This document shows positions 1 through 64,000 of a stretch of 64,000 nt of DNA, piece after piece. Origin of the DNA: Celeribacter neptunius (GTDB taxonomy: Bacteria > Pseudomonadota > Alphaproteobacteria > Rhodobacterales > Rhodobacteraceae); assembly GCF_900113955.1 (NCBI RefSeq), contig NZ_FORH01000004.1:62001-126000 (forward strand). Reading direction: 5' to 3'. The translations under genes were made by a program, and so were the position numbers. The first letter of the stretch is position 1; each line of letters opens with the position of its first letter. The notes beneath the pieces are model-generated. The model ran no database searches and was not told the DNA's origin. It saw nothing but the letters and a program-made list of their open reading frames with translations.

Positions 1-233
1 CGCAAGCGGCCTGGCCGGTCCCGGATGAGGCGATGCTGGTCGAGGATACGGTGACGCTGCCGATCCAGATCAACGGCAAACGCCGCGACGAGATCTCGGT
101 GCCGAAAGACATGCCGAAGGAAGAGGTTGAAAAGCTCGTCCTCGAGAGTGATGCTGTGAAAAAGGCGCTCGATGGCGGGTCGCCGAAAAAACTCATCGTC
201 GTCCCGGGCCGCATCGTCAATGTCGTCATTTGA
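1..233 (+). CDS. leuS: Leucyl-tRNA synthetase, C-terminal end (5' partial)
   Basis: The reading frame is open from the window edge and ends at a TGA at 231-233, giving about 76 residues. This is the tail of the class I leucyl-tRNA synthetase, the cytoplasmic enzyme that charges tRNA-Leu. The visible parts are the end of the anticodon-binding domain ([19 protein letters not shown]) and the small C-terminal domain with the family-typical ending [14 protein letters not shown]. The catalytic part lies outside the window. The last 14 bases overlap the start of lptE, a common arrangement in Rhodobacterales. Confidence 0.95.
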
Positions 234-708
234 TCGCCGCAAATTCCTGATTTCCAGCGCCTCTCTCGGGGCGCTGGCAAGCTGCGGCTTCACCCCGGCC
301 TATGCGCCGGGTGGACGGGCCGCCGCGCTCAGAGGCCGGGTCGAAATCGATGTCCCGAGTGATCGCGAAAGCTACACGCTGGTCAACCGGTTGACCGACA
401 CATTCGGCACACCCTCGGACCCGCTCTATCGCCTGAGCTACAAGGTCGCGACCGCCCAGAACCAGATCGGGATCACCCGCGATCAGGAAATCACCCGCTA
501 CCATATTACCGGTCAGGTCAGTTACACGCTGCTCGATCTCGCCAGTGGGCAGGCGCTGATGTCGGACAAGACCTCGGGTTTCACCGGCTATTCCGCCACC
601 GGCACAGCCATCGATTCGCTCACCGCCTCGCGTGATGCCTATGCCAGGCTGATGGTGATCCTCGCGGATCAGATGGTCAGCCAGATCATCGCAAAAACGA
701 AACGCTGA
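220..708 (+). CDS. lptE: LPS-assembly lipoprotein LptE
   Basis: Encodes about 162 residues. LptE is the outer-membrane lipoprotein that plugs LptD and helps insert lipopolysaccharide. I chose ATG 220 because it places a lipoprotein signal at the N-terminus: DRRKFL (also Tat-like), a short hydrophobic stretch, then the lipobox LASC. An in-frame start at 172 would put a charged leader in front of the signal. The start overlaps leuS by 14 bases and the gene is followed 2 bases later by holA; leuS-lptE-holA is the usual order in this bacterial group. Similarity outside the signal is weak, as is normal for LptE, so the name rests mainly on signal, size and context. Confidence 0.85.
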
Positions 709-710
709 GC

Positions 711-1736
711 ATGAAACTCGCCGCCCGTGATGCCATTTCCTATTTCGCCAAACCCGATCCGGGCAAGGCCGGCGTACTGCTCTATGGGCCCGACGCGATG
801 CGGATCGCACTCAGGCGTCAGGAGGTGATCGAGGGGCTCATCGGCAAACAGGGCGAAGAGGAAATGCGGCTGACCCGTATCTCCGGCGCCGAACTGCGCA
901 AGGACAAGACGCTCCTGATGGACGCGCTCAAATCCCAAGGCTTCTTCCCGGGGCCACGCGCCGCCTTTGTCGAGGATGCCACCGATCAGGTCAGCGAGCT
1001 GGTCAAGGACGCGCTGTTCGACTGGCAGCCGGGCGATGCCCAGATCGTCGTCACCGCCGGCCAGCTCAAGGCCAGCTCGAAACTGCGCAAACTGTTCGAG
1101 GGCCATCCCTCGGCCTATGCCATCGCCATCTATGCCGACCCGCCCTCGCGCGCCGAAATCGAAGCCACTTTGGCGAAAGCCGGGATCAAGGATATCTCGC
1201 GCGAGGCCATGGCGGATATCGAAGCCCTGTCGCGGGTGTTGGACCCCGGCGATTTCCGCCAGACGCTGGAAAAGCTCTCGCTCTACAAACTGGGCGACGC
1301 CACCCCCGTGTCGAGCGAGGATGTTCAAAACTGCGCCCCCGCCACCACCGAGGCCGAGGTGGACGATGTGCTCAACACCGTGGCCGAGGGCAAAGCCCAG
1401 GAGCTTGGCCCGCTGATGCTGAAAATCGCCGGACAGGGCATCGACCCGGTCGCCCTGTCGATTTTCACCATGCGCCATTTCCGTGCGCTGCATGCCGCCG
1501 CCTCCGATCCGGGCGGGGCCGCATCCGGCATCGCCCGTGCGCGCCCACCGATCTTTGGGCCGCGACGCGACCGGATGACCCGTCAGGCCTCGAATTGGGG
1601 CATGTACAAGCTCGAGACCGCATTGGACATTCTCACCGAAACCGACCTGACCCTGCGCTCTGCCTCGAAGGCGCCCGCCATGGCAGTGATGGAACGGGCG
1701 CTCATTCGCCTTGCCATGCTTGCGCAACGCCGCTGA
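711..1736 (+). CDS. holA: DNA polymerase III subunit delta
   Basis: Encodes 341 residues, the usual length for HolA. The delta subunit of the clamp loader opens the beta sliding clamp during replication. The N-terminal part has the family feature VLLYGPDAMRI, where a degenerate nucleotide-binding fold lacks a working Walker A lysine. The C-terminal third (from about residue 210) is the helical collar domain. The gene starts 2 bases after the lptE stop, so the two are almost certainly co-transcribed and translationally coupled. Confidence 0.92.
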   Translation: MKLAARDAISYFAKPDPGKAGVLLYGPDAMRIALRRQEVIEGLIGKQGEEEMRLTRISGAELRKDKTLLMDALKSQGFFPGPRAAFVEDATDQVSELVKDALFDWQPGDAQIVVTAGQLKASSKLRKLFEGHPSAYAIAIYADPPSRAEIEATLAKAGIKDISREAMADIEALSRVLDPGDFRQTLEKLSLYKLGDATPVSSEDVQNCAPATTEAEVDDVLNTVAEGKAQELGPLMLKIAGQGIDPVALSIFTMRHFRALHAAASDPGGAASGIARARPPIFGPRRDRMTRQASNWGMYKLETALDILTETDLTLRSASKAPAMAVMERALIRLAMLAQRR

Positions 1737-1796
1737 GCGAAAAGCCATATTGCCCTCCGGCTCATCCGACCCACATTGGATCGAAAGGAGCCGCAC

Positions 1797-2795
1797 ATGA
1801 TCCCCTATTCCCTTCTCGATCTCTCCCCCGTGCCCGAGGGCGTCTCGACCGCCGATGCGCTGAAACATTCCGTCGATCTGGCGCAACATGCCGAAGGCTG
1901 GGGTTTTACCCGCTATTGGCTGGCCGAACATCACAACATGCCGGGCATCGCCTCCGCCGCAACCGCCGTGTTGATCGGCCATATCGCCGGGCACACCAAA
2001 ACCATGCGGATCGGTGCCGGCGGGATCATGTTGCCGAACCACGCGCCGCTGCAGGTGGCCGAGGCCTTCGGCACGCTGCGCGAGCTCTACGGTGACCGGA
2101 TCGATCTCGGGCTCGGTCGTGCCCCGGGCACCGATATGCCGACCGCACGCGCGCTCCGGCGCAATCTCACACCGGGGCACGCCAATGGCGAGACCTTCCC
2201 ACAGGATGTGCAGGAGGTCATGGCCTATCTCGGCGACATGCCCGAGGACGCCGCCGTACGGGCCTTTCCGGGCACGGGCACCCATGTCCCGGTCTGGATG
2301 CTCGGTTCCTCGACCTATGGCGCAGAACTCGCAGCGCTTCTGGGCCTGCCCTATGCCTTTGCCTCGCATTTCGCGCCGGCGGCCTTGGATCAGGCGGTGA
2401 AGATCTACCGCGATCTCTTCCGCCCCTCCGAATATCTCGACAAGCCGCATTTCATGCTCGCCACCAATGTCTTTGCCGGCGAGACGGAAGAGGAGGCAAT
2501 CTATCTGCGCAGTTCGATGATGCAGACCTTCGCCAACCTGCGCATGGGCAAACCCGGCAAATTGCCCCGGCCGGTCGAAGATATTGCCACCGTCGTGCCC
2601 GCGCGGTTCCTGCCCGCGCTCGAAGCGATTTTCGAGGTCTCCGCGACCGGCACGAAAGATATGATCGAAACAAAGATTCAGTCTCTAATCCAGCGCTATC
2701 AGCCCGATGAGATCCTCTTTGCCTCGAACATTCATGACCATGGGAAACGTCTGAAGAGTTTCGAGGTGGCGGCCCAAATCACGCAAGGGATCTGA
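1797..2795 (+). CDS. Luciferase-like (LLM) flavin-dependent monooxygenase
   Basis: Encodes 332 residues from ATG 1797, which is preceded by GAAAGGAG at a good distance; an upstream in-frame ATG at 1776 lacks such a site. It is a group-2 bacterial-luciferase-like TIM-barrel protein of the MsnO8 type. Typical blocks are [12 protein letters not shown] at the N-terminus, [29 protein letters not shown] and [11 protein letters not shown]. Such enzymes use FMNH2 and O2; the substrate cannot be read from sequence. A clear paralogue lies at 24198-25187 on the other strand. The 3' end overlaps the convergent flavoprotein gene by 17 bases. Confidence 0.85.
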
Positions 2796-3957
2796 GCGCG
2801 CCCTCGGCGGCCAGGCGTCCGGTGGCGAGGCAGGCGGTCAGCAGATAGCCACCGGTCGGCGCATCCCAATCGAGCATCTCGCCCGCGAAAAACCAGCCCG
2901 GGCGGGCTTTGGCTTCGAGATCACCGGTCAGCGCCTCGAAACGCACCCCTCCGGCGGTTGAAATCGCCTCGTCCATCGGCCGCAGCTCCGCGCCCGTGAT
3001 CTCCAGCGCCTTGAGGCTCCGTGCCAGATCCTTGGACTGTGGCCCTGCAAATTCCATCAACAGCGCCAGCTTTTCCGGCGGCAGCCTGAACGCGCGTTTG
3101 AGAAACTTACTGAGGGTTTCTTTCGATTTACGCTGGATTAGGGTCTGTTTGACTCGACCTTCCGACCAATCCGGCAGCAGGTCGATCAGCAAGGGTGCGC
3201 CCTCGCGCAGCCCGCGCGACACGGCATAGATGCCACCGCCCTCAAGACCACGGGCCGAGATCACGCATTCACCCCGGCTCTCATAGGCCCCTGCGGTCAC
3301 ATGGATACCTTTGACCGGTGTCCCGAAATGCCGGGTCATATGCGACGACCAATCGATCGAAACGGCGACATTGGACGGCGCAAAAGGCGCCACATCAAGC
3401 AGAGGAGACAGCAGCTCCACCCAGTCACCATTCGACCCCAATCTGGCCCAACTTGCCCCTCCGAGCGCAAAAATCGTGAGACGTGGCTTGAGCTGTTTCA
3501 CCCCCTTCGGGGTTTCAAAGCCAATTGTGGCGTCAGCCGAGATCATCCGCCAATTGCGGCGCAGCTCGACGCCTTGCGCCGAGAGGCGCGCCAGCCAGTT
3601 GCGCAAGAGCGGCGAGGCTTTCATCGCTTTCGGAAACACCCGCCCGGAGGAGCCAGTGAACATCTCCTGTCCCAAAGCCTCGGCCCAGGCAATCACCTCC
3701 TCTGGCCCGAAGCCTTCCAGCGCATCGCGCAGGGTCTCGGGGATCGGTGCATAGGCGGCCAGGAATCGCTCCATCGGCTCGCTTTTCGTCAGGTTCAGAC
3801 CCGATTTCCCGGCCATCAGGAATTTCCGCGCCGGCGAAGGTTTGGCCTCCGCAATCACCACGTGATGACCTGCTGCCGACAGGATATCCGCCGCCATCAG
3901 CCCGGCAGGTCCGGCACCGACGATCAGGACTTCGATGGCTTCGATCTCTGTACTCAC
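2779..3957 (-). CDS. NAD(P)/FAD-dependent oxidoreductase of the HI0933/TIGR03862 type
   Basis: Encodes 392 residues. The N-terminal Rossmann motif [19 protein letters not shown] and the downstream GKSGLNLT block identify the BaiN/HI0933-like flavoprotein family. The C-terminal part reads [36 protein letters not shown]-like, with the usual FAD-contacting GE(M/V)LD. The cellular role of this family is poorly defined. It is the last gene of a three-gene minus-strand operon (SDR, crotonase-like, flavoprotein) whose members overlap by 4 bases (ATGA). Confidence 0.85.
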
Positions 3958-4568
3958 GGGTGGATCAGCGCCTTGATCCCGGCGATATGTTCCGGGCTCG
4001 CAGCCAGTGCCGCTTCGGCCAGAGAGGCCACGGCCTCGGCCTGCTCGGCCGCTGGCACGAGACGGTCAACAAGACCCCAATCCAGCGCATCTTGCGTCAA
4101 AATCTTTTGCCCGGCCATCAGGATCATCTTCGCGCGCGCCGTACCGATCAGCGCCGCCATGCGTTTCGGATCGGAAGGCTGCGGCAGGAAGCCCAGTGCC
4201 ATCACCGGGTAAAAGAATTTCGCCCCCGGATCGGCCATGCGCATGTCGCAAGCCAGCGCCATGCCGAACGCGCCCCCCGCCAGAGTCCCGTTCAAAGCGG
4301 CAATGGTCAGACAGGGCAGCGCAGCGATCTTACCCGAGAGCTCCTCCCAGAGCGGCGAGGTGGCGAGCCCGGCACGCGCCTCATCGAGATCGGCGCCGGC
4401 GGAAAACACTTTTCCCGCCCCGGTGAGCACCAGCACCTTGGCCTGCCCGGCAGCTTCGTCGACGATCTCGATCAATCGAGCCAGCATGTCGGAGGTGAGA
4501 GAATTGGCCTTTTCAGGCCGGTTCAGGGTCACAGTCCAGAGATCGCCATCGCGGCTCAGCTCAATCAT
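3954..4568 (-). CDS. Crotonase-fold protein, catalytic glutamates absent
   Basis: Encodes 204 residues, shorter than the usual 255-260 of enoyl-CoA hydratases. The fold is recognisable from LVLTGAGKVFSAGADL (oxyanion-hole loop) and ALNGTLAGGAFGMALACD. The two glutamates used by enoyl-CoA hydratases are missing: the GGGCE position reads GGAFG, and the PE of the second loop reads PV (KFFYPVMALGFLP). Classical hydratase activity is therefore unlikely. Isomerase-like, hydrolase-like or non-catalytic roles remain possible. It overlaps the SDR gene upstream and the flavoprotein gene downstream by 4 bases each, indicating one operon. Confidence 0.8.
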   Translation of the reverse strand: MIELSRDGDLWTVTLNRPEKANSLTSDMLARLIEIVDEAAGQAKVLVLTGAGKVFSAGADLDEARAGLATSPLWEELSGKIAALPCLTIAALNGTLAGGAFGMALACDMRMADPGAKFFYPVMALGFLPQPSDPKRMAALIGTARAKMILMAGQKILTQDALDWGLVDRLVPAAEQAEAVASLAEAALAASPEHIAGIKALIHP

Positions 4569-5323
4569 TCGATCAATCCAATCTTGCGGCGCAGATCATC
4601 GTCGCGCAGTTGCAATTCCTCGCCCAGATGCGCGTCTGCCTCAGCCCCGCACATCCAGAGCAAGGCCCGGGCCGGCCATTCCGGCGGGATATGATCGGAC
4701 CAGTCGAGCTGGCTCACCGCATTCACGCCGGAGGCCTTGATCTCGCGTTGCATCTGGGTGGCGACCGTTCCCGGAGACAGGCCCATGGCGCGGATGCCAT
4801 GCCCCCGTTCTTCGAGATCGAGCATCTCGGTGAGCATGGCCGCACCGGCTTTCGAACTGCAATAGGCACTCCAGCCCTCGATGCCACGATGCGCCGCGCC
4901 GGAAGACACCGTCAGAACCGTGCCAGCACCACGTTCGACCATGTTGGGAACGATCCGGCGCATGGCGTAGAAGACGCCTTTGACATTGATGTCGATGAGC
5001 TTGCTCCAAGCCTCCGGATCGGCCCCGGACAGGGGCGCGATCGGTTCGATGACACCGGCATTGTTGATCAGGATATCAATCTGCCCGAACCGCGCCTCAA
5101 CGGCGCTCGCGGCCGCATCGATGGCTTCATAGGAGGAGATGTCACAGGGCACAGCCAAGGCCTTGTCACCGATCTCGCTCGCAAGTGTGGTGATCGCTTC
5201 CGCACCGCGGGCGATCAGCGCCACATTGGCGCCCTCCGCGGCAAACAGACGCGCACTCGCCGCGCCGATACCGCGGCTCGCCCCGGTGATAAACACGGTT
5301 TTCCCATTGAGTTTCGGCATCAT
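4565..5323 (-). CDS. Short-chain dehydrogenase/reductase (SDR)
   Basis: Encodes 252 residues (the next ATG, one codon in, is an equally good start). It is a classical SDR with TGASRGIGAASA for NAD(P) binding, NNAGVIEP, and the catalytic Ser...Tyr-x3-Lys set seen as VSSGAAHRG...YCSSKAG. After the glycine motif the strand reads IARG, which suggests NADP preference, but this is only an inference. Position 4568 begins the overlapping crotonase-like gene, so the two are coupled. The substrate is unknown. Confidence 0.85.
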   Translation of the reverse strand: MMPKLNGKTVFITGASRGIGAASARLFAAEGANVALIARGAEAITTLASEIGDKALAVPCDISSYEAIDAAASAVEARFGQIDILINNAGVIEPIAPLSGADPEAWSKLIDINVKGVFYAMRRIVPNMVERGAGTVLTVSSGAAHRGIEGWSAYCSSKAGAAMLTEMLDLEERGHGIRAMGLSPGTVATQMQREIKASGVNAVSQLDWSDHIPPEWPARALLWMCGAEADAHLGEELQLRDDDLRRKIGLIE

Positions 5324-5448
5324 AGCGCTCCCTGTCCTGGCCCCTCATCATCCTGCGAGAGCTTATGCGTTGAATGCCAAAGGTTCCAGTCTTGACCCTC
5401 GCCGGAAAGCACGAAACTGTGTCGGCAAATTTTCCGAGGAGATTTCTC

Positions 5449-6978
5449 ATGCGTTCCCAGTTTTTAGCCGTCGCGCTGACCACCACCTGCCTTGCCGCGG
5501 CCCCCATCTATGCCGATATCAGTCCCGAAGAGGCCTGGCAGAGCTATCAGGACATGATGTCGAGCATGGGCATGGCGCCCACCGCCGAGGTCAGCCGTGA
5601 TGGCGATACGCTCGTCGTGCGCAACATGATCTATTCGATGCAGATGCCCGCTCCCGGCATGTCCAATGTCTCGACGGCGCCGGAGGTTCGGTTTCAGGAA
5701 CGCTCGGGGGGCACCGTGGCGCTTTGGTTCACCGAACCCGTGACCACGATCGTGACCGCTCCGCTCGATCCGGAACTCCCGGATGAGACACTCGAAACCC
5801 GGTCGAGCATCTCCTATGAGGGCGAGGTGGTCATTTCCGGTACAGCGGAAGATCAGCTTTACACCCTGGATGGCAATTCGATGGTGATGTCGACCGCGCC
5901 GATGGTGATCGATGGCAAAACGATGCAGCCCGGATTGACCGCAACGCTGAGCGGCGTATCCGGCACCTATTCGCTCCGGAAGGAAGACGATGCCCTTGCC
6001 TCGGAGATGGATATCAAGGGCAGCTCTCTGATCTATGACATCGACCCGGTCGAAGGCGAAGACGGCACCGTCGAGATCGGTTTCGAAGCCCATGATCTGG
6101 CCATGACCGGGACGGTCAACATGTCGGCGCAGATGAGCGAGGATGTTTTGGCAGCCCTCTTCGGCCACAGCGATCTCGATATTCAGATGGGGCTTGGCAC
6201 CAGCGCCATGTCCCTGAAAGTCCTGGGCGACACCCCGGAGAGCAACATGGATGTTCAGGCGAACACGGGAGGCTCGACCCTCGATATCTCCGTCCATGGC
6301 GGCACGGTGGGATATGATGCCACCGCCAATGACATCAACCTTACCCTTGCCGGGGCACAGATCCCTGGCGGCGCAGCGGAAATCACCCTGAAGAGCTATT
6401 CCGCCGGCTTTCTCTTTCCGCTCGCCGCCTCGGATGCGCCTCAGAGCTTTGAGGGCAAGATCGGTCTCGAGGCGCTGAGCCTGCCGGATATTGCCTGGAT
6501 GATTGCCGATCCGACCGGACAATTGCCGCATGACCCGGCCACGTTCCGTCTGTCGCTGAACGGGACATTGACCAGCGGCATCGATCTCTTTGATGCCAAG
6601 GCGCTTTCCGCACTCGAAGGCGGTGAAACAAACCTGCCGATCGACCTGAAGACGCTGAACCTCGCCGAGATCTACCTGGCGCTGGCGGGCGCTTCGATCT
6701 CTGGCGAGGGCGCGGGATATGTGCTCGACAAAGAGCCCGCGACGCCGGGCGGTTTGCCGCCTTTCGCCGGCACGCTGTCCCTGGACCTGATCGGCGTGAC
6801 CGATCTCATCGACAAGCTCTCCTCCACCGGCATTCTGCCGCCGGAACAGGCGATGTCGGCACAGATGATGCTCGGCTTGTTCGCACGTCCGGGCGACACG
6901 CCCGGCGAACTCGTCTCCGAGATCGAAATGCTTGAGGACGGCAGCATTCTGGCCAATGGGCAACCGCTACCGTTCTGA
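5449..6978 (+). CDS. DUF2125 family exported protein
   Basis: Encodes 509 residues from ATG 5449, preceded by GAGGAGAT; starting here gives a clean Sec signal peptide (MRSQFLAVALTTTCLAAAPIYA, cleaved after AYA-like IYA). The mature part is rich in beta-strand pattern with many short hydrophobic-polar alternations and repeats of S-T-A-P-x-V type blocks, as in DUF2125 proteins of Rhodobacterales. Their function is not known; a periplasmic or envelope location is likely. It is a single gene, divergent from the SDR operon, with the promoter presumably in 5324-5448. Confidence 0.75.
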   Translation: MRSQFLAVALTTTCLAAAPIYADISPEEAWQSYQDMMSSMGMAPTAEVSRDGDTLVVRNMIYSMQMPAPGMSNVSTAPEVRFQERSGGTVALWFTEPVTTIVTAPLDPELPDETLETRSSISYEGEVVISGTAEDQLYTLDGNSMVMSTAPMVIDGKTMQPGLTATLSGVSGTYSLRKEDDALASEMDIKGSSLIYDIDPVEGEDGTVEIGFEAHDLAMTGTVNMSAQMSEDVLAALFGHSDLDIQMGLGTSAMSLKVLGDTPESNMDVQANTGGSTLDISVHGGTVGYDATANDINLTLAGAQIPGGAAEITLKSYSAGFLFPLAASDAPQSFEGKIGLEALSLPDIAWMIADPTGQLPHDPATFRLSLNGTLTSGIDLFDAKALSALEGGETNLPIDLKTLNLAEIYLALAGASISGEGAGYVLDKEPATPGGLPPFAGTLSLDLIGVTDLIDKLSSTGILPPEQAMSAQMMLGLFARPGDTPGELVSEIEMLEDGSILANGQPLPF

Positions 6979-7061
6979 ACGAAGCACGGGCCGCTTGCGC
7001 TTTCGCGACAGGCGGCCTAGTTGCATCAGCGAGATGACCAAGACGATTTAGGAGGAGCACC

Positions 7062-8408
7062 ATGGCCCGGAACCTAGCAGAGCTGACCGAGGCGCTTCTC
7101 GATGCCGCGAAAAAGGCCGGTGCCGAGGCCGCCGATGCACTGGCGATCGACGGCACCTCGCTGTCGATCAATGTCCGGCAAGGCGCGCTGGAACAGGCGG
7201 AACGTTCCGAAGGCGTGGACATCGGGCTGCGGGTGCTGATCGGGAAACGGCAGGCGTCTGTGTCGGCCTCCGACACCCGCCCCGAAACTCTCGCCACCAT
7301 GGCCGAACGCGCCGTCGCCATGGCCAAGCTCGCCCCCGAAGACCCGACGGCCGGATTGGCGGACCCGTCGCAGATCACCGATCAAACCGATACCAGCGCG
7401 CTCGAGCTTTTCGATCCCTCCGAGGAACCCTCGCCGGACATGCTCAAGGACGATGCCCTGCGCGCCGAAGCGGCTGCCGGGGCCTTCGACGGCATTTCCC
7501 AGATCGATTCCGCAGCAGCCGCCTATGGCCGTCGTCGCATTCATCTCGCCGCCACCAACGGGTTCAGCGGCGGGTATGCCCGTTCGGACCGAATGATTTC
7601 CACCGTCGCGATTGCCGGCGAAGGCACCGGGATGGAGCGGGACTATTGCGGGGAAAGCCGGATTTTCGGCACCGACCTGCCGTCGCCCGAAGAGATCGGT
7701 CGCATCGCCGCCGAGCGGACCCTGGCCCGGATGAACCCGCGCAAACCCAAGACCGGCGCCTACCCGGTCCTCTATGATGAACGCGTGTCCTCCTCGCTGA
7801 TCGGGCATCTGCTCTCGGCGATCAACGGCATGGCAATTTCCCGCGGCGCGAGCTGGTTGCGCGATGCCATGGGCGAGATGGTCCTGCCCGAGACGCTTTC
7901 GGTGATCGAGGATCCGCATCGTGCGCGCACCTCCGCCTCGCGGCTGTTCGATGCCGAGGGGCTGGCGACACAAAAACGCGCCCTCGTCGAAAACGGGGCA
8001 CTTAAAAGCTGGGTGCTCGATCTTGCGACGGCCCGGAAACTGGGGCTCGAGAGCACCGGCAATGCCTCGCGCGGTGTCTCGTCGCCGCCCTCTCCGAGCG
8101 CCGGCAATATCGCCCTGACCCAGGGCAGCAAAAGCCGCGAGGATCTGATCCGCGAGATGGGCACCGGTCTGCTGGTGACCTCGATGATCGGCTCCTCGAT
8201 CAATCCGACCACCGGCGATTATTCGCGCGGGGCGAGCGGGTTCTGGGTCGAAAATGGCGAAATCGCCTATGCCGTCAATGAATGCACCATCGCAGGCAAT
8301 CTGCGCGAAATGCTGATGACGCTGATCCCGGCCAATGACGCGCGTCCGCATCTGAGCCGCGTGGTGCCTTCCTTGCTGGTGGAAGGGATGACACTTGCAG
8401 GCGACTGA
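7062..8408 (+). CDS. pmbA: TldD/PmbA family protein PmbA
   Basis: Encodes 448 residues, a standard PmbA length, with a strong AGGAGGAG ribosome-binding site at about 7050. The family includes the TldD-PmbA(TldE) heteromeric protease acting on small peptides. PmbA-type subunits lack the HExxxH zinc site, and none is visible here. The family's C-terminal signature is seen as SSINPTTGDYSRGASGFWVENGEI. The last 14 bases overlap the start of the cysQ-like gene, so the pair is co-translated. Confidence 0.9.
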   Translation: MARNLAELTEALLDAAKKAGAEAADALAIDGTSLSINVRQGALEQAERSEGVDIGLRVLIGKRQASVSASDTRPETLATMAERAVAMAKLAPEDPTAGLADPSQITDQTDTSALELFDPSEEPSPDMLKDDALRAEAAAGAFDGISQIDSAAAAYGRRRIHLAATNGFSGGYARSDRMISTVAIAGEGTGMERDYCGESRIFGTDLPSPEEIGRIAAERTLARMNPRKPKTGAYPVLYDERVSSSLIGHLLSAINGMAISRGASWLRDAMGEMVLPETLSVIEDPHRARTSASRLFDAEGLATQKRALVENGALKSWVLDLATARKLGLESTGNASRGVSSPPSPSAGNIALTQGSKSREDLIREMGTGLLVTSMIGSSINPTTGDYSRGASGFWVENGEIAYAVNECTIAGNLREMLMTLIPANDARPHLSRVVPSLLVEGMTLAGD

Positions 8409-9174
8409 CGATCTCGAACTGTTGATCGAGGCCGCGCGCAATGCCGGCGAGATTGCACGGCCCTATTGGAAGGCAGATCCGCAGGTCTGGGACAAAGGCG
8501 GCGGGCAAGGCCCGGTGACCGAGGCCGATCTCGCCGTCGACCGGATGCTACACGAATATCTGCTCTCCGAACGCCCCGATTATGGTTGGCTCTCCGAGGA
8601 GACGCTCGACACGACATCGGAGCGTTTGGGCAAGAATCGGGTCTTTATCGTCGATCCGATCGACGGCACCCGCAGCTTCATCCATGGTGATCAGAACTGG
8701 GCGCATTCACTGGCCATCGCCGAAGACGGCGAGGTGATCGCCGCCGTGGTCTTCCTGCCGCTGCGGGATCGCCTGTTTTCCGCCGTCAAAGGCGGTGGGG
8801 CGGAGCTGAACGGAGAGAGTTTGCGCGCCAAATATCGCTGTGATCTCGACGGCGCCACCGTCTTGGCGCCGCGGCAACATCTGAGCGATGAGCATTGGAA
8901 GGGTGGTTCGCCGAAATTCATCCACAATTTCCGCCCTTCGCTGGCCTATCGGCTCGCGCTGGTGGCGCAAGGCCGCTATCACGCGATGTTTTCCTTCCGA
9001 GCGACCTGGGAATGGGATGTAGCGGCGGGCACGCTGATCCTCTCCGAGGCCGGCGGGCAGGTCACCGACCTCAAGGGGCGCAAGCCGCAATTCAATCAGC
9101 CGACACCGCAGCTTGACGGCTTGGTCGCGGGATGCCCCGATCTCGCCGATGGCATCCTCGCGCGCCTGAAATAG
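8395..9174 (+). CDS. cysQ: 3'(2'),5'-bisphosphate nucleotidase / inositol monophosphatase family
   Basis: Encodes 259 residues from a TTG start at 8395 with GGAAGG eight bases upstream. The metal-binding motifs of the lithium-sensitive phosphatase family are present: the EE of WLSEET, DPIDGTRSFIHG (motif A) and WEWDVAAGTLIL (motif B). CysQ enzymes remove the 3' phosphate from PAP produced in sulfate assimilation; inositol-1-phosphate is an alternative substrate. PmbA-CysQ adjacency is common in Rhodobacterales and supports the CysQ name. Confidence 0.82.
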   Translation: MQATDDLELLIEAARNAGEIARPYWKADPQVWDKGGGQGPVTEADLAVDRMLHEYLLSERPDYGWLSEETLDTTSERLGKNRVFIVDPIDGTRSFIHGDQNWAHSLAIAEDGEVIAAVVFLPLRDRLFSAVKGGGAELNGESLRAKYRCDLDGATVLAPRQHLSDEHWKGGSPKFIHNFRPSLAYRLALVAQGRYHAMFSFRATWEWDVAAGTLILSEAGGQVTDLKGRKPQFNQPTPQLDGLVAGCPDLADGILARLK

Positions 9175-9192
9175 ACCCCAAAGCGGCTGAAC

Positions 9193-10413
9193 TTAGCTAT
9201 ATTCTGCCATATCCTCGGCCACGGCCCGGGTCATCGAGGCAATGATATCCGGGTCGGCGGAATGCACCCGCGACCAGTTCGGGATGAAAGGCGTCTCCAT
9301 CGGATTGTCCAAGAACACAGACCCCGCGAGGATGATGTTATTGGCAAAGAGCTCGACGGCTTTCTCCTCGGCATGGCGATCGACATGCAGCCCGTTCATC
9401 CGGGCATCGTTGAAATAGGTCTCGATGAGATCGAGCGCACCGCGATAATAGGTGGCCTTGATCGAGCGAAAGATCTCTTCGGAAAACACCGTGCCATCGG
9501 CGGCGAGCTTGCGATAGAGCGCCTTGCAAATGTCGACCGACATGCGTGACAGGCCGGTCTTGGCGTCTTCTTCGCTCAGGTCCTGATGCTTGTGATCGTA
9601 ACGGTCGGAAATTTCGACCTGACAGACCGCACGCGGGCTGAGGTTACGCCAGGCCTCGGAGAGAAGCCCGATCTCGAGCCCCCAATCCGAGGGAATACGC
9701 ATATCCGGCAGGATCGAGGTGCGCATGGCAAACTCGCCGGCGAGCGGGTAACGGAAATCGGCGAGGAAATCGAGATAGTCGCGCGGTCCCAGAACCTTGG
9801 CCAGCGCCTGAATGATCGGCGAGACCAGCAGCCGCGTCACCCGGCCATTGAGCTTGCCATCCGCGACCCGCGGGTAGAAGCCCTTGGACATCTGATAGGG
9901 AAAGGTCGGGTTGGCCACCGGATAGACCAGACGCGCCAGCATTTCCGCCGAATAGGTCACCACATCGCAATCATGCACGGCGACCACCGCGCTGTCGGCA
10001 CGCGAAATCGTGTAGCCCATGCAGAACCAGACATTGCGACCCTTGCCCGGTTCTGACGGCGACAGATCGAGCTCTTTGAGCCGCGCATCTACAGCTTGAA
10101 GGCGCGGACCGTCATTCCACAAGACCACGTGATCAGCTTTGAGCACCGAGAAGAACTTCAGCGCATGCCGGTATTGTTCTTCTGTGGCGCGATCGAGCCC
10201 GATCACGATGCGATGGATGAAATCCACCTTGTTCAACTCTTCGAGGATGTTGGGCAATGCCTCGCCCTCAAGCTCGGAAAACAGGGACGGCAGGATCAGG
10301 GTGATTTTCCGACTGCTCGAGAAGGCGTTCAGCTCGCGCTTGAGATCCTCCTCACCATTGATGCGCAGATTGTGAAGCGTCGCGACATGCCCGCCTTGGT
10401 GGAAATCAGCCAT
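9193..10413 (-). CDS. gpgS: Glucosyl-3-phosphoglycerate synthase-like glycosyltransferase (GT81 type)
   Basis: Encodes 406 residues. It is a GT-A glycosyltransferase: after a strand-rich N-terminus comes the nucleotide-sugar motif VAVHDCDVV (the DxD-like DCD), then FPYQMSKGFYPRV, FRYPLAGEFAM, RIPSDWGLEIGLL and the C-terminal DRYDHKHQ. These blocks fit the glucosyl-3-phosphoglycerate synthases of cyanobacteria and some archaea. The enzyme would join a sugar from an NDP-sugar to 3-phosphoglycerate. It sits 3 bases downstream of a matching HAD phosphatase gene, which together would make the compatible solute glucosylglycerate. Mannosyl transfer instead of glucosyl transfer cannot be excluded. 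Confidence 0.75.
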   Translation of the reverse strand: MADFHQGGHVATLHNLRINGEEDLKRELNAFSSSRKITLILPSLFSELEGEALPNILEELNKVDFIHRIVIGLDRATEEQYRHALKFFSVLKADHVVLWNDGPRLQAVDARLKELDLSPSEPGKGRNVWFCMGYTISRADSAVVAVHDCDVVTYSAEMLARLVYPVANPTFPYQMSKGFYPRVADGKLNGRVTRLLVSPIIQALAKVLGPRDYLDFLADFRYPLAGEFAMRTSILPDMRIPSDWGLEIGLLSEAWRNLSPRAVCQVEISDRYDHKHQDLSEEDAKTGLSRMSVDICKALYRKLAADGTVFSEEIFRSIKATYYRGALDLIETYFNDARMNGLHVDRHAEEKAVELFANNIILAGSVFLDNPMETPFIPNWSRVHSADPDIIASMTRAVAEDMAEYS

Positions 10414-10416
10414 TTC

Positions 10417-11244
10417 TCAGCCTTCCTTCTCTTCTTCGTATTCCTGTGCGATGCGCTCCAGCACCGCGAGGCGCCAGCCTTCCGGCCCCGGTCTCTGCGT
10501 CCGCGTGATCCGCCCGCTCTTCTCCCCTGGCAGTGCGGGGATACCCGGACCGTGTGAATTCCTGACGACAACGCCATGGTCGGCCATGGCAATCATTTCG
10601 ACATCGTTCGGCGCATCGCCCAGCGCCATGGTGACCGGATGAGACCTATAGTCGGCGGTGATTTCCGCCATCCTGTCGGCCTTGGTCGCCCCGAAGGACA
10701 GTGTCAGATAGCGCCCGCCCTGACGCGCCTCGATCCCTTTCGCCTGCAAAGCCGCTTCGAAAGCGCGGCGCCCCGCGTCAGATCCCGTCCACAGGCCCGG
10801 TTCGGAAAACTGGCGACGCGCCGCCAGTTCAGCCTGCGCGGGGGACAGCCCGGTGTGCTGTGCCACCTCGGCAACCGACCAATCGGAAAAGCCGGTGAAA
10901 CCCTGACGCAGCGCTGCGGGCAGTTCCGCCAATGCCGCCCGGATCTTCTCATGCGCACTCCGATCGTTCAGTGCACCGGCGCCGGGCGCGAGAACGCCCG
11001 CGCCGTTTTCCACGATCGCGGGCGCATGATCGAAGCCCATCTCGGCGCGCAGCTCGGCGATTTCCGCCGCGGTTTTCGAACTGGCCAGAATCAATGGTAT
11101 TCCCAGCGCTCTCATCCGCCCCAAGGCCGGCTCCGCTGCGGCCCAGGAATAGCTGTCATGATCGAGCAAGGTGCCGTCGAGATCCGAGAATACGATCAGG
11201 CGCGGCCCGGACGGGCGTTGGGGTGGCTGGTAGTCCGTCGTCAT
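10417..11244 (-). CDS. gpgP: Glucosyl/mannosyl-3-phosphoglycerate phosphatase-like HAD hydrolase
   Basis: Encodes about 275 residues from ATG 11244; a GTG at 11304 would add 20 residues before the HAD core. HAD motif I is FSDLDGTLLDHDSY, motif II lies in LASSKT, and the IIB-type end has KADRMAEI and ALGDAPNDVEMIAMAD (motifs III/IV). This is the mannosyl-3-phosphoglycerate phosphatase subfamily, which dephosphorylates hexosyl-3-phosphoglycerate. It is the first gene of the pair with the GpgS-like transferase, 3 bases away. The pathway's end product is probably an osmolyte, consistent with a marine or saline habitat. Confidence 0.75.
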   Translation of the reverse strand: MTTDYQPPQRPSGPRLIVFSDLDGTLLDHDSYSWAAAEPALGRMRALGIPLILASSKTAAEIAELRAEMGFDHAPAIVENGAGVLAPGAGALNDRSAHEKIRAALAELPAALRQGFTGFSDWSVAEVAQHTGLSPAQAELAARRQFSEPGLWTGSDAGRRAFEAALQAKGIEARQGGRYLTLSFGATKADRMAEITADYRSHPVTMALGDAPNDVEMIAMADHGVVVRNSHGPGIPALPGEKSGRITRTQRPGPEGWRLAVLERIAQEYEEEKEG

Positions 11245-11349
11245 GCAACCATGATGACCGCTGGGCGTGCGAAGGAAAACAGCTGATCTGAAAAAATCGT
11301 GCACATCTGCTGCAAATTGCCCAAGAATTAAACAACATCCGCTGGCCGC

Positions 11350-11377
11350 TTGACCCCCCTCGCGATTGGATTAGGTT
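11350..11377 (+). promoter_or_regulatory. Possible sigma-70-type promoter for DUF4170-waaA-lpxK
   Basis: TTGACC (11350-11355) is followed after 16 bases by TAGGTT (11372-11377), 27 bases before the DUF4170 start codon. The match to consensus is good at -35 and moderate at -10. No experimental support can be read from sequence. Confidence 0.35.
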
Positions 11378-11403
11378 GCAGCCACACCATCCGGAGAGAT
11401 TTC

Positions 11404-11649
11404 ATGGCACAAAGATTGCACCTCGTGTTTGGCGGCGAACTCATCGACCCGTCCAAGACCGTGTTCCGTAACGTCGATGACATTCACATCGTGGGGATTT
11501 TCCCCAATTACGAAAGCGCGCACAACGCCTGGAAAGCCGAGGCGCAACGCACGGTGGACAATGCCCATATGCGCTATTTCATCGCCCATCTTCATCGCCT
11601 TCGCGACGAGGAACAAGACGCCTCGCCGACCGAAGAGCTTGGGGCATGA
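11404..11649 (+). CDS. DUF4170 small protein
   Basis: Encodes 81 residues from ATG 11404, preceded by GGAGAG. The sequence MAQRLHLVFGGELIDP and VDDIHIVGIFPNYESA matches the DUF4170 family, small cytoplasmic proteins of unknown function in alphaproteobacteria. It lies 12 bases before the Kdo-transferase-like gene and thus in a lipid A/core assembly operon, which is a recurrent context for the family. No catalytic motif is visible. Confidence 0.8.
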   Translation: MAQRLHLVFGGELIDPSKTVFRNVDDIHIVGIFPNYESAHNAWKAEAQRTVDNAHMRYFIAHLHRLRDEEQDASPTEELGA

Positions 11650-11661
11650 GGTAGAGGCCAG

Positions 11662-12963
11662 ATGGCCCGACCCTTTCCTTTTCTGCTCTATTCCGGCCTG
11701 ACCCGACGCAGTGCGCGTCGCCATCTCGACCGGCTGGACCGTCTGGTCACAGCCGGCGAGGTGACGGAGGAGATGCGCAATGCGCGTCTAGCCCAGGGCC
11801 TGCCGAAACGTCCGAAAGGACCGCTTCTTTGGCTTCATGCGGCGACCGCTTTCGCGCTGCGTCCCGCGAGCGAATTGTTTTGCCGCATTCGGGATGACCG
11901 CCCCGATCTCAACGGGCTCATCACCCTGGGCCACGGGGTTGAGCTGCCTCCCGGGCTGTCGCTCGACGGCGGGTTGCTCGCCGCCACCCCGGAAGACGAT
12001 CCGAATATCGTGCGACGATTCCTGACCCACTGGGACCCGGATGAGCTGATCTGGATCGGCGGCCGGTTCCGTCCGACCCTGTTGCGCGCAGTTGAAGAAC
12101 GCGGCCTGCCCGCGATCTCCATCGACGCCCCGAAAAGCCCCGCGACGCTCGACACCCATATCCCTGTGCCCGGTTTGCGCTCCGCCGTGCTGAATTGTTT
12201 CGATCATGCGATCACCGCCTGGGAGGAAACCACGATGATGTGGTATCGGGCGGGATTTGGCTCTGATCAGGTCGAAAAACTCGGTTTTCTCGAAGAGGGC
12301 GGTATCGCCCCTTCGCTCGACGAAGAGGAGCTCTCCCGGCGCCTTGAAGAGCTCAAAACCCGCCCTGTCTGGTTCGCCACACGTATCGCCACGGCCGAAG
12401 TCGGTGACGTGATCCGGGCCCATAAACGCGCGCTTCGCCGCGCGCACCGGCTGTTGCTCGCCGTTTCTCTGAGCGACAACGCCCCGCTGGAAAGCGTGCG
12501 GGCACAATTCGAGGGCGCAGGCATCGATGTCATGGTCCTGGGTCAGGACAGCCCGATTTCGGAATCCGTACAGGCCGTGCTGCTGCCTCCGAGCGGCAAT
12601 GAGCGCAGCCAGGACGGGCTCTGGCATCGCATTGCGCCGATCAGCTTTCTCGGTCGTTCCATCGCCCCTTTTGGCGGCGTCGATCCTTATCCGGCTGCAG
12701 CCATGGGATCGGCCATCCTGCATGGACCCCATGTTGAGAGCTACGCCACGGCCTATGCGCGCCTGACCTCAGGCAAGGCCGCGCAGGACGTGCGCGACGG
12801 CTATGAGCTCGGTGACGAGGTCAGACGGCTCATGGCGCCCGATCAGGCGGCTCTGATGGCCAGCTCCGCCTGGGAGATCTCCTCTACCGGCGCCGAGGTC
12901 ACCGATCGGGTCGCCGATCTGGTACAGGATTTCCTCGACCTGCGCGAAAGGCTGGACGCATGA
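11662..12963 (+). CDS. Kdo-transferase-like glycosyltransferase (GT30), catalytic motif altered
   Basis: Encodes 433 residues, the length of WaaA/KdtA, which moves Kdo from CMP-Kdo to lipid A precursor at the inner membrane. Context (DUF4170 before, lpxK overlapping by 4 bases after) supports the family. Two key blocks are changed. The N-terminal WxHAxSxGE motif reads WLHAATAFALRP, so the proposed catalytic glutamate is absent. The C-terminal GGHNPLEP block reads GGVDPYPA. A second, intact WaaA may exist elsewhere in the genome and this copy may have another acceptor or no activity. There is no frameshift: the frame is intact and codon use is like its neighbours. Confidence 0.7.
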   Translation: MARPFPFLLYSGLTRRSARRHLDRLDRLVTAGEVTEEMRNARLAQGLPKRPKGPLLWLHAATAFALRPASELFCRIRDDRPDLNGLITLGHGVELPPGLSLDGGLLAATPEDDPNIVRRFLTHWDPDELIWIGGRFRPTLLRAVEERGLPAISIDAPKSPATLDTHIPVPGLRSAVLNCFDHAITAWEETTMMWYRAGFGSDQVEKLGFLEEGGIAPSLDEEELSRRLEELKTRPVWFATRIATAEVGDVIRAHKRALRRAHRLLLAVSLSDNAPLESVRAQFEGAGIDVMVLGQDSPISESVQAVLLPPSGNERSQDGLWHRIAPISFLGRSIAPFGGVDPYPAAAMGSAILHGPHVESYATAYARLTSGKAAQDVRDGYELGDEVRRLMAPDQAALMASSAWEISSTGAEVTDRVADLVQDFLDLRERLDA

Positions 12964-13952
12964 AACCGCCACTGTTCTGGTCCAATTCGGCAGCGGCTCC
13001 GGGCTGGCAGGCATGGCTGTTGTCGCCGCTTGCACGGCTCTACGCCCATGCCACCGCCCGCCGGGTCGCGCAAAGCGGATATCGCGCCCAATGCCCGGTG
13101 ATCTGTGTCGGCAATATCAATGCCGGCGGCACCGGAAAGACCCCCACGACCATCGCGCTGGTGCAACATCTCATGGCCCGGGGCCATCGCCCGCATGTGG
13201 TCTCGCGCGGCTATGGTGGCCGGCTCGAAGGCCCGGTTCGGGTCGAGGAAGGCCAGCACAGCGCCGGTGAGGTTGGCGATGAACCCTTGTTGGTTGCCGC
13301 CTTTTGTCCGGTCTGGGTGGCCAAGGATCGGGCCGCCGGGGTACGCGCGGCCGAAACCTCCGGGGCGGATGTCGTCATCCTCGATGACGGAATGCAGAAC
13401 CCCACGGTGCAAAAGGATCTGACCCTGGTGGTCGTGGATGCCTGGCGCGGTTTCGGCAACGGCTGCGTTATCCCTGCCGGCCCGTTGCGTGAACCTGTGA
13501 CCAAGGGGATGGCACGTGGCGATGTGCTGATCTCCATCGGGGACGCTCGCGCGCAGGCGCGATTTGAAGCGAATTGGGGCGGATCAGTCTCGATATCTCA
13601 TCTGAAAGCAGAATTGAAACCCCTGCAAATGGGGTTCGAATGGGACGGTCAGAACGTCCTGGCCTTTGCCGGCATCGGACATCCGGAAAAGTTTTTTCAA
13701 ACCCTGACCGGGCTCGGCGCAAACCTGTTGCGCGCCGAGGCGCTTCGGGACCATCAGCCCCTGTCGACATCTCTGATGACACGGCTCGAAATCGACGCCC
13801 TCGCGCTCGATGCCCAGCTCGTGACCACAGAAAAAGACGCGGTGCGTTTGCCCCGCGCCTTTCGCACCAAGGTGATCACATTGCCAGTCAGGCTCGAGAT
13901 CCCCGACTGGCGTTCAATTGATGCGCATCTCAGCCGTCTCGGGCTGGATTAG
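12960..13952 (+). CDS. lpxK: Tetraacyldisaccharide 4'-kinase
   Basis: Encodes 330 residues. LpxK phosphorylates the 4' position of the lipid A disaccharide, at the inner membrane. The N-terminal amphipathic segment (PGWQAWLLSPLARLYAHATARR) precedes the P-loop GNINAGGTGKTP, then VSRGYGG and the Walker-B-like DDGMQN, all family hallmarks. It overlaps the upstream transferase gene by 4 bases. The 3' end converges on the DsbA-like gene with a 4-base gap. Confidence 0.93.
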   Translation: MKPPLFWSNSAAAPGWQAWLLSPLARLYAHATARRVAQSGYRAQCPVICVGNINAGGTGKTPTTIALVQHLMARGHRPHVVSRGYGGRLEGPVRVEEGQHSAGEVGDEPLLVAAFCPVWVAKDRAAGVRAAETSGADVVILDDGMQNPTVQKDLTLVVVDAWRGFGNGCVIPAGPLREPVTKGMARGDVLISIGDARAQARFEANWGGSVSISHLKAELKPLQMGFEWDGQNVLAFAGIGHPEKFFQTLTGLGANLLRAEALRDHQPLSTSLMTRLEIDALALDAQLVTTEKDAVRLPRAFRTKVITLPVRLEIPDWRSIDAHLSRLGLD

Positions 13953-13956
13953 AGCC

Positions 13957-14685
13957 TCATTCGGAGGTCTTGACCTCTTCCGCGGCATCTGTGGTCTCGG
14001 AGGTTTCTGCGGCAGGGGCGGAGATCTCCGCGAGCTTTTCATCGAGGATCTCTTTCAGATCCGCGTAGCTCATGTTCGAGTGAAGCTCGCCGTCGATCAC
14101 CAGGCTCGGGGTGCCCTTGATGTCATATTCGGCCATTTCCGCGGTGAACTTGGCATAGAGTTTCTGGGCCATGTCACCATCATTGAGGCAGGTATCGAGG
14201 TTCTCATCCGTCAGCCCGGCGCGTTTGCCGATCTTGCGCAGGTTCTCGACGATTTCCATCGTGTCCTTGCCGCCGGCAATCCAGTCTTTCTGCTCGTCAT
14301 AGAGCATTTTCTGAATGCCGAAATAGCGCATATCGCCACCGCAACGTGCGACCATGGCGGCCCAAAGGCCAAATTTGTCGAAATAGACTTCGCGGTAGAC
14401 GAAGCGCACCTTGCCAGTGTCGATATAGTCTTTCTTCAGCTGCTCGAAGACGGCCGCATGGAAGGTCGCGCAATGCGGGCAGGTGTAGGAGGCGTATTCG
14501 ATCAATTCGATGGGTGCCTCCGAATCGCCCAGCACAAGATCCGGAATATCGCTCGTGTCGACCGGCGCCGCATCTTCGGCCCAGGCCGGGGTGACGATGA
14601 ATCGCGTCATGGCAGAAGGGTCAAGCGCAAGGCCAAGCCCGAGGCTCGCCATAGCCGTTGAGATCATGAAAGTGCGGCGGTTCAT
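13957..14685 (-). CDS. DsbA-family thiol:disulfide interchange protein
   Basis: Encodes 242 residues. An N-terminal twin-arginine-like segment (MNRRTFMISTA) and hydrophobic stretch ending AWA form the export signal. The thioredoxin-fold active site is CPHC in YASYTCPHCATFH, the DsbA-type sequence, so the protein probably introduces disulfide bonds in the periplasm. The C-terminus carries an acidic, alanine-rich tail of about 25 residues. It overlaps the DUF721 gene upstream by 4 bases (ATGA). Confidence 0.88.
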   Translation of the reverse strand: MNRRTFMISTAMASLGLGLALDPSAMTRFIVTPAWAEDAAPVDTSDIPDLVLGDSEAPIELIEYASYTCPHCATFHAAVFEQLKKDYIDTGKVRFVYREVYFDKFGLWAAMVARCGGDMRYFGIQKMLYDEQKDWIAGGKDTMEIVENLRKIGKRAGLTDENLDTCLNDGDMAQKLYAKFTAEMAEYDIKGTPSLVIDGELHSNMSYADLKEILDEKLAEISAPAAETSETTDAAEEVKTSE

Positions 14686-15221
14686 TTGTCTTCCTTTGTT
14701 TGATTTTTCTGCCGGGTCAGAAAGGTCCCGGCGAATGTTTCGAGAGCACGGCGCAGAGCCTCATCCTCGACCCCTTGCGACAGGCTGCGTGCCGTCTCGC
14801 GGGTCTCGGCGGAAATTTCCGGCTTTGGCGCGGGTTTCGGATCGGAAAAAGCAACCTGCCCCTTGGCAAAGCCGATCGGCGCCGTTTGCGTCACATGGAT
14901 ACGGCTGATCGCGTTATAGCCATAGACGGCATTCACCCGGTCGCGGATTTTAGGCAACTCGGCCTGCAGCATCGGCGCATAGGCCCCGGTGGTCAGAAGC
15001 GTGAGCGTGGCGCCGAAACCACCCTTGGCATAGGAGACCTTGACCGGTCGGGACATGGCGGCGGTGGCCTCGCCCACGATGTCTTCCCAATGGGTCAGCA
15101 GACGGGATTCGGAAAAACCACGTTCTTCCGAGACCTCGCGAATGCGGGACTGCATCAGGCCAGAGGCCCTCTCGAACCCCCGTTTCCGCCGTTTCCCACC
15201 TGTCTGCGTCTCTGCCATCAT
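14682..15221 (-). CDS. DUF721 (DciA-like) protein
   Basis: Encodes 179 residues. The conserved block HWEDIVGEATAAMSRPVKVSY followed by a hydrophobic LTLLTTGAYAPMLQAELPKIRDRVNAVYGY identifies DUF721. Members include DciA, which helps load the replicative helicase DnaB in bacteria lacking DnaC, and this copy could do so; the long C-terminal extension is of low complexity. It is the first gene of the pair with the DsbA-like protein and is divergent from mutY, a common Rhodobacterales arrangement. Confidence 0.8.
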   Translation of the reverse strand: MMAETQTGGKRRKRGFERASGLMQSRIREVSEERGFSESRLLTHWEDIVGEATAAMSRPVKVSYAKGGFGATLTLLTTGAYAPMLQAELPKIRDRVNAVYGYNAISRIHVTQTAPIGFAKGQVAFSDPKPAPKPEISAETRETARSLSQGVEDEALRRALETFAGTFLTRQKNQTKEDK

Positions 15222-15344
15222 CCTGGACCTTGGTTCCTTCCGGGGTTTCCCGCTGGTCTATCTCCATCTTCTGCCTATTTTAGAGGGCGCGACGCAAGGC
15301 GCCAGAAGAAAGCAGATGACGGGACCTAAAGATTGCGTGACGGG

Positions 15345-16394
15345 ATGAAACAAGACGGCAGCTCGGCAGCCTTGCTGGCGTGGTATGATGCGCATGCGCG
15401 GGAGCTGCCCTGGCGGATTTCTCCGATGGAGCGGCGGAACGGCGTTGCCCCGGATCCCTATCGGGTCTGGCTCTCGGAGATCATGTTGCAGCAAACCACC
15501 GTGGCCGCGGGGAAATCCTATTTCGAGCGCTTCACCGATCTCTGGCCGACGGTCACCGCGCTGGCCGATGCCGAGGATGAGGTGGTCATGGGCGAATGGG
15601 CCGGCCTCGGATATTACGCCCGGGCCCGCAATCTGCTGAAATGCGCCCGGGTCATTCGCGATGAGCATCAGGGAATATTCCCGCGGACTCGGGTCGAGTT
15701 ACAGGCACTTCCGGGGGTCGGCCCCTATACATCCGCCGCGATCTCCTCGATCGCTTTCGACCAATCGGAAACCGTGGTGGACGGCAATGTCGAACGGGTC
15801 GTCTCGCGGCTGTTCCGGGTCGAGACCCCGCTGCCGACGGCGAAGCCCGAGCTCACCGAGTTGGCGACACGCCTGACGCCCTCCGAACGCCCCGGCGACT
15901 ATGCCCAGGCGATGATGGACCTCGGCGCGACGATCTGTACACCGAAATCCCCGGTTTGCAGCCTTTGCCCCCTCCAAGATTTTTGCGAGGCGCATGCCGC
16001 CGGGGATGCGTCTCGATTCCCGCTGAAACTGCCCAAAAAGCCCAAACCCACCCGCCATGGTCACGCCTATGTCGGACGCAGTGCACGCGGCGAATGGGTG
16101 TTGCAAAAGCGCCCCGAGAAAGGGCTCCTGGGCGGTATGCTCGGCTGGCCCGGCACCGAGTGGCAAGACCCGCATCCCAAACGGGCCCCCTATGAGGGCA
16201 ACTGGCAAGAGGTCGGCGAGGTGCGTCACACCTTCACGCATTTTCATCTGATTCTGACGGTTCATGCCGCGGCGGATGTCGAGCGCACGCCGGACAGCCT
16301 GACACTGCGCGGTCAGAACGCCTTTCGCGCCTCGGATTTGCCAACTGTGATGCGAAAGGCATTTGACCTTGCCTACGCCAAGTTGGAAGGTTGA
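15345..16394 (+). CDS. mutY: A/G-specific adenine DNA glycosylase
   Basis: Encodes about 349 residues from ATG 15345 (a TTG 12 bases upstream is possible). MutY removes adenine mispaired with 8-oxoguanine. Visible features are the LPWR near the N-terminus, VWLSEIMLQQTTV, the helix-hairpin-helix LPGVGPYTSAAI followed by the catalytic aspartate block VVDGNVERV, and the [4Fe-4S] ligands in CTPKSPVCSLCPLQDFC (C-x6-C-x2-C-x5-C). A NUDIX-like C-terminal domain recognising 8-oxoguanine follows from about residue 225. Confidence 0.95.
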   Translation: MKQDGSSAALLAWYDAHARELPWRISPMERRNGVAPDPYRVWLSEIMLQQTTVAAGKSYFERFTDLWPTVTALADAEDEVVMGEWAGLGYYARARNLLKCARVIRDEHQGIFPRTRVELQALPGVGPYTSAAISSIAFDQSETVVDGNVERVVSRLFRVETPLPTAKPELTELATRLTPSERPGDYAQAMMDLGATICTPKSPVCSLCPLQDFCEAHAAGDASRFPLKLPKKPKPTRHGHAYVGRSARGEWVLQKRPEKGLLGGMLGWPGTEWQDPHPKRAPYEGNWQEVGEVRHTFTHFHLILTVHAAADVERTPDSLTLRGQNAFRASDLPTVMRKAFDLAYAKLEG

Positions 16395-16430
16395 CGCAGA
16401 ACGCGCGGGCATTTTGGAGAGTGTAATCCT

Positions 16431-17570
16431 ATGAACATGGCCCAGATCAGTTTCAGAAACGCGATGCCCTTCTGGCTGTCGCTCACAGTGGTTCCCTTTC
16501 TCTGGCTCGGCGCTTTTGTCGGAGGTTGGACCGTGCTCATCGTGCCGCTCTATGCCTGGTACATGTTCGGGTTCCTCGACGGGCTTCTCGGTCTCAACAC
16601 CGACAATCCAGACCCGAACACGGCGGAAAGCGAGCTTTTCTGGTATCGCGCCATCACCATGATCTGGTTTCCGGTACAGGCGGCGAATATCTTTGGCCTG
16701 ATCTGGTTCGTCACCCATACGGATCATCTCTCGATACTTGAAACCGTGGTGCTGTTTTTTGGCCTCGGCGTCTCTTCCGGCTCCACGGGCATGGTCTATG
16801 CCCACGAGCTGGCGCATCAGCGCAACAATCTCGAACGCTGGCTTGGCGATCTGTTATTGGCTTCCGTGCTCTATTCGCATTTCCGCACCGAGCATCTTCT
16901 GGTGCATCACAAACATGTCGGCACGCGGCGCGATGCGGTGACGGCGCTCTATAACGAGGGGTTCCATCGCTATTTCTTTCGCGTCCTGCGGGAATGTCCG
17001 CGCTCGGCCTGGGCAGCGGAAAAGGCGCTTCTGGCGCGCAAGGGGCTCTCGCCCTGGCACCCGCGCAACCCGCATTTCCGCTACTGGGTCCTGCAACTCT
17101 TGATGCTGATCGCAGCCACGCTGATCGGCGGGGTTCCCGGACTGTTGCTTTTCATCTGGCAGGCGATCGTGGCGATCTGGCAGCTCGAGCTGACCAATTA
17201 CGTCGAACATTACGGGCTGACCCGCCGGCACTTGGGGGATGGCAAATACGAACATGTGATGCCGCATCACAGCTGGAACGCGGCGCATATGGCAACGAAC
17301 TGGCTGTTGATCAATCTTCAGCGCCATTCGGATCACCATTACAAACCGGACCGGCGTTTTCCGCTGTTGCAGAATTACGATGAGAATGAAGCCCCGCAGC
17401 TGCCCTATGGCTACACTGTGATGGGGGTCGCGGCGATGGTGCCGCCCCTGTGGCGCCGGATGATGAATCCCAAGGTGAAACAATGGCGTAAACGCTATTA
17501 CCCGGATCTCGCGACATTCGAGGATTGGGAGCCTTACAAGAACGGCACCAATCCGTTGCCCCGCTTGTAA
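16431..17570 (+). CDS. alkB: AlkB-type alkane 1-monooxygenase / fatty-acid-desaturase-like membrane diiron enzyme
   Basis: Encodes 379 residues with about six hydrophobic segments. All histidine boxes of integral-membrane alkane hydroxylases are present: HELAHQ (from H125), HLLVHHKH (155-162), the extra NYVEHYG (H260) and LQRHSDHH (296-303). These bind the diiron site that hydroxylates terminal methyl groups using O2 and electrons from rubredoxin. No rubredoxin or rubredoxin reductase gene is nearby, so electron donors must be elsewhere. Start at ATG 16431 after GGAGAG. It stands alone between mutY and the convergent ccrM. The natural substrate could be an alkane or another hydrophobic chain. 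Confidence 0.88.
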   Translation: MNMAQISFRNAMPFWLSLTVVPFLWLGAFVGGWTVLIVPLYAWYMFGFLDGLLGLNTDNPDPNTAESELFWYRAITMIWFPVQAANIFGLIWFVTHTDHLSILETVVLFFGLGVSSGSTGMVYAHELAHQRNNLERWLGDLLLASVLYSHFRTEHLLVHHKHVGTRRDAVTALYNEGFHRYFFRVLRECPRSAWAAEKALLARKGLSPWHPRNPHFRYWVLQLLMLIAATLIGGVPGLLLFIWQAIVAIWQLELTNYVEHYGLTRRHLGDGKYEHVMPHHSWNAAHMATNWLLINLQRHSDHHYKPDRRFPLLQNYDENEAPQLPYGYTVMGVAAMVPPLWRRMMNPKVKQWRKRYYPDLATFEDWEPYKNGTNPLPRL

Positions 17571-17594
17571 CCAGACCGACCGGCCACGAAAAAA

Positions 17595-17618
17595 GCCCCG
17601 CTGATCAGGCAGCGGGGC
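17595..17618 (-). terminator. Intrinsic terminator, best oriented for ccrM
   Basis: GCCCCGCT (17595-17602) pairs perfectly with AGCGGGGC (17611-17618) around an 8-base loop. Six A residues lie on the left side, so the U-run follows the hairpin only on the minus strand. It is about 150 bases beyond the ccrM stop and 25 bases beyond alkB, and may stop both. Confidence 0.75.
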
Positions 17619-17765
17619 AGTATATGGTGCCGCGTAGTCAGGCCGCAGGCACCAGGCGGTAACTTTGAATTTCGAGAAATCGTGCTGTCGGACTTCTGGC
17701 GGACAAAGGTCGGACTTCCGTCGGACCTTTGTCCCAGTTTCCCAGCGTCGCGCTTATGGCATCAC

Positions 17766-18923
<1,158 letters not shown>

Positions 18924-18980
18924 TCATTTATGGGGTCAAAGATGAGTCATCCGGGATTCCCAGTCAATTTCTTTTTCGAA

Positions 18981-19631
18981 TCAGCCACTTACGTTTTTAT
19001 CTTGATACAAGATATTGTGGACGGGTTTGAAGGAACGTCTATGGTGTGGGGTCACACCGAAATTTCGGAGCCCGTCGAGATGCGCTTTGGTGCCGTAGCC
19101 GGCGTTTTTCTCCCAGGCGTATCCCGGATAGTGTTGCGCCAAATCCACCATCAGCCGATCACGCCATGTCTTGGCGACGATCGAGGCCGCAGAAATCGAG
19201 AGCGAGCGCGCATCGCCTTTGACGATCGCCTCGGCATCCAGCCCGAAGGCGGGCGGGATTTTGTTGCCATCCACGAGCACATAGTCGGCCGCCTGTTTCA
19301 GCCCGGCCACGGCACGTTCCATGGCACGCAAAGAGGCCTGTAGAATATTGATTTCGTCGATCTCCTCGACCGTGCAGGAGGCGATGGAAACATCGGCCAC
19401 CGCGAGGATTTCGTCGTAAAGAGATTCGCGTTTCTTCGCCGTGAGTGCTTTCGAGTCGTTGAGCCCCTCCGGAATGCGCGCCGGGTCGAGCCAGACGGCG
19501 GCGGCCACAACGGGTCCGGCGAGCGGGCCGCGCCCGACCTCGTCCACGCCGGCAATGCGGGCATAGCCGCGCCGGGCGGCCGCTTCTTCAAAGGAATAAT
19601 CGGGGGTCGGTTTGGGATCTGTGTTTGCCAT
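18981..19631 (-). CDS. rnhB: Ribonuclease HII
   Basis: Encodes 216 residues from ATG 19631, preceded on the minus strand by CAGGGGT; an upstream in-frame ATG at 19751 would add 40 atypical residues. RNase HII removes RNA primers and misinserted ribonucleotides. The active-site acidic residues are in GVDEVGRGPLAGPV and DYVLVDGNKIP, and the SISAASIVAKTWRDRLM segment is typical. The gene precedes ccrM, as in many Rhodobacterales. Confidence 0.93.
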   Translation of the reverse strand: MANTDPKPTPDYSFEEAAARRGYARIAGVDEVGRGPLAGPVVAAAVWLDPARIPEGLNDSKALTAKKRESLYDEILAVADVSIASCTVEEIDEINILQASLRAMERAVAGLKQAADYVLVDGNKIPPAFGLDAEAIVKGDARSLSISAASIVAKTWRDRLMVDLAQHYPGYAWEKNAGYGTKAHLDGLRNFGVTPHHRRSFKPVHNILYQDKNVSG

Positions 19632-19769
19632 ACCCCTGTGAAGCCGAAGCCTCTGGCCGGTGCAAGGGGAAAGCGGCGCCAGAAAAAGACGGGTGGGACG
19701 CATGACCCACCCGTCCAGTGACGCGGCACATCGGGACATGAAGCCGCGCATCTGCTCGATTATGAAAAC

Positions 19770-20309
19770 TCAGTCATGCGACCGCGTGGAAATGCGGGTG
19801 CTGTTGCGATGGTTCCAATCGGAACGATCGGCCTGGCGATTGGCGGTGACGCGATAGCCGAAGTTGCTCAGGCAGGTGACATCATATGCGTCGCGCCAGT
19901 GGCTATCGGTCCTGACCCGGGTTTCGCAGGCGCGCGGCAGGTCCACGTTGCGACGGGCCTCGCGCTCGATACAGGTTTCGAAGGCGACAAGACGTTGCGA
20001 TCCGCTGCGGCCGGCGCTCAGAACGCATTGGTTCGGAATGCTCTGGCCGGCATAGCGGTCGCGATAGCGGTCCTGCTCCCGGTAGCGATCCCGGTCCTGA
20101 ACGCGCGGCTGCGGTTGCGGCGCAGGCGCCCGACTCACGGTCGCCTTGTCCTTTTGATCCTCGATCGCCTTGCCGATGACGAAGAGCGTCAGAAGCCCGC
20201 CCAGCGCGAGGGCGGTATCTTTCTCCGAGGCCCGAGCGGGAGCAGCGGAAATTCCAGCCGTTGCGAGGGAGAGCGCCAAGAGGCCAGCGGTGAATTTGGT
20301 CAGTTTCAT
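19770..20309 (-). CDS. Exported hypothetical protein, basic and cysteine-containing
   Basis: Encodes about 179 residues from ATG 20309, which has AAAGGACG upstream and gives a Sec signal (KLTKFTAGLLALSLATAGISAAPARA). A short hydrophobic helix (ALALGGLLTLFVIGKAI) follows, then an Arg/Asp/Tyr-rich linker (DRDRYREQDRYRDRYAG) and a C-terminal part with four cysteines (CVLSAG, TCIERE, ACETRV, TCLSN) that could form two disulfides. I do not recognise a named family. It is likely anchored in the membrane with a periplasmic cysteine domain. It is divergent from the 20479 gene. Confidence 0.65.
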   Translation of the reverse strand: MKLTKFTAGLLALSLATAGISAAPARASEKDTALALGGLLTLFVIGKAIEDQKDKATVSRAPAPQPQPRVQDRDRYREQDRYRDRYAGQSIPNQCVLSAGRSGSQRLVAFETCIEREARRNVDLPRACETRVRTDSHWRDAYDVTCLSNFGYRVTANRQADRSDWNHRNSTRISTRSHD

Positions 20310-20478
20310 CCTGCGTCCTTTCAGGTCCTGGACCCCGGGGCGGGGCACATGAGGTGATGGGACGGTGATGCGGCAGGGGGACGAAATCGCTCAATAACAG
20401 CCGGATGTCATCGGATAACAGGCGATGATCTCGGCTTTGCTATTGAATAGCAGCGGCCAAACTCACAGGATCGCGAGC

Positions 20479-20769
20479 ATGAAACAGCATCTTCTTCTCC
20501 CGTTTGTCTTTGCAATGGCCGCCCTGCCGGGACTGGCCAATGCCGCCTGTTACGCCAGCTACAAGGCGAAGCAGGACGATCCGCTCAAACTGCATTTCGG
20601 CGTCGCCGAGGTGAGCGGCGCGCAATGTACCAAAGACGCAGCCGCCGCATCGCTTGGTCCCCGCTTGGCGAAAGAGGGCTGGCAACTTCTGCAAATCGTC
20701 GCGATGATCCCGGAAGAGAAACTGGACGAGGTCAAAGCCGATGCTGGCGCCTATTTCCTCCGATACTGA
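20479..20769 (+). CDS. Small exported hypothetical protein
   Basis: Encodes 96 residues from ATG 20479, giving a signal peptide that ends LANA before ACYASYKAKQ. The mature part is about 75 residues with two cysteines (ACYASY and AQCTKD) and no recognised motif. The last 29 bases overlap the next gene, a membrane protein with a C-terminal winged helix, so the two are co-translated. A periplasmic partner or sensor role for the membrane protein is possible but only inferred from this overlap. Confidence 0.65.
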   Translation: MKQHLLLPFVFAMAALPGLANAACYASYKAKQDDPLKLHFGVAEVSGAQCTKDAAAASLGPRLAKEGWQLLQIVAMIPEEKLDEVKADAGAYFLRY

Positions 20770-21439
20770 CAGCCGCAAGGTCTCGCGCGTGGCCATCCTC
20801 GGTATCGTGGCGATTGTCGCGATCCTGTTGGTCGCGGCCGTGTTGTTGTTCGTGAACCTGCCGGATGCCAATGCGTTCAACGCGCGGGTGGAACAGATTT
20901 TCGTCGAGAACGATCTGACCACCCAGGCCGAAATCAAGCTGTTGGAAATCCTGGCACAATCAGGCACCAGCTTTGCCGAGACGCTGACCTCCTACCGCAT
21001 GGTGATTTTCGTGCTGCTGGTCTTTGCCACGGCGCTTCTGGTCGCAGCGCTGGTGTTTCTGGTGACGATCATTGCGCTCAACCGCCGGATGTCGGAAATC
21101 GAAAAACGCGGCATCGAGGTCTCGTCGCTGCTGATCTCGCGCGCCGAGAACACCGTCTATCTCAACAACATGGAATTCAAGCTGACGCCCGCGGCGATCG
21201 AAACCCTGTCGGTTCTGGCCGAAGCGAGGCTCGACGATGATGTCATGTCCGGGGCAGAGATCGAAGCGGTGATTTCCGGCCGCAATGCCTCTGACTGCGA
21301 CGAGGCCGCCGGCGCCACCAGGATCAAACGGCTGCGCGACACGCTGGGCAATCAGATGGTCAGCGAGTTGCTGGTGAAAAACATCGCCCGCAAAGGCTAT
21401 ATGCTGTCCTGCCCGCGCGACGTGATCAAGATGGTCTGA
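20741..21439 (+). CDS. Membrane protein with C-terminal winged-helix (OmpR-like) domain
   Basis: Encodes 232 residues. Two transmembrane helices are visible, at about 15-39 and 86-113, with a periplasmic loop of ~45 residues between them, which places both termini in the cytoplasm. After a short linker, residues 139-223 resemble the Trans_reg_C winged helix: VYLNNMEFKLTPAAIETLSVL, then a helix, then ATRIKRLRDTLG and a wing ending RKGYML. ToxR/CadC-type regulators have the winged helix at the N-terminus; here it is C-terminal. It may be a one-component membrane regulator. It overlaps the small exported protein gene by 29 bases. Confidence 0.65.
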   Translation: MLAPISSDTDSRKVSRVAILGIVAIVAILLVAAVLLFVNLPDANAFNARVEQIFVENDLTTQAEIKLLEILAQSGTSFAETLTSYRMVIFVLLVFATALLVAALVFLVTIIALNRRMSEIEKRGIEVSSLLISRAENTVYLNNMEFKLTPAAIETLSVLAEARLDDDVMSGAEIEAVISGRNASDCDEAAGATRIKRLRDTLGNQMVSELLVKNIARKGYMLSCPRDVIKMV

Positions 21440-21579
21440 AGAGAGGGTCGAGGTTCCCCGCCGCCGGCTCCCGAGCCTTGCCTGCTTGACCCAAAGTCAC
21501 CCTGAAGACCCGGCTGAGATTCGCAGTCTATTAAGGGATCTGTGCGAACTATACCCCGATTTCTCTTTGGAGTTCGCAT

Positions 21580-23865
21580 ATGAACATCTCTTTGAAGACC
21601 GTCTCGGGTCAGCTCATCCTCGCAGCAGGTGTGATCATCTCAGTCATCGTTGTCGGCATCACCGCCTTCAACGGCTGGCGCACCTCGGAGAAGGTGAACA
21701 GCCGGATTCTGCAACAGGCCACCGATCGGGCCGAGTGGGCCGCGGATCAGGTCAGTTTGCTGGTGACCGAAGCCACGTCGACGGGCCTGGCGCTGAGCGG
21801 TATGATCGAAGGCTATATCGGGACGGATCAGGCGCAGGGCGCCGAGATCATCTCGATGCTCGAAGATGTTCCGATGCAATTCGACAATCTCTTTTCTTCC
21901 TGGATGTCCGTCATTCCCGGGAGCGCGGCCTCGACCCTGATCCACGGTGAGGAGGGTTTGAACCCCGCCGGTTTCTTCACCCCCTACTGGACCAAGAACG
22001 CTTCGGGCGGTCTCGATTTCCAGACGTTCGAGGTCGACGAGTCGCAGGAATGGTTCGCCGAGCCGGTCCGCACCGGCAAGAGCCTGATCACCGAACCCTA
22101 TCGCACGAACGAAGGTCGGTTGATGACCTCCGTCTCGGTGCCCGTGCGCCACAATGGTGAAATCATCGGGGTCGCCGGGGTCGATATCACGCTCGCGCAT
22201 CTGACGGATCTTCTGACGAATATGAAGATTTTCGGCGATAGTCGGATGGCCCTGGTCGACAGCAACGGCAAATGGCTCACCCATCAGACTCCCGAGCGGC
22301 TGATGCAACTCTACGAAGGCGTCGGCACGCAAGAGGTCAAAGCCGCGCTCGGTGACGGCCAGGTGCGGATCATCCGGGGACTGCCGGATGGCGTGACCCG
22401 ATTGGTCTACCCGTTCAGCGCCAATGGCATGAACCGCACATGGGCCATGATCCTCGATGTCCCGCGCGACGTCTTCGCCGCCCCGGTTCGCCAGGAGGTC
22501 TTGCTGAATGTTGTCACCGGCGTGCTGATCCTAGTGCTGACCTTGGGAACGATTTTCATCTCGTCGCATCGCAAGGTGCGCCTGCCGCTGGCCGCGATGC
22601 TCGAGGATGTGAATGCGCTGGCTGACGGCAATTACGAACAGGACGTCTCCGGCACGGAACGTCGCGACGAGATCGGCACCATGGCGCATTCGCTCGAAAG
22701 TCTCCGGCAGACGCTCTATGCCAATCGCGGCCTGGAAAAAGAGCAACAGCGCCTGCGGGACGAGGCCGAACAGGCCCGGGCGCACCGTCTGGCCGAAGAG
22801 GACCGTCAGCGTGAAGACGCCGCAGAACGTGCCCGTCAGGAGCAGATCCGCGAGCAACAGGCCCGCGACGCCAAAGAGGCCAGCCGGCAACAGGAAGAGG
22901 CCGAGCGCGCTGCGCGTGCCGCCGAATTGTCCCGCGTGATCGATTTCCTCGCAAATGCGCTTCAGGGCCTGGCCGAAGGCAATATGGATGTGAAGATCGC
23001 CGAACGTTTCAACGCGGCATACGATCCGCTCCGGATCAATTTCAACCAGACCGTCGATCAGCTTTCCGAGCTTGTGTTTTCCATCGGCAACGCCACCGGT
23101 GAAATCAACGATGGCGCGCAACAGATCACCGGAGCGATCTCCGACCTGTCGCGACAGACCGAAGGCAATGCCGCCACGCTGGAAGAGACCGCGACCGCCT
23201 TGAACGAATTGACCGCATCGGTGCAATCCGCAGCACAGAATGCGCATCAGGCCAACACGCTGGTGAGCGAAACCTCCAAACAGGCACAGAACACATCGAA
23301 AGTGGTCGAAGATACGGTGATGGCGATGGAAGAGATCAAGTCCTCGTCCACGCAGATCTCGAAAATCATCTCGGTGATCGACGACATCGCGTTCCAAACC
23401 AACCTGCTGGCGCTCAATGCCGGCGTCGAGGCCGCCCGCGCCGGCGAGGCCGGTCGTGGCTTTGCCGTGGTGGCCTCCGAAGTGCGCGAATTGGCACAGC
23501 GCTCCTCCGGGGCAGCGCGCGAGATCAATGATCTGATCGTCAAATCGGGCAATCAGGTGCTCAACGGAGTCGAAAAGGTCACGACAACCGGCGAGTCCCT
23601 GCAGGCAATCTTCCAATCGATTGCGACAATTTCCGATCTCATTCGCGATATTGCCGCCTCGTCGAACGAACAGGCCTCCGGCATTTCCGAAATCAACGAG
23701 GCCGTGAACCAGATCGACCGGGCGCAGCAGCGCAACGCGGCGACATCGGAAGAGACCACCTCCGCCTGCACTATTCTGAGCATGCAGGCAGATGCGCTTT
23801 CGGATCTCGTGGCGAAATTCCAGACCGGCAAATCGAACCCGGCCGTCAGCTCTGGGCTGGGCTGA
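21580..23865 (+). CDS. Methyl-accepting chemotaxis protein with Cache sensor
   Basis: Encodes 761 residues. TM1 (about 9-31) and TM2 (307-329) flank a periplasmic dCache-type sensor domain, recognisable from [20 protein letters not shown] and the [11 protein letters not shown] block. A HAMP domain (about 330-385) and a long Glu/Arg/Gln-rich coiled coil (about 390-450) lead to the signalling domain, whose hairpin tip includes [20 protein letters not shown]. Dimers would control CheA. No CheB/CheR-binding pentapeptide is seen at the C-terminus. dCache sensors often bind amino acids or organic acids; the ligand here is unknown. No che genes are adjacent. Confidence 0.92.
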
Positions 23866-23953
23866 CGCCAAAACGCGGACGTCGGCCCATCGGGATTTCC
23901 TCGGGCGACAAGGGGCGGACCCCGTCAGGCTTCGCCGCCCCGCCGCGGTAGGC

Positions 23954-23969
23954 CTGGCGATCCCGCCAG
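23954..23969. repeat. Near copy of the tRNA-Arg 3' end (candidate old attachment site)
   Basis: CTGGCGATCCCGCCAG here matches CTGGCGATCCCGACAG at 62150-62165 in 15 of 16 bases. The latter covers the CCA tail, acceptor strand and first T-stem bases of tRNA-Arg(CCU). The two copies bracket the whole catabolic region in the same orientation. The copy here is also a perfect 6-bp inverted repeat with a 4-base loop, so a terminator-type hairpin is an alternative reading. Confidence 0.35.
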
Positions 23970-24062
23970 AACGGGGCGAGCCAGGAAGTTACAGCGAGCT
24001 CAAGGGAACAGTTCCAAATCGCGCCATCACAAATCCCAATGGCTTACACGGCGCGGTTCCCA

Positions 24063-24089
24063 TTTTGTGGCTCACCTTTTGTGGCTCAC
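24063..24089. repeat. 14-base tandem repeat, two copies
   Basis: TTTTGTGGCTCAC occurs at 24063-24075 and again at 24077-24089, separated by a single C. Function is not evident. Confidence 0.8.
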
Positions 24090-24197
24090 AAGGATCGCTG
24101 CAGTGTTCTTTGCCGTATCACTGCGTTCTTTGAGAGGATGTCCGGATCAGGAGCCTGATCAGGCATATCTGGATGACAAAATGCGAATAGAGATCCC

Positions 24198-25187
24198 CTA
24201 GATCAAAGCGGTCATGACCTCCGCTGCGATCTCGAAAGAGCGGATGCGCGCCGCTTGATCATGGATCATCCCCGTCACCATCAACTCATCAGGCTGGTAG
24301 CGCTCAATCAGCGCCGTGATCTGCGCATGCACCGTGTCGCGCCCTCCGACTGCCGCGCAGCTGAGCATGCGGTCCACCTGAGACCGCACCGGAGAGGGCA
24401 TGTTGGTCACGTTTTCGAGTGACGGCTTGGGCAATTTACCCCGATTGTTGGTCACAATGTTGGCAAAGGCCTGCAGCTGCGATGATCGCAAATACGTCGC
24501 CTCCTCATCGCTCTCGGCGGCGCAGACGCTGGCCGCCATGACCGCATAGGGTTCGGCGAGCGCGTCCGAGGGCTGAAACGTGCTGCGATAGACATGCAGC
24601 GCTTCGCCCAGCATGTCCGGGGCGAAATGTGATGCGAAGGCGTATGGCAGACCGAAATGCGCGGCGAGTTGTGCACCGTAGAGGCTCGACCCCAGAATCC
24701 ACACCGGCACGTGGGTGCCCATACCGGGAATGGCCCGCACCGGCGCGCGTTCGGGCATATCACCCAGGTAAGAGATCAATTCCTGCACATCCTGCGGGAA
24801 GGTGTCGCCCTGTTGCATGTTCCGGCGCAGCGCGCGGGCGGTCAACATATCCGTGCCCGGCGCCCGTCCGAGGCCCAAATCAATCCGACCGTTGTTCATC
24901 AAGGACAGCGTGCCGAATTGCTCAGCCACCATCAGCGGGGCGTGGTTGGGCAACATGATGCCTCCCGCCCCGACCCGCATCGTCTTGGTCGCCGCTGCGA
25001 TCTGACCAATCAGGACCGCCGTGGCGGAGCTTGCGATGCCGATCATGTTGTGATGCTCAGCCACCCAATAGCGGTGATACCTCGCCTCTTCCGCCGCCAC
25101 GGCAAGGGCCACGCAATTGGCCAGCGCCTCATCGACACCATGGCCTTCGGCAACTGGGGCAAGATCGAGGAGCGAATAGCGTTTCAT
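24198..25187 (-). CDS. Luciferase-like (LLM) flavin-dependent monooxygenase, paralogue
   Basis: Encodes 329 residues from ATG 25187 (CAGGAC upstream on the minus strand). It is the same LLM subfamily as the gene at 1797: [48 protein letters not shown] and [12 protein letters not shown] are almost block-identical between the two. The enzyme would use reduced FMN. It is the last gene of a minus-strand operon led by the ABC transporter genes, 110 bases after acetoacetyl-CoA synthetase. This copy may serve the catabolic region, but its substrate is unknown. Confidence 0.85.
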
Positions 25188-25297
25188 GATGGATGTCCTG
25201 ACGTTTTCATTCGGTGTTTCATTCATAAGCGTTGTGACGAAACCCGGTGTCGCAAACAATCGCACGCCGGGTCTGCGGGATCTCTCAACCGCGCGTT

Positions 25298-27265
25298 TCA
25301 GGTCGTGAGCGGGGCAATGTCGCGAAACGCCTCCAACGCCTCCGGGTTGGCCAGCGCGCCGATATTCTTGGCCGCCCGGCCTTCGATGACATCCCGCACG
25401 GCCAGTTCCGAGACCTTGCCGCTTTTGGTGCGTGGAATATCGGTGACCGCGAGGATCAGTGCCGGAACGTGGCGCGGCGAAGCCCCGCGCCGGATCGCGG
25501 TCTTGATCTCACGGATCAGCCCATCGTCCAACACAGCCCCCGCGCCCATCACCACGCATAGCACCACGCGCACATCATCCCCGGTCGACTGACCGACAAC
25601 GACGGCCTCCTCGATCTGGGCAAAACGCCCGACTTCGGCATAGATTTCCGCCGTGCCGATCCGCACCCCGCCCGGGTTGAGCGTTGCGTCCGAGCGCCCG
25701 TGGATCACATAACCGCCGCCGTCGATCTGCTCGGCGAAATCGCCCTGGCACCAGACGCCGGGAAAGCGGTCGAAATAGGCGGCTCGGTATCGCGCGCACC
25801 CTGCGTCATTCCAGAACCCCAGAGGCATAGTCGGAAACGGCTTGGTACAGACCAGTTCGCCTTTTTCACCGGGGACAACCGGCTTGCCCGCATCGGACCA
25901 GACCTCGACAGCGAGGCCCAGCCCCGCCGACTGGATCACCCCGCGCGCAACGGGACGAGTCGGGTCCCCCAAGACGAAGCAGGACAGAATATCCGTCCCG
26001 CCCGAAATTGACGCCAAATGCAGGTCGGGTTTCAGCACCTGATACACGTAATCATACGCCTCGCCCAAAAGCGGCGCACCGGTGGAGAGCATCGTGCGCA
26101 ATGCGGAGAGGTTATGATCCGGCCCCGGAGCGAACCCGGCGGAGCGCAACCCGTCGAGATATCTCGGCGAGGTCCCAAATTGCGTCATTCTCTCGTCGCG
26201 GGCGTAGTCGAACAGCACGCCCGGGCCGGGATGGAATGGCGAGCCATCGAACAGCAAAAGCGTCGCCCCCCGCGCCAATCCGGACACCAGCCAATTCCAC
26301 ATCATCCAGCCCAGCGTGGTGAAATAGAACATCCGATCGCCGGGGCGCAGATCCACATGCAGCGCGTGTTCCTTGAGGTGCTGCAACAACACGCCGCCCG
26401 CGCGGTGCACGATGCATTTCGGTGCGCCGGTCGTACCGGAGGAAAAGGTCACATAGAGCGGGTGGTTGAACGGCATCGGCACGAACTCGCAAGGCTGCGC
26501 CTCAAAAGCAGCCTCGAAAGCATCGAAACTTGTGGCCTTTGGCAGCGCTGCGGCGGTGGCCTCTGCGGTCCCGAGATAGTCGATGATCACGCAGGCCTTG
26601 ACCGTCTCAAGCCCGGCCATCGTCTCGGCAAGCTTGTCGGCAATGGCAAAGGGTTTGCCCGCATACCAATAGCCATCACAGGCAAAGAGCACCTTTGGCG
26701 CGATCTGACCGAACCGGTCCAGGATGACACGTGGCCCGAAATCGGGTGAGGCCGAGGCCCAGACCGCCCCCAGCGAAGCGGTGGCGAGCATGGCGGCGAC
26801 CGCCTCGGGCCGGTTCGGCAACAGACCCGCGACCCGATCCCCCGGACCGACGCCCGCGGCCCGCAAGGCCAGTTGAAGCCGCGACACATGTGCCTCCAGA
26901 TCGTCCCAGCTCCAGCGCAGCGCAGATTTGTCCTCTCCTCGAAACACCAGTGCATCGCGGCGCCCGTCGTCGGGCCGCGCCAGATGCAACAGGTTCTCCG
27001 CAAAGTTCAGCGTGGCGTTGGGAAAAAAATCCGAGGACGCCATGTCCTCTCCGACCAGATAGGGCCCGTCGCCCTTATCGCCGATGACGTGAAAAAAGTC
27101 CCACAAGGCCGACCAGAACCGCGCCGGGTCTTCGAGCGCGCGGGTTGTCAGAGCCTCGGTGTCCGACAGGTCTGCGCCGGTTTCATGGGCAAAATAGGCC
27201 CGAAATCGTGCCATTTCGCTCTCATGGGCGCGGTCATCGCCCGGCTCCCAAAGGATATTTGACAT
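25298..27265 (-). CDS. Acetoacetyl-CoA synthetase (acetoacetate-CoA ligase)
   Basis: Encodes 655 residues, the family's usual length. It is an ANL adenylating enzyme with the AMP-binding motif [17 protein letters not shown], the [10 protein letters not shown] block and the C-terminal hinge and lysine region ([10 protein letters not shown]). The N-terminal [16 protein letters not shown] and [13 protein letters not shown] mark it as acetoacetyl-CoA synthetase rather than acetyl-CoA synthetase. The reaction is acetoacetate + ATP + CoA. Acetoacetate is one product of fumarylacetoacetate cleavage encoded 10 kb away, which gives this gene a clear place in the pathway. It lies 30 bases downstream of the TSUP gene in the same operon. 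Confidence 0.9.
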
Positions 27266-27295
27266 CAGCGTGTCTCCGCTTGGGCGGCGCGCCGA

Positions 27296-28063
27296 TCAGG
27301 CGACCGCATCGATATAGGCCTGCCAGATCAGCACGAAGCTGACGAAAAACAGGATCAGGGTGATGATCAGGTTGAAGGCACGCGGATCGACGTAGCGCAC
27401 CAGCCGCGATCCGGCCCAGCTTGAGGCCACAGCCAGCGGGATGAAGAACAGGCTGAGATGCACGGTTTCCCGATTGTAGAAGCCCAGGGCGGCGAAACTC
27501 GGAAGCTTCATCAGGTTCAGCGCGGCAAAGAACATCACGCTGGTGCCGACATAGATCTCTTTGCGCAGGTGCTTGGGCATCACGTAGATCTGGAACGGCG
27601 GCGACCCGGCATGCGCGATGGCACTGGCAAACCCGCCCGCGGCCCCCGCCCCGATACCGATCAGCGTGTCGTGGCGGGGCTGGGCCGGAATATCGGGCAG
27701 CCCCCGTGACATCAGCACCGCCTGCCAGATCGAGAACAACAGGGACACGCCACCCAAGGCCGCCTTGATCACCCATTCCGGCACGCTCGACGCCAGAAGA
27801 TAGGCCGCGAGCACCCCGATGATACCACCCGGGATCATCTTTTTCAGGATCGTCTTGTCGAATTCGAACCGGTAGAGATAGACCGCGACCACATCCTGCA
27901 CGATCATGATCGGCAGCATCAGCGCAACCGCCGTCAAAGGGTCGCTGAAGGCCGCCACCAGGGGCGTGCTGACCATGCCGATGCCGGCGAAGCCGCCCTT
28001 GGACAGGCCAAGTATGGTCACGGAGATCGTCAGCACGATCAGGAATGTCAGATCAGGCGTCAT
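27296..28063 (-). CDS. TSUP (TauE/SafE) family membrane transporter
   Basis: Encodes about 255 residues from ATG 28063. It is hydrophobic throughout, with about eight membrane segments in two halves. The glycine-rich family repeats are seen as LSKGGFAGIGMVSTPLVA and GAGAAGGFASAIAHAGSPPF. TSUP proteins export sulfite, sulfoacetate or organic anions. Its placement between an EthD gene and acetoacetyl-CoA synthetase suggests movement of an organic acid linked to the catabolic pathway, but the direction and substrate are open. Confidence 0.85.
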   Translation of the reverse strand: MTPDLTFLIVLTISVTILGLSKGGFAGIGMVSTPLVAAFSDPLTAVALMLPIMIVQDVVAVYLYRFEFDKTILKKMIPGGIIGVLAAYLLASSVPEWVIKAALGGVSLLFSIWQAVLMSRGLPDIPAQPRHDTLIGIGAGAAGGFASAIAHAGSPPFQIYVMPKHLRKEIYVGTSVMFFAALNLMKLPSFAALGFYNRETVHLSLFFIPLAVASSWAGSRLVRYVDPRAFNLIITLILFFVSFVLIWQAYIDAVA

Positions 28064-28096
28064 GTTCTGTCTTGACCGCAATCCGACGCGGATGCG

Positions 28097-28768
28097 TCAG
28101 GACAGCCCCCTCACACAGTGCGGCTCAACGAGAAAAGTCGAGATTTCCGCAATGAATTCCTTGGCATGCATCATCGTCGTGTTGCCGATGTCGGATTGAA
28201 AGGCGCTGTCGATCGTCTCGCCGTCCGGGAACCAGAGCTCGACCATCCCGTCGACCATCATGTGCCCGTCTTCGTCGCGCGGCCCGTCAAGCACGAGGTT
28301 CTGGCGATAGCCCGCAAGCCCCGGCAGGCGTTTGACCAAAAGGCCGTGCAACTCGAACCATTGCTTTTGAAACTCCTCGCTCGACACATCCGGGCGTTTG
28401 CGCAGGATCGACATCCGCTTGAGCCCCTGCCCCAGGACGGGCGGTTCGACCACGGTGTTTTGCAGGCAGAGGATCGACTGCATCTCCGCCACCAAAGGCC
28501 CCGGCAGCCCCATGGACAGGTTGAAACTGCCCATCGAGGCCGCCGTCATACTGGCGGAAATGTCGGGAAAGAAAAACTGCGTGATCGCATCCAACTCCAC
28601 CCCGCCACGGGCGTAAGAGATGCCCTTTTGACTGTTGTCGACAACGCGGTTGAACACGCCCCCCAGACAGAGATCGCCGACACCGCGGCGCATGGCCTCT
28701 TCGTTGTCAAAGTAGCTGGTCTCGGAAAGATCGGTCGCGGTCTGGATCAGACCCATTACGGTAATCAC
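28097..28768 (-). CDS. EthD-domain protein (two-repeat type)
   Basis: Encodes 223 residues from a GTG start at 28768 (GAGGTGC just upstream). It belongs to the dimeric alpha/beta-barrel EthD superfamily. The second half has the canonical start MSILRKRPDVSSEEFQKQWF-HGLLVKRLPGLAGYRQNLV-type block; the first half looks like a degenerate copy, so the protein is a fused pair of barrels. EthD proteins assist oxygenases or act on small cyclic compounds. A paralogue at 52186-52878 shares the plan and C-terminal HAKEFIAEI block. It sits between the ABC permease (73 bases) and the TSUP gene (33 bases). Confidence 0.78.
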   Translation of the reverse strand: MITVMGLIQTATDLSETSYFDNEEAMRRGVGDLCLGGVFNRVVDNSQKGISYARGGVELDAITQFFFPDISASMTAASMGSFNLSMGLPGPLVAEMQSILCLQNTVVEPPVLGQGLKRMSILRKRPDVSSEEFQKQWFELHGLLVKRLPGLAGYRQNLVLDGPRDEDGHMMVDGMVELWFPDGETIDSAFQSDIGNTTMMHAKEFIAEISTFLVEPHCVRGLS

Positions 28769-28841
28769 GAAAGCACCTCGTTTGGTCTCGATTGTCTAGG
28801 AGGTGGGCCGCCCGAACAGGGGAGCGGACGGCCCGCTGGGA

Positions 28842-29837
28842 TCACGGCCGACCGAAATACTCGGGGATATGACGCACCGCGACAGCAATGATAATGGCCA
28901 GCGCCTGCACGAGGAGCTGCACGGAGGTTCCCGCACCGAGCGCGAGCACCATCTGGCCAAGCTGGGTCATGAAGAGGGCGGCGACACCGCTGGCGATCAC
29001 GCTGCCGCGCCCGCCGTTAAAGGGCGTGCCGCCGACCACCACCGCCGCGATGGCAGGCAGGAGGTAATCGACACCGGCGGTTTGCGAAGCAGAGCCGATG
29101 AAACCAGTGAAGAGCATGCCCGCGACGGCGAAACACAGCGAAGCGATGGCATAGGTCGCCACCTGATAGCGCAGGATCGGGATACCCGCCGCCGTCGCCG
29201 CCGCCGGATTGGCGCCCACCGCGACAAAGCGACGGCCCGGGATGGTGCGCTTGGTCACGATGCTGATCACGATAATGAAAAGCATGGCGAGAATGAGCGT
29301 CATCGGCACACCGAAGAGCTTCGCATGCGAGAACTCGGCCAGCTCGGCAGGCGCGGTCATCGGGCTACCGCCGGACACGGCGCGCACGGCCCCCATCAGG
29401 ATGGCATTCGTTGCCAGCGTCGTCACGATCGGCGTGATGTTGAGTTTCGCCACCAGCAAACCGTTGACGATGCCGATACCCAAGGCGATGGCCAGCGTCA
29501 GCGGCACCGCCAGAAGTGTCGAACCGGTGGTAAACCCGATCTGGGCGAACAACAGGCCGGCGATGGTCATCATGCCCGGCAGGGACATATCGAGACCGCG
29601 TTGCTGGATCACGATGGTCATGCCCACCGCCGTGATCGCGAGGATCGCGGCAAACGGCAGCATCGAACTGATCGCGGCAGGGCGCACAACGCCCGGCGCA
29701 ACAAAGCTGCACAGGATGAAAAGCGCAATCGTCCCACCCCAGATCCACGAAAATTCATTGAAGACCGTGGACTTGATCTGTTGGCCAAAGCTGGGCTGGG
29801 TCATGGTTTTTCTTTCTGTCGTCAGGGTCATGGTCAT
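28842..29837 (-). CDS. Sugar-type ABC transporter permease (RbsC family)
   Basis: Encodes 331 residues with about 8-10 membrane helices. The family blocks are GMTIVIQQRGLDMSLPGMMTI, AVGANPAAATAAGIP and the C-terminal AAVVVGGTPFNGGRGSVIASGVAALF. BPD_transp_2 permeases of this type import sugars, polyols or related ring compounds together with an RbsA-like ATPase. Its start overlaps the stop of the fused ATPase-permease gene by 4 bases, so the importer would use two different permease units, one of them fused to the ATPase. No binding protein is encoded in this operon. Confidence 0.9.
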   Translation of the reverse strand: MTMTLTTERKTMTQPSFGQQIKSTVFNEFSWIWGGTIALFILCSFVAPGVVRPAAISSMLPFAAILAITAVGMTIVIQQRGLDMSLPGMMTIAGLLFAQIGFTTGSTLLAVPLTLAIALGIGIVNGLLVAKLNITPIVTTLATNAILMGAVRAVSGGSPMTAPAELAEFSHAKLFGVPMTLILAMLFIIVISIVTKRTIPGRRFVAVGANPAAATAAGIPILRYQVATYAIASLCFAVAGMLFTGFIGSASQTAGVDYLLPAIAAVVVGGTPFNGGRGSVIASGVAALFMTQLGQMVLALGAGTSVQLLVQALAIIIAVAVRHIPEYFGRP

Positions 29838-32311
29838 GCCTGCACCACTTTCTCACGGCTCTTCGAGTAGAGCGCCACGGAGGCGAGGATGAGGAACCCG
29901 AGGAGATATTGCTGCCATTCCTGACTCAGGCGCAGGAAGACGGTGACCGAGTTCACCTGGGTGATGAAAATCGCGCCTAGAAGTGCGCCGATGAAGGACC
30001 CGCGCCCGCCAAAGAGGCTGGCGCCCCCGATCACCACCGCCGCGATGGAGCCCAGCGTGTAGCTGATGCCAGCGCGCGGATCGCCGATGCCGACCTGTGC
30101 GAACATGGTGATGGCGGCGAGACCGGCAAAGATCGAACAGCCGACATAGGCAATCAGGCGCACCATGACCGGACGAATCCCGGCGGTGCGCGCCGCTTCC
30201 TGACGCGACCCGAGACCGCGCATCGAAACGCCGAGGCTACGCCGGAACAGCACATATTCCATGACCAGCGCCAGCACGACAGCGGCGATGAAGGTCACGG
30301 GCACGATGCCCACCTTGGTGTTCAGCGCGTTCATCAACTGACCGTCCAGCATGCCTCCGGGCACCGGACGCAGGAACAGGGACACCGCCTGAACCGCCAT
30401 GAAGGTTGCGAGCGTGGCCACCATCGGGTGCAACCGCAGCCCCTCGACCAGCAGCCAGTTCACAAAGCCGACCACGGCCGCCACGACCAGCACGAGCATC
30501 CAGCCCAAGGCCTGATCCCCGCCCGCCGCGCCCGAGAGCAGGAAGAACGAGGCGACCACCTGCACCAGCCCCATCGTGGGCCCGACCGACAGGTCGATGC
30601 CACTGACGAGCATCAGGAATTGCTGGCCATAGGCGACGATCGCCAAAGTTGCAGCAAGCGTCATCATGTTCGAAAGGCTGCGCGGCGAGAGGTAGTACGG
30701 GTTCCACGCCCCGGCCACGGCGCCCAAGAGCGCAATCGCGAGGCCGACCATGATCAACGGCGCGCTGTTGCCCGCGGCCCATTTCCAGAAGGCGCCCAAG
30801 GATTTGTGATGCTTGTCACGCTGCTCGGTGGATTTGAGCACCGAGGCGGTGATGTTGTCCTCGGTCACACGATCGCCTGTGAGCATTTCCACCACGCGCC
30901 CGCGCGAGAAAATCGCCACATGATCGGACAGCCCGGCGACCTCCTGTTGGTCCGAAGACACGAGGATGACGGCGACACCGGCGCGGGCCGCCTCGCGGAT
31001 CACGCGGTAAATCTCCGCCCGCGCGCCAACATCGACGCCCTGGGTCGGTTCATCGACCAAAAGCACTTTCGGCTTCATCGCCAGAACACTCGAGAGCACA
31101 ACCTTTTGCTGATTGCCGCCAGAGAGCGACTGGATCGGGGTTTCGCCGTTCGGCGTCTTCACCGCGAATTGCCTGATCGCCTCGCGGGTCCGCCCCTGCT
31201 CAACACGGCTGCTGACCAGGCCCAGACGGGTGTCCTCATGCGCGCTGCGGATCGAGAAATTCTCGCGGATCGACAGTTCGGGAAAAATCCCCTCGCGATG
31301 GCGATCACCCGGCAGGTAGCTGATGCCAAGCGCCTTGGCGCCCTGGCTCGACCGGATCTGGATGTCCTTGCCGCTGAGCGTCAGATGGCCATGGCCGCGA
31401 TGGATGCCCGCAAGCGCGCGCATGAATTCGCGTTGCCCGTTGGCGTCGATCCCGGCAAGGCCGAGGATCTCGCCCGCCCGCACCTGAAGCGAGACATTGG
31501 AGAACCCCGGACCGGAGAACTCCTGCGTCGCCAGAACCGTTTCGTGATGACCGGGGGTGGCCTTGTCGGGGAAGGTCCGGTCGAGATCGCCACCGACGAT
31601 CAGAGAAACGATCTGATCTTCGTTCAACTCGCGGGCGGGATAGGTCCCCTGCCCCTCACCGTCGCGCAGCACCGTCAGACGGTCGGCGATGGCCTGCACT
31701 TCGCGAATGCGGTGCGAAATATAGACCACAGAGGCACCCCGCGCCGTCACCTTACGCACGCGATCAAAGAGACGTTTGACGTCCTCGGTCGCGAGGTGTT
31801 CGGTTGGCTCGTCGAGCACAAGAACCTTCGGCTCACATTCCAGCGCCTTGACGATTTCGACGATGAACCGCTGTTCCGGGTTCAGCGTCGTGATGTGATC
31901 GCGCGGGTCGATGGAGACATCGTCGCTCCAATGCAAAAGCAGCTTGCGCGCCCAGTCATTGAGCCCCGACAGGGAGGGTCTGCGCGCATGGGGCAGGCCG
32001 AGATAAAGGTTTTCCGCCACCGACAGATCCGGCATCAAGGCGGGTTCCTGGCGCACAATCGCCAGACCCAGCTCACGCGCCAGATCCGGGTCCGCCGACA
32101 CTTCAGTGCCGTCGATGCGCACCGTGCCTTCGGTCGCCTGCAAGGCCCCGGAAGCGACGCCCATCAGCGTGGATTTGCCCGCGCCGTTTTCCCCGACCAA
32201 CCCGTGCACCTCACCCGCCCGAACGTCGAACGTGATCTCGTGCAGCGCGCGAACGCCCGGGAAATGCTTGGAAACGCCCTGCATCTCCAGCAAAAGCTTC
32301 TCGCTTTGCAT
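29834..32311 (-). CDS. Fused ABC ATPase (two NBDs) and permease, RbsA-RbsC type
   Basis: Encodes 825 residues, about the sum of RbsA (~500) and RbsC (~320). Residues 1-495 hold two ATPase domains and residues ~515-825 a permease with VGGASLFGGRGSFIGALLG near its end. NBD1 has Walker A GENGAGKST (40-48) and Walker B VLVLDEPT (163-170), but its signature reads LNPEQ (143-147) where LS-x-G-Q is expected. NBD2 has the degenerate P-loop usual in RbsA (GIDANGQRE, 287-295) and an intact LSGGN (396-400). One composite ATP site should work and the other looks fully dead. It is the first gene of the six-gene operon and has a strong GGGGAGGAAA ribosome-binding site. Confidence 0.9.
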   Translation of the reverse strand: MQSEKLLLEMQGVSKHFPGVRALHEITFDVRAGEVHGLVGENGAGKSTLMGVASGALQATEGTVRIDGTEVSADPDLARELGLAIVRQEPALMPDLSVAENLYLGLPHARRPSLSGLNDWARKLLLHWSDDVSIDPRDHITTLNPEQRFIVEIVKALECEPKVLVLDEPTEHLATEDVKRLFDRVRKVTARGASVVYISHRIREVQAIADRLTVLRDGEGQGTYPARELNEDQIVSLIVGGDLDRTFPDKATPGHHETVLATQEFSGPGFSNVSLQVRAGEILGLAGIDANGQREFMRALAGIHRGHGHLTLSGKDIQIRSSQGAKALGISYLPGDRHREGIFPELSIRENFSIRSAHEDTRLGLVSSRVEQGRTREAIRQFAVKTPNGETPIQSLSGGNQQKVVLSSVLAMKPKVLLVDEPTQGVDVGARAEIYRVIREAARAGVAVILVSSDQQEVAGLSDHVAIFSRGRVVEMLTGDRVTEDNITASVLKSTEQRDKHHKSLGAFWKWAAGNSAPLIMVGLAIALLGAVAGAWNPYYLSPRSLSNMMTLAATLAIVAYGQQFLMLVSGIDLSVGPTMGLVQVVASFFLLSGAAGGDQALGWMLVLVVAAVVGFVNWLLVEGLRLHPMVATLATFMAVQAVSLFLRPVPGGMLDGQLMNALNTKVGIVPVTFIAAVVLALVMEYVLFRRSLGVSMRGLGSRQEAARTAGIRPVMVRLIAYVGCSIFAGLAAITMFAQVGIGDPRAGISYTLGSIAAVVIGGASLFGGRGSFIGALLGAIFITQVNSVTVFLRLSQEWQQYLLGFLILASVALYSKSREKVVQA

Positions 32312-32714
32312 AAATTTCCTCCCCTGTACGTGACGCCCGAATGCGTGCCACGCGCCCTGCTCGCCGATGCGAGAGGGTCGCCCAAGCGAGCCGGTGCGTC
32401 TTCTCCTTCCGAAGGTGTTCCACGACTGGCGTGATCACCAAATTCTCCTCCCTTAAAATTTCCCTATAGCAAATAGATTTGTCAATATAATATAGCATGT
32501 GGAATGATATTTTCGCCGAATACAGAGAATTATTCTTAGGAATCAGGCCTTTAATTTCCCCAAAACAGCTTTGCCTATGATCATGTTGCGCCCGCAAAGA
32601 GAGTTTTTACTTGGCATCATGCATAAATTTGCTTAAATCAAACTTATTCGCTATTTCCAAATATGAGATTCTGCGAGGAGCAGAGCCTGTTTGGACAACC
32701 TTTAGGGAGGGATC
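32312..32714. other. Divergent promoter region between the ABC operon and the SDR/FAD operon
   Basis: These 403 bases separate two diverging operons. The centre (32455-32560) is markedly AT-rich. It holds the 18-base element shared with the GMC promoter (separate entry) and the small palindrome AGAAT-T-ATTCT at 32526-32536. On the minus strand a second ribosome-binding-like GGGAGGAG precedes a GTG at 32438; the frame behind it runs into the ABC gene in another phase and has no recognisable product, so I did not call a gene. Confidence 0.6.
32469..32486 (-). promoter_or_regulatory. Promoter/operator element shared with the GMC operon
   Basis: Read on the minus strand the sequence is ATTGACAAATCTATTTGC, which matches ATTGACTAAACAATTAGC upstream of the GMC gene (45642-45625) at 14 of 18 positions. 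It contains TTGACA and lies 158 bases upstream of the ABC ATPase start. It may be a -35 region plus a regulator site; an IclR protein is a candidate binder. Confidence 0.45.
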
Positions 32715-33470
32715 ATGGAGGGAATCACAGGAGCGGTTGCCGTCGTCACCGGCGCGGCGCAGGGCAATGGGCGCGCCATTGCTCTTGGGCTCGCGGGCCA
32801 GGGCGCCAAAGTTATCGCATGCGACATTCAACAAGAGGCCGTTGCCAAAGTGGCCCAGGAGATTGTTGATGCCGGCGGAGAGGCCATCGGCGTCGCACTC
32901 GACATCACAGATCGCGCGAGCTGTCAGGCCGCCGCCGAGGCGACCCGCGCCGCCTTTGGTGCCCCTGCGTCGATCCTGATCAACAACGCGGGCATTATTC
33001 GCCGCACCCTGCCGGACAGCGACACGTTCGAGGCCGACTGGGACGCCGTGATGAATGTCAACGCAACCGGCCAGATCAACATGGTGCAGGCACTCCGGAC
33101 CCAGCTCATCGAGAGCAAGGGCCGCATCGTCAACCTCGGCTCGATCATGTCGGTGGCGGCCAACCCGGGCCTCGTCGCCTATGCCGCCTCGAAAGGCGCC
33201 GTGCTGCAGATGACCCGCGCCCTGGCCCATGATCTGGCCGAGCACGGCATTCGCGTGAATGCGCTCGCGCCCGGCGTCATCGAGACCCCGATGACCGTCG
33301 CCACCCGCGACAACCCCGAAGCCATCGGCCGCTTCATGGCGCATACGCCCATGAAACGTCCGGGCAAACCCGAAGAACTCGTCGGACCGGTGCTGTTTCT
33401 CGCTTCTGACGCATCCAGCTACGTGACCGGGGCATTGCTGCCGGTCGACGGCGGCTATCTCGCCGCCTAA
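32715..33470 (+). CDS. SDR-family dehydrogenase, copy A
   Basis: Encodes 251 residues with a GGGAGGG ribosome-binding site. It is a classical SDR with TGAAQGNGRAIA, DITDR at the adenine pocket, NNAGI, LGSIMS (Ser), YAASKGA (Tyr-x3-Lys) and the end LPVDGGYLAA. The acidic CDI after strand 2 suggests NAD preference. It is a paralogue of the SDR at 57725-58492, sharing the unusual GAAQGNG and the RFMAHTPM-type block. It starts a two-gene operon with the KstD-like flavoprotein 11 bases downstream, so the alcohol/ketone it handles is probably the flavoprotein's substrate. Confidence 0.88.
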   Translation: MEGITGAVAVVTGAAQGNGRAIALGLAGQGAKVIACDIQQEAVAKVAQEIVDAGGEAIGVALDITDRASCQAAAEATRAAFGAPASILINNAGIIRRTLPDSDTFEADWDAVMNVNATGQINMVQALRTQLIESKGRIVNLGSIMSVAANPGLVAYAASKGAVLQMTRALAHDLAEHGIRVNALAPGVIETPMTVATRDNPEAIGRFMAHTPMKRPGKPEELVGPVLFLASDASSYVTGALLPVDGGYLAA

Positions 33471-33481
33471 CGGAGGACCCC

Positions 33482-35191
33482 ATGAAACATCAAGAAGTAG
33501 ATGTCCTTGTCGTCGGCTCTGGCGCCGGCGGACTTTCCACCGCCGTCTCTGCGGCCCATCGCGGTCTCAAGGTGATCGTGGCCGAAAAGGAATCCGTCTT
33601 TGGCGGCACCACGGCGCGCTCCGGCGGCTGGAGCTGGATTCCCAACAACGCCCCCGGCAAACGCGCGGGCGTCGAGGACAGCGTGGACAAGGCCCGCGCC
33701 TATCTCAAGCACGAAACCGGCGATCATTACGATTCCGCCAAGGTCGAAGCCTTCCTCGAAGCCGGCCCGAAAGCTGTCGATTTCTTTGAAAACAAGACCG
33801 CGCTGCAATTCGATCTCGGCCCGACATTCTCGGATTATCACCCGACGGCCCCCGGCGGCCTCGACGGCGGTCGCTCGATCGTGGCCCGGCCTTTTGATGG
33901 GCGCGATCTTGGCAAGGAAATCAAACGCCTGCGTCCGCCCCTTCGCGAAATCACCGTGCTCGGCATGATGATCGGCTCGGGCAAGGAATTGCTGCATTTC
34001 TTCAACGTAACGCGTTCGCCGATCTCGGCCCTGTTCGTCACCGGGCTGGTGGCGAAATTCGCCCGCGACGTGACCTTTCACGGCCGCTCCATGCGTCTGA
34101 TGAACGGCAACGCCCTGATCGCGCGTCTGGCGAAATCCTGTTTCGACAAGAATGTGCCGATCTGGACCTCTTCACCGGTGAAATCGCTTCTGCGCAATGA
34201 CGACGGCAGCATCAAAGGCGCCATCGTGAACCGCCCCGACGGTCCGGTGGAGATCATCGCCCGCAAGGGTGTGGTTCTGGCCGCGGGCGGCTTTCCGCAG
34301 GATGCCGTGCGCCGCAAGGAGCTTATGCCGCATGCGCCCTCGGGCCACGAACACGTTTCCCCCGCCCCTCCGGGCAACACCGGCGACGGGCTGCGTCTGG
34401 CGGAAAGCGCCGGCGCGTCGATCAAGACCGACCTGCCGAACTCCGCCGCCTGGGTGCCGGTCTCACGCCCGCCGATGGGCAACGGACTTTTGGGCACCTT
34501 CCCGCATTTCGTGGACCGCTCCAAACCGGGTGTGATCGCCGTGACCCGCTCGGGCAAACGCTTCGTAAACGAGGCGCAGAGCTATCACGACTTCTGTCAG
34601 GCCATGGTCAAGCGGTGTCGCGAAGAGGATGGCCCCGACGGCGAGCTGGCCGCGTGGTTCGTCGCGGATCACCGCACCTTCCGCAAATACGGTCTCGGTT
34701 TCGCGAAACCCGCGCCGGTGCCCTATAAATCGCTGATCAAACAGGGCTATCTGATCCAGGGCAAGACCATCCGTGATCTGGCCGAACAGATCGGTGCCGA
34801 TCCGGCGCAGATGGAGCGCACGGTGGCCGAGTTCAACAAACATGCCGTCAAAGGCGAGGACCCGGAGTTCGGCAAGGGCTCGACCGCTTACAACCGCTCA
34901 CTCGGCGACCCGGATCACAAGCCGAACCCCTGCGTGGCGCCGGTCAAAAAGGGCCCGTTCTACGCGGTGCGCCTCTATGTCGGCGATCTCGGCACTTTTG
35001 CAGGCATGAAGACCAACGAGTACAGCCAGGTGCTCAGCGAAGACGGCAAGCCCATCGGTGGCCTTTATGCGGCTGGCAACGATGCGGCCTCGATCATGGG
35101 TGGCAACTACCCGGGTGGCGGCATCACCCTCGGGCCGGCTCTGACCTTTGGCTATATCGCGGCACGCCATATGGCCGGCGCGAACAGCTGA
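33482..35191 (+). CDS. KstD-like FAD-dependent dehydrogenase, copy A
   Basis: Encodes 569 residues. It is an FAD_binding_2 protein of the fumarate reductase/3-ketosteroid-delta1-dehydrogenase group: VGSGAGG (11-17), EKESVFGGTTARSGGWSWIPNN near the N-terminus, RFVNEAQSYHDF in the middle and GNYPGGGITLGP near the C-terminus. Tyr543 and Gly547 keep the Y-x3-G spacing of the KstD catalytic Tyr/Gly pair, which polarises a ring ketone for 1,2-desaturation. The family covers ketosteroids and also smaller cyclic ketones. A paralogue lies at 55950-57680. No other steroid-degradation genes are visible, so a smaller alicyclic ketone is a reasonable guess. Confidence 0.85.
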   Translation: MKHQEVDVLVVGSGAGGLSTAVSAAHRGLKVIVAEKESVFGGTTARSGGWSWIPNNAPGKRAGVEDSVDKARAYLKHETGDHYDSAKVEAFLEAGPKAVDFFENKTALQFDLGPTFSDYHPTAPGGLDGGRSIVARPFDGRDLGKEIKRLRPPLREITVLGMMIGSGKELLHFFNVTRSPISALFVTGLVAKFARDVTFHGRSMRLMNGNALIARLAKSCFDKNVPIWTSSPVKSLLRNDDGSIKGAIVNRPDGPVEIIARKGVVLAAGGFPQDAVRRKELMPHAPSGHEHVSPAPPGNTGDGLRLAESAGASIKTDLPNSAAWVPVSRPPMGNGLLGTFPHFVDRSKPGVIAVTRSGKRFVNEAQSYHDFCQAMVKRCREEDGPDGELAAWFVADHRTFRKYGLGFAKPAPVPYKSLIKQGYLIQGKTIRDLAEQIGADPAQMERTVAEFNKHAVKGEDPEFGKGSTAYNRSLGDPDHKPNPCVAPVKKGPFYAVRLYVGDLGTFAGMKTNEYSQVLSEDGKPIGGLYAAGNDAASIMGGNYPGGGITLGPALTFGYIAARHMAGANS

Positions 35192-35214
35192 CGCCGCCAA
35201 GCTACCTCCCACAA

Positions 35215-35248
35215 AGCCCCGCCGAAGACATTCGGCGGGGCTTTTTTT
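35215..35248 (+). terminator. Intrinsic terminator after the KstD-like gene
   Basis: AGCCCCGCCGAA (35215-35226) pairs perfectly with TTCGGCGGGGCT (35231-35242) around a 4-base loop, followed by a run of T to 35248. It closes the SDR-A/FAD-A operon. Confidence 0.92.
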
Positions 35249-35337
35249 GTGTTCTGCACGTCGCCAGGGCAAACACGGGAACAAAAAACAGGCGCAGTCT
35301 CCCGCGCCTGTATGCTCCGCACAAAGCTATCTGAAGC

Positions 35338-35880
35338 TCAACTGTCTTCAAATTCCTTGGCATGCAACCAGTCGGCATGTTTCGGCGCTTTCTTGGTCTT
35401 GCTCCATTCTTCGAGCATGTCCCATTTCACCGCATCGAGACGTTCGAGGTTCTTGTCCTGCTCCGGGTTCGGCGCCGCCAATTCGACACGATGGCCGTTC
35501 GGGTCGAAGAAATAGATCGAGTCAAAGATCGTATGATCCGTGACCCCCAGAACCTCGACGCCGTTGGCTTCGAGATGCTCCTTGAACTCGACCAACGTGT
35601 CGCGATCCTTCACCTGGAAGGCGATGTGCTGCACCCAGATCGGCGTGTTCTCGTCGCGGCCCATTTCCGGCTTCGTCGGCAGTTCGAAAAACGCGAGGAT
35701 ATTACCGTCGCCCGCATCGAGGAAAAGGTGCATATAGGGGTCCGGCTCGTGGGTCGAGGGCACCTGGTCCTCGGCGATGGCGAGGATGAAATCCATATTC
35801 AGCATCTTGGTGTAGAATTCGACCGTCTCCTTGGCGTCTTTACAGCGGTAGGCGACGTGGTGAATGCGTTCGACTTTCAT
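35338..35880 (-). CDS. VOC-family (glyoxalase/extradiol dioxygenase fold) protein
   Basis: Encodes 180 residues from ATG 35880. Two beta-alpha-beta-beta-beta modules are visible. Likely metal ligands are His in RIHHVAYRC, His in WVQHIAFQV and Glu in GHRVELAAP, the usual VOC arrangement. Members are dioxygenases, isomerases or lyases on small oxygenated compounds; the reaction here is not evident. It is a single-gene unit with a perfect 20-base palindrome covering its presumed transcription start, shared with the hmgA and hydroxylase promoters. It therefore probably belongs to the same aromatic regulon. Confidence 0.82.
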   Translation of the reverse strand: MKVERIHHVAYRCKDAKETVEFYTKMLNMDFILAIAEDQVPSTHEPDPYMHLFLDAGDGNILAFFELPTKPEMGRDENTPIWVQHIAFQVKDRDTLVEFKEHLEANGVEVLGVTDHTIFDSIYFFDPNGHRVELAAPNPEQDKNLERLDAVKWDMLEEWSKTKKAPKHADWLHAKEFEDS

Positions 35881-35893
35881 GGTCCGATCTCCA

Positions 35894-35913
35894 TTAGTTG
35901 CATATGCAACTAA
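35894..35913. promoter_or_regulatory. Perfect 20-base palindrome, candidate MarR operator
   Basis: TTAGTTGCATATGCAACTAA is a perfect inverted repeat that starts 14 bases upstream of the VOC start codon. Its core GTTGC-N4-GCAAC (35897-35910) recurs at 40413, 58590 and 60020. The position suggests repression by blocking transcription start. Confidence 0.8.
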
Positions 35914-35992
35914 TTTACAGAAGCGCCCCGTCGCCCCATTTGACACAGATCAATTTGCCAAAAATAAATCAGTTCGCATTTAGCAAATAAAA

Positions 35993-36019
35993 AACGGCAC
36001 CCCGGCCCGGGATGCCGTT
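35993..36019 (-). terminator. Intrinsic terminator of the hmgA-maiA-fahA-MBL operon
   Basis: AACGGCA (35993-35999) pairs with TGCCGTT (36013-36019), with the GC-rich middle (CCCCGG/CCGGGA) extending the stem apart from one mismatch. Six A residues on the left give the U-run on the minus strand, about 120 bases past the MBL stop. Confidence 0.82.
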
Positions 36020-36138
36020 AGAAATTTTGTTAAAACAGGCGGTTCTGGAAGGGCCTGCCGACGATGTCGCCCCCCCCCCTTACCCAGAGCTCCGCCCACT
36101 CGGCGCTCGGACCGTCCACAGGACGGTCCAGTCACACC

Positions 36139-37089
36139 TCAGCCCTGAAGCTCTTCCCACATCTCGCGGTCGCGCTCTGCGGTCCAGACGCGCGGCGTGT
36201 CGATGCCACGCGCTTCGTCATAGGCGCGCGCGACGTTGAACGGCAGGCAGTGCTCGTAGATCGCGTAATCGCCGAACTTCTCGTCACAAGAGGCGCGCAC
36301 AGCATCCCAAGCCTCTTTCAGAGAGCCGCCGCGCGCCACGATCCGGGCGACAGGTGCATAGGTGCTGTCGACGAAATCGCGGGTTGCGGCAATCGCCTTG
36401 CTCACCATCTCTTCGCCAACCAGCGCGTCGCCACGGCCCGGCGCGATGCTCTTCGGCTTATAGGCCGCGATGGCGTCGAGCGTGCCACCCCAGTCGCCGA
36501 AATGCCCGTCGCCGCAGTAGCAGGCCGAGTGATATTCGACGATGTCACCGGTGAACATCACCTCCTGATCCGGCACCCAGATCACCGCATCGCCCGCCGT
36601 ATGCGCACGGCCCAGCGTCATGATATCGACCCGGCGTTTGCCGAGGTACACGGTCATCTTGTCACGAAACGTCGTGGTCGGACGCGTCAGGCCGGGGATT
36701 TCCTCATGGCCCTGAAACAGGCGCGGGAAGCGACCGAACTCGCTGTCCCAGTCTTCCTGACCGCGCTCTTCGACCATCCCGGCGGCTTTTTCCGACATGA
36801 TGATCTCGCGCGCGCCATAGGCGCTGGCGCCCAGCACCCGCACGGCATGATAGTGGGTCAGAACAACGTGGCTGATCGGTTTATCGGTGACCGTGCGGAC
36901 ACACTCGATCACCTTGCGGGCGAGACGCGGCGTGGCCTGGGCCTCGACAATCATCACGCTCTCGTCGCCGATGATGACGCCGGTGTTCGGATCCCCCTCG
37001 GCGGTGAAGGCATAAAGCCCCTCACCCACCTCGGTGAAGCTCACCGTTTTTTCTTCCAAGTCACCTTGGCTTGCGAATGCTTTCGCCAT
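36139..37089 (-). CDS. MBL-fold protein with only the Zn1-type site kept
   Basis: Encodes 316 residues of the metallo-beta-lactamase fold. The usual HxHxDH reads THYHAVR: H79 and H81 are present, but the Asp and third His are V83 and R84. H163 (RAHTAGD) and D182 (FTGDIVE) are present, and the last His site reads PGRGD (R219). Thus the three-His Zn1 site is complete and most Zn2 ligands are lost. The gene is last in the hmgA operon, 20 bases after fahA, so a role in homogentisate-linked metabolism, perhaps hydrolysis of a lactone or thioester, is likely but unproven. Confidence 0.82.
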   Translation of the reverse strand: MAKAFASQGDLEEKTVSFTEVGEGLYAFTAEGDPNTGVIIGDESVMIVEAQATPRLARKVIECVRTVTDKPISHVVLTHYHAVRVLGASAYGAREIIMSEKAAGMVEERGQEDWDSEFGRFPRLFQGHEEIPGLTRPTTTFRDKMTVYLGKRRVDIMTLGRAHTAGDAVIWVPDQEVMFTGDIVEYHSACYCGDGHFGDWGGTLDAIAAYKPKSIAPGRGDALVGEEMVSKAIAATRDFVDSTYAPVARIVARGGSLKEAWDAVRASCDEKFGDYAIYEHCLPFNVARAYDEARGIDTPRVWTAERDREMWEELQG

Positions 37090-37109
37090 GTATTTTACTC
37101 CTAATGTTT

Positions 37110-38357
37110 TCAGTGCGTTATCGGACGAGCCGGTTTCAATGTGCCGATACAGTCGCCAAAGCCGATCTGATATCCGTCGCCATGGGCCGCGCCCGTGAGC
37201 GTCAGTGTGTCGCCATCCTCGATGAAGCTGCGAGTCTCGCCGGTGTCGAGCGTCAGCGGCTCCTTGCCGCCCCAGCTCAGTTCCAACAAAGAGCCACGGT
37301 TGCCCTTTTCCGGCCCGGAAATCGTCCCGGAGCCCAAGAGATCGCCCACCCGCATCGGGCAGCCCGAGGTGGTGTGATGCGTGAGCTGCTGCGCGGCGGA
37401 ATAGTACATCTCATTGTAATTCGTGCGGCTGATGACCGTCGGCGCCTTGCCTGCAGGGGCCATCGTCACCTCGAGATCGATGTCATAGAGCATCGGTTCC
37501 GGTTCCTTGAGATAGTCGAGCAGCGGCACGTCGCGATCCGGCCCGGAGGTGCGGAACGGCTCCAATGCGGCAGCGGTGACGATCCACGGGCTGATGGTGG
37601 TCGCGGTGGCTTTCGCCTGGAACGGCCCGAGCGGCTGATATTCCCAGGCCTGAATGTCGCGCGCCGACCAGTCGTTCAGCAGGACATAGCCGAAGATCGC
37701 GTCATAGGCCTCGGAAATGGAAATCGGACCGGTCGAGGGCGTGCCGACGATGGCGCCCATTTCCAGTTCGATATCAAAGCGTTGCGAGGGGCCGAAGCGC
37801 GGCATCTCGTCGTTCGGGCCTTTGAGCTGACCGTTCGGACGCACCACCGGCGTGCCGGAGAGCACCACAGACGAGGCGCGGCCGTTATAGCCGATCGGAA
37901 TGTGCAGCCAGTTCGGCGGCAGGGCGTTTTCCGGGCCACGGAACATGGTGCCGACGTTGAACGCATGGTGACGCCCGGCGTAGAAATCGGTGTATTCCGT
38001 GACGTTGAACGGCATGTGCAGCGTGGCATCTTTCTGCGCCACGAGATGCGCTTTGAGGCGGCTCTCGGCCGCCGCGCCTTCGGCCAAAAGCCCGGTCAAC
38101 TCGGCGCGCAAACGATCCCAGGCAGGCTTGCCCAGCGCCATGAACGCATTCCAGCTCCCGGTCTTGAGCGTCCCGTCAAAGCCCAGCACACCGGCCTCTT
38201 CGAGCGCCGCGAGATCGAGGATCATCTCGCCGATAGCCGTGCCACAGCGGGGCGCACCGCCTTGGATCGAGAACGCGCCATAGGGCAGGTTGTTGAGCGG
38301 GAATGGGCTGTCGGCGCTGTTCGCGCTGTCGACCCAGGAGCGTTTCAAGTCAGTCAT
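37110..38357 (-). CDS. fahA: Fumarylacetoacetase
   Basis: Encodes 415 residues from ATG 38357 (AAGGAC upstream). It cleaves fumarylacetoacetate to fumarate and acetoacetate, the last step of the homogentisate pathway. The family's N-terminal SH3-like domain (LPYGAFSIQGGAPRCGTAIG) precedes the catalytic domain with TDFYAGRHHA (metal Asp), FDIELEMGAIVG (the two metal Glu) and LLNDWSARDIQAWEYQPLGPF (metal Asp). All key residues are present. It lies between maiA and the MBL gene; the spacings (27 and 20 bases) fit one operon. Confidence 0.96.
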   Translation of the reverse strand: MTDLKRSWVDSANSADSPFPLNNLPYGAFSIQGGAPRCGTAIGEMILDLAALEEAGVLGFDGTLKTGSWNAFMALGKPAWDRLRAELTGLLAEGAAAESRLKAHLVAQKDATLHMPFNVTEYTDFYAGRHHAFNVGTMFRGPENALPPNWLHIPIGYNGRASSVVLSGTPVVRPNGQLKGPNDEMPRFGPSQRFDIELEMGAIVGTPSTGPISISEAYDAIFGYVLLNDWSARDIQAWEYQPLGPFQAKATATTISPWIVTAAALEPFRTSGPDRDVPLLDYLKEPEPMLYDIDLEVTMAPAGKAPTVISRTNYNEMYYSAAQQLTHHTTSGCPMRVGDLLGSGTISGPEKGNRGSLLELSWGGKEPLTLDTGETRSFIEDGDTLTLTGAAHGDGYQIGFGDCIGTLKPARPITH

Positions 38358-38384
38358 TTCAAGTCCTTCGTCCATTTTCGGCCG

Positions 38385-39014
38385 TCAATTTGCGTCGGGC
38401 TGCGCCTCGGGGCGTGCCGCGGCAAAAGCAGGAAGCGCGAGGCAGCGCGCTTCGATCTCGGTGAGACGCGCGAAGGGCGTCAGATCCGCCCCCCAACGAT
38501 GCGCGTTGTAAAGCTGTGGCACGAGGCAGATGTCCGCGAGCCCCGGCGTGTCGCCAAAGCAGAACGGCGTGTCGGGCCGGATCAGCGCCGCGAAAGCCGC
38601 GAAGCCCTGCTCCATCCAGTCGTTCATCCAGGCGACGGTCTCGTCCTGACTGTGGCCCATCTGTTTGAGCCTTTGCACGACCCGCAGGTTGTTGACCGGA
38701 TGCACATCCGTCGCCAGTCCCAAAGCCGCCGCCTGTACCAAGGCGCGCTCAAACGGGTCGTCGGGCAAAAGCGCCGGCTCCGGGTAGGTCCGGTCCAGCC
38801 ACTCCAAAATGGCCATGGATTGCGTCAACACGCGCCCATCGTCCAGAACCAGCGTCGGCACCCCACGCGCAGGATTGAGCGTGGCGTAACCCTCCGCCCG
38901 TTGCTCCCCCGCGACGAGGTTGACGGGGATCGGCTCGTATCCGACCCCCTTCAGATTGAGCGCGATCCTGATCCGGTAGGAGGTCGTCGAGCGCCAGTAG
39001 GTGTAGAGCTTCAT
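38385..39014 (-). CDS. maiA: Maleylacetoacetate isomerase (zeta-class GST)
   Basis: Encodes 209 residues from ATG 39014, which overlaps the hmgA stop by 4 bases. It isomerises maleylacetoacetate to fumarylacetoacetate using glutathione. The N-terminal thioredoxin-like domain begins [22 protein letters not shown]; the usual SS(C/A)S reads STTS, keeping a hydroxyl residue at the glutathione-activating position but no cysteine. NPARGVPTL and [14 protein letters not shown] bind glutathione. A helical C-terminal domain carries [22 protein letters not shown]. Confidence 0.94.
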
Positions 39015-40366
39015 TTCGTCCCCGGCGTGCCGTCGAACTTCTTCTCGAGACTGTCCCAACAGTCGATGTAATCGTCCTGGAGCGGCGCCTCCTTGCCCGC
39101 GAATTCGGTCAGATGCTGCGGGAAGCGGGTCTCGAACATGAAGGACATCGTGTTCTCGAGCTTCTCCGGCCCGAGGTTCGAATTCGACGCGCCTTCAAAG
39201 GCGTTCTTATCCGGCCCATGCGGCAGCATCATGTTGTGGAGCGACATGCCCCCCGGCACAAAGCCTTGCGGCTTGGCGTCATACTGACCGTAGATGTTGC
39301 CCATCAGCTCGGACATGATGTTCTTGTGGTACCACGGCGGGCGGAAGGTGTTCTCGGCCACCATCCAGCGGTCGCGGAACAGAACAAAGTCGATATTCGC
39401 GGTCCCCGGCACCCCAGACGGCGCGGTCAACACGGTGAAGATCGACGGGTCCGGGTGATCGAACAGGATCGCGCCGACCGGGCAATAGGTCCGCAGATCG
39501 TATTTGTAGGGCGCGTAGTTGCCATGCCAGGCGACCACGTCGAGCGGGCTTTGCGCGATCTTCGTTTCGTGGAACTGGCCGCACCATTTGATGGTCAGCG
39601 TCGAGGGCACTTCGCGATCTTCATAGGCCGCCACCGGTGCCTTGAAGTCACGCGGGTTCGCGAGCGCGTTGGCGCCGATGGGCCCGCGCGCGGGAAGCTC
39701 GAATTTCTGACCGTAGTTCTCGCAGACAAAGCCACGGCACGGCCCTTCGAGCACCTCGACGCGGTAGACAAGACCGCGCGGAAGGATAGCGATTTCCTTG
39801 GGCTCGAGATCAATGATCCCAAGCTCGGTGGCAAAGCGCATCTTGCCCTCTTGCGGCACCACCAACAACTCGCTGTCGGCGGAGTAGAAATAGGCATCTT
39901 CCATCGACTTGGTGACGAGGTAGACATGCGCGGCCATGCCGACCTGGGTGTTCACATCGCCCGCCGTGGTCATCGTGCGCATCCCTGTGAGCCAGGTCAG
40001 CTCTTCGCCGGTCTGCTCCACCGGGTCCCAGCGGTACTGCCCCAAGGAGGTCACATCCCCCAGAACATGCGGCGCAGATTTCCAGTAGGGCAGATCGATC
40101 CGCTCATAACGCGCGGAATGTTTCACCGACGGGCGGATACGGTAGGTCCAGGTGCGTTCGGGCGGGTTGGCGGTAAAGGCCGTGCCGGAAAGCTGTTCGC
40201 CATAGAGCCCGTAGTTGCACTTCTGCGGGCTGTTCATCCCCTGTGGCAAAGCGTTTGGTAACGCCTCGGTTTCGAAGTCGTTGCCAAAGCCCGGCATGTA
40301 ACCTTCATGGGTCCCGGTCGTGCTGGTGGCGCGGATCATGCCTTTAGGCAAATCAAATGCAGTCAT
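39011..40366 (-). CDS. hmgA: Homogentisate 1,2-dioxygenase
   Basis: Encodes 451 residues, full length. This Fe(II) enzyme opens the homogentisate ring to give maleylacetoacetate. The iron ligands lie in WYHKNIMSE (H347, E353) and [11 protein letters not shown] (H377). The N-terminal [27 protein letters not shown] is the family signature. It is the first gene of the operon hmgA-maiA-fahA-MBL. A GTTGC-N4-GCAAC operator lies 47 bases upstream, in the region shared with the divergent MarR gene, which suggests control by that regulator in response to a pathway aromatic. Confidence 0.97.
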
Positions 40367-40412
40367 GGTCAGATTCCCTGTTCAGCGTCTTCTCGTATCT
40401 CATCACAAAAAC

Positions 40413-40426
40413 GTTGCACACGCAAC
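40413..40426. promoter_or_regulatory. GTTGC-N4-GCAAC operator, hmgA/MarR divergent region
   Basis: GTTGCACACGCAAC is an exact match to the 10 fixed positions of the motif and keeps the CTAA flank on one side, as in the VOC palindrome. It is 47 bases upstream of hmgA and about 150 bases upstream of the MarR start. Confidence 0.75.
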
Positions 40427-40576
40427 TAATTCGACGAATAAATTCTCCATAGACGAATTTAATTCATATTTTTGGCAGACTCCCCGGATTGCCTCACCCG
40501 TCGTTCTTTTGCACTTGCGCCCACCGCCCGGATCAAAACACTAGGGGCATCCCTCCGATGTCAGACAGGCGACGCA

Positions 40577-41077
40577 GTGACCTCATCAAGCCCCACACAG
40601 ACCTCCGCATCCTCCGAGACCGAAGCCCGTTTCGAGCTCGAAACCTTCCTGCCCTTTCTTCTCAACAAGGCGGCGGAGGCGACCAGCCAGGCGTTTCAAC
40701 CGGCCTATCGCGAGGGCTATGGCCTGTCGCGCATTCAGTGGCGCGTCCTCGCCATCACCGGTCGCTATGGCGCCATCACCGCGCGCGACATCTGTGCCAT
40801 CGCGCATGAGGAAAAGAGCAAGGTCAGCCGCGCCGTCAGCACCCTCACAGAGGCGGGTCATCTCACCAAGACACTCGGCGAGACGGACAAACGCACCGAA
40901 GTGCTCGCGCTGACCGAAAATGGCACCGCGCTCTTCGAGGCGCTTGGCCAATCTGCCCTGCAATTCGACCGCGACCTGAAAGCCGCACTCACTCCGGAGA
41001 AAGAAGCGCAGTTTCGTGCACTCCTGTCCGATCTGGAAGCTGCATTGGCGGCGCGCGCGGGACGGCAGGACAGCTAG
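40577..41077 (+). CDS. MarR-family transcriptional regulator 1
   Basis: Encodes about 166 residues from a GTG at 40577; a TTG at 40472 would give 201, but the extra residues do not look like a MarR start. The winged helix is seen as LSRIQWRVLAITGRYGAITARDIC (helices), KSKVSRAVSTLTEAGHL (recognition helix) and the wing TDKRTEVLALT. It is divergent from hmgA with an operator between them, so it is the natural candidate for repressing the homogentisate operon, with homogentisate or a precursor as inducer. Confidence 0.82.
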   Translation: MTSSSPTQTSASSETEARFELETFLPFLLNKAAEATSQAFQPAYREGYGLSRIQWRVLAITGRYGAITARDICAIAHEEKSKVSRAVSTLTEAGHLTKTLGETDKRTEVLALTENGTALFEALGQSALQFDRDLKAALTPEKEAQFRALLSDLEAALAARAGRQDS

Positions 41078-41106
41078 CTCACGCCCCGCGCACCCCTGCC
41101 ACATCA

Positions 41107-41129
41107 CGGCGCCCCCCGAAGAGGCGCCG
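41107..41129. terminator. Possible terminator hairpin between convergent MarR and ALDH genes
   Basis: CGGCGCC (41107-41113) pairs with GGCGCCG (41123-41129) around a 9-base loop. There is no T-run on either side, so termination strength is uncertain. Confidence 0.35.
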
Positions 41130-41136
41130 CGGCAGA

Positions 41137-42645
41137 TCAGCCGAGATTGACCGCCACCGATTTGGTTTCGGTGTACATCTCGATCGCGTCCTTCCCCATT
41201 TCACGCCCCCAGCCGGACTGTTTGTAGCCGCCCCAGGGCATGTTGGCGTCGCTCTGGTTGTGGGTGTTGATCCAGACAATCCCGGCCCGGATCCGCGCCG
41301 CGAATTTATGCGCACGCGACAGGTCCCTGGTCCAGATCGACGCGCCCAGACCGTATTCGGTGTTGTTCGCCTCGCGGGCTAGGTCCTCGATATTGTCATC
41401 GCTGAATTTCATCGCACTGATGACCGGGCCGAAGATTTCCTGTTTGTAGACCGTCATATCGGGCGTCACATCACGCAGAAGCGTCGGCTTGAGGAAATAG
41501 CCCGCCCCGTCAGCTTTGCCGCCGGTGACAACCTTGGCACCCTCGGCGACCCCGGCGTCGAGCAGGCCGGTCACGCGGGTGTATTGCTTCTCCGAAACAA
41601 TCGGCCCCATGTTGGTCTCAGCATCGAGGCCGTGACCGAGCTTGAGCTTCTCGGAATAGGCCGCAACACCTTGGAGCACCGCCTCATAGACGTCCTCGTG
41701 GATGTAGAGGCGCGAACCGGCGGTGCAGGCCTGACCGCTGTTGAGGAACACGGCTTCGGCGACGCCCGGAATGGCGGTTTCCAGATCGGCATCGGGGAAC
41801 ACAAACACCGGGCTCTTGCCCCCCAGCTCGAGGCTGACGCGTTTGAGATTGCCGGCGGAGGCGCGCACGATGGCCTGCCCGGTGGCGGTGGAGCCGGTAA
41901 AGCCGATCTTGTCGACATCGTTGTGATCGACCAGCGCGGAACCCACACGACCATCGCCGGTGACAATGTTGACCACGCCATCGGGAATGCCAGCCTTGCG
42001 GCAAATCTCGACAAAGCGCATGGCGGAGAGCGGCGTGTCTTCGGCGGGTTTGACGATGACGGTGCAGCCGGCGGCCAGCGCCGGCGCCAGTTTCCACGCC
42101 AGCATCAGGAACGGGACGTTCCACGGCAGGATTTGCGCCACCACACCCACAGGCTCGCGAGTGGTGTAAACATGCCAGTCGCCGTCCATGTTGACCGGCA
42201 GGGTCGCGCCATCGATCTTGTTGGCCCAACCTGCGAAGTAACGGAAATGATCCGCGCCAAGGCTGATATAGAAATTCTTGACGATACCGTAAGGCGAGCC
42301 TTCGTCGAGCACGTCGAGCTCGGCCAGTTCGACCGAGGCCTCGTCGATCAGCTCAGCCACCCGCCACAGAATCTTCATCCGCTCATTGGGTTTGAGGCCC
42401 GACCAGCGGCCGTCGTCAAAGGCGGTGCGCGCGGCGGCGACAGCCAGATCGACATCGGCGGCGGTGGCGTCGGCGACATTCGAAATCACCTGACCCGTGG
42501 CCGGATCGACAACATCGCGCCGCCCGCCTTCAACCGCATCGCGGCTCTCACCACCAATGAAAAGCTGGTGCTTCTGGCCGAGGAACGTGCGGGTTTCCCC
42601 GCTGACATGATCCAGGACCGCGTCCATAGAGAAAGGTTTGTTCAT
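41137..42645 (-). CDS. NAD(P)-dependent aldehyde dehydrogenase
   Basis: Encodes 502 residues of the ALDH superfamily. Visible are PWNVPFLMLAWKLAPALAAG, the coenzyme-binding GFTGSTATG, the catalytic Glu in SLELGGKSP and the catalytic Cys in NSGQACTAGSRL. The sequence is closest in style to betaine/phenylacetaldehyde-type ALDHs. It is downstream of a GMC oxidoreductase and a sugar-type binding protein in one operon, so it probably oxidises the aldehyde that the GMC enzyme makes from an imported primary alcohol. Confidence 0.92.
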   Translation of the reverse strand: MNKPFSMDAVLDHVSGETRTFLGQKHQLFIGGESRDAVEGGRRDVVDPATGQVISNVADATAADVDLAVAAARTAFDDGRWSGLKPNERMKILWRVAELIDEASVELAELDVLDEGSPYGIVKNFYISLGADHFRYFAGWANKIDGATLPVNMDGDWHVYTTREPVGVVAQILPWNVPFLMLAWKLAPALAAGCTVIVKPAEDTPLSAMRFVEICRKAGIPDGVVNIVTGDGRVGSALVDHNDVDKIGFTGSTATGQAIVRASAGNLKRVSLELGGKSPVFVFPDADLETAIPGVAEAVFLNSGQACTAGSRLYIHEDVYEAVLQGVAAYSEKLKLGHGLDAETNMGPIVSEKQYTRVTGLLDAGVAEGAKVVTGGKADGAGYFLKPTLLRDVTPDMTVYKQEIFGPVISAMKFSDDNIEDLAREANNTEYGLGASIWTRDLSRAHKFAARIRAGIVWINTHNQSDANMPWGGYKQSGWGREMGKDAIEMYTETKSVAVNLG

Positions 42646-42672
42646 TTCGTGTCTAGCTCCAAAAGAGAGGGT

Positions 42673-42697
42673 GACCCGATCGCAAAAGGATCGGGTC
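42673..42697. promoter_or_regulatory. Intercistronic stem-loop between binding-protein and ALDH genes
   Basis: GACCCGATC (42673-42681) and GATCGGGTC (42689-42697) form a perfect 9-bp stem with a 7-base loop, about 28 bases after the binding-protein stop on the minus strand. No U-run follows in that direction, so it more likely protects the upstream mRNA or attenuates than terminates, as is usual after binding-protein genes. Confidence 0.6.
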
Positions 42698-42724
42698 TTT
42701 GGGTGTGCTCAGACCGCCAAGGGC

Positions 42725-43825
42725 TTAGCGGTTGAAGAGAGAAAAGAGTTTCTCTTCATCCATCAGAGAGGACAGATCCGCGTCCGGCGGGGCGATGTCC
42801 GAACATTTCGGCACAATGTTCTGGGTGCTGTCGGCGTAGACATAGGGCACCACGCCAAGCGGCTCGTCCCATTCGATGCCATTATGCGCAGCAAGAGCGG
42901 CGCGCAGCGCAAAGCGCACGTCGCCGGTCGACCCATCGACCGCGAGGTAAGGCCATGCGGTGCCATCTTCGAGGCCGGCATTGTAGAGACAGCTCAGCTC
43001 ATTGCTGGTCGCGATGGTCGCCATGGCCGGCACTTCGACGCCCGCCTGGTTGAAAGCCTTGATCGTCGCCAGCGTGGTCACACCAAAGTCCGACGCGATG
43101 CCGTCGATGGTGTCGCCATACTTGGCGATGAGACCGGCCGCCGCCTTTTGCGCATCCGCCGGGTTCCAGTTGGTGGAGATGAAATCATCGTCCAGCAACT
43201 TGAGACCCGGATGGTTGGCGAGACCCTCTTTGAAGCCTTTGAGGAAGGAACTGGAAGAGGACGCGCCCGGAGGCCCACCGAGCATCAGCACATTACCTTC
43301 GCCATCGAGCGCCTTGGCCATCCATTCGGCATATTGATTGCCGATCGCGATCGAGTCCTGATACGGGTTCACGGCGTAATCCACACCATCCGTACCGGGA
43401 AGATCGGTGAAATAGGGCACCATGGTCGTGCCATTGCCATTGGCCATGCGGTAGGTCGGCATCGCCGCCTCGCCGAAATCGGTGAAGGCAAGGATGATCT
43501 CATAGCCCTGCGTCGCATAGCCGTTGATCGCCGCATTATAGGTCTGTTGGTCGCCGCCGGCATCCGTGTGGTCCTCGGCCGTCACATTCGGGCATTTCGA
43601 GGCTTCGTCCTGAAGTTCGGCAAAGGTGATCTTGCGCCAGGTGTCGCCGCCCCAGCCATCGACCAGCGCCACGCGGATCGGATCGGACCCGCAAAGCTCG
43701 GTGATATCGCCACCCTGATCGACGCGGATCGTGTCTTGTGCCATCGCCATCGAGCCCAAAAGCGCGACAGCCGCAGCCGTCCCGGCCAGGCGCGCAAATT
43801 GCGTAAACTTGGTTGTGCGGGTCAT
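42725..43825 (-). CDS. Sugar-type ABC substrate-binding protein (periplasmic)
   Basis: Encodes 366 residues from ATG 43825, preceded by AGGGAGGA. A signal peptide (ends SMAMAQ) leads to a Peripla_BP_4 fold: VALVDGWGGDTWRKITFAEL at the start of lobe 1, AINGYATQGYEIIL, and GNVLMLGGPPGAS, GIASDFGVTTLATIKAF in lobe 2. Such proteins serve RbsA/RbsC-type ABC importers. The only such importer in the window is encoded 11 kb away at 28842-32311 and lacks a binding protein, so the two probably work together. The genes on either side (GMC, ALDH) suggest that the cargo is an alcohol-bearing compound. Confidence 0.85.
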   Translation of the reverse strand: MTRTTKFTQFARLAGTAAAVALLGSMAMAQDTIRVDQGGDITELCGSDPIRVALVDGWGGDTWRKITFAELQDEASKCPNVTAEDHTDAGGDQQTYNAAINGYATQGYEIILAFTDFGEAAMPTYRMANGNGTTMVPYFTDLPGTDGVDYAVNPYQDSIAIGNQYAEWMAKALDGEGNVLMLGGPPGASSSSSFLKGFKEGLANHPGLKLLDDDFISTNWNPADAQKAAAGLIAKYGDTIDGIASDFGVTTLATIKAFNQAGVEVPAMATIATSNELSCLYNAGLEDGTAWPYLAVDGSTGDVRFALRAALAAHNGIEWDEPLGVVPYVYADSTQNIVPKCSDIAPPDADLSSLMDEEKLFSLFNR

Positions 43826-43842
43826 GATTTCCTCCCTAGACC

Positions 43843-43902
43843 TACAGTATGATGCTGTATTCTTGCCCCTCACCTGCGGGTCTCATGCCCGCATCAGGTG
43901 AG
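43843..43902 (-). promoter_or_regulatory. Hairpin and inverted repeat upstream of the binding-protein gene
   Basis: Between GMC and the binding protein, CTCACCTG (43869-43876) pairs with CAGGTGAG (43895-43902), with an inner GCGGG/CCCGC stem. Closer to the gene TACAG (43843-43847) and CTGTA (43855-43859) form a 5-bp inverted repeat with a 7-base spacer. The first may terminate or attenuate read-through from the GMC gene; the second could be an operator for a separate promoter. Confidence 0.45.
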
Positions 43903-43937
43903 AGGTATTCTTGAGGCCTTTGACGGGCCTTTTTGTC

Positions 43938-45524
43938 TCAGGCCGCAGCCAGGATCATGTCGGATGCTTTTTCCGCGATCATGATCGTCGGCGCATTGGT
44001 GTTGCCGCTGGTCAGCGTCGGCATGACCGAGGCATCGACCACGCGCAGGCCGCTCAGCCCGTGCACGCGCAGCTCGTCATCGACCACCGCCATATCGTCG
44101 GAGCCCATCTTGCAGGTGCCGACCGGGTGGTAGACGCTGTTGCAATCGCTGCGGATATAGTCGTCGAGCTCGGCATCCGACTGCATGTTGACACCGGGCG
44201 CATATTCTTCGCCGCGGATCGCGTCGAACGCCGGCTGCGCGATGATCTCGCGGTGCATCCGAAGCGCATCGCGCAGCACCCGCAGATCGTCCGGCACCGA
44301 CAGGAAGTTCGGGTCGAGCTCCGGCAGCTGGAACGGATCGGCGGATTTCGCCATCACCGTGCCACGGCTCTGCGGGCGGGAGATGTTGAAATACGGCATG
44401 CAGCCTTCGACATTGATGATCTCACGACCGTGGTCGCGGTACATGATGTTGTTGAAGTGGGTCTGTACATCCGGCGCAACGAGGTCTTCGCGCGTCTTAA
44501 GAAAGGACATGACCTCCACACCATGACCGGCGACCGGGCCTTTGCCGGTGGTGTAATATTGCAGGAGCGCAATCGCCGCGGCGTAGGGTTTGGTCTGGCC
44601 CAGAAGCGACACCGGTTTCGACAGGCCTTGTTTCACCGTGCCCGCAAGGTGGTCCTGGAGGTTGCGCCCGACACCCGGAAGTTCATGTACCGTGTTGACG
44701 CCGATGCGGCTCAGGTGCTCGGGATCGCCGATGCCGGAGATCTGGAGCAGATGCGGCGAGTTGAACGCGCCGCCGCAGAGGATGACCTCTTTATCCGCAT
44801 AGATCGTCTTTTTCTGGCGGCCTTGGACGAATTCGACACCAACCGCGCGCCCGCCCTTGACGATGATGCGGGACGCCATCGCCTTGGTGTAGAAGGTCAG
44901 GTTTTTGCGCTTCTTGATCGGGGTGATGTAACAGCGCGAGACGCTCGAACGAATGCCGTCGCGCACGGTGCCGTCACAGGGACCGACGCCGTATTGTTCG
45001 CCGCCGTTCAGATCCTCATTATAAGGAATCCCCATCTGGATGCAGGCATCGCGATAGGCGACGCAGGGCTCGGCCTCGATCGGGTTGCGCGTGGTGGCCA
45101 GCGGACCGTCATAGCCGTGGACCTCCTCATCGCCGCCGCCGCCCCAGTTCTCGGCCCGGCGGAAATACGGCAGGATGCTTTCGTAATCCCAACCCTTGTT
45201 GCCCATTTGCGCCCAATGGTCGTAATCCGTGCGGTGGCCGCGGGTGTAGATCATGCCGTTGACCGTGGTACAGCCACCGATACTTTTCGCGCGCGGCACG
45301 AACATCACCCGGTTGTTCACGTGTTTTTGCGGCACCGTATGATAGCCCCAATCGAGCTGCAGCGTCTGCATCAGACGGAAATAGCCCATCGGCATATGAA
45401 TCCAGGGGCTTTTGTCCCAATCGCCGGCCTCGATGACGGCCACTTCAACATTCGGATCTTCGCTCAAACGATTGGTGAGCACCCCGCCGCCGGAGCCGGC
45501 GCCAATAATAATATAGTCGGGCAT
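43938..45524 (-). CDS. GMC-family alcohol oxidoreductase
   Basis: Encodes 528 residues. It is an FAD enzyme of the glucose-methanol-choline family: [13 protein letters not shown] at the N-terminus, [16 protein letters not shown] (GMC signature 1 region), [15 protein letters not shown] (signature 2) and the C-terminal [12 protein letters not shown] with the catalytic His followed by [15 protein letters not shown]. It would oxidise a primary or secondary alcohol. No signal peptide is seen, so it is cytoplasmic. It is the first gene of the operon with binding protein and ALDH, divergent from the tandem IclR genes. Confidence 0.88.
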
Positions 45525-45988
45525 GAAACTGCCTCCTCCACCTTGGCGCCTCTCTCAGACACCAGCCTTCCCTTGCGTCCAGGCACCACAGCGCCCAGCG
45601 TCCTCCACATTAGGTTTGTCATGTGCTAATTGTTTAGTCAATCATAAATTATTTTCGCGCAAGATATCCCGCACTCACACCGGACCAAAATCGCTCCTGC
45701 AGCGGCCCTCTCTCCGACTTCAAATCCCCTATACGGGGTAAGAACTCGGAGCGAATCGCATGAAACCCGCTCAACGAAGCAGAGAAAAACGTTCTGGTAT
45801 TGGAGGCAAAAACCATGGAAATCCGGAGACTTGCCGCGCGTGCAAAGGTCCAATTGAGAGCCTTTTAGCGCCGTGATACACACAGGTGTCTTGCGCGATT
45901 GAGCTTCGTCGAATTAGACTAATACATATGCAAATATCAAACTTATGCCCAAGATAGGGGCAAACAATAAGAGCGGGAGGGCTCTGGT
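45525..45988. other. Divergent regulatory region between GMC and the IclR pair
   Basis: These 464 bases contain the 18-base element shared with the ABC promoter (45625-45642) and, near the IclR start, the palindrome ATTAG-A-CTAAT (45913-45923). A 38-codon frame at 45760-45876 (ATG with GGAG upstream, containing CRAC) could encode a small peptide, but nothing supports it beyond its start site. Confidence 0.55.
45625..45642 (-). promoter_or_regulatory. Promoter/operator element shared with the ABC operon
   Basis: Minus strand ATTGACTAAACAATTAGC, with 14 of 18 positions equal to the element at 32486-32469. It lies about 100 bases upstream of the GMC start and contains a -35-like TTGACT. The adjacent IclR proteins are plausible binders. 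Confidence 0.45.
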
Positions 45989-46777
45989 ATGGCCGAGGGT
46001 TCGAGGGGTATCCAGTCCGTAGAGGTGAGCGGCCGCATCCTGCGCGCTTTCGTGAAAACCGCCGAGCCGATGATGCTCAAGGATCTGGCCGAGCTGGCGG
46101 ATCTCAAACCCGCGCAATGCCACGCCTATCTGACCAGCTTGAAAAATGTCGGGCTGGTCCATCAGGACTGGGCCACCGGCCATTATTCTCCCGGCCCGTT
46201 TGCACTGCGCCTCGGTGTCAGCTGGCTCAGAGGCAATCCGCAAACCGCCCGCGCCATCGAAGGGCTCAAGGCGCTGACCGAGACCTTCGGGGTGATGTCA
46301 CTCATCACTGTCTGGGGCGAGCTCGGGCCCACCATCGTGCACACCTATGCCGGGCTGACCCAAGCCACATTGAACCTCAGGCAGGGGTCGATCTTTTCCG
46401 TCACAGGCACCGCGGCAGGACGGCTGTTCGCCGCCTATGGCACCGCCCCGCAAATCATGGAACTGGCCGAATCGGAGATTGCACGGACATCACAGAATCA
46501 GGCGATCGGCGAACACATCAACCGTGACGCTTTCGCAGAGCGGCTCAAGGAAGTGCGCGAGCGGGGCTACGCCCTTGCCGAAAGGCGGCCAATCCCCGGG
46601 ATCAACGCCATTGGCGTACCTGTATTTTCGGAAACGGGAGAGCTGGCCTTTACCATCTCCCTGATCGGCAAGGCGGAAGCCCTTGCCACGGACCCGAACT
46701 CCGAAGCGCTTGCCGGCCTGCGCGCCCTGGCCGGGCAGCTCACCCCCGAGAACATCAATAAAGAGGTAATCGCATGA
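45989..46777 (+). CDS. IclR-family transcriptional regulator 1
   Basis: Encodes 262 residues. The N-terminal winged helix is visible as GIQSVEVSGRILRAFVKTAEPMMLKDLAELADLKPAQCHAYLTSLKNVGLV; the C-terminal effector domain contains SVTGTAAGRLFAAY and RGYALAERRPIPGINAIGVPVF. IclR proteins bind small acids or aromatic catabolites. It overlaps the next IclR gene by 4 bases. The pair probably controls the divergent GMC operon and possibly the ABC or TRAP operons. Confidence 0.9.
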   Translation: MAEGSRGIQSVEVSGRILRAFVKTAEPMMLKDLAELADLKPAQCHAYLTSLKNVGLVHQDWATGHYSPGPFALRLGVSWLRGNPQTARAIEGLKALTETFGVMSLITVWGELGPTIVHTYAGLTQATLNLRQGSIFSVTGTAAGRLFAAYGTAPQIMELAESEIARTSQNQAIGEHINRDAFAERLKEVRERGYALAERRPIPGINAIGVPVFSETGELAFTISLIGKAEALATDPNSEALAGLRALAGQLTPENINKEVIA

Positions 46778-47589
46778 GCCTTGCCACCACGAAACGTCGC
46801 GGCGCCGAGCACAAATCCGAGGGTCGGGGCGTCCAGTCCATCGAGCTTGGCTCGCGCCTTTTGCAGGCGCTCTGCCAGGAAGCCGAGCCAATGATGCTCA
46901 AAGACCTCGCCAAGGTGGCAGGCTTTGCCCCGGCACAGGCACATGCCTATCTCGTCAGTTACAAAAAGATCGGTTTTGTCGAACAACACCCGGAAACCGG
47001 ACGCTATTCGCTCGGCCCCTTTGCAGTGGACCTCGGCCTCACCGCCATGCACACCACCGACCCGATGGAACTCGCGCATGACACGGTCCAGGAACTCTCC
47101 GCCGCGACCTCGCTCAACGTGGCGCTGGTCGTCTGGGGGTCGTTTGGCCCGACCGTCGTCCAGGTTCAGGAAAGCGGCAGCCAGATCAACATGAACACCC
47201 GCCCCGGCACAGTCTATTCCATGTCCGGAACGGCAAGCGGCCTCGTCTTCTCCGCCTTCTTGCCGGAAAAAGAGGTGAAGGACTCCGTGGCACGGGAAAA
47301 GCGCGACCCGTCAGGTTCTGGTCGCGTTGGCGTCTCACGATTCGTTCCACGGCGCGAAATCGAACAAATTCGCGAACAGGGATTCGCGACGGTGGACCCC
47401 CCGCCCGTTCCCGGTATTCACGCCTATTCCGCACCGGTTTTTGACCATACCGGCCAAATCGTCTTGGCCATCACCATCATCGGCCAGGATCACTACCTCG
47501 AACCGAGCGCAGAGTCGGATTTCATCCCTGCTCTCCTTGAGGCAACCCGGACGCTTTCGGTCAATCTGGGACATCGAATCACCTCCTGA
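46774..47589 (+). CDS. IclR-family transcriptional regulator 2
   Basis: Encodes 271 residues. Its plan is the same as in the preceding gene: GVQSIELGSRLLQALCQEAEPMMLKDLAKVAGFAPAQAHAYLVSYKKIGFV winged helix, then an effector domain with TVYSMSGTASGLVFSAF and QGFATVDPPPVPGIHAYSAPVF. It is clearly a paralogue of IclR 1 and is translationally coupled to it (ATGA overlap), which hints that they arose by tandem duplication and may act as a hetero-oligomer or on two related inducers. The TRAP/OYE operon follows 348 bases later. Confidence 0.9.
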   Translation: MSLATTKRRGAEHKSEGRGVQSIELGSRLLQALCQEAEPMMLKDLAKVAGFAPAQAHAYLVSYKKIGFVEQHPETGRYSLGPFAVDLGLTAMHTTDPMELAHDTVQELSAATSLNVALVVWGSFGPTVVQVQESGSQINMNTRPGTVYSMSGTASGLVFSAFLPEKEVKDSVAREKRDPSGSGRVGVSRFVPRREIEQIREQGFATVDPPPVPGIHAYSAPVFDHTGQIVLAITIIGQDHYLEPSAESDFIPALLEATRTLSVNLGHRITS

Positions 47590-47937
47590 TCCCAGCGCTT
47601 CTCAAAGGCGGAGCCACTGCGACACGGGCTTGCCGCCAACGGGAAGCAAAAGGTCGAGCGCGCCCGGAGCCGCCGTACAGATCAGATCGGACCCGTCTTT
47701 TTAGACAAGACTCCGCACACCGCGCGCGTCACACCACGCGCTCACAACTTCATGTACAACCACGGTTTTGGGACATTCGGCCGCAGAGCCGCCGCTTGAC
47801 ATTGCGGCTTTAGGCGCGCCGAAAACTGGCGCCCACGCAATTAACTCATTGCAAGCTTGTTTGCCATTAACTAACCTTAAAGCCAGGGAACGCGGATCGG
47901 AGGAGACCGCCCCGAAACGCAATGGGAGGAACCATCA
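47590..47937. other. Upstream region of the TRAP-1 operon
   Basis: No gene is convincing in these 348 bases. Features seen are a TTGACA at 47796-47801 without a good -10, an inverted repeat GCAAT-N6-ATTGC at 47837-47852, and ATTGCAAGCTTGTTTGC at 47848-47864, which resembles the ABC/GMC element if one gap is allowed. A GGGAGGA ribosome-binding site precedes dctP. Confidence 0.5.
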
Positions 47938-48981
47938 ATGAATTTCATCAAGACAGTCGTCGCAGCGACTTTGGCGGCGGGCCTGACGGCCGGCGCAGCC
48001 AGCGCCGACACCTATGAGCTGCAAAGCACCTTTGGCCTGAACGTTCCGTCGATCGGCCCGAGCCCGCAAAACTTCGCCCGCATGGTCTCGGCCATGACGG
48101 ACGGGGAGGTCGAAATCAACGTGCATGGCGCAGGCGATTTCGTACCGCCCTTCGAAGTGTTCGGCGCCGTCAGTTCCGGCGCGCTCGACATGGGGTTCGA
48201 CTGGAGCGGCTATTGGAGCCAGCAAATCCCGGTCGCCAACATCGTCGGCTCGATGCCCTTCGGCCCCTCGCCCGAGATCGCGCTTGGCTGGATGTATTAC
48301 GGCGGCGGTCAGGAGATCATCCAGAAAGCCTATGACCCGTTCAACGTGCATTTCCTGCCCTGCCACCTGGTGATCGCCGAAGCGGGTGGATGGTTCAACA
48401 AGGAGATTACCAGCCTCGACGACTTCCAGGGTCTCAACATGCGCATCGCGGGCCTTGGCGGGCTGGCGCTGGCGAAACTCGGCGCCAACACGCAAACGGT
48501 GCCGGCGGGCGAGATCTATCTCAGCTTGGAGACCGGTCGCCTCGACGCCGCCGAGTTTTCCGCCCCCTCGCTTGATGTCGGCATGGGCTTTCAGCGCGTG
48601 GCGAAATACTACTATTTCCCCGGCTGGCAACAGCAATCCGCCTGGGATTCGATCATCGTGAACAAGGCGGTCTGGGACGATCTGGGCGAAGAAAACCAGA
48701 CGATCATGGAGGACGCCTGCCGCGCCAACATCGCCTTTAACCTCGCCGATCAGGTGAACACCCAGGCCCCGGCGATCGCGCAGATCCGCGAAGCCGGTGC
48801 GGAAGTGCGCCGTTTCCCCGATGAGGTGCTCGTCGGTCTGCGCAAAGCCGCCTACGAGGTGATGGATGAGCAAGCCGCGAAAGACCCGCTCTTTGCCGAG
48901 GCTCTGGAATCGCTCAAAGCCTACATGGTGAGCGTGGGCGAATGGCCCGAGCTCCAGAACTTTCCGCCCGCAAGCGAATAA
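47938..48981 (+). CDS. TRAP transporter substrate-binding protein 1 (DctP)
   Basis: Encodes 347 residues with a Sec signal (AAGLTAGAASA before DTYELQ). The DctP fold is shown by VEINVHGAGDFVPPFEVFGAVSSGALDMGFDW, the NMRIAGLGGLALAKLGANTQTVPAGEIYLSLETGRLDAAEF block with the acid-binding Arg, and KYYYFPGWQQQSAWDSI, which is typical of the TakP-like branch for oxo-acids and other monocarboxylates. It is the first gene of the operon dctP-dctQ-dctM-OYE-EthD, so the imported acid is probably the substrate of the downstream reductase. Confidence 0.9.
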   Translation: MNFIKTVVAATLAAGLTAGAASADTYELQSTFGLNVPSIGPSPQNFARMVSAMTDGEVEINVHGAGDFVPPFEVFGAVSSGALDMGFDWSGYWSQQIPVANIVGSMPFGPSPEIALGWMYYGGGQEIIQKAYDPFNVHFLPCHLVIAEAGGWFNKEITSLDDFQGLNMRIAGLGGLALAKLGANTQTVPAGEIYLSLETGRLDAAEFSAPSLDVGMGFQRVAKYYYFPGWQQQSAWDSIIVNKAVWDDLGEENQTIMEDACRANIAFNLADQVNTQAPAIAQIREAGAEVRRFPDEVLVGLRKAAYEVMDEQAAKDPLFAEALESLKAYMVSVGEWPELQNFPPASE

Positions 48982-49081
48982 GCTCTGACGAAATTTCGGA
49001 GGGCACCAAGACCTGAGCGCCCTCCGCACCGCATCGCCAAACGCGCCAAAAGACGCGTAGGATGCAACGTTACGCACAAAA

Positions 49082-49669
49082 ATGGGGCCCGATATGTCTC
49101 GGATACTCTCCTTTGCCCGCGCCTTGCTCAGCTTGCCGGGCAAGATCGTCGCATGGCTGATCATCCCGCTGATCCTCTCCATCGTCCTCTCGGTCATCGC
49201 CGCCCGCTTCGGCTGGTCGACGCTCCTGGATTGGGACGGCAGCATCCCGCTTTTCGGAGAAGCACTCACCGTCAACAGCCTCGTTGACCTGCAATGGTAC
49301 ATCTTCTCGTTGATCGTGCTTTTCGGCGGCGTTTGGGCCTATTTCGACGAACGCCATGTCACCGTCGATTTCATCGCGCTTTCGCTGAAACCCAGAACCC
49401 GCGCCTATATCACGCTGTTCGGTGATCTCTTCCTGCTCTTGCCGCTTTGCATCCTCGTGATCCGCTACGGCTCGGATTTCGCCGCCATCGCCTGGCGCAC
49501 CGGCGAAGGTTCGAACCAGGGCGGCCTGGCTGCGCATTGGCTGATCAAGGGCGCCCTGCCCACAGCCTTTGGCCTTCTGGGTCTCGCCGCACTGACCAAT
49601 GCCCTCCGAACGCTGTGCGAACTGCGCAAAGGCACCTTCCACGAAACGGAAATTCACCATGATAGCTGA
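49082..49669 (+). CDS. TRAP transporter small permease 1 (DctQ)
   Basis: Encodes 195 residues (191 from the ATG at 49094). Four membrane segments are visible, the first at about residues 22-42, then in DLQWYIFSLIVLFGGVWAYFDERHV, ITLFGDLFLLLPLCILVI and ALPTAFGLLGLAAL. The ERHV-x-VDFI block is typical of DctQ. It pairs with the large permease, whose start overlaps by 11 bases. It lies 100 bases after dctP. Confidence 0.85.
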   Translation: MGPDMSRILSFARALLSLPGKIVAWLIIPLILSIVLSVIAARFGWSTLLDWDGSIPLFGEALTVNSLVDLQWYIFSLIVLFGGVWAYFDERHVTVDFIALSLKPRTRAYITLFGDLFLLLPLCILVIRYGSDFAAIAWRTGEGSNQGGLAAHWLIKGALPTAFGLLGLAALTNALRTLCELRKGTFHETEIHHDS

Positions 49670-50996
49670 CTACATCTGGCCCATCTCGATGCTGCTCGCA
49701 CTCGTGCTCTTGTTGTTCAGCGGCTATGCGGTGGGCTTTGTCCTCGCCGGTGTCGGCATCGCCTTTGCGCTTCTGGCCGATGTGCCAACCGTGTTCCTGT
49801 CGATGGGGGTTCAGCGCATCTATTCGGGCACGTTGACCAACTGGCTTCTGGCCGCCATTCCCTTGTTCGTCTTCATGGGGCTGATGCTGGAAAAATCCGG
49901 CATCGCCGAACGGCTGATGCGCTCTCTCGCAGCACTCGCCGGACGCCTTCCGGGGGGCTACGCCTTTGCCGTGGTGGTGATCGGCGTCGTCATGGCCGCC
50001 TCTACCGGGATCATCGGCGCCTCTGTCGTGCTGATGGGGATGATGTCCCTGCCCGCCATGCGCGCGGCGGGCTATGACATGCGACTTGCGACCGGGCTTG
50101 TGGCAGCGTCTGGCACGCTGGGCATCCTGATTCCGCCCTCGATCATGCTCATCATCTTGGGCGATCAGCTCCGCGTGCCGATCGGCGATCTGTTCATGGG
50201 CGCGATCTATCCCGGCCTGATCCTGTCCGGCCTCTATTTCACCTATATCGTCCTCAACGCGATCTTTCGTCCCTCGCATATGCCCGCGCCACCGCAAACC
50301 GACGGTGTTCCGGTGCTCCACGCGGTGCTGTCGCTGGCGCGCGATCTGGTGGCACCGATGCTTCTGATCCTTTCCGTTCTGGGCACGATCATCACCGGCG
50401 TGGCGACGCCAACAGAATCCGCCGCCATCGGCGCGCTTGGTGCGACGCTTCTGGCCGCGCTCACCGGCGGGTTCAGCTTTGGCGCCTTCCGCCATGCGGT
50501 CTTTGAAACCACGAAAACCACCGCGATGATCGCCTTTGTGATGATCGGCGCGACCGTGTTCAGCCTGGTGTTCCGTCGCCTGGGCGGGGATGCGATGGTC
50601 GCCGATCTGTTCCATTTCGAGAACGTCAGCCCCTATGTCACCCTCGCCATGATCATGGCGCTGATCTTCGTGCTGGGCTTTTTCCTCGATTGGGTCGAGA
50701 TCAGCCTCGTGGTGATCCCCATCGTCGCCCCCATCGTGGCCAGTCTCGATTTCGGCATGCCCACCTCCGACGTGATCCTGTGGTTCGCCATCGCGCTGGC
50801 CGTCAATCTCCAGACCTCGTTTCTCACGCCCCCCTTCGGCTATGCGCTCTTCTACCTGCGCGGCGTTGATCCGACGATCCCGATCGGCACGATCTATCGT
50901 GGTGTGATCCCCTTTGTGCTGATCCAGATGGCGGCGCTCATCCTCGTGATCGCGATCCCGAGCATCGTGCTCTCCCTGCCACATTCCATGCGATAG
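49659..50996 (+). CDS. TRAP transporter large permease 1 (DctM)
   Basis: Encodes 445 residues from ATG 49659, overlapping dctQ by 11 bases. It is a DctM-type Na+-coupled permease with about 12 hydrophobic segments. Conserved blocks are ASTGIIGASVVLMGMMSLPAM, SGTLGILIPPSIMLIILGDQ, GVATPTESAAIGALGATLLAA and LQTSFLTPPFGYALFYLRG. It forms the translocation unit with DctQ and takes cargo from DctP. The OYE gene starts 8 bases downstream. Confidence 0.92.
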   Translation: MIADYIWPISMLLALVLLLFSGYAVGFVLAGVGIAFALLADVPTVFLSMGVQRIYSGTLTNWLLAAIPLFVFMGLMLEKSGIAERLMRSLAALAGRLPGGYAFAVVVIGVVMAASTGIIGASVVLMGMMSLPAMRAAGYDMRLATGLVAASGTLGILIPPSIMLIILGDQLRVPIGDLFMGAIYPGLILSGLYFTYIVLNAIFRPSHMPAPPQTDGVPVLHAVLSLARDLVAPMLLILSVLGTIITGVATPTESAAIGALGATLLAALTGGFSFGAFRHAVFETTKTTAMIAFVMIGATVFSLVFRRLGGDAMVADLFHFENVSPYVTLAMIMALIFVLGFFLDWVEISLVVIPIVAPIVASLDFGMPTSDVILWFAIALAVNLQTSFLTPPFGYALFYLRGVDPTIPIGTIYRGVIPFVLIQMAALILVIAIPSIVLSLPHSMR

Positions 50997-51004
50997 GCCC
51001 CTTC

Positions 51005-52189
51005 ATGACCTCTTCGACAGACACAACCGCTGACTTGCTGCAGCCCCTCACCCTGCGTGGGCGGACCTTCAAGAACCGCATCACCATCTCGCCCATGTGC
51101 CAACATGCGGGCAAGGATGGCTATGTCACCGACTGGCACCTCGTGCATTACGGCAAATTCGTCCTGGGCGGCGCCGCTTTGGTCCTGACCGAAAGCACGG
51201 CGGTGGCCTCGGATTCGCGCGTCGGCGTGGACGATCTCGGCATCTGGTCCGACGATCACATCCCCGGCCTGAAGCGTCTTGCCGAGTTTGCCCATGACAA
51301 TGGCGGCATGATGGGCGTGCAACTCGCGCATTCCGGACGCAAAGCCTTTTCGCAGCCGCTCTGGCATGGCGGTCAGGCGATGACCCCGGCGGAAATCGAC
51401 GCTGCCGGCATCGACTGGCGCAGGGTCGGACCGAGTGCCATTGCGGCGAGTTCCGAATGGAGCACGCCGGAAAAACTCAGCATCGAAGACATCGCCGAGA
51501 TCCGTCAGCAACACGTTGACGCCGCGCGGCGCGCCGATGCCGCCGGGATGGATGTGGTCGAGCTGCATTATGGCCACGGCTATCTCGTGGCGAGTTTCCT
51601 CTCGCCCATCGGCAACACCCGCGACGACGCCTATGGCTGCGACCGCGCCGGCCGGATGCGGATCGCCATCGAGATCGCCCGCGACGTGCGCGCGGTCTGG
51701 CCCGAGGACAAACCGCTTTTCGTCCGCCTGTCCTGTGTCGATGGCGCCGAGGGCGGTTGGAACATGGACGATACGGTGGTTTTGGCCGAAGAACTCAAAG
51801 CCGTCGGCGTCGATGTCATCGACTGCTCCTCAGGCGGGCTGTCAGAGACCACCCGGCGCAGCAACGTGCCCCGCGGTTTCGGTTTTCAGGTGCCTTTCGC
51901 GGAGCGTGTCCGCCAGGAGGTCGGCATCCCGACCCAGGCCGTGGGTCTCATCACCTCCCCCGCGCAGGCCAATGCCATCGTCGCGGAGGGCAAGGCGGAT
52001 CTCGTCGCCATCGGCCGCGCCGCTCTGGAAAACCCCTATTGGCCGGTTCAGGCGCAGCGCGCGCTGAGCGAGGGCGAAGGGTTTGCGACCTGGCCGGAAC
52101 GCCACGGCGCCTGGCTCGACAAACGCGAACCCGTGCTCCAGCAGCTAATCGCGGAACAGGACGAGCGCGCGGAGGGAGACCCGACATGA
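51005..52189 (+). CDS. Old-yellow-enzyme family NADH:flavin oxidoreductase (YqjM/NamA-like)
   Basis: Encodes 394 residues of the FMN TIM-barrel OYE family. The class-III/YqjM features are present: SPMCQHAGKDG with the redox-tuning cysteine (C32), QLAHSGRK, the substrate-binding HYGHGYLVASFLSPIGN (two His) and the phosphate-binding end LVAIGRAALENPYWP. Such enzymes reduce the C=C bond of enones and enals, and related members cleave dienoyl compounds. It follows the TRAP genes by 8 bases and overlaps the EthD gene by 4 bases, so an imported or derived cyclic enone is a plausible substrate. Confidence 0.9.
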   Translation: MTSSTDTTADLLQPLTLRGRTFKNRITISPMCQHAGKDGYVTDWHLVHYGKFVLGGAALVLTESTAVASDSRVGVDDLGIWSDDHIPGLKRLAEFAHDNGGMMGVQLAHSGRKAFSQPLWHGGQAMTPAEIDAAGIDWRRVGPSAIAASSEWSTPEKLSIEDIAEIRQQHVDAARRADAAGMDVVELHYGHGYLVASFLSPIGNTRDDAYGCDRAGRMRIAIEIARDVRAVWPEDKPLFVRLSCVDGAEGGWNMDDTVVLAEELKAVGVDVIDCSSGGLSETTRRSNVPRGFGFQVPFAERVRQEVGIPTQAVGLITSPAQANAIVAEGKADLVAIGRAALENPYWPVQAQRALSEGEGFATWPERHGAWLDKREPVLQQLIAEQDERAEGDPT

Positions 52190-52878
52190 TCGCCAGATTT
52201 GGACTTTTACAGAAAGCGCCAGACCTCTCGGAAGAGGCGTTCGATGCGCATTGGAAAGAGGTGCACGGGCCGCTGGCCTCGAAAATGCCCGGGCTGCGCA
52301 ACTACTGGCAGCACCGCGTGGTGGACAAGGAACAATTCGGCATTTCCCACGCCCGCGGGCCCTGGGATCTCGACGGGATGTCAGAGCTGCATTTCGACAG
52401 TCTGGAGGCGATGAAACAGGCCGTCGCCGCCCCGAGTTTCGCCGATGCTCTGGGCGATGAGGACGGGTTTCTGGCCGATGTGCATCTTGTCGCCTGCGAA
52501 AAGCATGTCGTCGTGCCCTTTGACGCCAAAGGCGGGCCTTTCGTGAAACGCATGACCTTGCTGCGCAAACTGGACGGCATGTCGGACGAACAATTCCGCC
52601 ACGAATGGCTCAAGGTTCACGCCGACTGGGTGCGGCAATGGCCCGATGTTCTGGGCTATACGCAGAATATCGTTGTGGACCGCTATCACGCCTCGCGCGA
52701 GGACAGTGCGGATTACGCCGATGTGCCCGTCGATGGCATCGTCGAATTCTGGTTCCGCGACACGGAGACCGCTGCAAAGCTCTACGCCAGCGACATCGTC
52801 ACTCGGACGCAGGAGCACGCCAAAGAGTTCCTCGCCGAGATCACCCCCTATTTCGTGCAGACCCGCCAGATCGTCTGA
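52186..52878 (+). CDS. EthD-domain protein (two-repeat type), paralogue
   Basis: Encodes 230 residues, GGAGGGA ribosome-binding site, overlapping OYE by 4 bases. Two EthD-like barrels are evident: FGLLQKAPDLSEEAFDAHWKEVHGPLASKMPGLRNYWQH in the first half and a second copy MTLLRKLDGMSDEQFRHEWLKVHADWVRQWPDVLGYTQN. Here both halves keep the motif, unlike the paralogue at 28097-28768, whose first half is degenerate. The biochemical role of EthD proteins is unclear. Co-translation with OYE suggests that it acts on the same intermediate. Confidence 0.85.
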   Translation: MIARFGLLQKAPDLSEEAFDAHWKEVHGPLASKMPGLRNYWQHRVVDKEQFGISHARGPWDLDGMSELHFDSLEAMKQAVAAPSFADALGDEDGFLADVHLVACEKHVVVPFDAKGGPFVKRMTLLRKLDGMSDEQFRHEWLKVHADWVRQWPDVLGYTQNIVVDRYHASREDSADYADVPVDGIVEFWFRDTETAAKLYASDIVTRTQEHAKEFLAEITPYFVQTRQIV

Positions 52879-52902
52879 CCGGAAAAACCAAAGCACAAAA
52901 AA

Positions 52903-52926
52903 GGCCCCGCTCTCGTCAGCGGGGCC
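52903..52926. terminator. Bidirectional intrinsic terminator
   Basis: GGCCCCGCT (52903-52911) pairs with AGCGGGGCC (52918-52926) around a 6-base loop. There are A residues on the left and a T-rich stretch on the right, so it can stop both the EthD operon (+) and the SDR-FAD-TRAP operon (-). Confidence 0.88.
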
Positions 52927-52950
52927 GTTCTTCTTTTCCCGGATGGAGTT

Positions 52951-54054
52951 TTATTCCGGGAATTTGCTCATCAGATGCTCTTGTACCAGTGCCAGAATGG
53001 CCGCCTCATCCGAGCGGTCGATCTCGGCAAGCCGGGCCGTCCAATCCGCTTGCAACTGGGTATACTGATCGAACACCGCTTGCGGATTGTCGACCGTGCT
53101 CGCCTCCGCGATCAGGTTTTCGATCACGCCCGCCTTGAAGTCGGCAACATGGGCCGACAGATCCTCGCCCGCGTCATGCAGCACGATGCCCCGGCCAACC
53201 GCATCGTCGAAGGCCGCTTGCGCATCGGAGGCGAATTGCATTTGTGTGCGCACCAATGCCAAAGCCATCTCGTCCTTGAGAAGCTGCTTTTGCTCGGCGC
53301 TGAAGTCCTCCCACGTGTCCTTGGCAATGACCCAATCCGCGCCGGTCACAACGCCAAGCGAGATGGTCGTGATGTCGCTCACCACCTCGTTGAACGAAGC
53401 GCTGACAAGGTTGGTCGGATCGGCCACGATACATTCGAGCGAGCCGCGCTGCATGCCGCTATAGGCGTCTCCAATCGGCACCGACACCGCCGTGCCACCA
53501 AGGGAGTCGACCAGAGAGGTGAACGACGCCCCCGCCGTGCGCATCCGCATGCCCTTGGCCTCTTCCAGCGTGGTCACGGGCTGGTTGCACATGAAATGAT
53601 AGACCGGCGTCGAAAACGCCCCGGTGAAGATCACGTCGAACTTGTCCCATTCGGCCAGCGCGGCAGGATCGGTGAAATTGAACTCCGTATAGGCCAACGC
53701 CACGGCGAGGGAATCGTCGCTCACAAAGCTCGTGTTGTTCAGAAGCGCCTGAACCGGCAGCTCTGCAGGCATGTAGCCCGGGTAGACAAAGCCGAAATCG
53801 GCCACCCCGTCGCGCACCCCTGTCAGGGTCGTCTTGGCCGGGAGAAGTGCGCCGCTGTAATGCACCTCGACGTCGATCTCGCCCCCCGTCGCCTCACGCA
53901 CCCGGTCGAACAGGCCGGCATAGGCGTGAACGGATTGCGGGTAGCTCGGCGGCAACCAGGTGCTCGCCTGATAGGTCTCGGCAGAGGCGCTCATGGTGAG
54001 CGACGTGAGCGCCAGAACCGCAGATGCGGCCAGTTTCATAGATGTTTTGTGCAT
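52951..54054 (-). CDS. TRAP transporter substrate-binding protein 2 (DctP)
   Basis: Encodes 367 residues with a signal peptide ending SASA before ETYQAS. DctP features are FDRVREATGGEIDVEVHYSGALL, GVRDGVADFGFVYPGYMPAELP and the GMRMRTAGASFTSLVDSLGGTAVSVPIGDAYSGMQRGSLECIV block. It is a different DctP branch from the binding protein at 47938, so the two TRAP systems probably take different acids. It is the last gene of the SDR-B/FAD-B/dctQ/dctM/dctP operon. Confidence 0.9.
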   Translation of the reverse strand: MHKTSMKLAASAVLALTSLTMSASAETYQASTWLPPSYPQSVHAYAGLFDRVREATGGEIDVEVHYSGALLPAKTTLTGVRDGVADFGFVYPGYMPAELPVQALLNNTSFVSDDSLAVALAYTEFNFTDPAALAEWDKFDVIFTGAFSTPVYHFMCNQPVTTLEEAKGMRMRTAGASFTSLVDSLGGTAVSVPIGDAYSGMQRGSLECIVADPTNLVSASFNEVVSDITTISLGVVTGADWVIAKDTWEDFSAEQKQLLKDEMALALVRTQMQFASDAQAAFDDAVGRGIVLHDAGEDLSAHVADFKAGVIENLIAEASTVDNPQAVFDQYTQLQADWTARLAEIDRSDEAAILALVQEHLMSKFPE

Positions 54055-54099
54055 TGCTTCCTCCTCTTGAGCAATTGCGGGTGAATTCAGTTCGCCATC

Positions 54100-55410
54100 T
54101 CAGTTCGCCACGGCGGGCAGCCAGAGCGACAGGATCGGAAAGCCGATGATCAGGGCGAGGGTGACAAAATCGGACAACAGAAATCCGAACGTCCCGCGGA
54201 AGATCTGGCCCAGCGTGACCTCATCGCCCAAAGCGCCTTTGACGACGAAAATGTTGAGCCCCATGGGGGGCGTGACCATGCCCATCTCCAAAAGTTTGAC
54301 CGCAATGACGGCAAACCAGATCGGATCGATGCCGAAATGCTGGAGCACGGGCGTCAGGACCGGCAGGGTCAAAAGCATGATCGACACAGGTTCGAGAAAA
54401 CAGCCCATGACCAGATACAGCAAAGAGATCGCAAGGATCACGCCGAGCTGGGTCTGGAACTGGGTCGCGACGAGATCGGAGAAATAGCCCGCGATCCCGG
54501 TCAGCCCGAGCATGCGCTGAAACAGCGCGGCCCCCACCACGATGATGAAGATCGAGGCCGTGCCAGTCGCAGTTCGCCGGATCGCATCGGCAAAGCTCAC
54601 CCGGGTCAGGGACCGGCGCACCAGCGCCAAAAGAATGGTCAAAGCCGCGCCCACCGCCCCCGCTTCGGTCGGGGTGAACAACCCGACAAAGATGCCACCG
54701 ATCACGCAGAGGATGATGAGCGGCAAGGGCCAGACATCGCGGAAGGCTTCACGACGCTCGGCCTTGGAAATCTCCTCGGTCGCCTTGGGCGCGAGGGACG
54801 GATTCAGCCAGACCCGGATGGTAATGTAGAGAATGAACACCACCGCCGACAAAAGCCCCGGAATAAGACCCGCGAGGAACAGGCTGTTGATCGATTCCGA
54901 CATGGTGATGCCATAGACGATCATCAGCACGGAGGGCGGGATCAGCGCGCCCAAGGTTCCGGCCGCCGCGACCGACCCGGTGGCCAGCCCCGGGTGGTAG
55001 TTCATCCGCATCATCTCCGGCACGGCGGTGCGGGAAAAGGCGGCGGCGGTCGCCACGCTCGATCCGCTGGCCGAGGCAAAGAGCGCCGCCGAGATCACTG
55101 TGGCCGAGGCCAGCCCGCCCGGCATCCAGCCCAGCGTGATGCGGGCGGATCGAAACAGGTTCTTGGTCAGGTCCGACGAGGCAGCAACATAACCCATCAA
55201 CAGAAACATCGGGATGGCCGACAGGTTCCAGTCCCCCACCATCTCAAACGGCACGGCGGTCAGGATGCCCAGGCCCGCCTTGAGACTTATCGCCACGGAA
55301 ATCCCGCCGAAGGCCACAACCCCCATCGCGATCCCCACGGGCACGCGAATGGCCACGAGGAAAAGGACGAGTGCGGTGCTCAGCGCACCAATCAATTCAC
55401 GCTCAGACAT
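54100..55410 (-). CDS. TRAP transporter large permease 2 (DctM)
   Basis: Encodes 436 residues from ATG 55410, chosen because it begins the first membrane helix region (MSERELIGALSTALVLFLVAIRVPVG); an upstream start would add a long arginine-rich leader that overlaps dctQ. DctM blocks are ASASGSSVATAAAFSRTAVPEM, AGTLGALIPPSVLMIVYG, GLFTPTEAGAVGAALTILLA and MGMVTPPMGLNIFVVKG. It is directly adjacent to dctQ. Confidence 0.92.
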   Translation of the reverse strand: MSERELIGALSTALVLFLVAIRVPVGIAMGVVAFGGISVAISLKAGLGILTAVPFEMVGDWNLSAIPMFLLMGYVAASSDLTKNLFRSARITLGWMPGGLASATVISAALFASASGSSVATAAAFSRTAVPEMMRMNYHPGLATGSVAAAGTLGALIPPSVLMIVYGITMSESINSLFLAGLIPGLLSAVVFILYITIRVWLNPSLAPKATEEISKAERREAFRDVWPLPLIILCVIGGIFVGLFTPTEAGAVGAALTILLALVRRSLTRVSFADAIRRTATGTASIFIIVVGAALFQRMLGLTGIAGYFSDLVATQFQTQLGVILAISLLYLVMGCFLEPVSIMLLTLPVLTPVLQHFGIDPIWFAVIAVKLLEMGMVTPPMGLNIFVVKGALGDEVTLGQIFRGTFGFLLSDFVTLALIIGFPILSLWLPAVAN

Positions 55411-55411
55411 C

Positions 55412-55933
55412 TCACACCGGCTCCGAATAATCGTGGGTGGCCGCTTTCGAGCCGGACACGAGCGCCCGGACGGCCTGTTCAAGCTTGGCCAGCGCCGCAA
55501 GCGCCGCGACGAAAAGACCGAGCGGCATGAGAATGCGCGCGGGCCAGATCGGCACATTCCAGGTGCCGGTGACATATTCCTTGATCTCAAAGGCCTCGAC
55601 GGCGACCTTGAAATAGAGCCAGCCCAAAAGGACATAGAAGCCGACCGCGAGAAGATGCCCGACGATGTCGAACACATCTTTCACGGCGTCCGGCACCTGA
55701 TCGCGCAGGATGTCCACCGCGATGTTTTCATCCAGAAGCTGCAACAGCCCCAGCGGCAGAAAGATGGTCGCGACCATCAGATATGAGGCGACAATCGTGT
55801 CGATCCCCGGGATCGCGACATTGAACACCGCGCGCCCCAACACATCCGCCACGACCAGCACCAGCATCGCGAGAATGCCAACCCCCGCGAGGCCGATCAT
55901 CGCCCGGCTGATCCAGTTTACGAACCTTTGCAT
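55412..55933 (-). CDS. TRAP transporter small permease 2 (DctQ)
   Basis: Encodes 173 residues from ATG 55933, which has AGGAAGGGAGGGAG upstream on the minus strand. Four membrane helices are visible, beginning AMIGLAGVGILAMLVLVVADVLGRAVFN, followed by the DctQ-typical LLDENIAVDIL and WPARILMPLGLFVAAL. It lies between the FAD-B gene (17-base gap) and dctM. Confidence 0.87.
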   Translation of the reverse strand: MQRFVNWISRAMIGLAGVGILAMLVLVVADVLGRAVFNVAIPGIDTIVASYLMVATIFLPLGLLQLLDENIAVDILRDQVPDAVKDVFDIVGHLLAVGFYVLLGWLYFKVAVEAFEIKEYVTGTWNVPIWPARILMPLGLFVAALAALAKLEQAVRALVSGSKAATHDYSEPV

Positions 55934-55949
55934 CGGCTCCCTCCCTTCC

Positions 55950-57680
55950 TCAGCTTGCGGACTGGCCGGAAGCATGCAGCCCGGCGATGTATCCGAAGGT
56001 CATGCCCGGCCCGAGTGTGATCCCGCCGCCGGAGTAGTTGCCGCCCAGCACACTCGACATGTCGTTGCCCGCCGCATAGAGCCCGGCGATGGCCTGACCG
56101 TCCTCATCGAGCACACGGGAGTTGCGGTCGGTGCGAATGCCGCTGAATGTCCCGATGGTGCCGGGAATGACGCGCACCGCGTAGAACGGCCCTTGCGCAA
56201 TCGGCGCGAGACAGGGGTTCGGCGTGACACTCGGGTCACCATGGAACCGGTTATAAGCCGTGCTGCCGCGTCCGAATTCCGTATCCGTCCCCGTCGGCAC
56301 ATCGGCGTTGAACCTTGCCACGGTGTCCGTGAACGCAGTCGCCTCAAGCCCTACATTGCGCGCCAACTCCTCAAGCGTCTTGCCGGTCATCAGATAGCCC
56401 GACTTGATCGAGGGGCCGAGCGGCAGAGGCGCGGGTTTGACATGGCCGAGACCATATTTGCGAATGGTCCGGTGATCGCAGATCAGGAAGCCTTCGGCAG
56501 GTTGCCCGTCCGGCGTCGCCCGCTCCAGCCCCTGCACGAAATCATGATAACTGTTCGCCTCGTTGACAAAGCGGCGCCCATTTCGCGTGACGGCGATCAC
56601 ACCGGGTTTGCCCCGGTCGATGAAATGCGGGAACGGCCCCTTGGTGCCATCGGGACGCGGCACAAGGCTCACGGGTGCCCAGGCCCCGGCATTGGGGTAA
56701 TCCATCTGGGTCGCGGCGCCGATCCTTTCGGCAAGGGCCACACCATCGCCAGTGTTGCCCGGGCTGGCCGCAGAGACATGTTCGCCCTCATTGGCCACAT
56801 GTTTGTACAGCTTTTTGCGTCGCGCCACGTCCTGCGGAAAGCCGCCACAGGCCAGAACGACACCCTTCTTGGCCTCGATCCGGCGCAGCCCCTGCGGGGT
56901 GAGGACGACCGCGCCGGTCACCGCCCCTGTTTCGTCGCGCAACAGTTCCTTCACCGGGCTGTCGAGCATGACCTCGACCCCGAAATCACGGGCCGACCGA
57001 TAGAGCCGCGCCGCCAAAGCATTGCCGTTGGTCAACAATTGCGACCGCCCGGTCAGCGCCTTGTCCAGGCCGAATTTGGTCAGGCGGCGGCTCACATAGG
57101 CAAAAGACACCGGCGATTGAAACGCCCGGTAAAAGTGCCAAAGCTCCTTGCCAGAGCCGATGGCCAGACCGAAGAGGGTCAACTCCTTGCGCGGCGGGCG
57201 CAGCTTTTCGATGTCTGCTCCGAGGATCGAGGCCTTGACCGGTTTGGTCAGGATCGAGCGCCCGCCCGGCACACCGCCCGGCGCATCGGGATGATAGTCG
57301 GAAAAGGCGGGCGAAGCCTCGAACCGCACATGGGTGTTGCGCTCCATGAAATCGATCATCTCAGGTCCCGCATCCAGAAACGCTTCGGCGCGCTCGGCAT
57401 CGAAATAATTGCCGGCCTCGTGACGGATATAGGCGTTGGCCGCCTCTTTCGTGTCCTCGACACCGGCCTCTTTACTGACCGGGTTGTTCGGCACCCAGAG
57501 ATAACCACCCGACAGCGCGGTGGTACCGCCAAAGACCGGCTCTTTCTCGGCCACGATGACCTTGAGCCCGTGTTTTGCCGCCACGATCGCGGCACTCATG
57601 CCGCCCGCGCCGGAGCCCGCGACCAGAAGATCACAGGACAGAGTTTGCATAGCCGTATCGGCGAGAGGTGCGTTTTGCAT
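55950..57680 (-). CDS. KstD-like FAD-dependent dehydrogenase, copy B
   Basis: Encodes 576 residues, a paralogue of the 33482 gene with nearly the same block order: VAGSGAGGMSAAIVAAKHGL, EKEPVFGGTTALSGGYLWVPNN, FSDYHPDAPGG, RFVNEANSYHDF and GNYSGGGITLGPGMTFGYIAG. Tyr549 and Gly553 keep the Y-x3-G pair of KstD enzymes, although the residue after Tyr is Ser instead of Pro. It would desaturate a ring ketone next to the carbonyl. It lies 44 bases after SDR-B and 17 bases before TRAP genes, so the transporter may bring in its substrate or that of SDR-B. Confidence 0.85.
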   Translation of the reverse strand: MQNAPLADTAMQTLSCDLLVAGSGAGGMSAAIVAAKHGLKVIVAEKEPVFGGTTALSGGYLWVPNNPVSKEAGVEDTKEAANAYIRHEAGNYFDAERAEAFLDAGPEMIDFMERNTHVRFEASPAFSDYHPDAPGGVPGGRSILTKPVKASILGADIEKLRPPRKELTLFGLAIGSGKELWHFYRAFQSPVSFAYVSRRLTKFGLDKALTGRSQLLTNGNALAARLYRSARDFGVEVMLDSPVKELLRDETGAVTGAVVLTPQGLRRIEAKKGVVLACGGFPQDVARRKKLYKHVANEGEHVSAASPGNTGDGVALAERIGAATQMDYPNAGAWAPVSLVPRPDGTKGPFPHFIDRGKPGVIAVTRNGRRFVNEANSYHDFVQGLERATPDGQPAEGFLICDHRTIRKYGLGHVKPAPLPLGPSIKSGYLMTGKTLEELARNVGLEATAFTDTVARFNADVPTGTDTEFGRGSTAYNRFHGDPSVTPNPCLAPIAQGPFYAVRVIPGTIGTFSGIRTDRNSRVLDEDGQAIAGLYAAGNDMSSVLGGNYSGGGITLGPGMTFGYIAGLHASGQSAS

Positions 57681-57724
57681 TGTACCACTCCGGTTTGAGA
57701 ATTGAATTTTGAAGATCGGGGCGA

Positions 57725-58492
57725 TCAGTTGGTCAGGTAACCGCCATCGACCGGCAGCATGACACCCGTGACATAGCTGGACAGCTTCGAGGCCAGGAAC
57801 AACACGGGGCCGACCAGTTCCTCTGGCGTCCCAACACGTCCCATCGGCGTGTGGGACATGAACCGCTCCATCGCCTGCGCATTGGCACGCGTGCCCTCGG
57901 TCATGGGCGTCGCGATAACGCCCGGCGCGATGCCGTTGACACGAATGCCACGGCCAGAGAGATCACAGGCCAGTGCCTTGGTCAGTTGAATGACCCCACC
58001 TTTCGAGGCCGCGTAACTGGCGGAATTCTTGTAGGCCACGAATGAGGCAATCGAGCCGAGATTGACGATGCGACCGGCCGTGGCCTCCAGTTGATCCAGA
58101 AGCGCGACCACCATATGGGCCGAGCCCTTGAGGTTCACGGAAAGCTGCGCATCGAGATCGTTCAGAAAGCTCGGCTCCTCCGGGGCGGTGCGTCGGGTAA
58201 TGCCCGCGTTGTTCACAAGGATCGACACGTCGCCAAAGACCGCTTTGGCCTCTTGTGCAAAACCCGCGCAGGCATCCCTATCGGAGACATCAAGCGCAAA
58301 GCCCCGCGCCTTGCCGCCCGTCGCCTCAATTTCGGCGGCGACTGCTGCGGCTCCCTTCCCGTTCATGTCACACAAAAGGACCGCAGCCCCCGACTCGGCC
58401 AGCCCTTTGGCAATGGCGGCACCATTGCCCTGCGCCGCGCCAGTGACCACGGCAACTTCCCCGTCCAGCAGGCCTGGAACACGTATATCCAT
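57725..58492 (-). CDS. SDR-family dehydrogenase, copy B
   Basis: Encodes 255 residues. It is a classical SDR, paralogue of the 32715 gene: VVTGAAQGNGAAIAKGLAESG, CDM after strand 2, NNAGITRR, LGSIAS (Ser), YAASKGG (Tyr-x3-Lys) and the ending LPVDGGYLTN. It is the first gene of the operon with FAD-B and TRAP-2. The promoter region contains a TTGACA on the minus strand (58616-58611) and the GTTGC-N4-GCAAC operator placed over the expected -10 area. Confidence 0.88.
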   Translation of the reverse strand: MDIRVPGLLDGEVAVVTGAAQGNGAAIAKGLAESGAAVLLCDMNGKGAAAVAAEIEATGGKARGFALDVSDRDACAGFAQEAKAVFGDVSILVNNAGITRRTAPEEPSFLNDLDAQLSVNLKGSAHMVVALLDQLEATAGRIVNLGSIASFVAYKNSASYAASKGGVIQLTKALACDLSGRGIRVNGIAPGVIATPMTEGTRANAQAMERFMSHTPMGRVGTPEELVGPVLFLASKLSSYVTGVMLPVDGGYLTN

Positions 58493-58554
58493 AAATTTTC
58501 TCCTCCCGATCCCACCGCGCTCAATTGCATTGAAAGAGCGTCTTGTAAGATTTA

Positions 58555-58568
58555 TTACGTATTACGTA
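58555..58568. repeat. Direct repeat TTACGTA x2 in the SDR-B/IclR-3 intergenic region
   Basis: TTACGTATTACGTA at 58555-58568 is two adjacent copies of TTACGTA, each containing the self-complementary TACGTA. Its position between diverging genes, next to an IclR gene, makes it a possible IclR site. Confidence 0.5.
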
Positions 58569-58589
58569 GCAAGCAACGCATAGAGAAAT

Positions 58590-58603
58590 GTTGCATGCGC
58601 AAC
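58590..58603. promoter_or_regulatory. GTTGC-N4-GCAAC operator, SDR-B/IclR-3 divergent region
   Basis: GTTGCATGCGCAAC is an exact match to the fixed positions. It is 98 bases from the SDR-B start and 57 bases from the IclR-3 start, and just downstream of a TTGACA on the minus strand, where a bound repressor would block the SDR-B operon. Confidence 0.75.
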
Positions 58604-58659
58604 GAGTATGTGTCAACACTCTTTTGGAGACCTCAAGACGCCCCGGCGAGGAACGGAAG

Positions 58660-59475
58660 ATGGACGGACAGTCAACAGCCTTGGATAAGCCAGGAAAATC
58701 GGCCCGCGGTGGCGTTCAATCCGTTGAAGTGGCAGGGAAACTCCTGCAGGTGCTGTTGCAGTCGGACGGTCCGATGAAACTGGCCGAGATCGCTGCAGAG
58801 GTGGAAATGCCCTCAGCCAAGGTGCATCGCTACCTCGTCAGCCTGATCCGCACCGGCTTTGTCCAGCAATCCAAGGAATCGTCGAAATACGACCTCGGCC
58901 CCATCGCGTTTCAGCTTGGGCTCAAGGGATTTGCCCGGTTTGAACCGCTGAAACTGGCAGAGTATATGTTGCAGGAACTGGTGGAGCTGGTCGGCGAAAC
59001 CGCCGCCCTCGCCGTCTGGACCGCCAAGGGCGCGACGATGATCCGAGTCATCGAGGCAAGGCATGATTTCGCCACCACCATCGCCCCCACCCATCATTGC
59101 CCGATGACCTTTTCCGCGACGGGTGTGCTGTTTTCCAGCTATGAGGACGAGGTCCGCACCGAGCCGCTGATCGAGCGCGAGTTGGAACAGAACCGGATCA
59201 GCGGCCGCCCCAACTCGCCCCTTGATCGTGCGGAGCTGGACGCCATGATCGGCGCCACGACCGCACGCGGCTATTCTTGCATGACGGATGGCGGCGGCGA
59301 TGGCTTTGGGGCGGTGAGCGCGCCGGTGTTCGATGTGACCGGCAAGCTGGTGATGGCGGTCACCGTCTTTGGTCGCAGCAACCGTGTGGATGCCACGGCG
59401 GATGGCACGCTGGCCCGGATCGTGGCGCGGACGGCGGCGAAAATCTCAGCGGCCTTTGGCTATGTCACACCGTAA
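58660..59475 (+). CDS. IclR-family transcriptional regulator 3
   Basis: Encodes 271 residues from ATG 58660; an earlier in-frame ATG at 58588 lies inside the operator and lacks a ribosome-binding site. The winged helix is GVQSVEVAGKLLQVLLQSDGPMKLAEIAAEVEMPSAKVHRYLVSLIRTGFV; the effector domain has TFSATGVLFSSY and RGYSCMTDGGGDGFGAVSAPVF. It is divergent from SDR-B/FAD-B/TRAP-2 and is the likely local regulator of that operon. Confidence 0.9.
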   Translation: MDGQSTALDKPGKSARGGVQSVEVAGKLLQVLLQSDGPMKLAEIAAEVEMPSAKVHRYLVSLIRTGFVQQSKESSKYDLGPIAFQLGLKGFARFEPLKLAEYMLQELVELVGETAALAVWTAKGATMIRVIEARHDFATTIAPTHHCPMTFSATGVLFSSYEDEVRTEPLIERELEQNRISGRPNSPLDRAELDAMIGATTARGYSCMTDGGGDGFGAVSAPVFDVTGKLVMAVTVFGRSNRVDATADGTLARIVARTAAKISAAFGYVTP

Positions 59476-59484
59476 CCGCGCGGC

Positions 59485-59976
59485 TCAGGTGTCAATGCCC
59501 TGAAGGTCCATTGCCGAGCGGGGCCGAGCCAAAGGATCCTCATCCAGCGCAGCATGCATCTTTTCCATGACCGCGTAGAACATCGCCAGTTCCTCGGGCG
59601 AGATGGTTTCGAGCAAGGCGCGCTCGACCTGCATCGCCTCCGGCAGGATGCTGTCGAGTGCCTCCACACCTTTTGCCGAGAGCGAGATCTCGACCAGGCG
59701 GCCGTCTGAGGCCCCCGGCACCTTCGCCACAAGACCCGCGTTTTCAAGCCGTGTGACGGCGCGGCTGACCCGCGATTTTTCGAGGTTCACGCAGTTGTGG
59801 ATTTCCCGCACGGACACCCTTTCGCAGCGATTCAGGTGCACCAGAACGCGCCATTCGGCGACCGACAGGCCCAGCGGCTTGTCATAGGCGACCGAAACGC
59901 GCCGACTTGCGCGCTCTGACAAAACCGCCAGCCGATAGGGAAGAAAGGCCGAGAGATCGAACTCAACAGACTGCAT
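59485..59976 (-). CDS. MarR-family transcriptional regulator 2
   Basis: Encodes 163 residues from ATG 59976 (GAGGA upstream). The winged helix contains LSVAEWRVLVHLNRCERVSVREIHNCVNLEKSRVSRAVTRLENAGLV and the wing SDGRLVEISLS. It is divergent from the aromatic hydroxylase gene and faces two copies of the TTGC-N4-GCAA-type site, so it is probably the repressor of the hydroxylase operon and of itself. Confidence 0.88.
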   Translation of the reverse strand: MQSVEFDLSAFLPYRLAVLSERASRRVSVAYDKPLGLSVAEWRVLVHLNRCERVSVREIHNCVNLEKSRVSRAVTRLENAGLVAKVPGASDGRLVEISLSAKGVEALDSILPEAMQVERALLETISPEELAMFYAVMEKMHAALDEDPLARPRSAMDLQGIDT

Positions 59977-60017
59977 CGCAAAATCCTCACTTATTGCACC
60001 GACAATGATATTGACTT

Positions 60018-60035
60018 TTGTTGCGAGCGCAACAA
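60018..60035. promoter_or_regulatory. GTTGC-N4-GCAAC operator, MarR-2/hydroxylase divergent region
   Basis: TTGTTGCGAGCGCAACAA is an inverted repeat with 7-base arms around GAGC. It lies 42 bases upstream of the MarR-2 start codon and directly after a TTGACT (60011-60016) on the plus strand. Confidence 0.78.
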
Positions 60036-60046
60036 TCAATGGACTC

Positions 60047-60060
60047 ATTGCACTTGCAAC
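60047..60060. promoter_or_regulatory. Second, one-mismatch copy of the operator
   Basis: ATTGCACTTGCAAC matches 9 of the 10 fixed positions of GTTGC-N4-GCAAC and is spaced 27 bases, centre to centre, from the site at 60018-60035, so two regulator dimers could bind cooperatively. Confidence 0.5.
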
Positions 60061-60199
60061 GAATCAACAAAAGGGAGGACGCGCGGTACCAGAACGGAAC
60101 GCGCGTCACGGGCGGTGCAAGACAGCGCGCGTCAGCCCCGCCCCGTCCCCGCCTGTGGAGACGCGCGAAGGATGAGGGGCAAAATCAGGAGGAGGAAAC

Positions 60200-61831
60200 A
60201 TGTTCGACGACAGATACGCACTGGCCCACAAGGTCTACCCCTATGAAAAATCGCCGGATCAGGACCTGCCACAGGCCGTCCGCCACCCGGTCGTCGTGGT
60301 CGGCGGCGGTCCGATCGGGGTCGCCACGGCGCTCGATCTGGGCCAACAAGGCATTCCCGTGGTGATCCTCGACGATCACGAGGGCATTGGCATGGGCAGC
60401 CGGGCGATTTGCTTTTCGAAACGCACGATGGAAATCGCAGACCGCTATGGATGCGGCCAGCCGATGCTCGACAAAGGCGTGATCTGGAACCTCGGAAAAG
60501 TGTTTCACCGTTCCGAAAAGGTATTCGAGTTCAACCTCTTGCCGGAAAAAGGCCACAAATACCCGGCCTTCATCAACCTGCAGCAACCGTATTTCGAACA
60601 CGACATGATCGACCGTTTGCGCGCGCTCCAGGCCGAGGGTGCCCCGATCCAGCTCCGGGGCAAAAACCGGGTCGATGCAATCGAGGTCAAAGACGACCAT
60701 GTCGTGCTCGACGTGATGACCCCGGACGGCCCCTACAAAATAGAGGCCGACTGGCTCGTGGCCTGCGACGGGGCCAACTCGCCGCTACGCACCATGCTGG
60801 GCCATGATTTTTCCGGCAAAGTCTTCGAGGACAGTTTCCTGATCGCCGACATCAAGATGAAAGAAGGCGCCGAGTTTCCGACGGAGCGTTGGTTCTGGTT
60901 CGAGCCAGATCACGGTCAGGGCGCCTCGGTTCTGTTGCACAAACAACCGGATGACGTCTGGCGCGTGGATTTCCAGATCGGCTGGGACGTGGACCGCAAG
61001 GAAGAGTTGAAAGAAGACAACATCCGCCGCCGCCTCGACGCCTTTCTCGGCCGGGACGATTATGAAATCGTCTGGTCCTCGATCTACACGTTTCGATGCA
61101 AGCGCATGGAGCGCTTTCGCCACGGCCCCGTCTTTTTCGCCGGGGATGCAGCGCATCAGGTCTCGCCCTTCGGCGCGCGCGGGGCAAATTCGGGGATGCA
61201 GGACGTCGACAATCTCGGCTGGAAACTGGGTCTCGTGATCCAAGGTAAAGCGCCCGAAGCCCTGCTCGACAGCTATTCCGAAGAACGGGTCTATGGGGCG
61301 GATGAAAACATCCTGAACTCGACACGGTCGACAGATTTCATCACGCCAAAATCCGAGATCAGCAAGACCTTCCGCAATGCGATCCTCGGCCTCGCGCAAC
61401 AGACGGCCTTTGCCCGCCCGCTGGTCAACTCCGGTCGTCTTAGCGTGCCCTGCGTCTATGACGGCTTGTCGTTGAACGGTCCCGATGCCTTGCCCGGCGG
61501 CCCGGAACAGACCCGCGTCGGCGCGCCGATGGTGGATGCGCCGCTCGATGATGGCCAGGAGGAGGGCTGGCTGCTCGACCGCATCGGCGGTGCATTTCAA
61601 CTCATGACAATCGACGCCGACGCGCCCGAGACTCTGGAGATCGACGGCATCCCGGTGACCCGTGTCACGCTGACCGCCGAGGGCCATCCCGAGCTTGCAG
61701 CACGGTATCTGGGGGAGGCCATCTCCGCCGTCTACCTGATGCGTCCGGATCAACATGTGGCCGCCCGTTGGGCGCGCTTCGACGAGGACGCGCTGCGCGA
61801 GGCGCTCAAGATTGCAACCGCAAAAGCCTGA
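60200..61831 (+). CDS. Class A FAD-dependent aromatic hydroxylase (MhpA/MhaA-like)
   Basis: Encodes 543 residues with an AGGAGGAGGAAAC leader. The three signatures of single-component flavin hydroxylases are present: GGGPIG (35-40), the DG motif ACDGANSPLRT (D190-G191) and the GD motif FFAGDAAHQVSPFGARGANSG (G315-D316). A C-terminal thioredoxin-like domain follows from about residue 400. It uses NAD(P)H and O2 to hydroxylate a phenolic acid. A 63-residue DUF2783 gene follows immediately, as a small partner does in the MhaAB 3-hydroxyphenylacetate 6-hydroxylase that makes homogentisate. The homogentisate cleavage operon in the same region fits that role; other phenols such as 3-(3-hydroxyphenyl)propionate remain possible. 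Confidence 0.85.
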   Translation: MFDDRYALAHKVYPYEKSPDQDLPQAVRHPVVVVGGGPIGVATALDLGQQGIPVVILDDHEGIGMGSRAICFSKRTMEIADRYGCGQPMLDKGVIWNLGKVFHRSEKVFEFNLLPEKGHKYPAFINLQQPYFEHDMIDRLRALQAEGAPIQLRGKNRVDAIEVKDDHVVLDVMTPDGPYKIEADWLVACDGANSPLRTMLGHDFSGKVFEDSFLIADIKMKEGAEFPTERWFWFEPDHGQGASVLLHKQPDDVWRVDFQIGWDVDRKEELKEDNIRRRLDAFLGRDDYEIVWSSIYTFRCKRMERFRHGPVFFAGDAAHQVSPFGARGANSGMQDVDNLGWKLGLVIQGKAPEALLDSYSEERVYGADENILNSTRSTDFITPKSEISKTFRNAILGLAQQTAFARPLVNSGRLSVPCVYDGLSLNGPDALPGGPEQTRVGAPMVDAPLDDGQEEGWLLDRIGGAFQLMTIDADAPETLEIDGIPVTRVTLTAEGHPELAARYLGEAISAVYLMRPDQHVAARWARFDEDALREALKIATAKA

Positions 61832-61844
61832 GGAGGAGCCGCAG

Positions 61845-62036
61845 ATGACCACAGTGAACACTGCCCCGAACATTGCCAAACCCGACGATTTCTATGCCCG
61901 GCTTCTGGCCGCGCATGAGGGAAAATCCAAAGCCGAGAGCGACGAGATCAACGCCCGCCTCGCCCTGATCCTGAGCAATCACATCGGCGATATGGAGGTG
62001 CTTGAGGAAGCAATCGAGCTGGCCTCCAGAGCTTGA
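61845..62036 (+). CDS. DUF2783 small protein, likely hydroxylase partner
   Basis: Encodes 63 residues from ATG 61845 (AGGAGGAG upstream), 13 bases after the hydroxylase stop. It is mostly helical and acidic, with DDFYARLLAAHEGKSKAESDEINARLALILSNHIGD-type features of DUF2783. MhaB, the 3-hydroxyphenylacetate hydroxylase coupling protein, is of similar size and also lacks enzymatic motifs, so this protein may prevent wasteful NAD(P)H oxidation by the flavoprotein. That function is inferred from context and size, not from a motif. Confidence 0.78.
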   Translation: MTTVNTAPNIAKPDDFYARLLAAHEGKSKAESDEINARLALILSNHIGDMEVLEEAIELASRA

Positions 62037-62150
62037 TCCTGACGATGTGCCCCCATTGGCGGGGCACATCACAATTCAAAACGATTGCCCGACACAGGCG
62101 GGTTGGGCCGCCGGCCGCGCGCGCCACAATACCAACAACACGGAAGGTGC

Positions 62151-62227
62151 TGGCGATCCCGACAGGATTCGAACCTGTAACCTGCCCCTTAGGAGGGGGC
62201 TGCTCTATCCAGTTGAGCCACGGGACC
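62151..62227 (-). tRNA. tRNA-Arg (anticodon CCU)
   Basis: The minus strand folds as a standard tRNA of 77 bases including an encoded CCA. The acceptor GGTCCCG pairs with CGGGATC (one G-T pair). The D-stem is GCTC/GAGC; the anticodon stem GCCCC/GGGGC encloses the loop CTCCTAA with anticodon CCT; the T-arm is ACAGGTTCGAATCCTGT. It decodes AGG. Its 3' end faces the catabolic region. Confidence 0.96.
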
Positions 62228-62591
62228 GCACGGCCTTCTCTTAGCCGGGCGTGAGGTCCCGGCACAAGAGGCAAGGTCGTTTTGTCAAAGGAAGCGGTTC
62301 CGCGACGGCGCGCGCGCAGGGCGGCATGTGGCACGTGCGTAAGACTGGAAAGCGCGTAAAACAGGAAAAGGGGGAGCGTTTTGGCCCACCACTCCCCCTT
62401 TTGACATCCGAAGCAGCGGGACCGCACAGGTCACGACCACTCCGGAGATTTGCATACGGCCCGCCCTCAGCCTCCCTGAAGAGGCGCGAAAAGAGCCGTT
62501 AGCGATAACATAACCGCATTGCAACACATGGACAAGGTGGTTTTATGATGTAAACTGAGGCACATATTAAAGCATGCAGGAGGGTACGGTC
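62228..62591. other. Gene-free stretch between tRNA-Arg and the LacI-type regulator
   Basis: These 364 bases hold a strong hairpin (62366-62402, separate entry) and an AT-richer 62510-62575 that probably carries the promoter of the LacI gene. No coding sequence is convincing on either strand. Confidence 0.6.
62366..62402. terminator. Terminator-like hairpin
   Basis: AAAAGGGGGAG (62366-62376) pairs perfectly with CTCCCCCTTTT (62392-62402) around a 15-base loop, so there is an A-run and a T-run inside the stem ends. It may stop plus-strand read-through from the hydroxylase operon before the LacI gene. Confidence 0.6.
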
Positions 62592-63650
62592 ATGTCGCAG
62601 GGTTCCGGGAAAACGCCAGCCAAAAGGCCATTGACCCTACGTGACGTGTCAGAAGCCTCCGGCGTCTCGGAAATGACCGTCAGCCGGGTGTTGCGCAATC
62701 GCGGCGACGTCTCGGAAGCGACACGGACAAAGGTGCTCGAGGCCGCGCGTGAACTGGGCTATGTGCCCAACAAGATCGCCGGCGCTCTGGCCTCCTCGCG
62801 GGTCAATCTGGTCGCGGTGATCATCCCCTCGATGTCGAACATGGTTTTCCCCGAAGTCATGACCGGGATCAACGAGGTGCTCGAGGGCACCGAATTGCAG
62901 CCCGTCGTGGGCATCACCAATTACAAGCCGGAACGCGAAGAGGCGGTGCTTTATCAGATGCTGTCCTGGCGCCCGTCCGGCGTGATCATCGCGGGGCTCG
63001 AGCATACCGAAGCCGCCAAGGCGATGATGGGTGCCGCAGGCATCCCGATCGTCGAGATCATGGACACGGATGGCGAGGCGGTCGACTCGGCCGTGGGCAT
63101 TTCGCACCGCCGTGCCGGTCGCAAGATGGCCCAGGCGATCATCGACGCCGGTTACAAGCGGATCGGCTTTCTCGGCACCAAGATGCCGCTGGATCACCGT
63201 GCCCGCAAACGCTTCGAGGGCTTCACCGAGGTGCTGGCGAAGGCCAAGCTCGAGATTGCCGACAGCGAATTCTATTCCGGTGGCTCCGCACTCAAGAAAG
63301 GGCGCGAGATGACCGAGGCAATCCTCAAGCGCAATGAAGAGGAACCTCTGGATTTCCTCTATTATTCCAATGACATGATCGGCGCTGGTGGGTTGATGTA
63401 TTGTCTCGACAACGGCATCGATGTGCCGGGCGACATCGGGCTTGCCGGGTTCAACGGTATCGAATTCCTCGACGGCTTGCCGCGCAAGCTGGCGACGATG
63501 GATGCCTGCCGGGTCGAGATCGGTCGCGCCGCCGCCGAGATCATCGCCAAACGGGTCGAGGATGAGAAGGCGCCGACGGGCGAGATTATCACGCTCGAAC
63601 CCTCGCTCGACTATGGCGAAACTCTGAAGCGGAAAAAGAAACCGCTCTGA
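62592..63650 (+). CDS. LacI-family transcriptional regulator (GntR-like)
   Basis: Encodes 352 residues from ATG 62592, the one with GGAGGG 8 bases upstream; an ATG at 62574 lacks such a site. The N-terminal LacI helix-turn-helix is LTLRDVSEASGVSEMTVSRVLRN and the hinge is NKIAGALASSRVNLVAV. The C-terminal periplasmic-binding-protein-like domain senses a sugar or sugar acid; its style resembles gluconate repressors (GntR of E. coli). It lies 150 bases upstream of ilvD on the same strand, but whether it controls that gene is not evident. Confidence 0.88.
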   Translation: MSQGSGKTPAKRPLTLRDVSEASGVSEMTVSRVLRNRGDVSEATRTKVLEAARELGYVPNKIAGALASSRVNLVAVIIPSMSNMVFPEVMTGINEVLEGTELQPVVGITNYKPEREEAVLYQMLSWRPSGVIIAGLEHTEAAKAMMGAAGIPIVEIMDTDGEAVDSAVGISHRRAGRKMAQAIIDAGYKRIGFLGTKMPLDHRARKRFEGFTEVLAKAKLEIADSEFYSGGSALKKGREMTEAILKRNEEEPLDFLYYSNDMIGAGGLMYCLDNGIDVPGDIGLAGFNGIEFLDGLPRKLATMDACRVEIGRAAAEIIAKRVEDEKAPTGEIITLEPSLDYGETLKRKKKPL

Positions 63651-63803
63651 TCCGCGGGCGTTCCGGTAAGATTATTCATCCTCGCACAGGCCATCGTGAC
63701 TGGAAATGTCGCGCTGAAAGCCTTATTGAACGGCAACCCCGTGCCGCTGGCCCCGTGCCCGCGACGCGGGCCAAGTGACGTTACAGAAACGAAAGCCAAC
63801 ACC

Positions 63804-64000
63804 ATGCCCCATTACAGATCCCGCCGCTCCACCCATGGCCGGAACATGGCCGGTGCCCGCGGCCTTTGGCGCGCGACCGGCATGACCGACGGAGATTTCG
63901 GCAAGCCGATCATCGCGGTCGTGAACTCGTTCACCCAATTCGTGCCGGGCCACGTGCATCTCAAGGACTTGGGCCAGATGGTCGCGCGTGAGATCGAAAA
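63804..64000 (+). CDS. ilvD: Dihydroxy-acid dehydratase, N-terminal part (3' partial)
   Basis: The frame from ATG 63804 is open to the window end, giving about 65 residues. The sequence begins [20 protein letters not shown] and continues with [21 protein letters not shown], which is the N-terminus of IlvD of the E. coli type. The enzyme makes 2-oxo acids in valine, leucine and isoleucine synthesis and carries an Fe-S cluster; the cluster cysteines lie beyond the window. The upstream 150 bases should hold its promoter. Confidence 0.93.

Follow-up and report, generated by a model that had tools for sequence, protein, structure and literature searches.

A gene block shared by Celeribacter neptunius and distant relatives probably converts a non-aromatic ring compound to homogentisate and degrades it

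The cyclohexanecarboxylate route aromatizes a ring acid by means of an SDR and desaturases of the KstD fold. In Corynebacterium cyclohexanicum ATCC 51369 these enzymes are ChcB, ChcC1, and ChcC2 (names taken from NCBIfam). The aromatization of cyclohexanecarboxylate to 4-hydroxybenzoate is described in PMC5906575. The cyclohexanone dehydrogenase of Alicycliphilus denitrificans (8am3) is another among the closest known systems. Homogentisate, in turn, can come from the tyrosine route (4-hydroxyphenylpyruvate dioxygenase, HPD), from 2-hydroxyphenylacetate via the P450 OhpA (excerpt of PMC8449657), or from the 3-hydroxyphenylacetate 6-hydroxylase MhaAB, which feeds HmgABC in Pseudomonas putida U and Burkholderia xenovorans LB400. 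MhaAB consists of proteins of 560-566 and 60 aa and is encoded beside the hmg genes in LB400 (excerpt of PMC3053370). Among the matches listed in a literature search of titles and abstract starts, which covered a minority of the subscription journals, no such block was described.

The DNA analyzed here, referred to as the window, is a 64,000-nt stretch of contig NZ_FORH01000004.1 of Celeribacter neptunius, and gene coordinates (Table 1) are positions in it. Genome comparison divides the genes into two modules: a core block (24198-52878) with HmgA-MaiA-FahA, MBL, SDR1-KstD1, GMC, ALDH, a sugar-type ABC importer, a TRAP importer, OYE, and two EthD proteins, and a right-hand module (52951-62036) with TRAP2-KstD2-SDR2 adjoining an MhaAB-like hydroxylase. 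Every gene that the first-pass annotation had named was recovered at its place by profile searches, including two SDR + KstD-like pairs, one OYE, one GMC, one ALDH, and two EthD proteins. Its list did not contain the VOC gene, the MBL-fold gene of the hmg operon, the luciferase-like monooxygenase, TauE, the CUT2-type ABC importer, or the two TRAP importers. A 171-aa ORF (52381-52896, minus strand) was rejected as a gene; it is antisense to EthD2 and has no family match. Insertion of an island at tRNA-Arg (62151-62227) was also rejected: 62110-62240 has no exact repeat of at least 13 bases elsewhere in the window, and there is no G+C shift.

Table 1. Features of the core block and the right-hand module, with family evidence (scores in bits, observed vs cut-off)
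Feature	Position	Strand	Evidence
LLM, luciferase-like monooxygenase, MsnO8 family	24198-25265	-	TIGR03558 417 vs 167
Acetoacetate-CoA ligase	25298-27265	-	TIGR01217 855 vs 521
TauE/SafE membrane protein	27296-28081	-	PF01925
EthD1	28097-28768	-	TIGR02118 43.5 vs 30.5; PF07110
CUT2-type ABC permease	28842-29837	-	PF02653
ABC ATPase fused to permease	29834-32311	-	PF00005 x2 + PF02653
SDR1	32715-33470	+	PF13561; PRK07231 227 vs 215
KstD1, FAD ketone desaturase	33482-35191	+	PRK06134 813 vs 747
VOC, putative second, VOC-type homogentisate 1,2-dioxygenase	35338-35880 (ORF opens at 35946)	-	similarity to PDB 9u42
MBL, metallo-beta-lactamase-fold hydrolase of hmg operon	36139-37089	-	PF00753
FahA, fumarylacetoacetase	37110-38375	-	TIGR01266 508 vs 375
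MaiA, maleylacetoacetate isomerase	38385-39059	-	TIGR01262 267 vs 171
HmgA, homogentisate 1,2-dioxygenase, canonical type	39011-40366	-	TIGR01015 630 vs 510.75
MarR1 regulator	40472-41077	+	PF12802
ALDH	41137-42645	-	NF045735 (StyD) 572 vs 850
SBP4, periplasmic binding protein, presumed ABC importer partner	42725-43873	-	PF13407; CUT2 relatives in PDB
GMC alcohol dehydrogenase/oxidase	43938-45524	-	PRK02106 618 vs 605; below betA cut-off
IclR1	45989-46777	+	PF01614
IclR2	46774-47589	+	PF01614
TRAP1	47938-50996	+	DctP1 47938-48981 PF03480; DctQ1 49082-49669 PF04290; DctM1 49599-50996 PF06808
OYE, old-yellow-enzyme ene-reductase	51005-52189	+	PF00724
EthD2, tandem EthD, MmlI-like second half	52186-52878	+	PF07110 + PF09448
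TRAP2	52951-55975	-	DctP2 52951-54054; DctM2 54100-about 55410 (start read from translation); DctQ2 55412-55975
KstD2	55950-57680	-	PRK06134 765 vs 747
SDR2	57725-58492	-	PF13561
IclR3	58588-59475	+	PF01614
MarR2	59485-60048	-	PF12802
MhaA-like flavin hydroxylase	60200-61831	+	PRK08132 738 vs 416
MhaB-like small coupling protein, DUF2783	61845-62036 (ORF opens at 61755)	+	PF10932 91 vs 25

HmgA, a single copy in the genome, MaiA, and FahA all score above the curated NCBIfam equivalog cut-offs, giving a homogentisate central pathway. The acetoacetate-CoA ligase could use the acetoacetate freed by FahA; among the 11 lineages compared for block genes, with matches counted only within the E limit set for each search, it has a full-length match in C. 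litoreus only. The VOC protein, present in 9/11 lineages, is probably a second homogentisate 1,2-dioxygenase of a different type, judging from its full-length similarity to PDB 9u42 (phmmer 5e-80; Foldseek 66% identity over 168 columns), an entry whose activity is taken from its title alone, "homogentisate 1,2-dioxygenase from Acinetobacter". Residues H8, E66, H85, and E133, which we take by analogy with glyoxalase I to be its metal ligands, are invariant in 12/12 sequences. The VIA list of 50 matches for the VOC model does not include 9u42; Foldseek did return it, but with an rmsd of 16.9 that reflects the low quality of the model (mean pLDDT 65.4); the match is therefore one of sequence. We infer that 9u42 is the same protein as the type I ring-cleaving dioxygenase of A. 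baumannii, whose gene between hmgC and hmgR was judged probably inactive (excerpt of PMC7646211). In Marinobacterium, VOC adjoins FahA and MaiA in a genome without HmgA. To open the ring of homogentisate, the block probably has two unrelated dioxygenases of different kinds, HmgA and the VOC type. The MBL protein falls below the cut-offs of all listed NCBIfam beta-lactamase models, matches PDB 8d2z at 8e-112, and recurs at 70% identity or more in 17/75 KstD1 loci. Neither MBL nor VOC proves a link with KstD1, since both are also found in hmg or mha operons without KstD1.

KstD1 and KstD2 (56% identical) appear to be relatives of ring-ketone desaturases, as the first-pass annotation had proposed: Tyr119, Tyr318, Tyr487, and Gly491, the catalytic residues of 3-ketosteroid Delta1-dehydrogenase (R. 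erythropolis numbering), are kept in 41/41 KstD1 sequences and in KstD2. KstD1 also has an invariant lysine at what we take to be a pocket position. Both proteins lie below the 3-ketosteroid Delta1-dehydrogenase cut-offs (NF009478, 498 and 480 vs 789; NF005882, 460 and 453 vs 788, for KstD1 and KstD2, respectively), and for both the ChcC2 model outscores three steroid-named dehydrogenase models. The suggested kinship to 4-oxocyclohexanecarboxylate desaturases stands as a resemblance, i.e., SDR plus KstD-fold desaturases as in the Chc route, but not at the level of the curated models: KstD1 and KstD2 score 582 and 551 against ChcC2 (cut-off 900) and 324 and 349 against ChcC1 (cut-off 1000), and SDR1 and SDR2 score 168 and 177 against ChcB2 (cut-off 350). 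Unlike the Chc route, which leads to 4-hydroxybenzoate, the window links these enzymes to homogentisate genes and adds side-chain oxidation genes and two importers. SDR1 is found at 65-95% identity in 9/11 lineages; Marinobacterium has one SDR match, about as similar to SDR1 (50%) as to SDR2 (52%).

Among the remaining block genes, the ABC ATPase-permease fusion is conserved at full length in 7/11 lineages (78-97%). The nearest PDB entries to DctP1 are 4pet, 5cm6, and 7ug8, "Ketoacid-binding protein"; naming substrates from such relatives was rejected, as DctP1 yields only this title and SBP4 only a sugar type; the PDB relatives of DctP2 were set aside. ALDH has StyD phenylacetaldehyde dehydrogenase as its top family, though below the cut-off, and GMC is matched at E 1e-150 in 10/40 KstD1 genomes (67-98% identity). 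EthD1 matches the MmlI model weakly, below its cut-off; EthD2, whose start overlaps the OYE stop, matches the MmlI structure 3hfk at 2.8e-6. LLM occurs at 87-90% identity in 4/11 lineages and at 45-47% in two (Marinobacterium), and was not found in the fetched stretches of the other five, S. bermudensis among these.

Two other Celeribacter match the core block gene for gene, and Aquimixticola nearly does; Salipiger, Mesobacterium, and Marinobacterium have it in rearranged form. The grouping seems closer than chance would produce: about 27-28 kb stay in conserved order in two congeners, and a large part of the set is found again in other genera, also outside the class. The proposed linkage of KstD1 to the homogentisate genes is borne out, as their association holds across genera and extends to gammaproteobacteria. 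It is not obligatory, since M. comanense has only an hmgA fragment in the block and the fetched stretch of Sinisalibacter has no hmg genes. The best HPD match in the C. neptunius genome scores 21 bits vs a cut-off of 277, and none exceeds the cut-off in the seven genomes with an intact hmgA in the block. MhaA has no match in C. naphthalenivorans, C. litoreus, Celeribacter sp. PS-C1, Aquimixticola, S. bermudensis, and two Marinobacterium. Thus, five of the seven intact-hmgA genomes are without MhaA, C. neptunius itself and S. pentaromativorans being the exceptions; the two Marinobacterium have VOC and no hmgA. DUF2783 is also absent from C. naphthalenivorans, C. litoreus, and Celeribacter sp. 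PS-C1. For the genomes without HPD and MhaA, the two enzymes sought, gene content offers no apparent source of homogentisate apart from the enzymes that the block itself encodes. Orphan hmgA genes also occur outside the block: Celeribacter G007 has one (58% identical) without HPD, DUF2783, or KstD1. With no more than 2-4 independent comparisons available on the tree, none of the co-occurrence counts in this study is significant, and neither is the tree-based comparison of GMC with HPD and MhaA.

In the right-hand module, a large flavoprotein is followed by a small coupling protein (543 and 63 aa, the latter counted from an inner ATG), as in the MhaAB of P. putida U and LB400. The likeness is one of size and layout; unlike in LB400, these genes lie 20 kb from hmgA and adjoin TRAP2-KstD2-SDR2. 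DUF2783 lies at most about 7 kb from hmgA in 12/16 relatives with this gene, and relatives of the hydroxylase are found beside DUF2783 and near hmgA. A similar module stands beside the block in S. pentaromativorans only, among the lineages compared. A general tie of KstD2 to MhaAB was rejected: genome G214 has KstD2-SDR2-IclR3 (82, 79, and 68%) without MhaAB on a 13.5-kb contig, and its DUF2783 is on another contig. The first-pass annotation had made the hydroxylase an obligatory step after aromatization of an alicyclic acid to a hydroxyphenylacetate. Its genes and its KstD1-hmg linkage stood, and the conserved catalytic residues of the KstD proteins agree with it; the obligatory hydroxylase did not stand, as the core block occurs without MhaA in seven genomes. 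Since, moreover, only the second SDR/KstD pair adjoins the MhaAB-like hydroxylase, the hydroxyphenylacetate scheme can reasonably be applied to the right-hand module, and the left block would reach homogentisate, or a close analogue, by another way.

Judged by gene content, the block common to distant relatives probably makes homogentisate from a non-aromatic ring compound and goes on to degrade it. That two catabolic modules meet at homogentisate in the following manner has, in our estimate, about an even chance; all substrates, the length of the side chain, the sequence of steps, and homogentisate as the KstD1 product are inferred throughout. The compound fed into the core block would be alicyclic with a two-carbon side chain, a neutral precursor of it entering through the ABC importer and its organic acid through TRAP1. 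GMC and ALDH would convert the alcohol of the side chain into the acetate, SDR1 would make a ring ketone, KstD1 would desaturate next to it, and OYE and the EthD proteins would adjust double bonds until the ring becomes homogentisate or something very close to it. Cleavage of this product would fall to HmgA and the VOC-type dioxygenase, with MaiA, FahA, and acetoacetate-CoA ligase completing the breakdown. In the right-hand module, TRAP2 would import an acid that SDR2/KstD2 aromatize to a hydroxyphenylacetate (3-hydroxyphenylacetate by precedent), and MhaAB would hydroxylate this to homogentisate. How the core block could dispense with a hydroxylase is more speculative: tentatively, SDR1 and KstD1 may take a cyclohexyl-C2 compound whose ring already bears two oxygens and oxidize it directly to the hydroquinone, which HmgA and VOC would cleave. 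Steroid ring A chemistry is the model for a p-quinol version, very unlikely taken alone, in which a rengyol-type acid, its 4-oxo ring having a quaternary carbon across from the ketone, would give a p-quinol (4,4-disubstituted cyclohexadienone); migration of the acetate side chain, aided by an MmlI-like EthD protein, would then yield homogentisate.

KstD1 might instead end at a hydroxyphenylacetate, as the first-pass annotation had proposed, with homogentisate made by MhaAB where present and elsewhere by an unrecognized enzyme such as LLM or a P450; we consider this rather unlikely. It draws on compact KstD1 loci, defined as TRAP1-SDR1-KstD1 without a relative (at least 40%) of HmgA, FahA, MaiA, or VOC in scans of up to 10 kb on each side of KstD1 (shorter for some loci). 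MhaA occurs in 21/21 searched genomes with such a cluster and in 7/19 other named genomes, HmgA in 38/40 KstD1 genomes, and MBL at 70% or more in 12/44 compact loci as well as in hmg-mha operons. The 21/21 count would fit hydroxyphenylacetate, not homogentisate, as the KstD1 product, and perhaps the scheme holds for the compact clusters of those genomes. The seven block genomes without MhaA speak against it, and so does the patchy occurrence of LLM. An association of KstD1 with DUF2783 was uninformative over 295 Rhodobacteraceae: since DUF2783 is common (183 genomes) and KstD1 (E 1e-240) is in six only, five of them with DUF2783, no excess can be shown.

Compact loci make up 44/75 of the KstD1 loci, and together with the MhaAB of C. 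neptunius itself they favor a view of mere neighbors, the hmg genes serving a conventional route and SDR/KstD acting on an unrelated compound. That view is improbable given that the association persists in several genera and two classes with gene order reshuffled, and that the seven intact-hmgA genomes have no HPD above cut-off. Mangrovicoccus, where KstD1 near HmgA occurs together with an HPD-like gene, does count against our preferred explanation. Equally doubtful is a shift of HmgA/VOC, MaiA, and FahA toward a substituted hydroquinone, with a homogentisate analogue as product: FahA and MaiA are divergent in Marinobacterium (43% and 49%), MaiA is at 42-50% in five other lineages, and two dioxygenases are retained side by side, but the HmgA, MaiA, and FahA of the window exceed their equivalog cut-offs.

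Should homogentisate be a product of the block itself, desaturation of a ring would be a further kind of entrance to this central aromatic pathway, beside HPD and the aromatic hydroxylases. This would explain FahA and MaiA in genomes without HmgA, HPD, and MhaA, and the block would serve as a gene marker for marine alicyclic compounds such as naphthenic acids, cyclohexyl-ethanoids, and terpenoid acids. The loci also offer native settings for the putative VOC-type homogentisate dioxygenase, including one where both kinds of enzyme occur together.

Genes in the window were called from open reading frame length and third-position G+C and named with Pfam and NCBIfam (host genome 4.40 Mb, 18 contigs, 99.99% complete). 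Every gene listed in the first-pass annotation was found, and four enzymes of the homogentisate pathway score over curated cut-offs. The genome holds a single hmgA copy, and 4-hydroxyphenylpyruvate dioxygenase (HPD) was not found in it (best TIGR01263 match 21 bits vs a cut-off of 277).

Coordinates of the features discussed, in window positions
Feature	Positions	Strand	Remark
Core block	24198-52878		
Right-hand part	52951-62036		TRAP2-KstD2-SDR2 beside the MhaAB-like hydroxylase
VOC gene	35338-35880	-	between hmg operon and KstD1
MBL-fold gene	36139-37089		kept in hmg-mha operons and some compact KstD1 clusters; solved relative 8d2z
dCache chemoreceptor gene	21580-23865		neighbour of block edge; no relative in the C. 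naphthalenivorans and C. litoreus stretches compared

Alignment of the window proteins with those of relatives shows that the core block is one unit. It is present gene for gene and in the same order, at approximately 79-99% identity, in C. naphthalenivorans and C. litoreus; the acetoacetate-CoA ligase is absent from the C. naphthalenivorans block. Aquimixticola soesokkakensis has nearly the whole block on one contig, with maiA relocated and the ligase not found in the block comparison. In Celeribacter sp. PS-C1 the block is divided between the ends of two contigs, and in Salipiger bermudensis its halves occupy the opposite ends of a single 814-kb contig. Mesobacterium carries parts on three contigs (KstD1-SDR1-ABC, GMC-VOC-TRAP1-OYE, and HmgA-MaiA-FahA), in which neither ALDH nor MBL was found, and Mesorhizobium comanense has a shortened block with about 10% of hmgA remaining. 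In two gammaproteobacteria of the genus Marinobacterium, much of the block recurs at 31-77% identity. On another contig, M. comanense (loci L107/L239) has a full hmgA and HPD. Among 11 lineages, the predicted FAD ketone desaturase KstD1 occurs in all, GMC, EthD2 (at least 56%) and FahA plus MaiA in 10 each, and VOC and SDR1 (at least 65%) in nine each; the Marinobacterium SDR match (50%) lies approximately 24 kb from KstD1 and is equally near SDR2. Full or nearly full hmgA occurs in seven, two of which are split over two stretches.

For the right-hand part, MhaAB and TRAP2-like genes were found, among the compared stretches, only in Salipiger pentaromativorans (MhaA 76%, MhaB 59%, DctM2 79%, DctQ2 70%, DctP2 67%). 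There they have an SDR gene and a distinct KstD-like gene as neighbours and adjoin hmg genes and KstD1, all on one 76-kb contig without GMC. Other neighbourhoods of KstD1 (loci L105, L234-L235, L158) include a three-subunit xanthine-dehydrogenase-like enzyme adjoining it in S. pentaromativorans (closest to the 4-hydroxybenzoyl-CoA reductase alpha model, below its cut-off) and, in Sinisalibacter, an ALDH over the SSADH cut-off with a methylisocitrate-lyase-like protein. A further KstD1 relative (78%; L083-L084, G001:C7, ~211-220 kb), the second in C. naphthalenivorans, is accompanied by its own GMC-like (41%), EthD, SDR, and IclR genes.

The window's flavin hydroxylase and DUF2783 neighbour share the architecture of the 3-hydroxyphenylacetate 6-hydroxylase MhaAB. 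According to PMC3053370, MhaAB measures 566 + 60 aa in P. putida U and 560 + 60 aa in LB400, where its genes adjoin hmgABC. Outside the block, a frequent operon joins HmgA with FahA/MaiA, MBL, MhaA, and MhaB; of the 16 relatives with DUF2783, 12 carry it no more than approximately 7 kb from hmgA. In Mesobacterium, MhaAB (62, 51%) belongs to a separate hmg operon.

The VOC protein matches PDB 9u42 (E 5e-80 by phmmer; 66% identity by Foldseek), entitled homogentisate 1,2-dioxygenase from Acinetobacter; since the predicted VOC model is poor (pLDDT 65.4), the match rests on sequence. PMC7646211 describes A. baumannii AB4353 as having no hmgA homologue; its hmgC and hmgR genes flank one for a type I ring-cleaving dioxygenase, which the authors thought probably inactive. 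We infer that this is the 9u42 protein. An active VOC-type enzyme would agree with three genomes, namely, G037, with no HmgA at E 1e-60 and VOC beside MhaB and MhaA, and both Marinobacterium, with no HmgA and VOC-FahA-MaiA consecutive. VOC also adjoins MhaB in relative G024, which like G037 has no block, and this argues against a special VOC-KstD1 tie.

HmgA occurs in 25 of 61 relatives, eight of which have no HPD over cut-off; four of these also have no DUF2783. Three of the four, C. naphthalenivorans, C. litoreus and PS-C1, carry KstD1; the fourth, Celeribacter G007, does not and is a counter-example in which hmgA without a known source also occurs outside the block. Of the 41 named genomes behind KstD1 loci, the 40 covered (all but L124) contain HmgA (38), HPD (25), MhaA (28), and the block marker GMC (10). 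With the host counted, HPD is found in 2/11 GMC genomes vs 23/30 others. The two are M. comanense, whose block hmgA is broken, and Sinisalibacter, whose compared stretch contains no hmg genes. Seven genomes (the host, the same three Celeribacter, Aquimixticola, both Salipiger) have a block or block half with an intact hmgA, and in none of them does HPD score over its cut-off; Mesobacterium does not have HPD either but was left out because its hmgA sits on a separate contig. Both HPD and MhaA (E up to 1e-60) are missing in seven genomes carrying ring-cleavage genes with KstD1, five from the preceding set and the two Marinobacterium; these occupy two places in the KstD1 tree. Only 2-4 independent comparisons can be made on it, and the co-occurrence counts are therefore descriptive.

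Scanning of genome contigs gave 75 loci with KstD1 relatives at 66-97% identity (flanks up to 10 kb; 19 loci under 15 kb long). At least one ring-cleavage relative occurs in 10, and MBL at ≥70% in 17, 12 of them compact. Compact clusters, defined by TRAP1 and SDR1 at ≥55%, KstD1 at ≥60%, and no HmgA, FahA, MaiA, or VOC at ≥40%, make up 44. HmgA is present in all 21 searched genomes holding them (21 of the 44). In the relatives G007, G011, G012, G013 (C. litoreus, contig C9), G018, G024, and G036, an open frame of 632-688 aa that matches HPD weakly (187-199 bits, below its cut-off) is found ~3-6 kb away from other KstD-like paralogs. We take it to be a QsuB-type dehydroshikimate dehydratase, and it may be a second connection between KstD-like enzymes and the aromatisation of rings.

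A chemically sensible series can be proposed for the block: GMC, then ALDH (top family phenylacetaldehyde dehydrogenase, under cut-off), would oxidise the side chain, SDR1 would convert a ring alcohol to the ketone, and KstD1 would desaturate it, yielding a hydroquinone provided that the ring already bears two oxygens. The first-pass annotation had instead proposed aromatisation to a hydroxyphenylacetate, subsequently hydroxylated to homogentisate. MhaA, present in all 21 searched compact-cluster genomes and in 7 of the 19 remaining named ones, is the strongest evidence for that scheme and favours a hydroxyphenylacetate product in the compact form, although DUF2783 is common in the family anyway (183/295 genomes). 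The seven genomes with KstD1 and ring-cleavage genes but neither MhaA nor HPD speak against it, and such an intermediate is considered rather unlikely, the remaining weight going to other rivals. The MhaA count likewise argues against extending to every KstD1 the reading that we give about an even chance, namely, that two modules meet at homogentisate and that the core block enzymes may themselves yield homogentisate or a close analogue.
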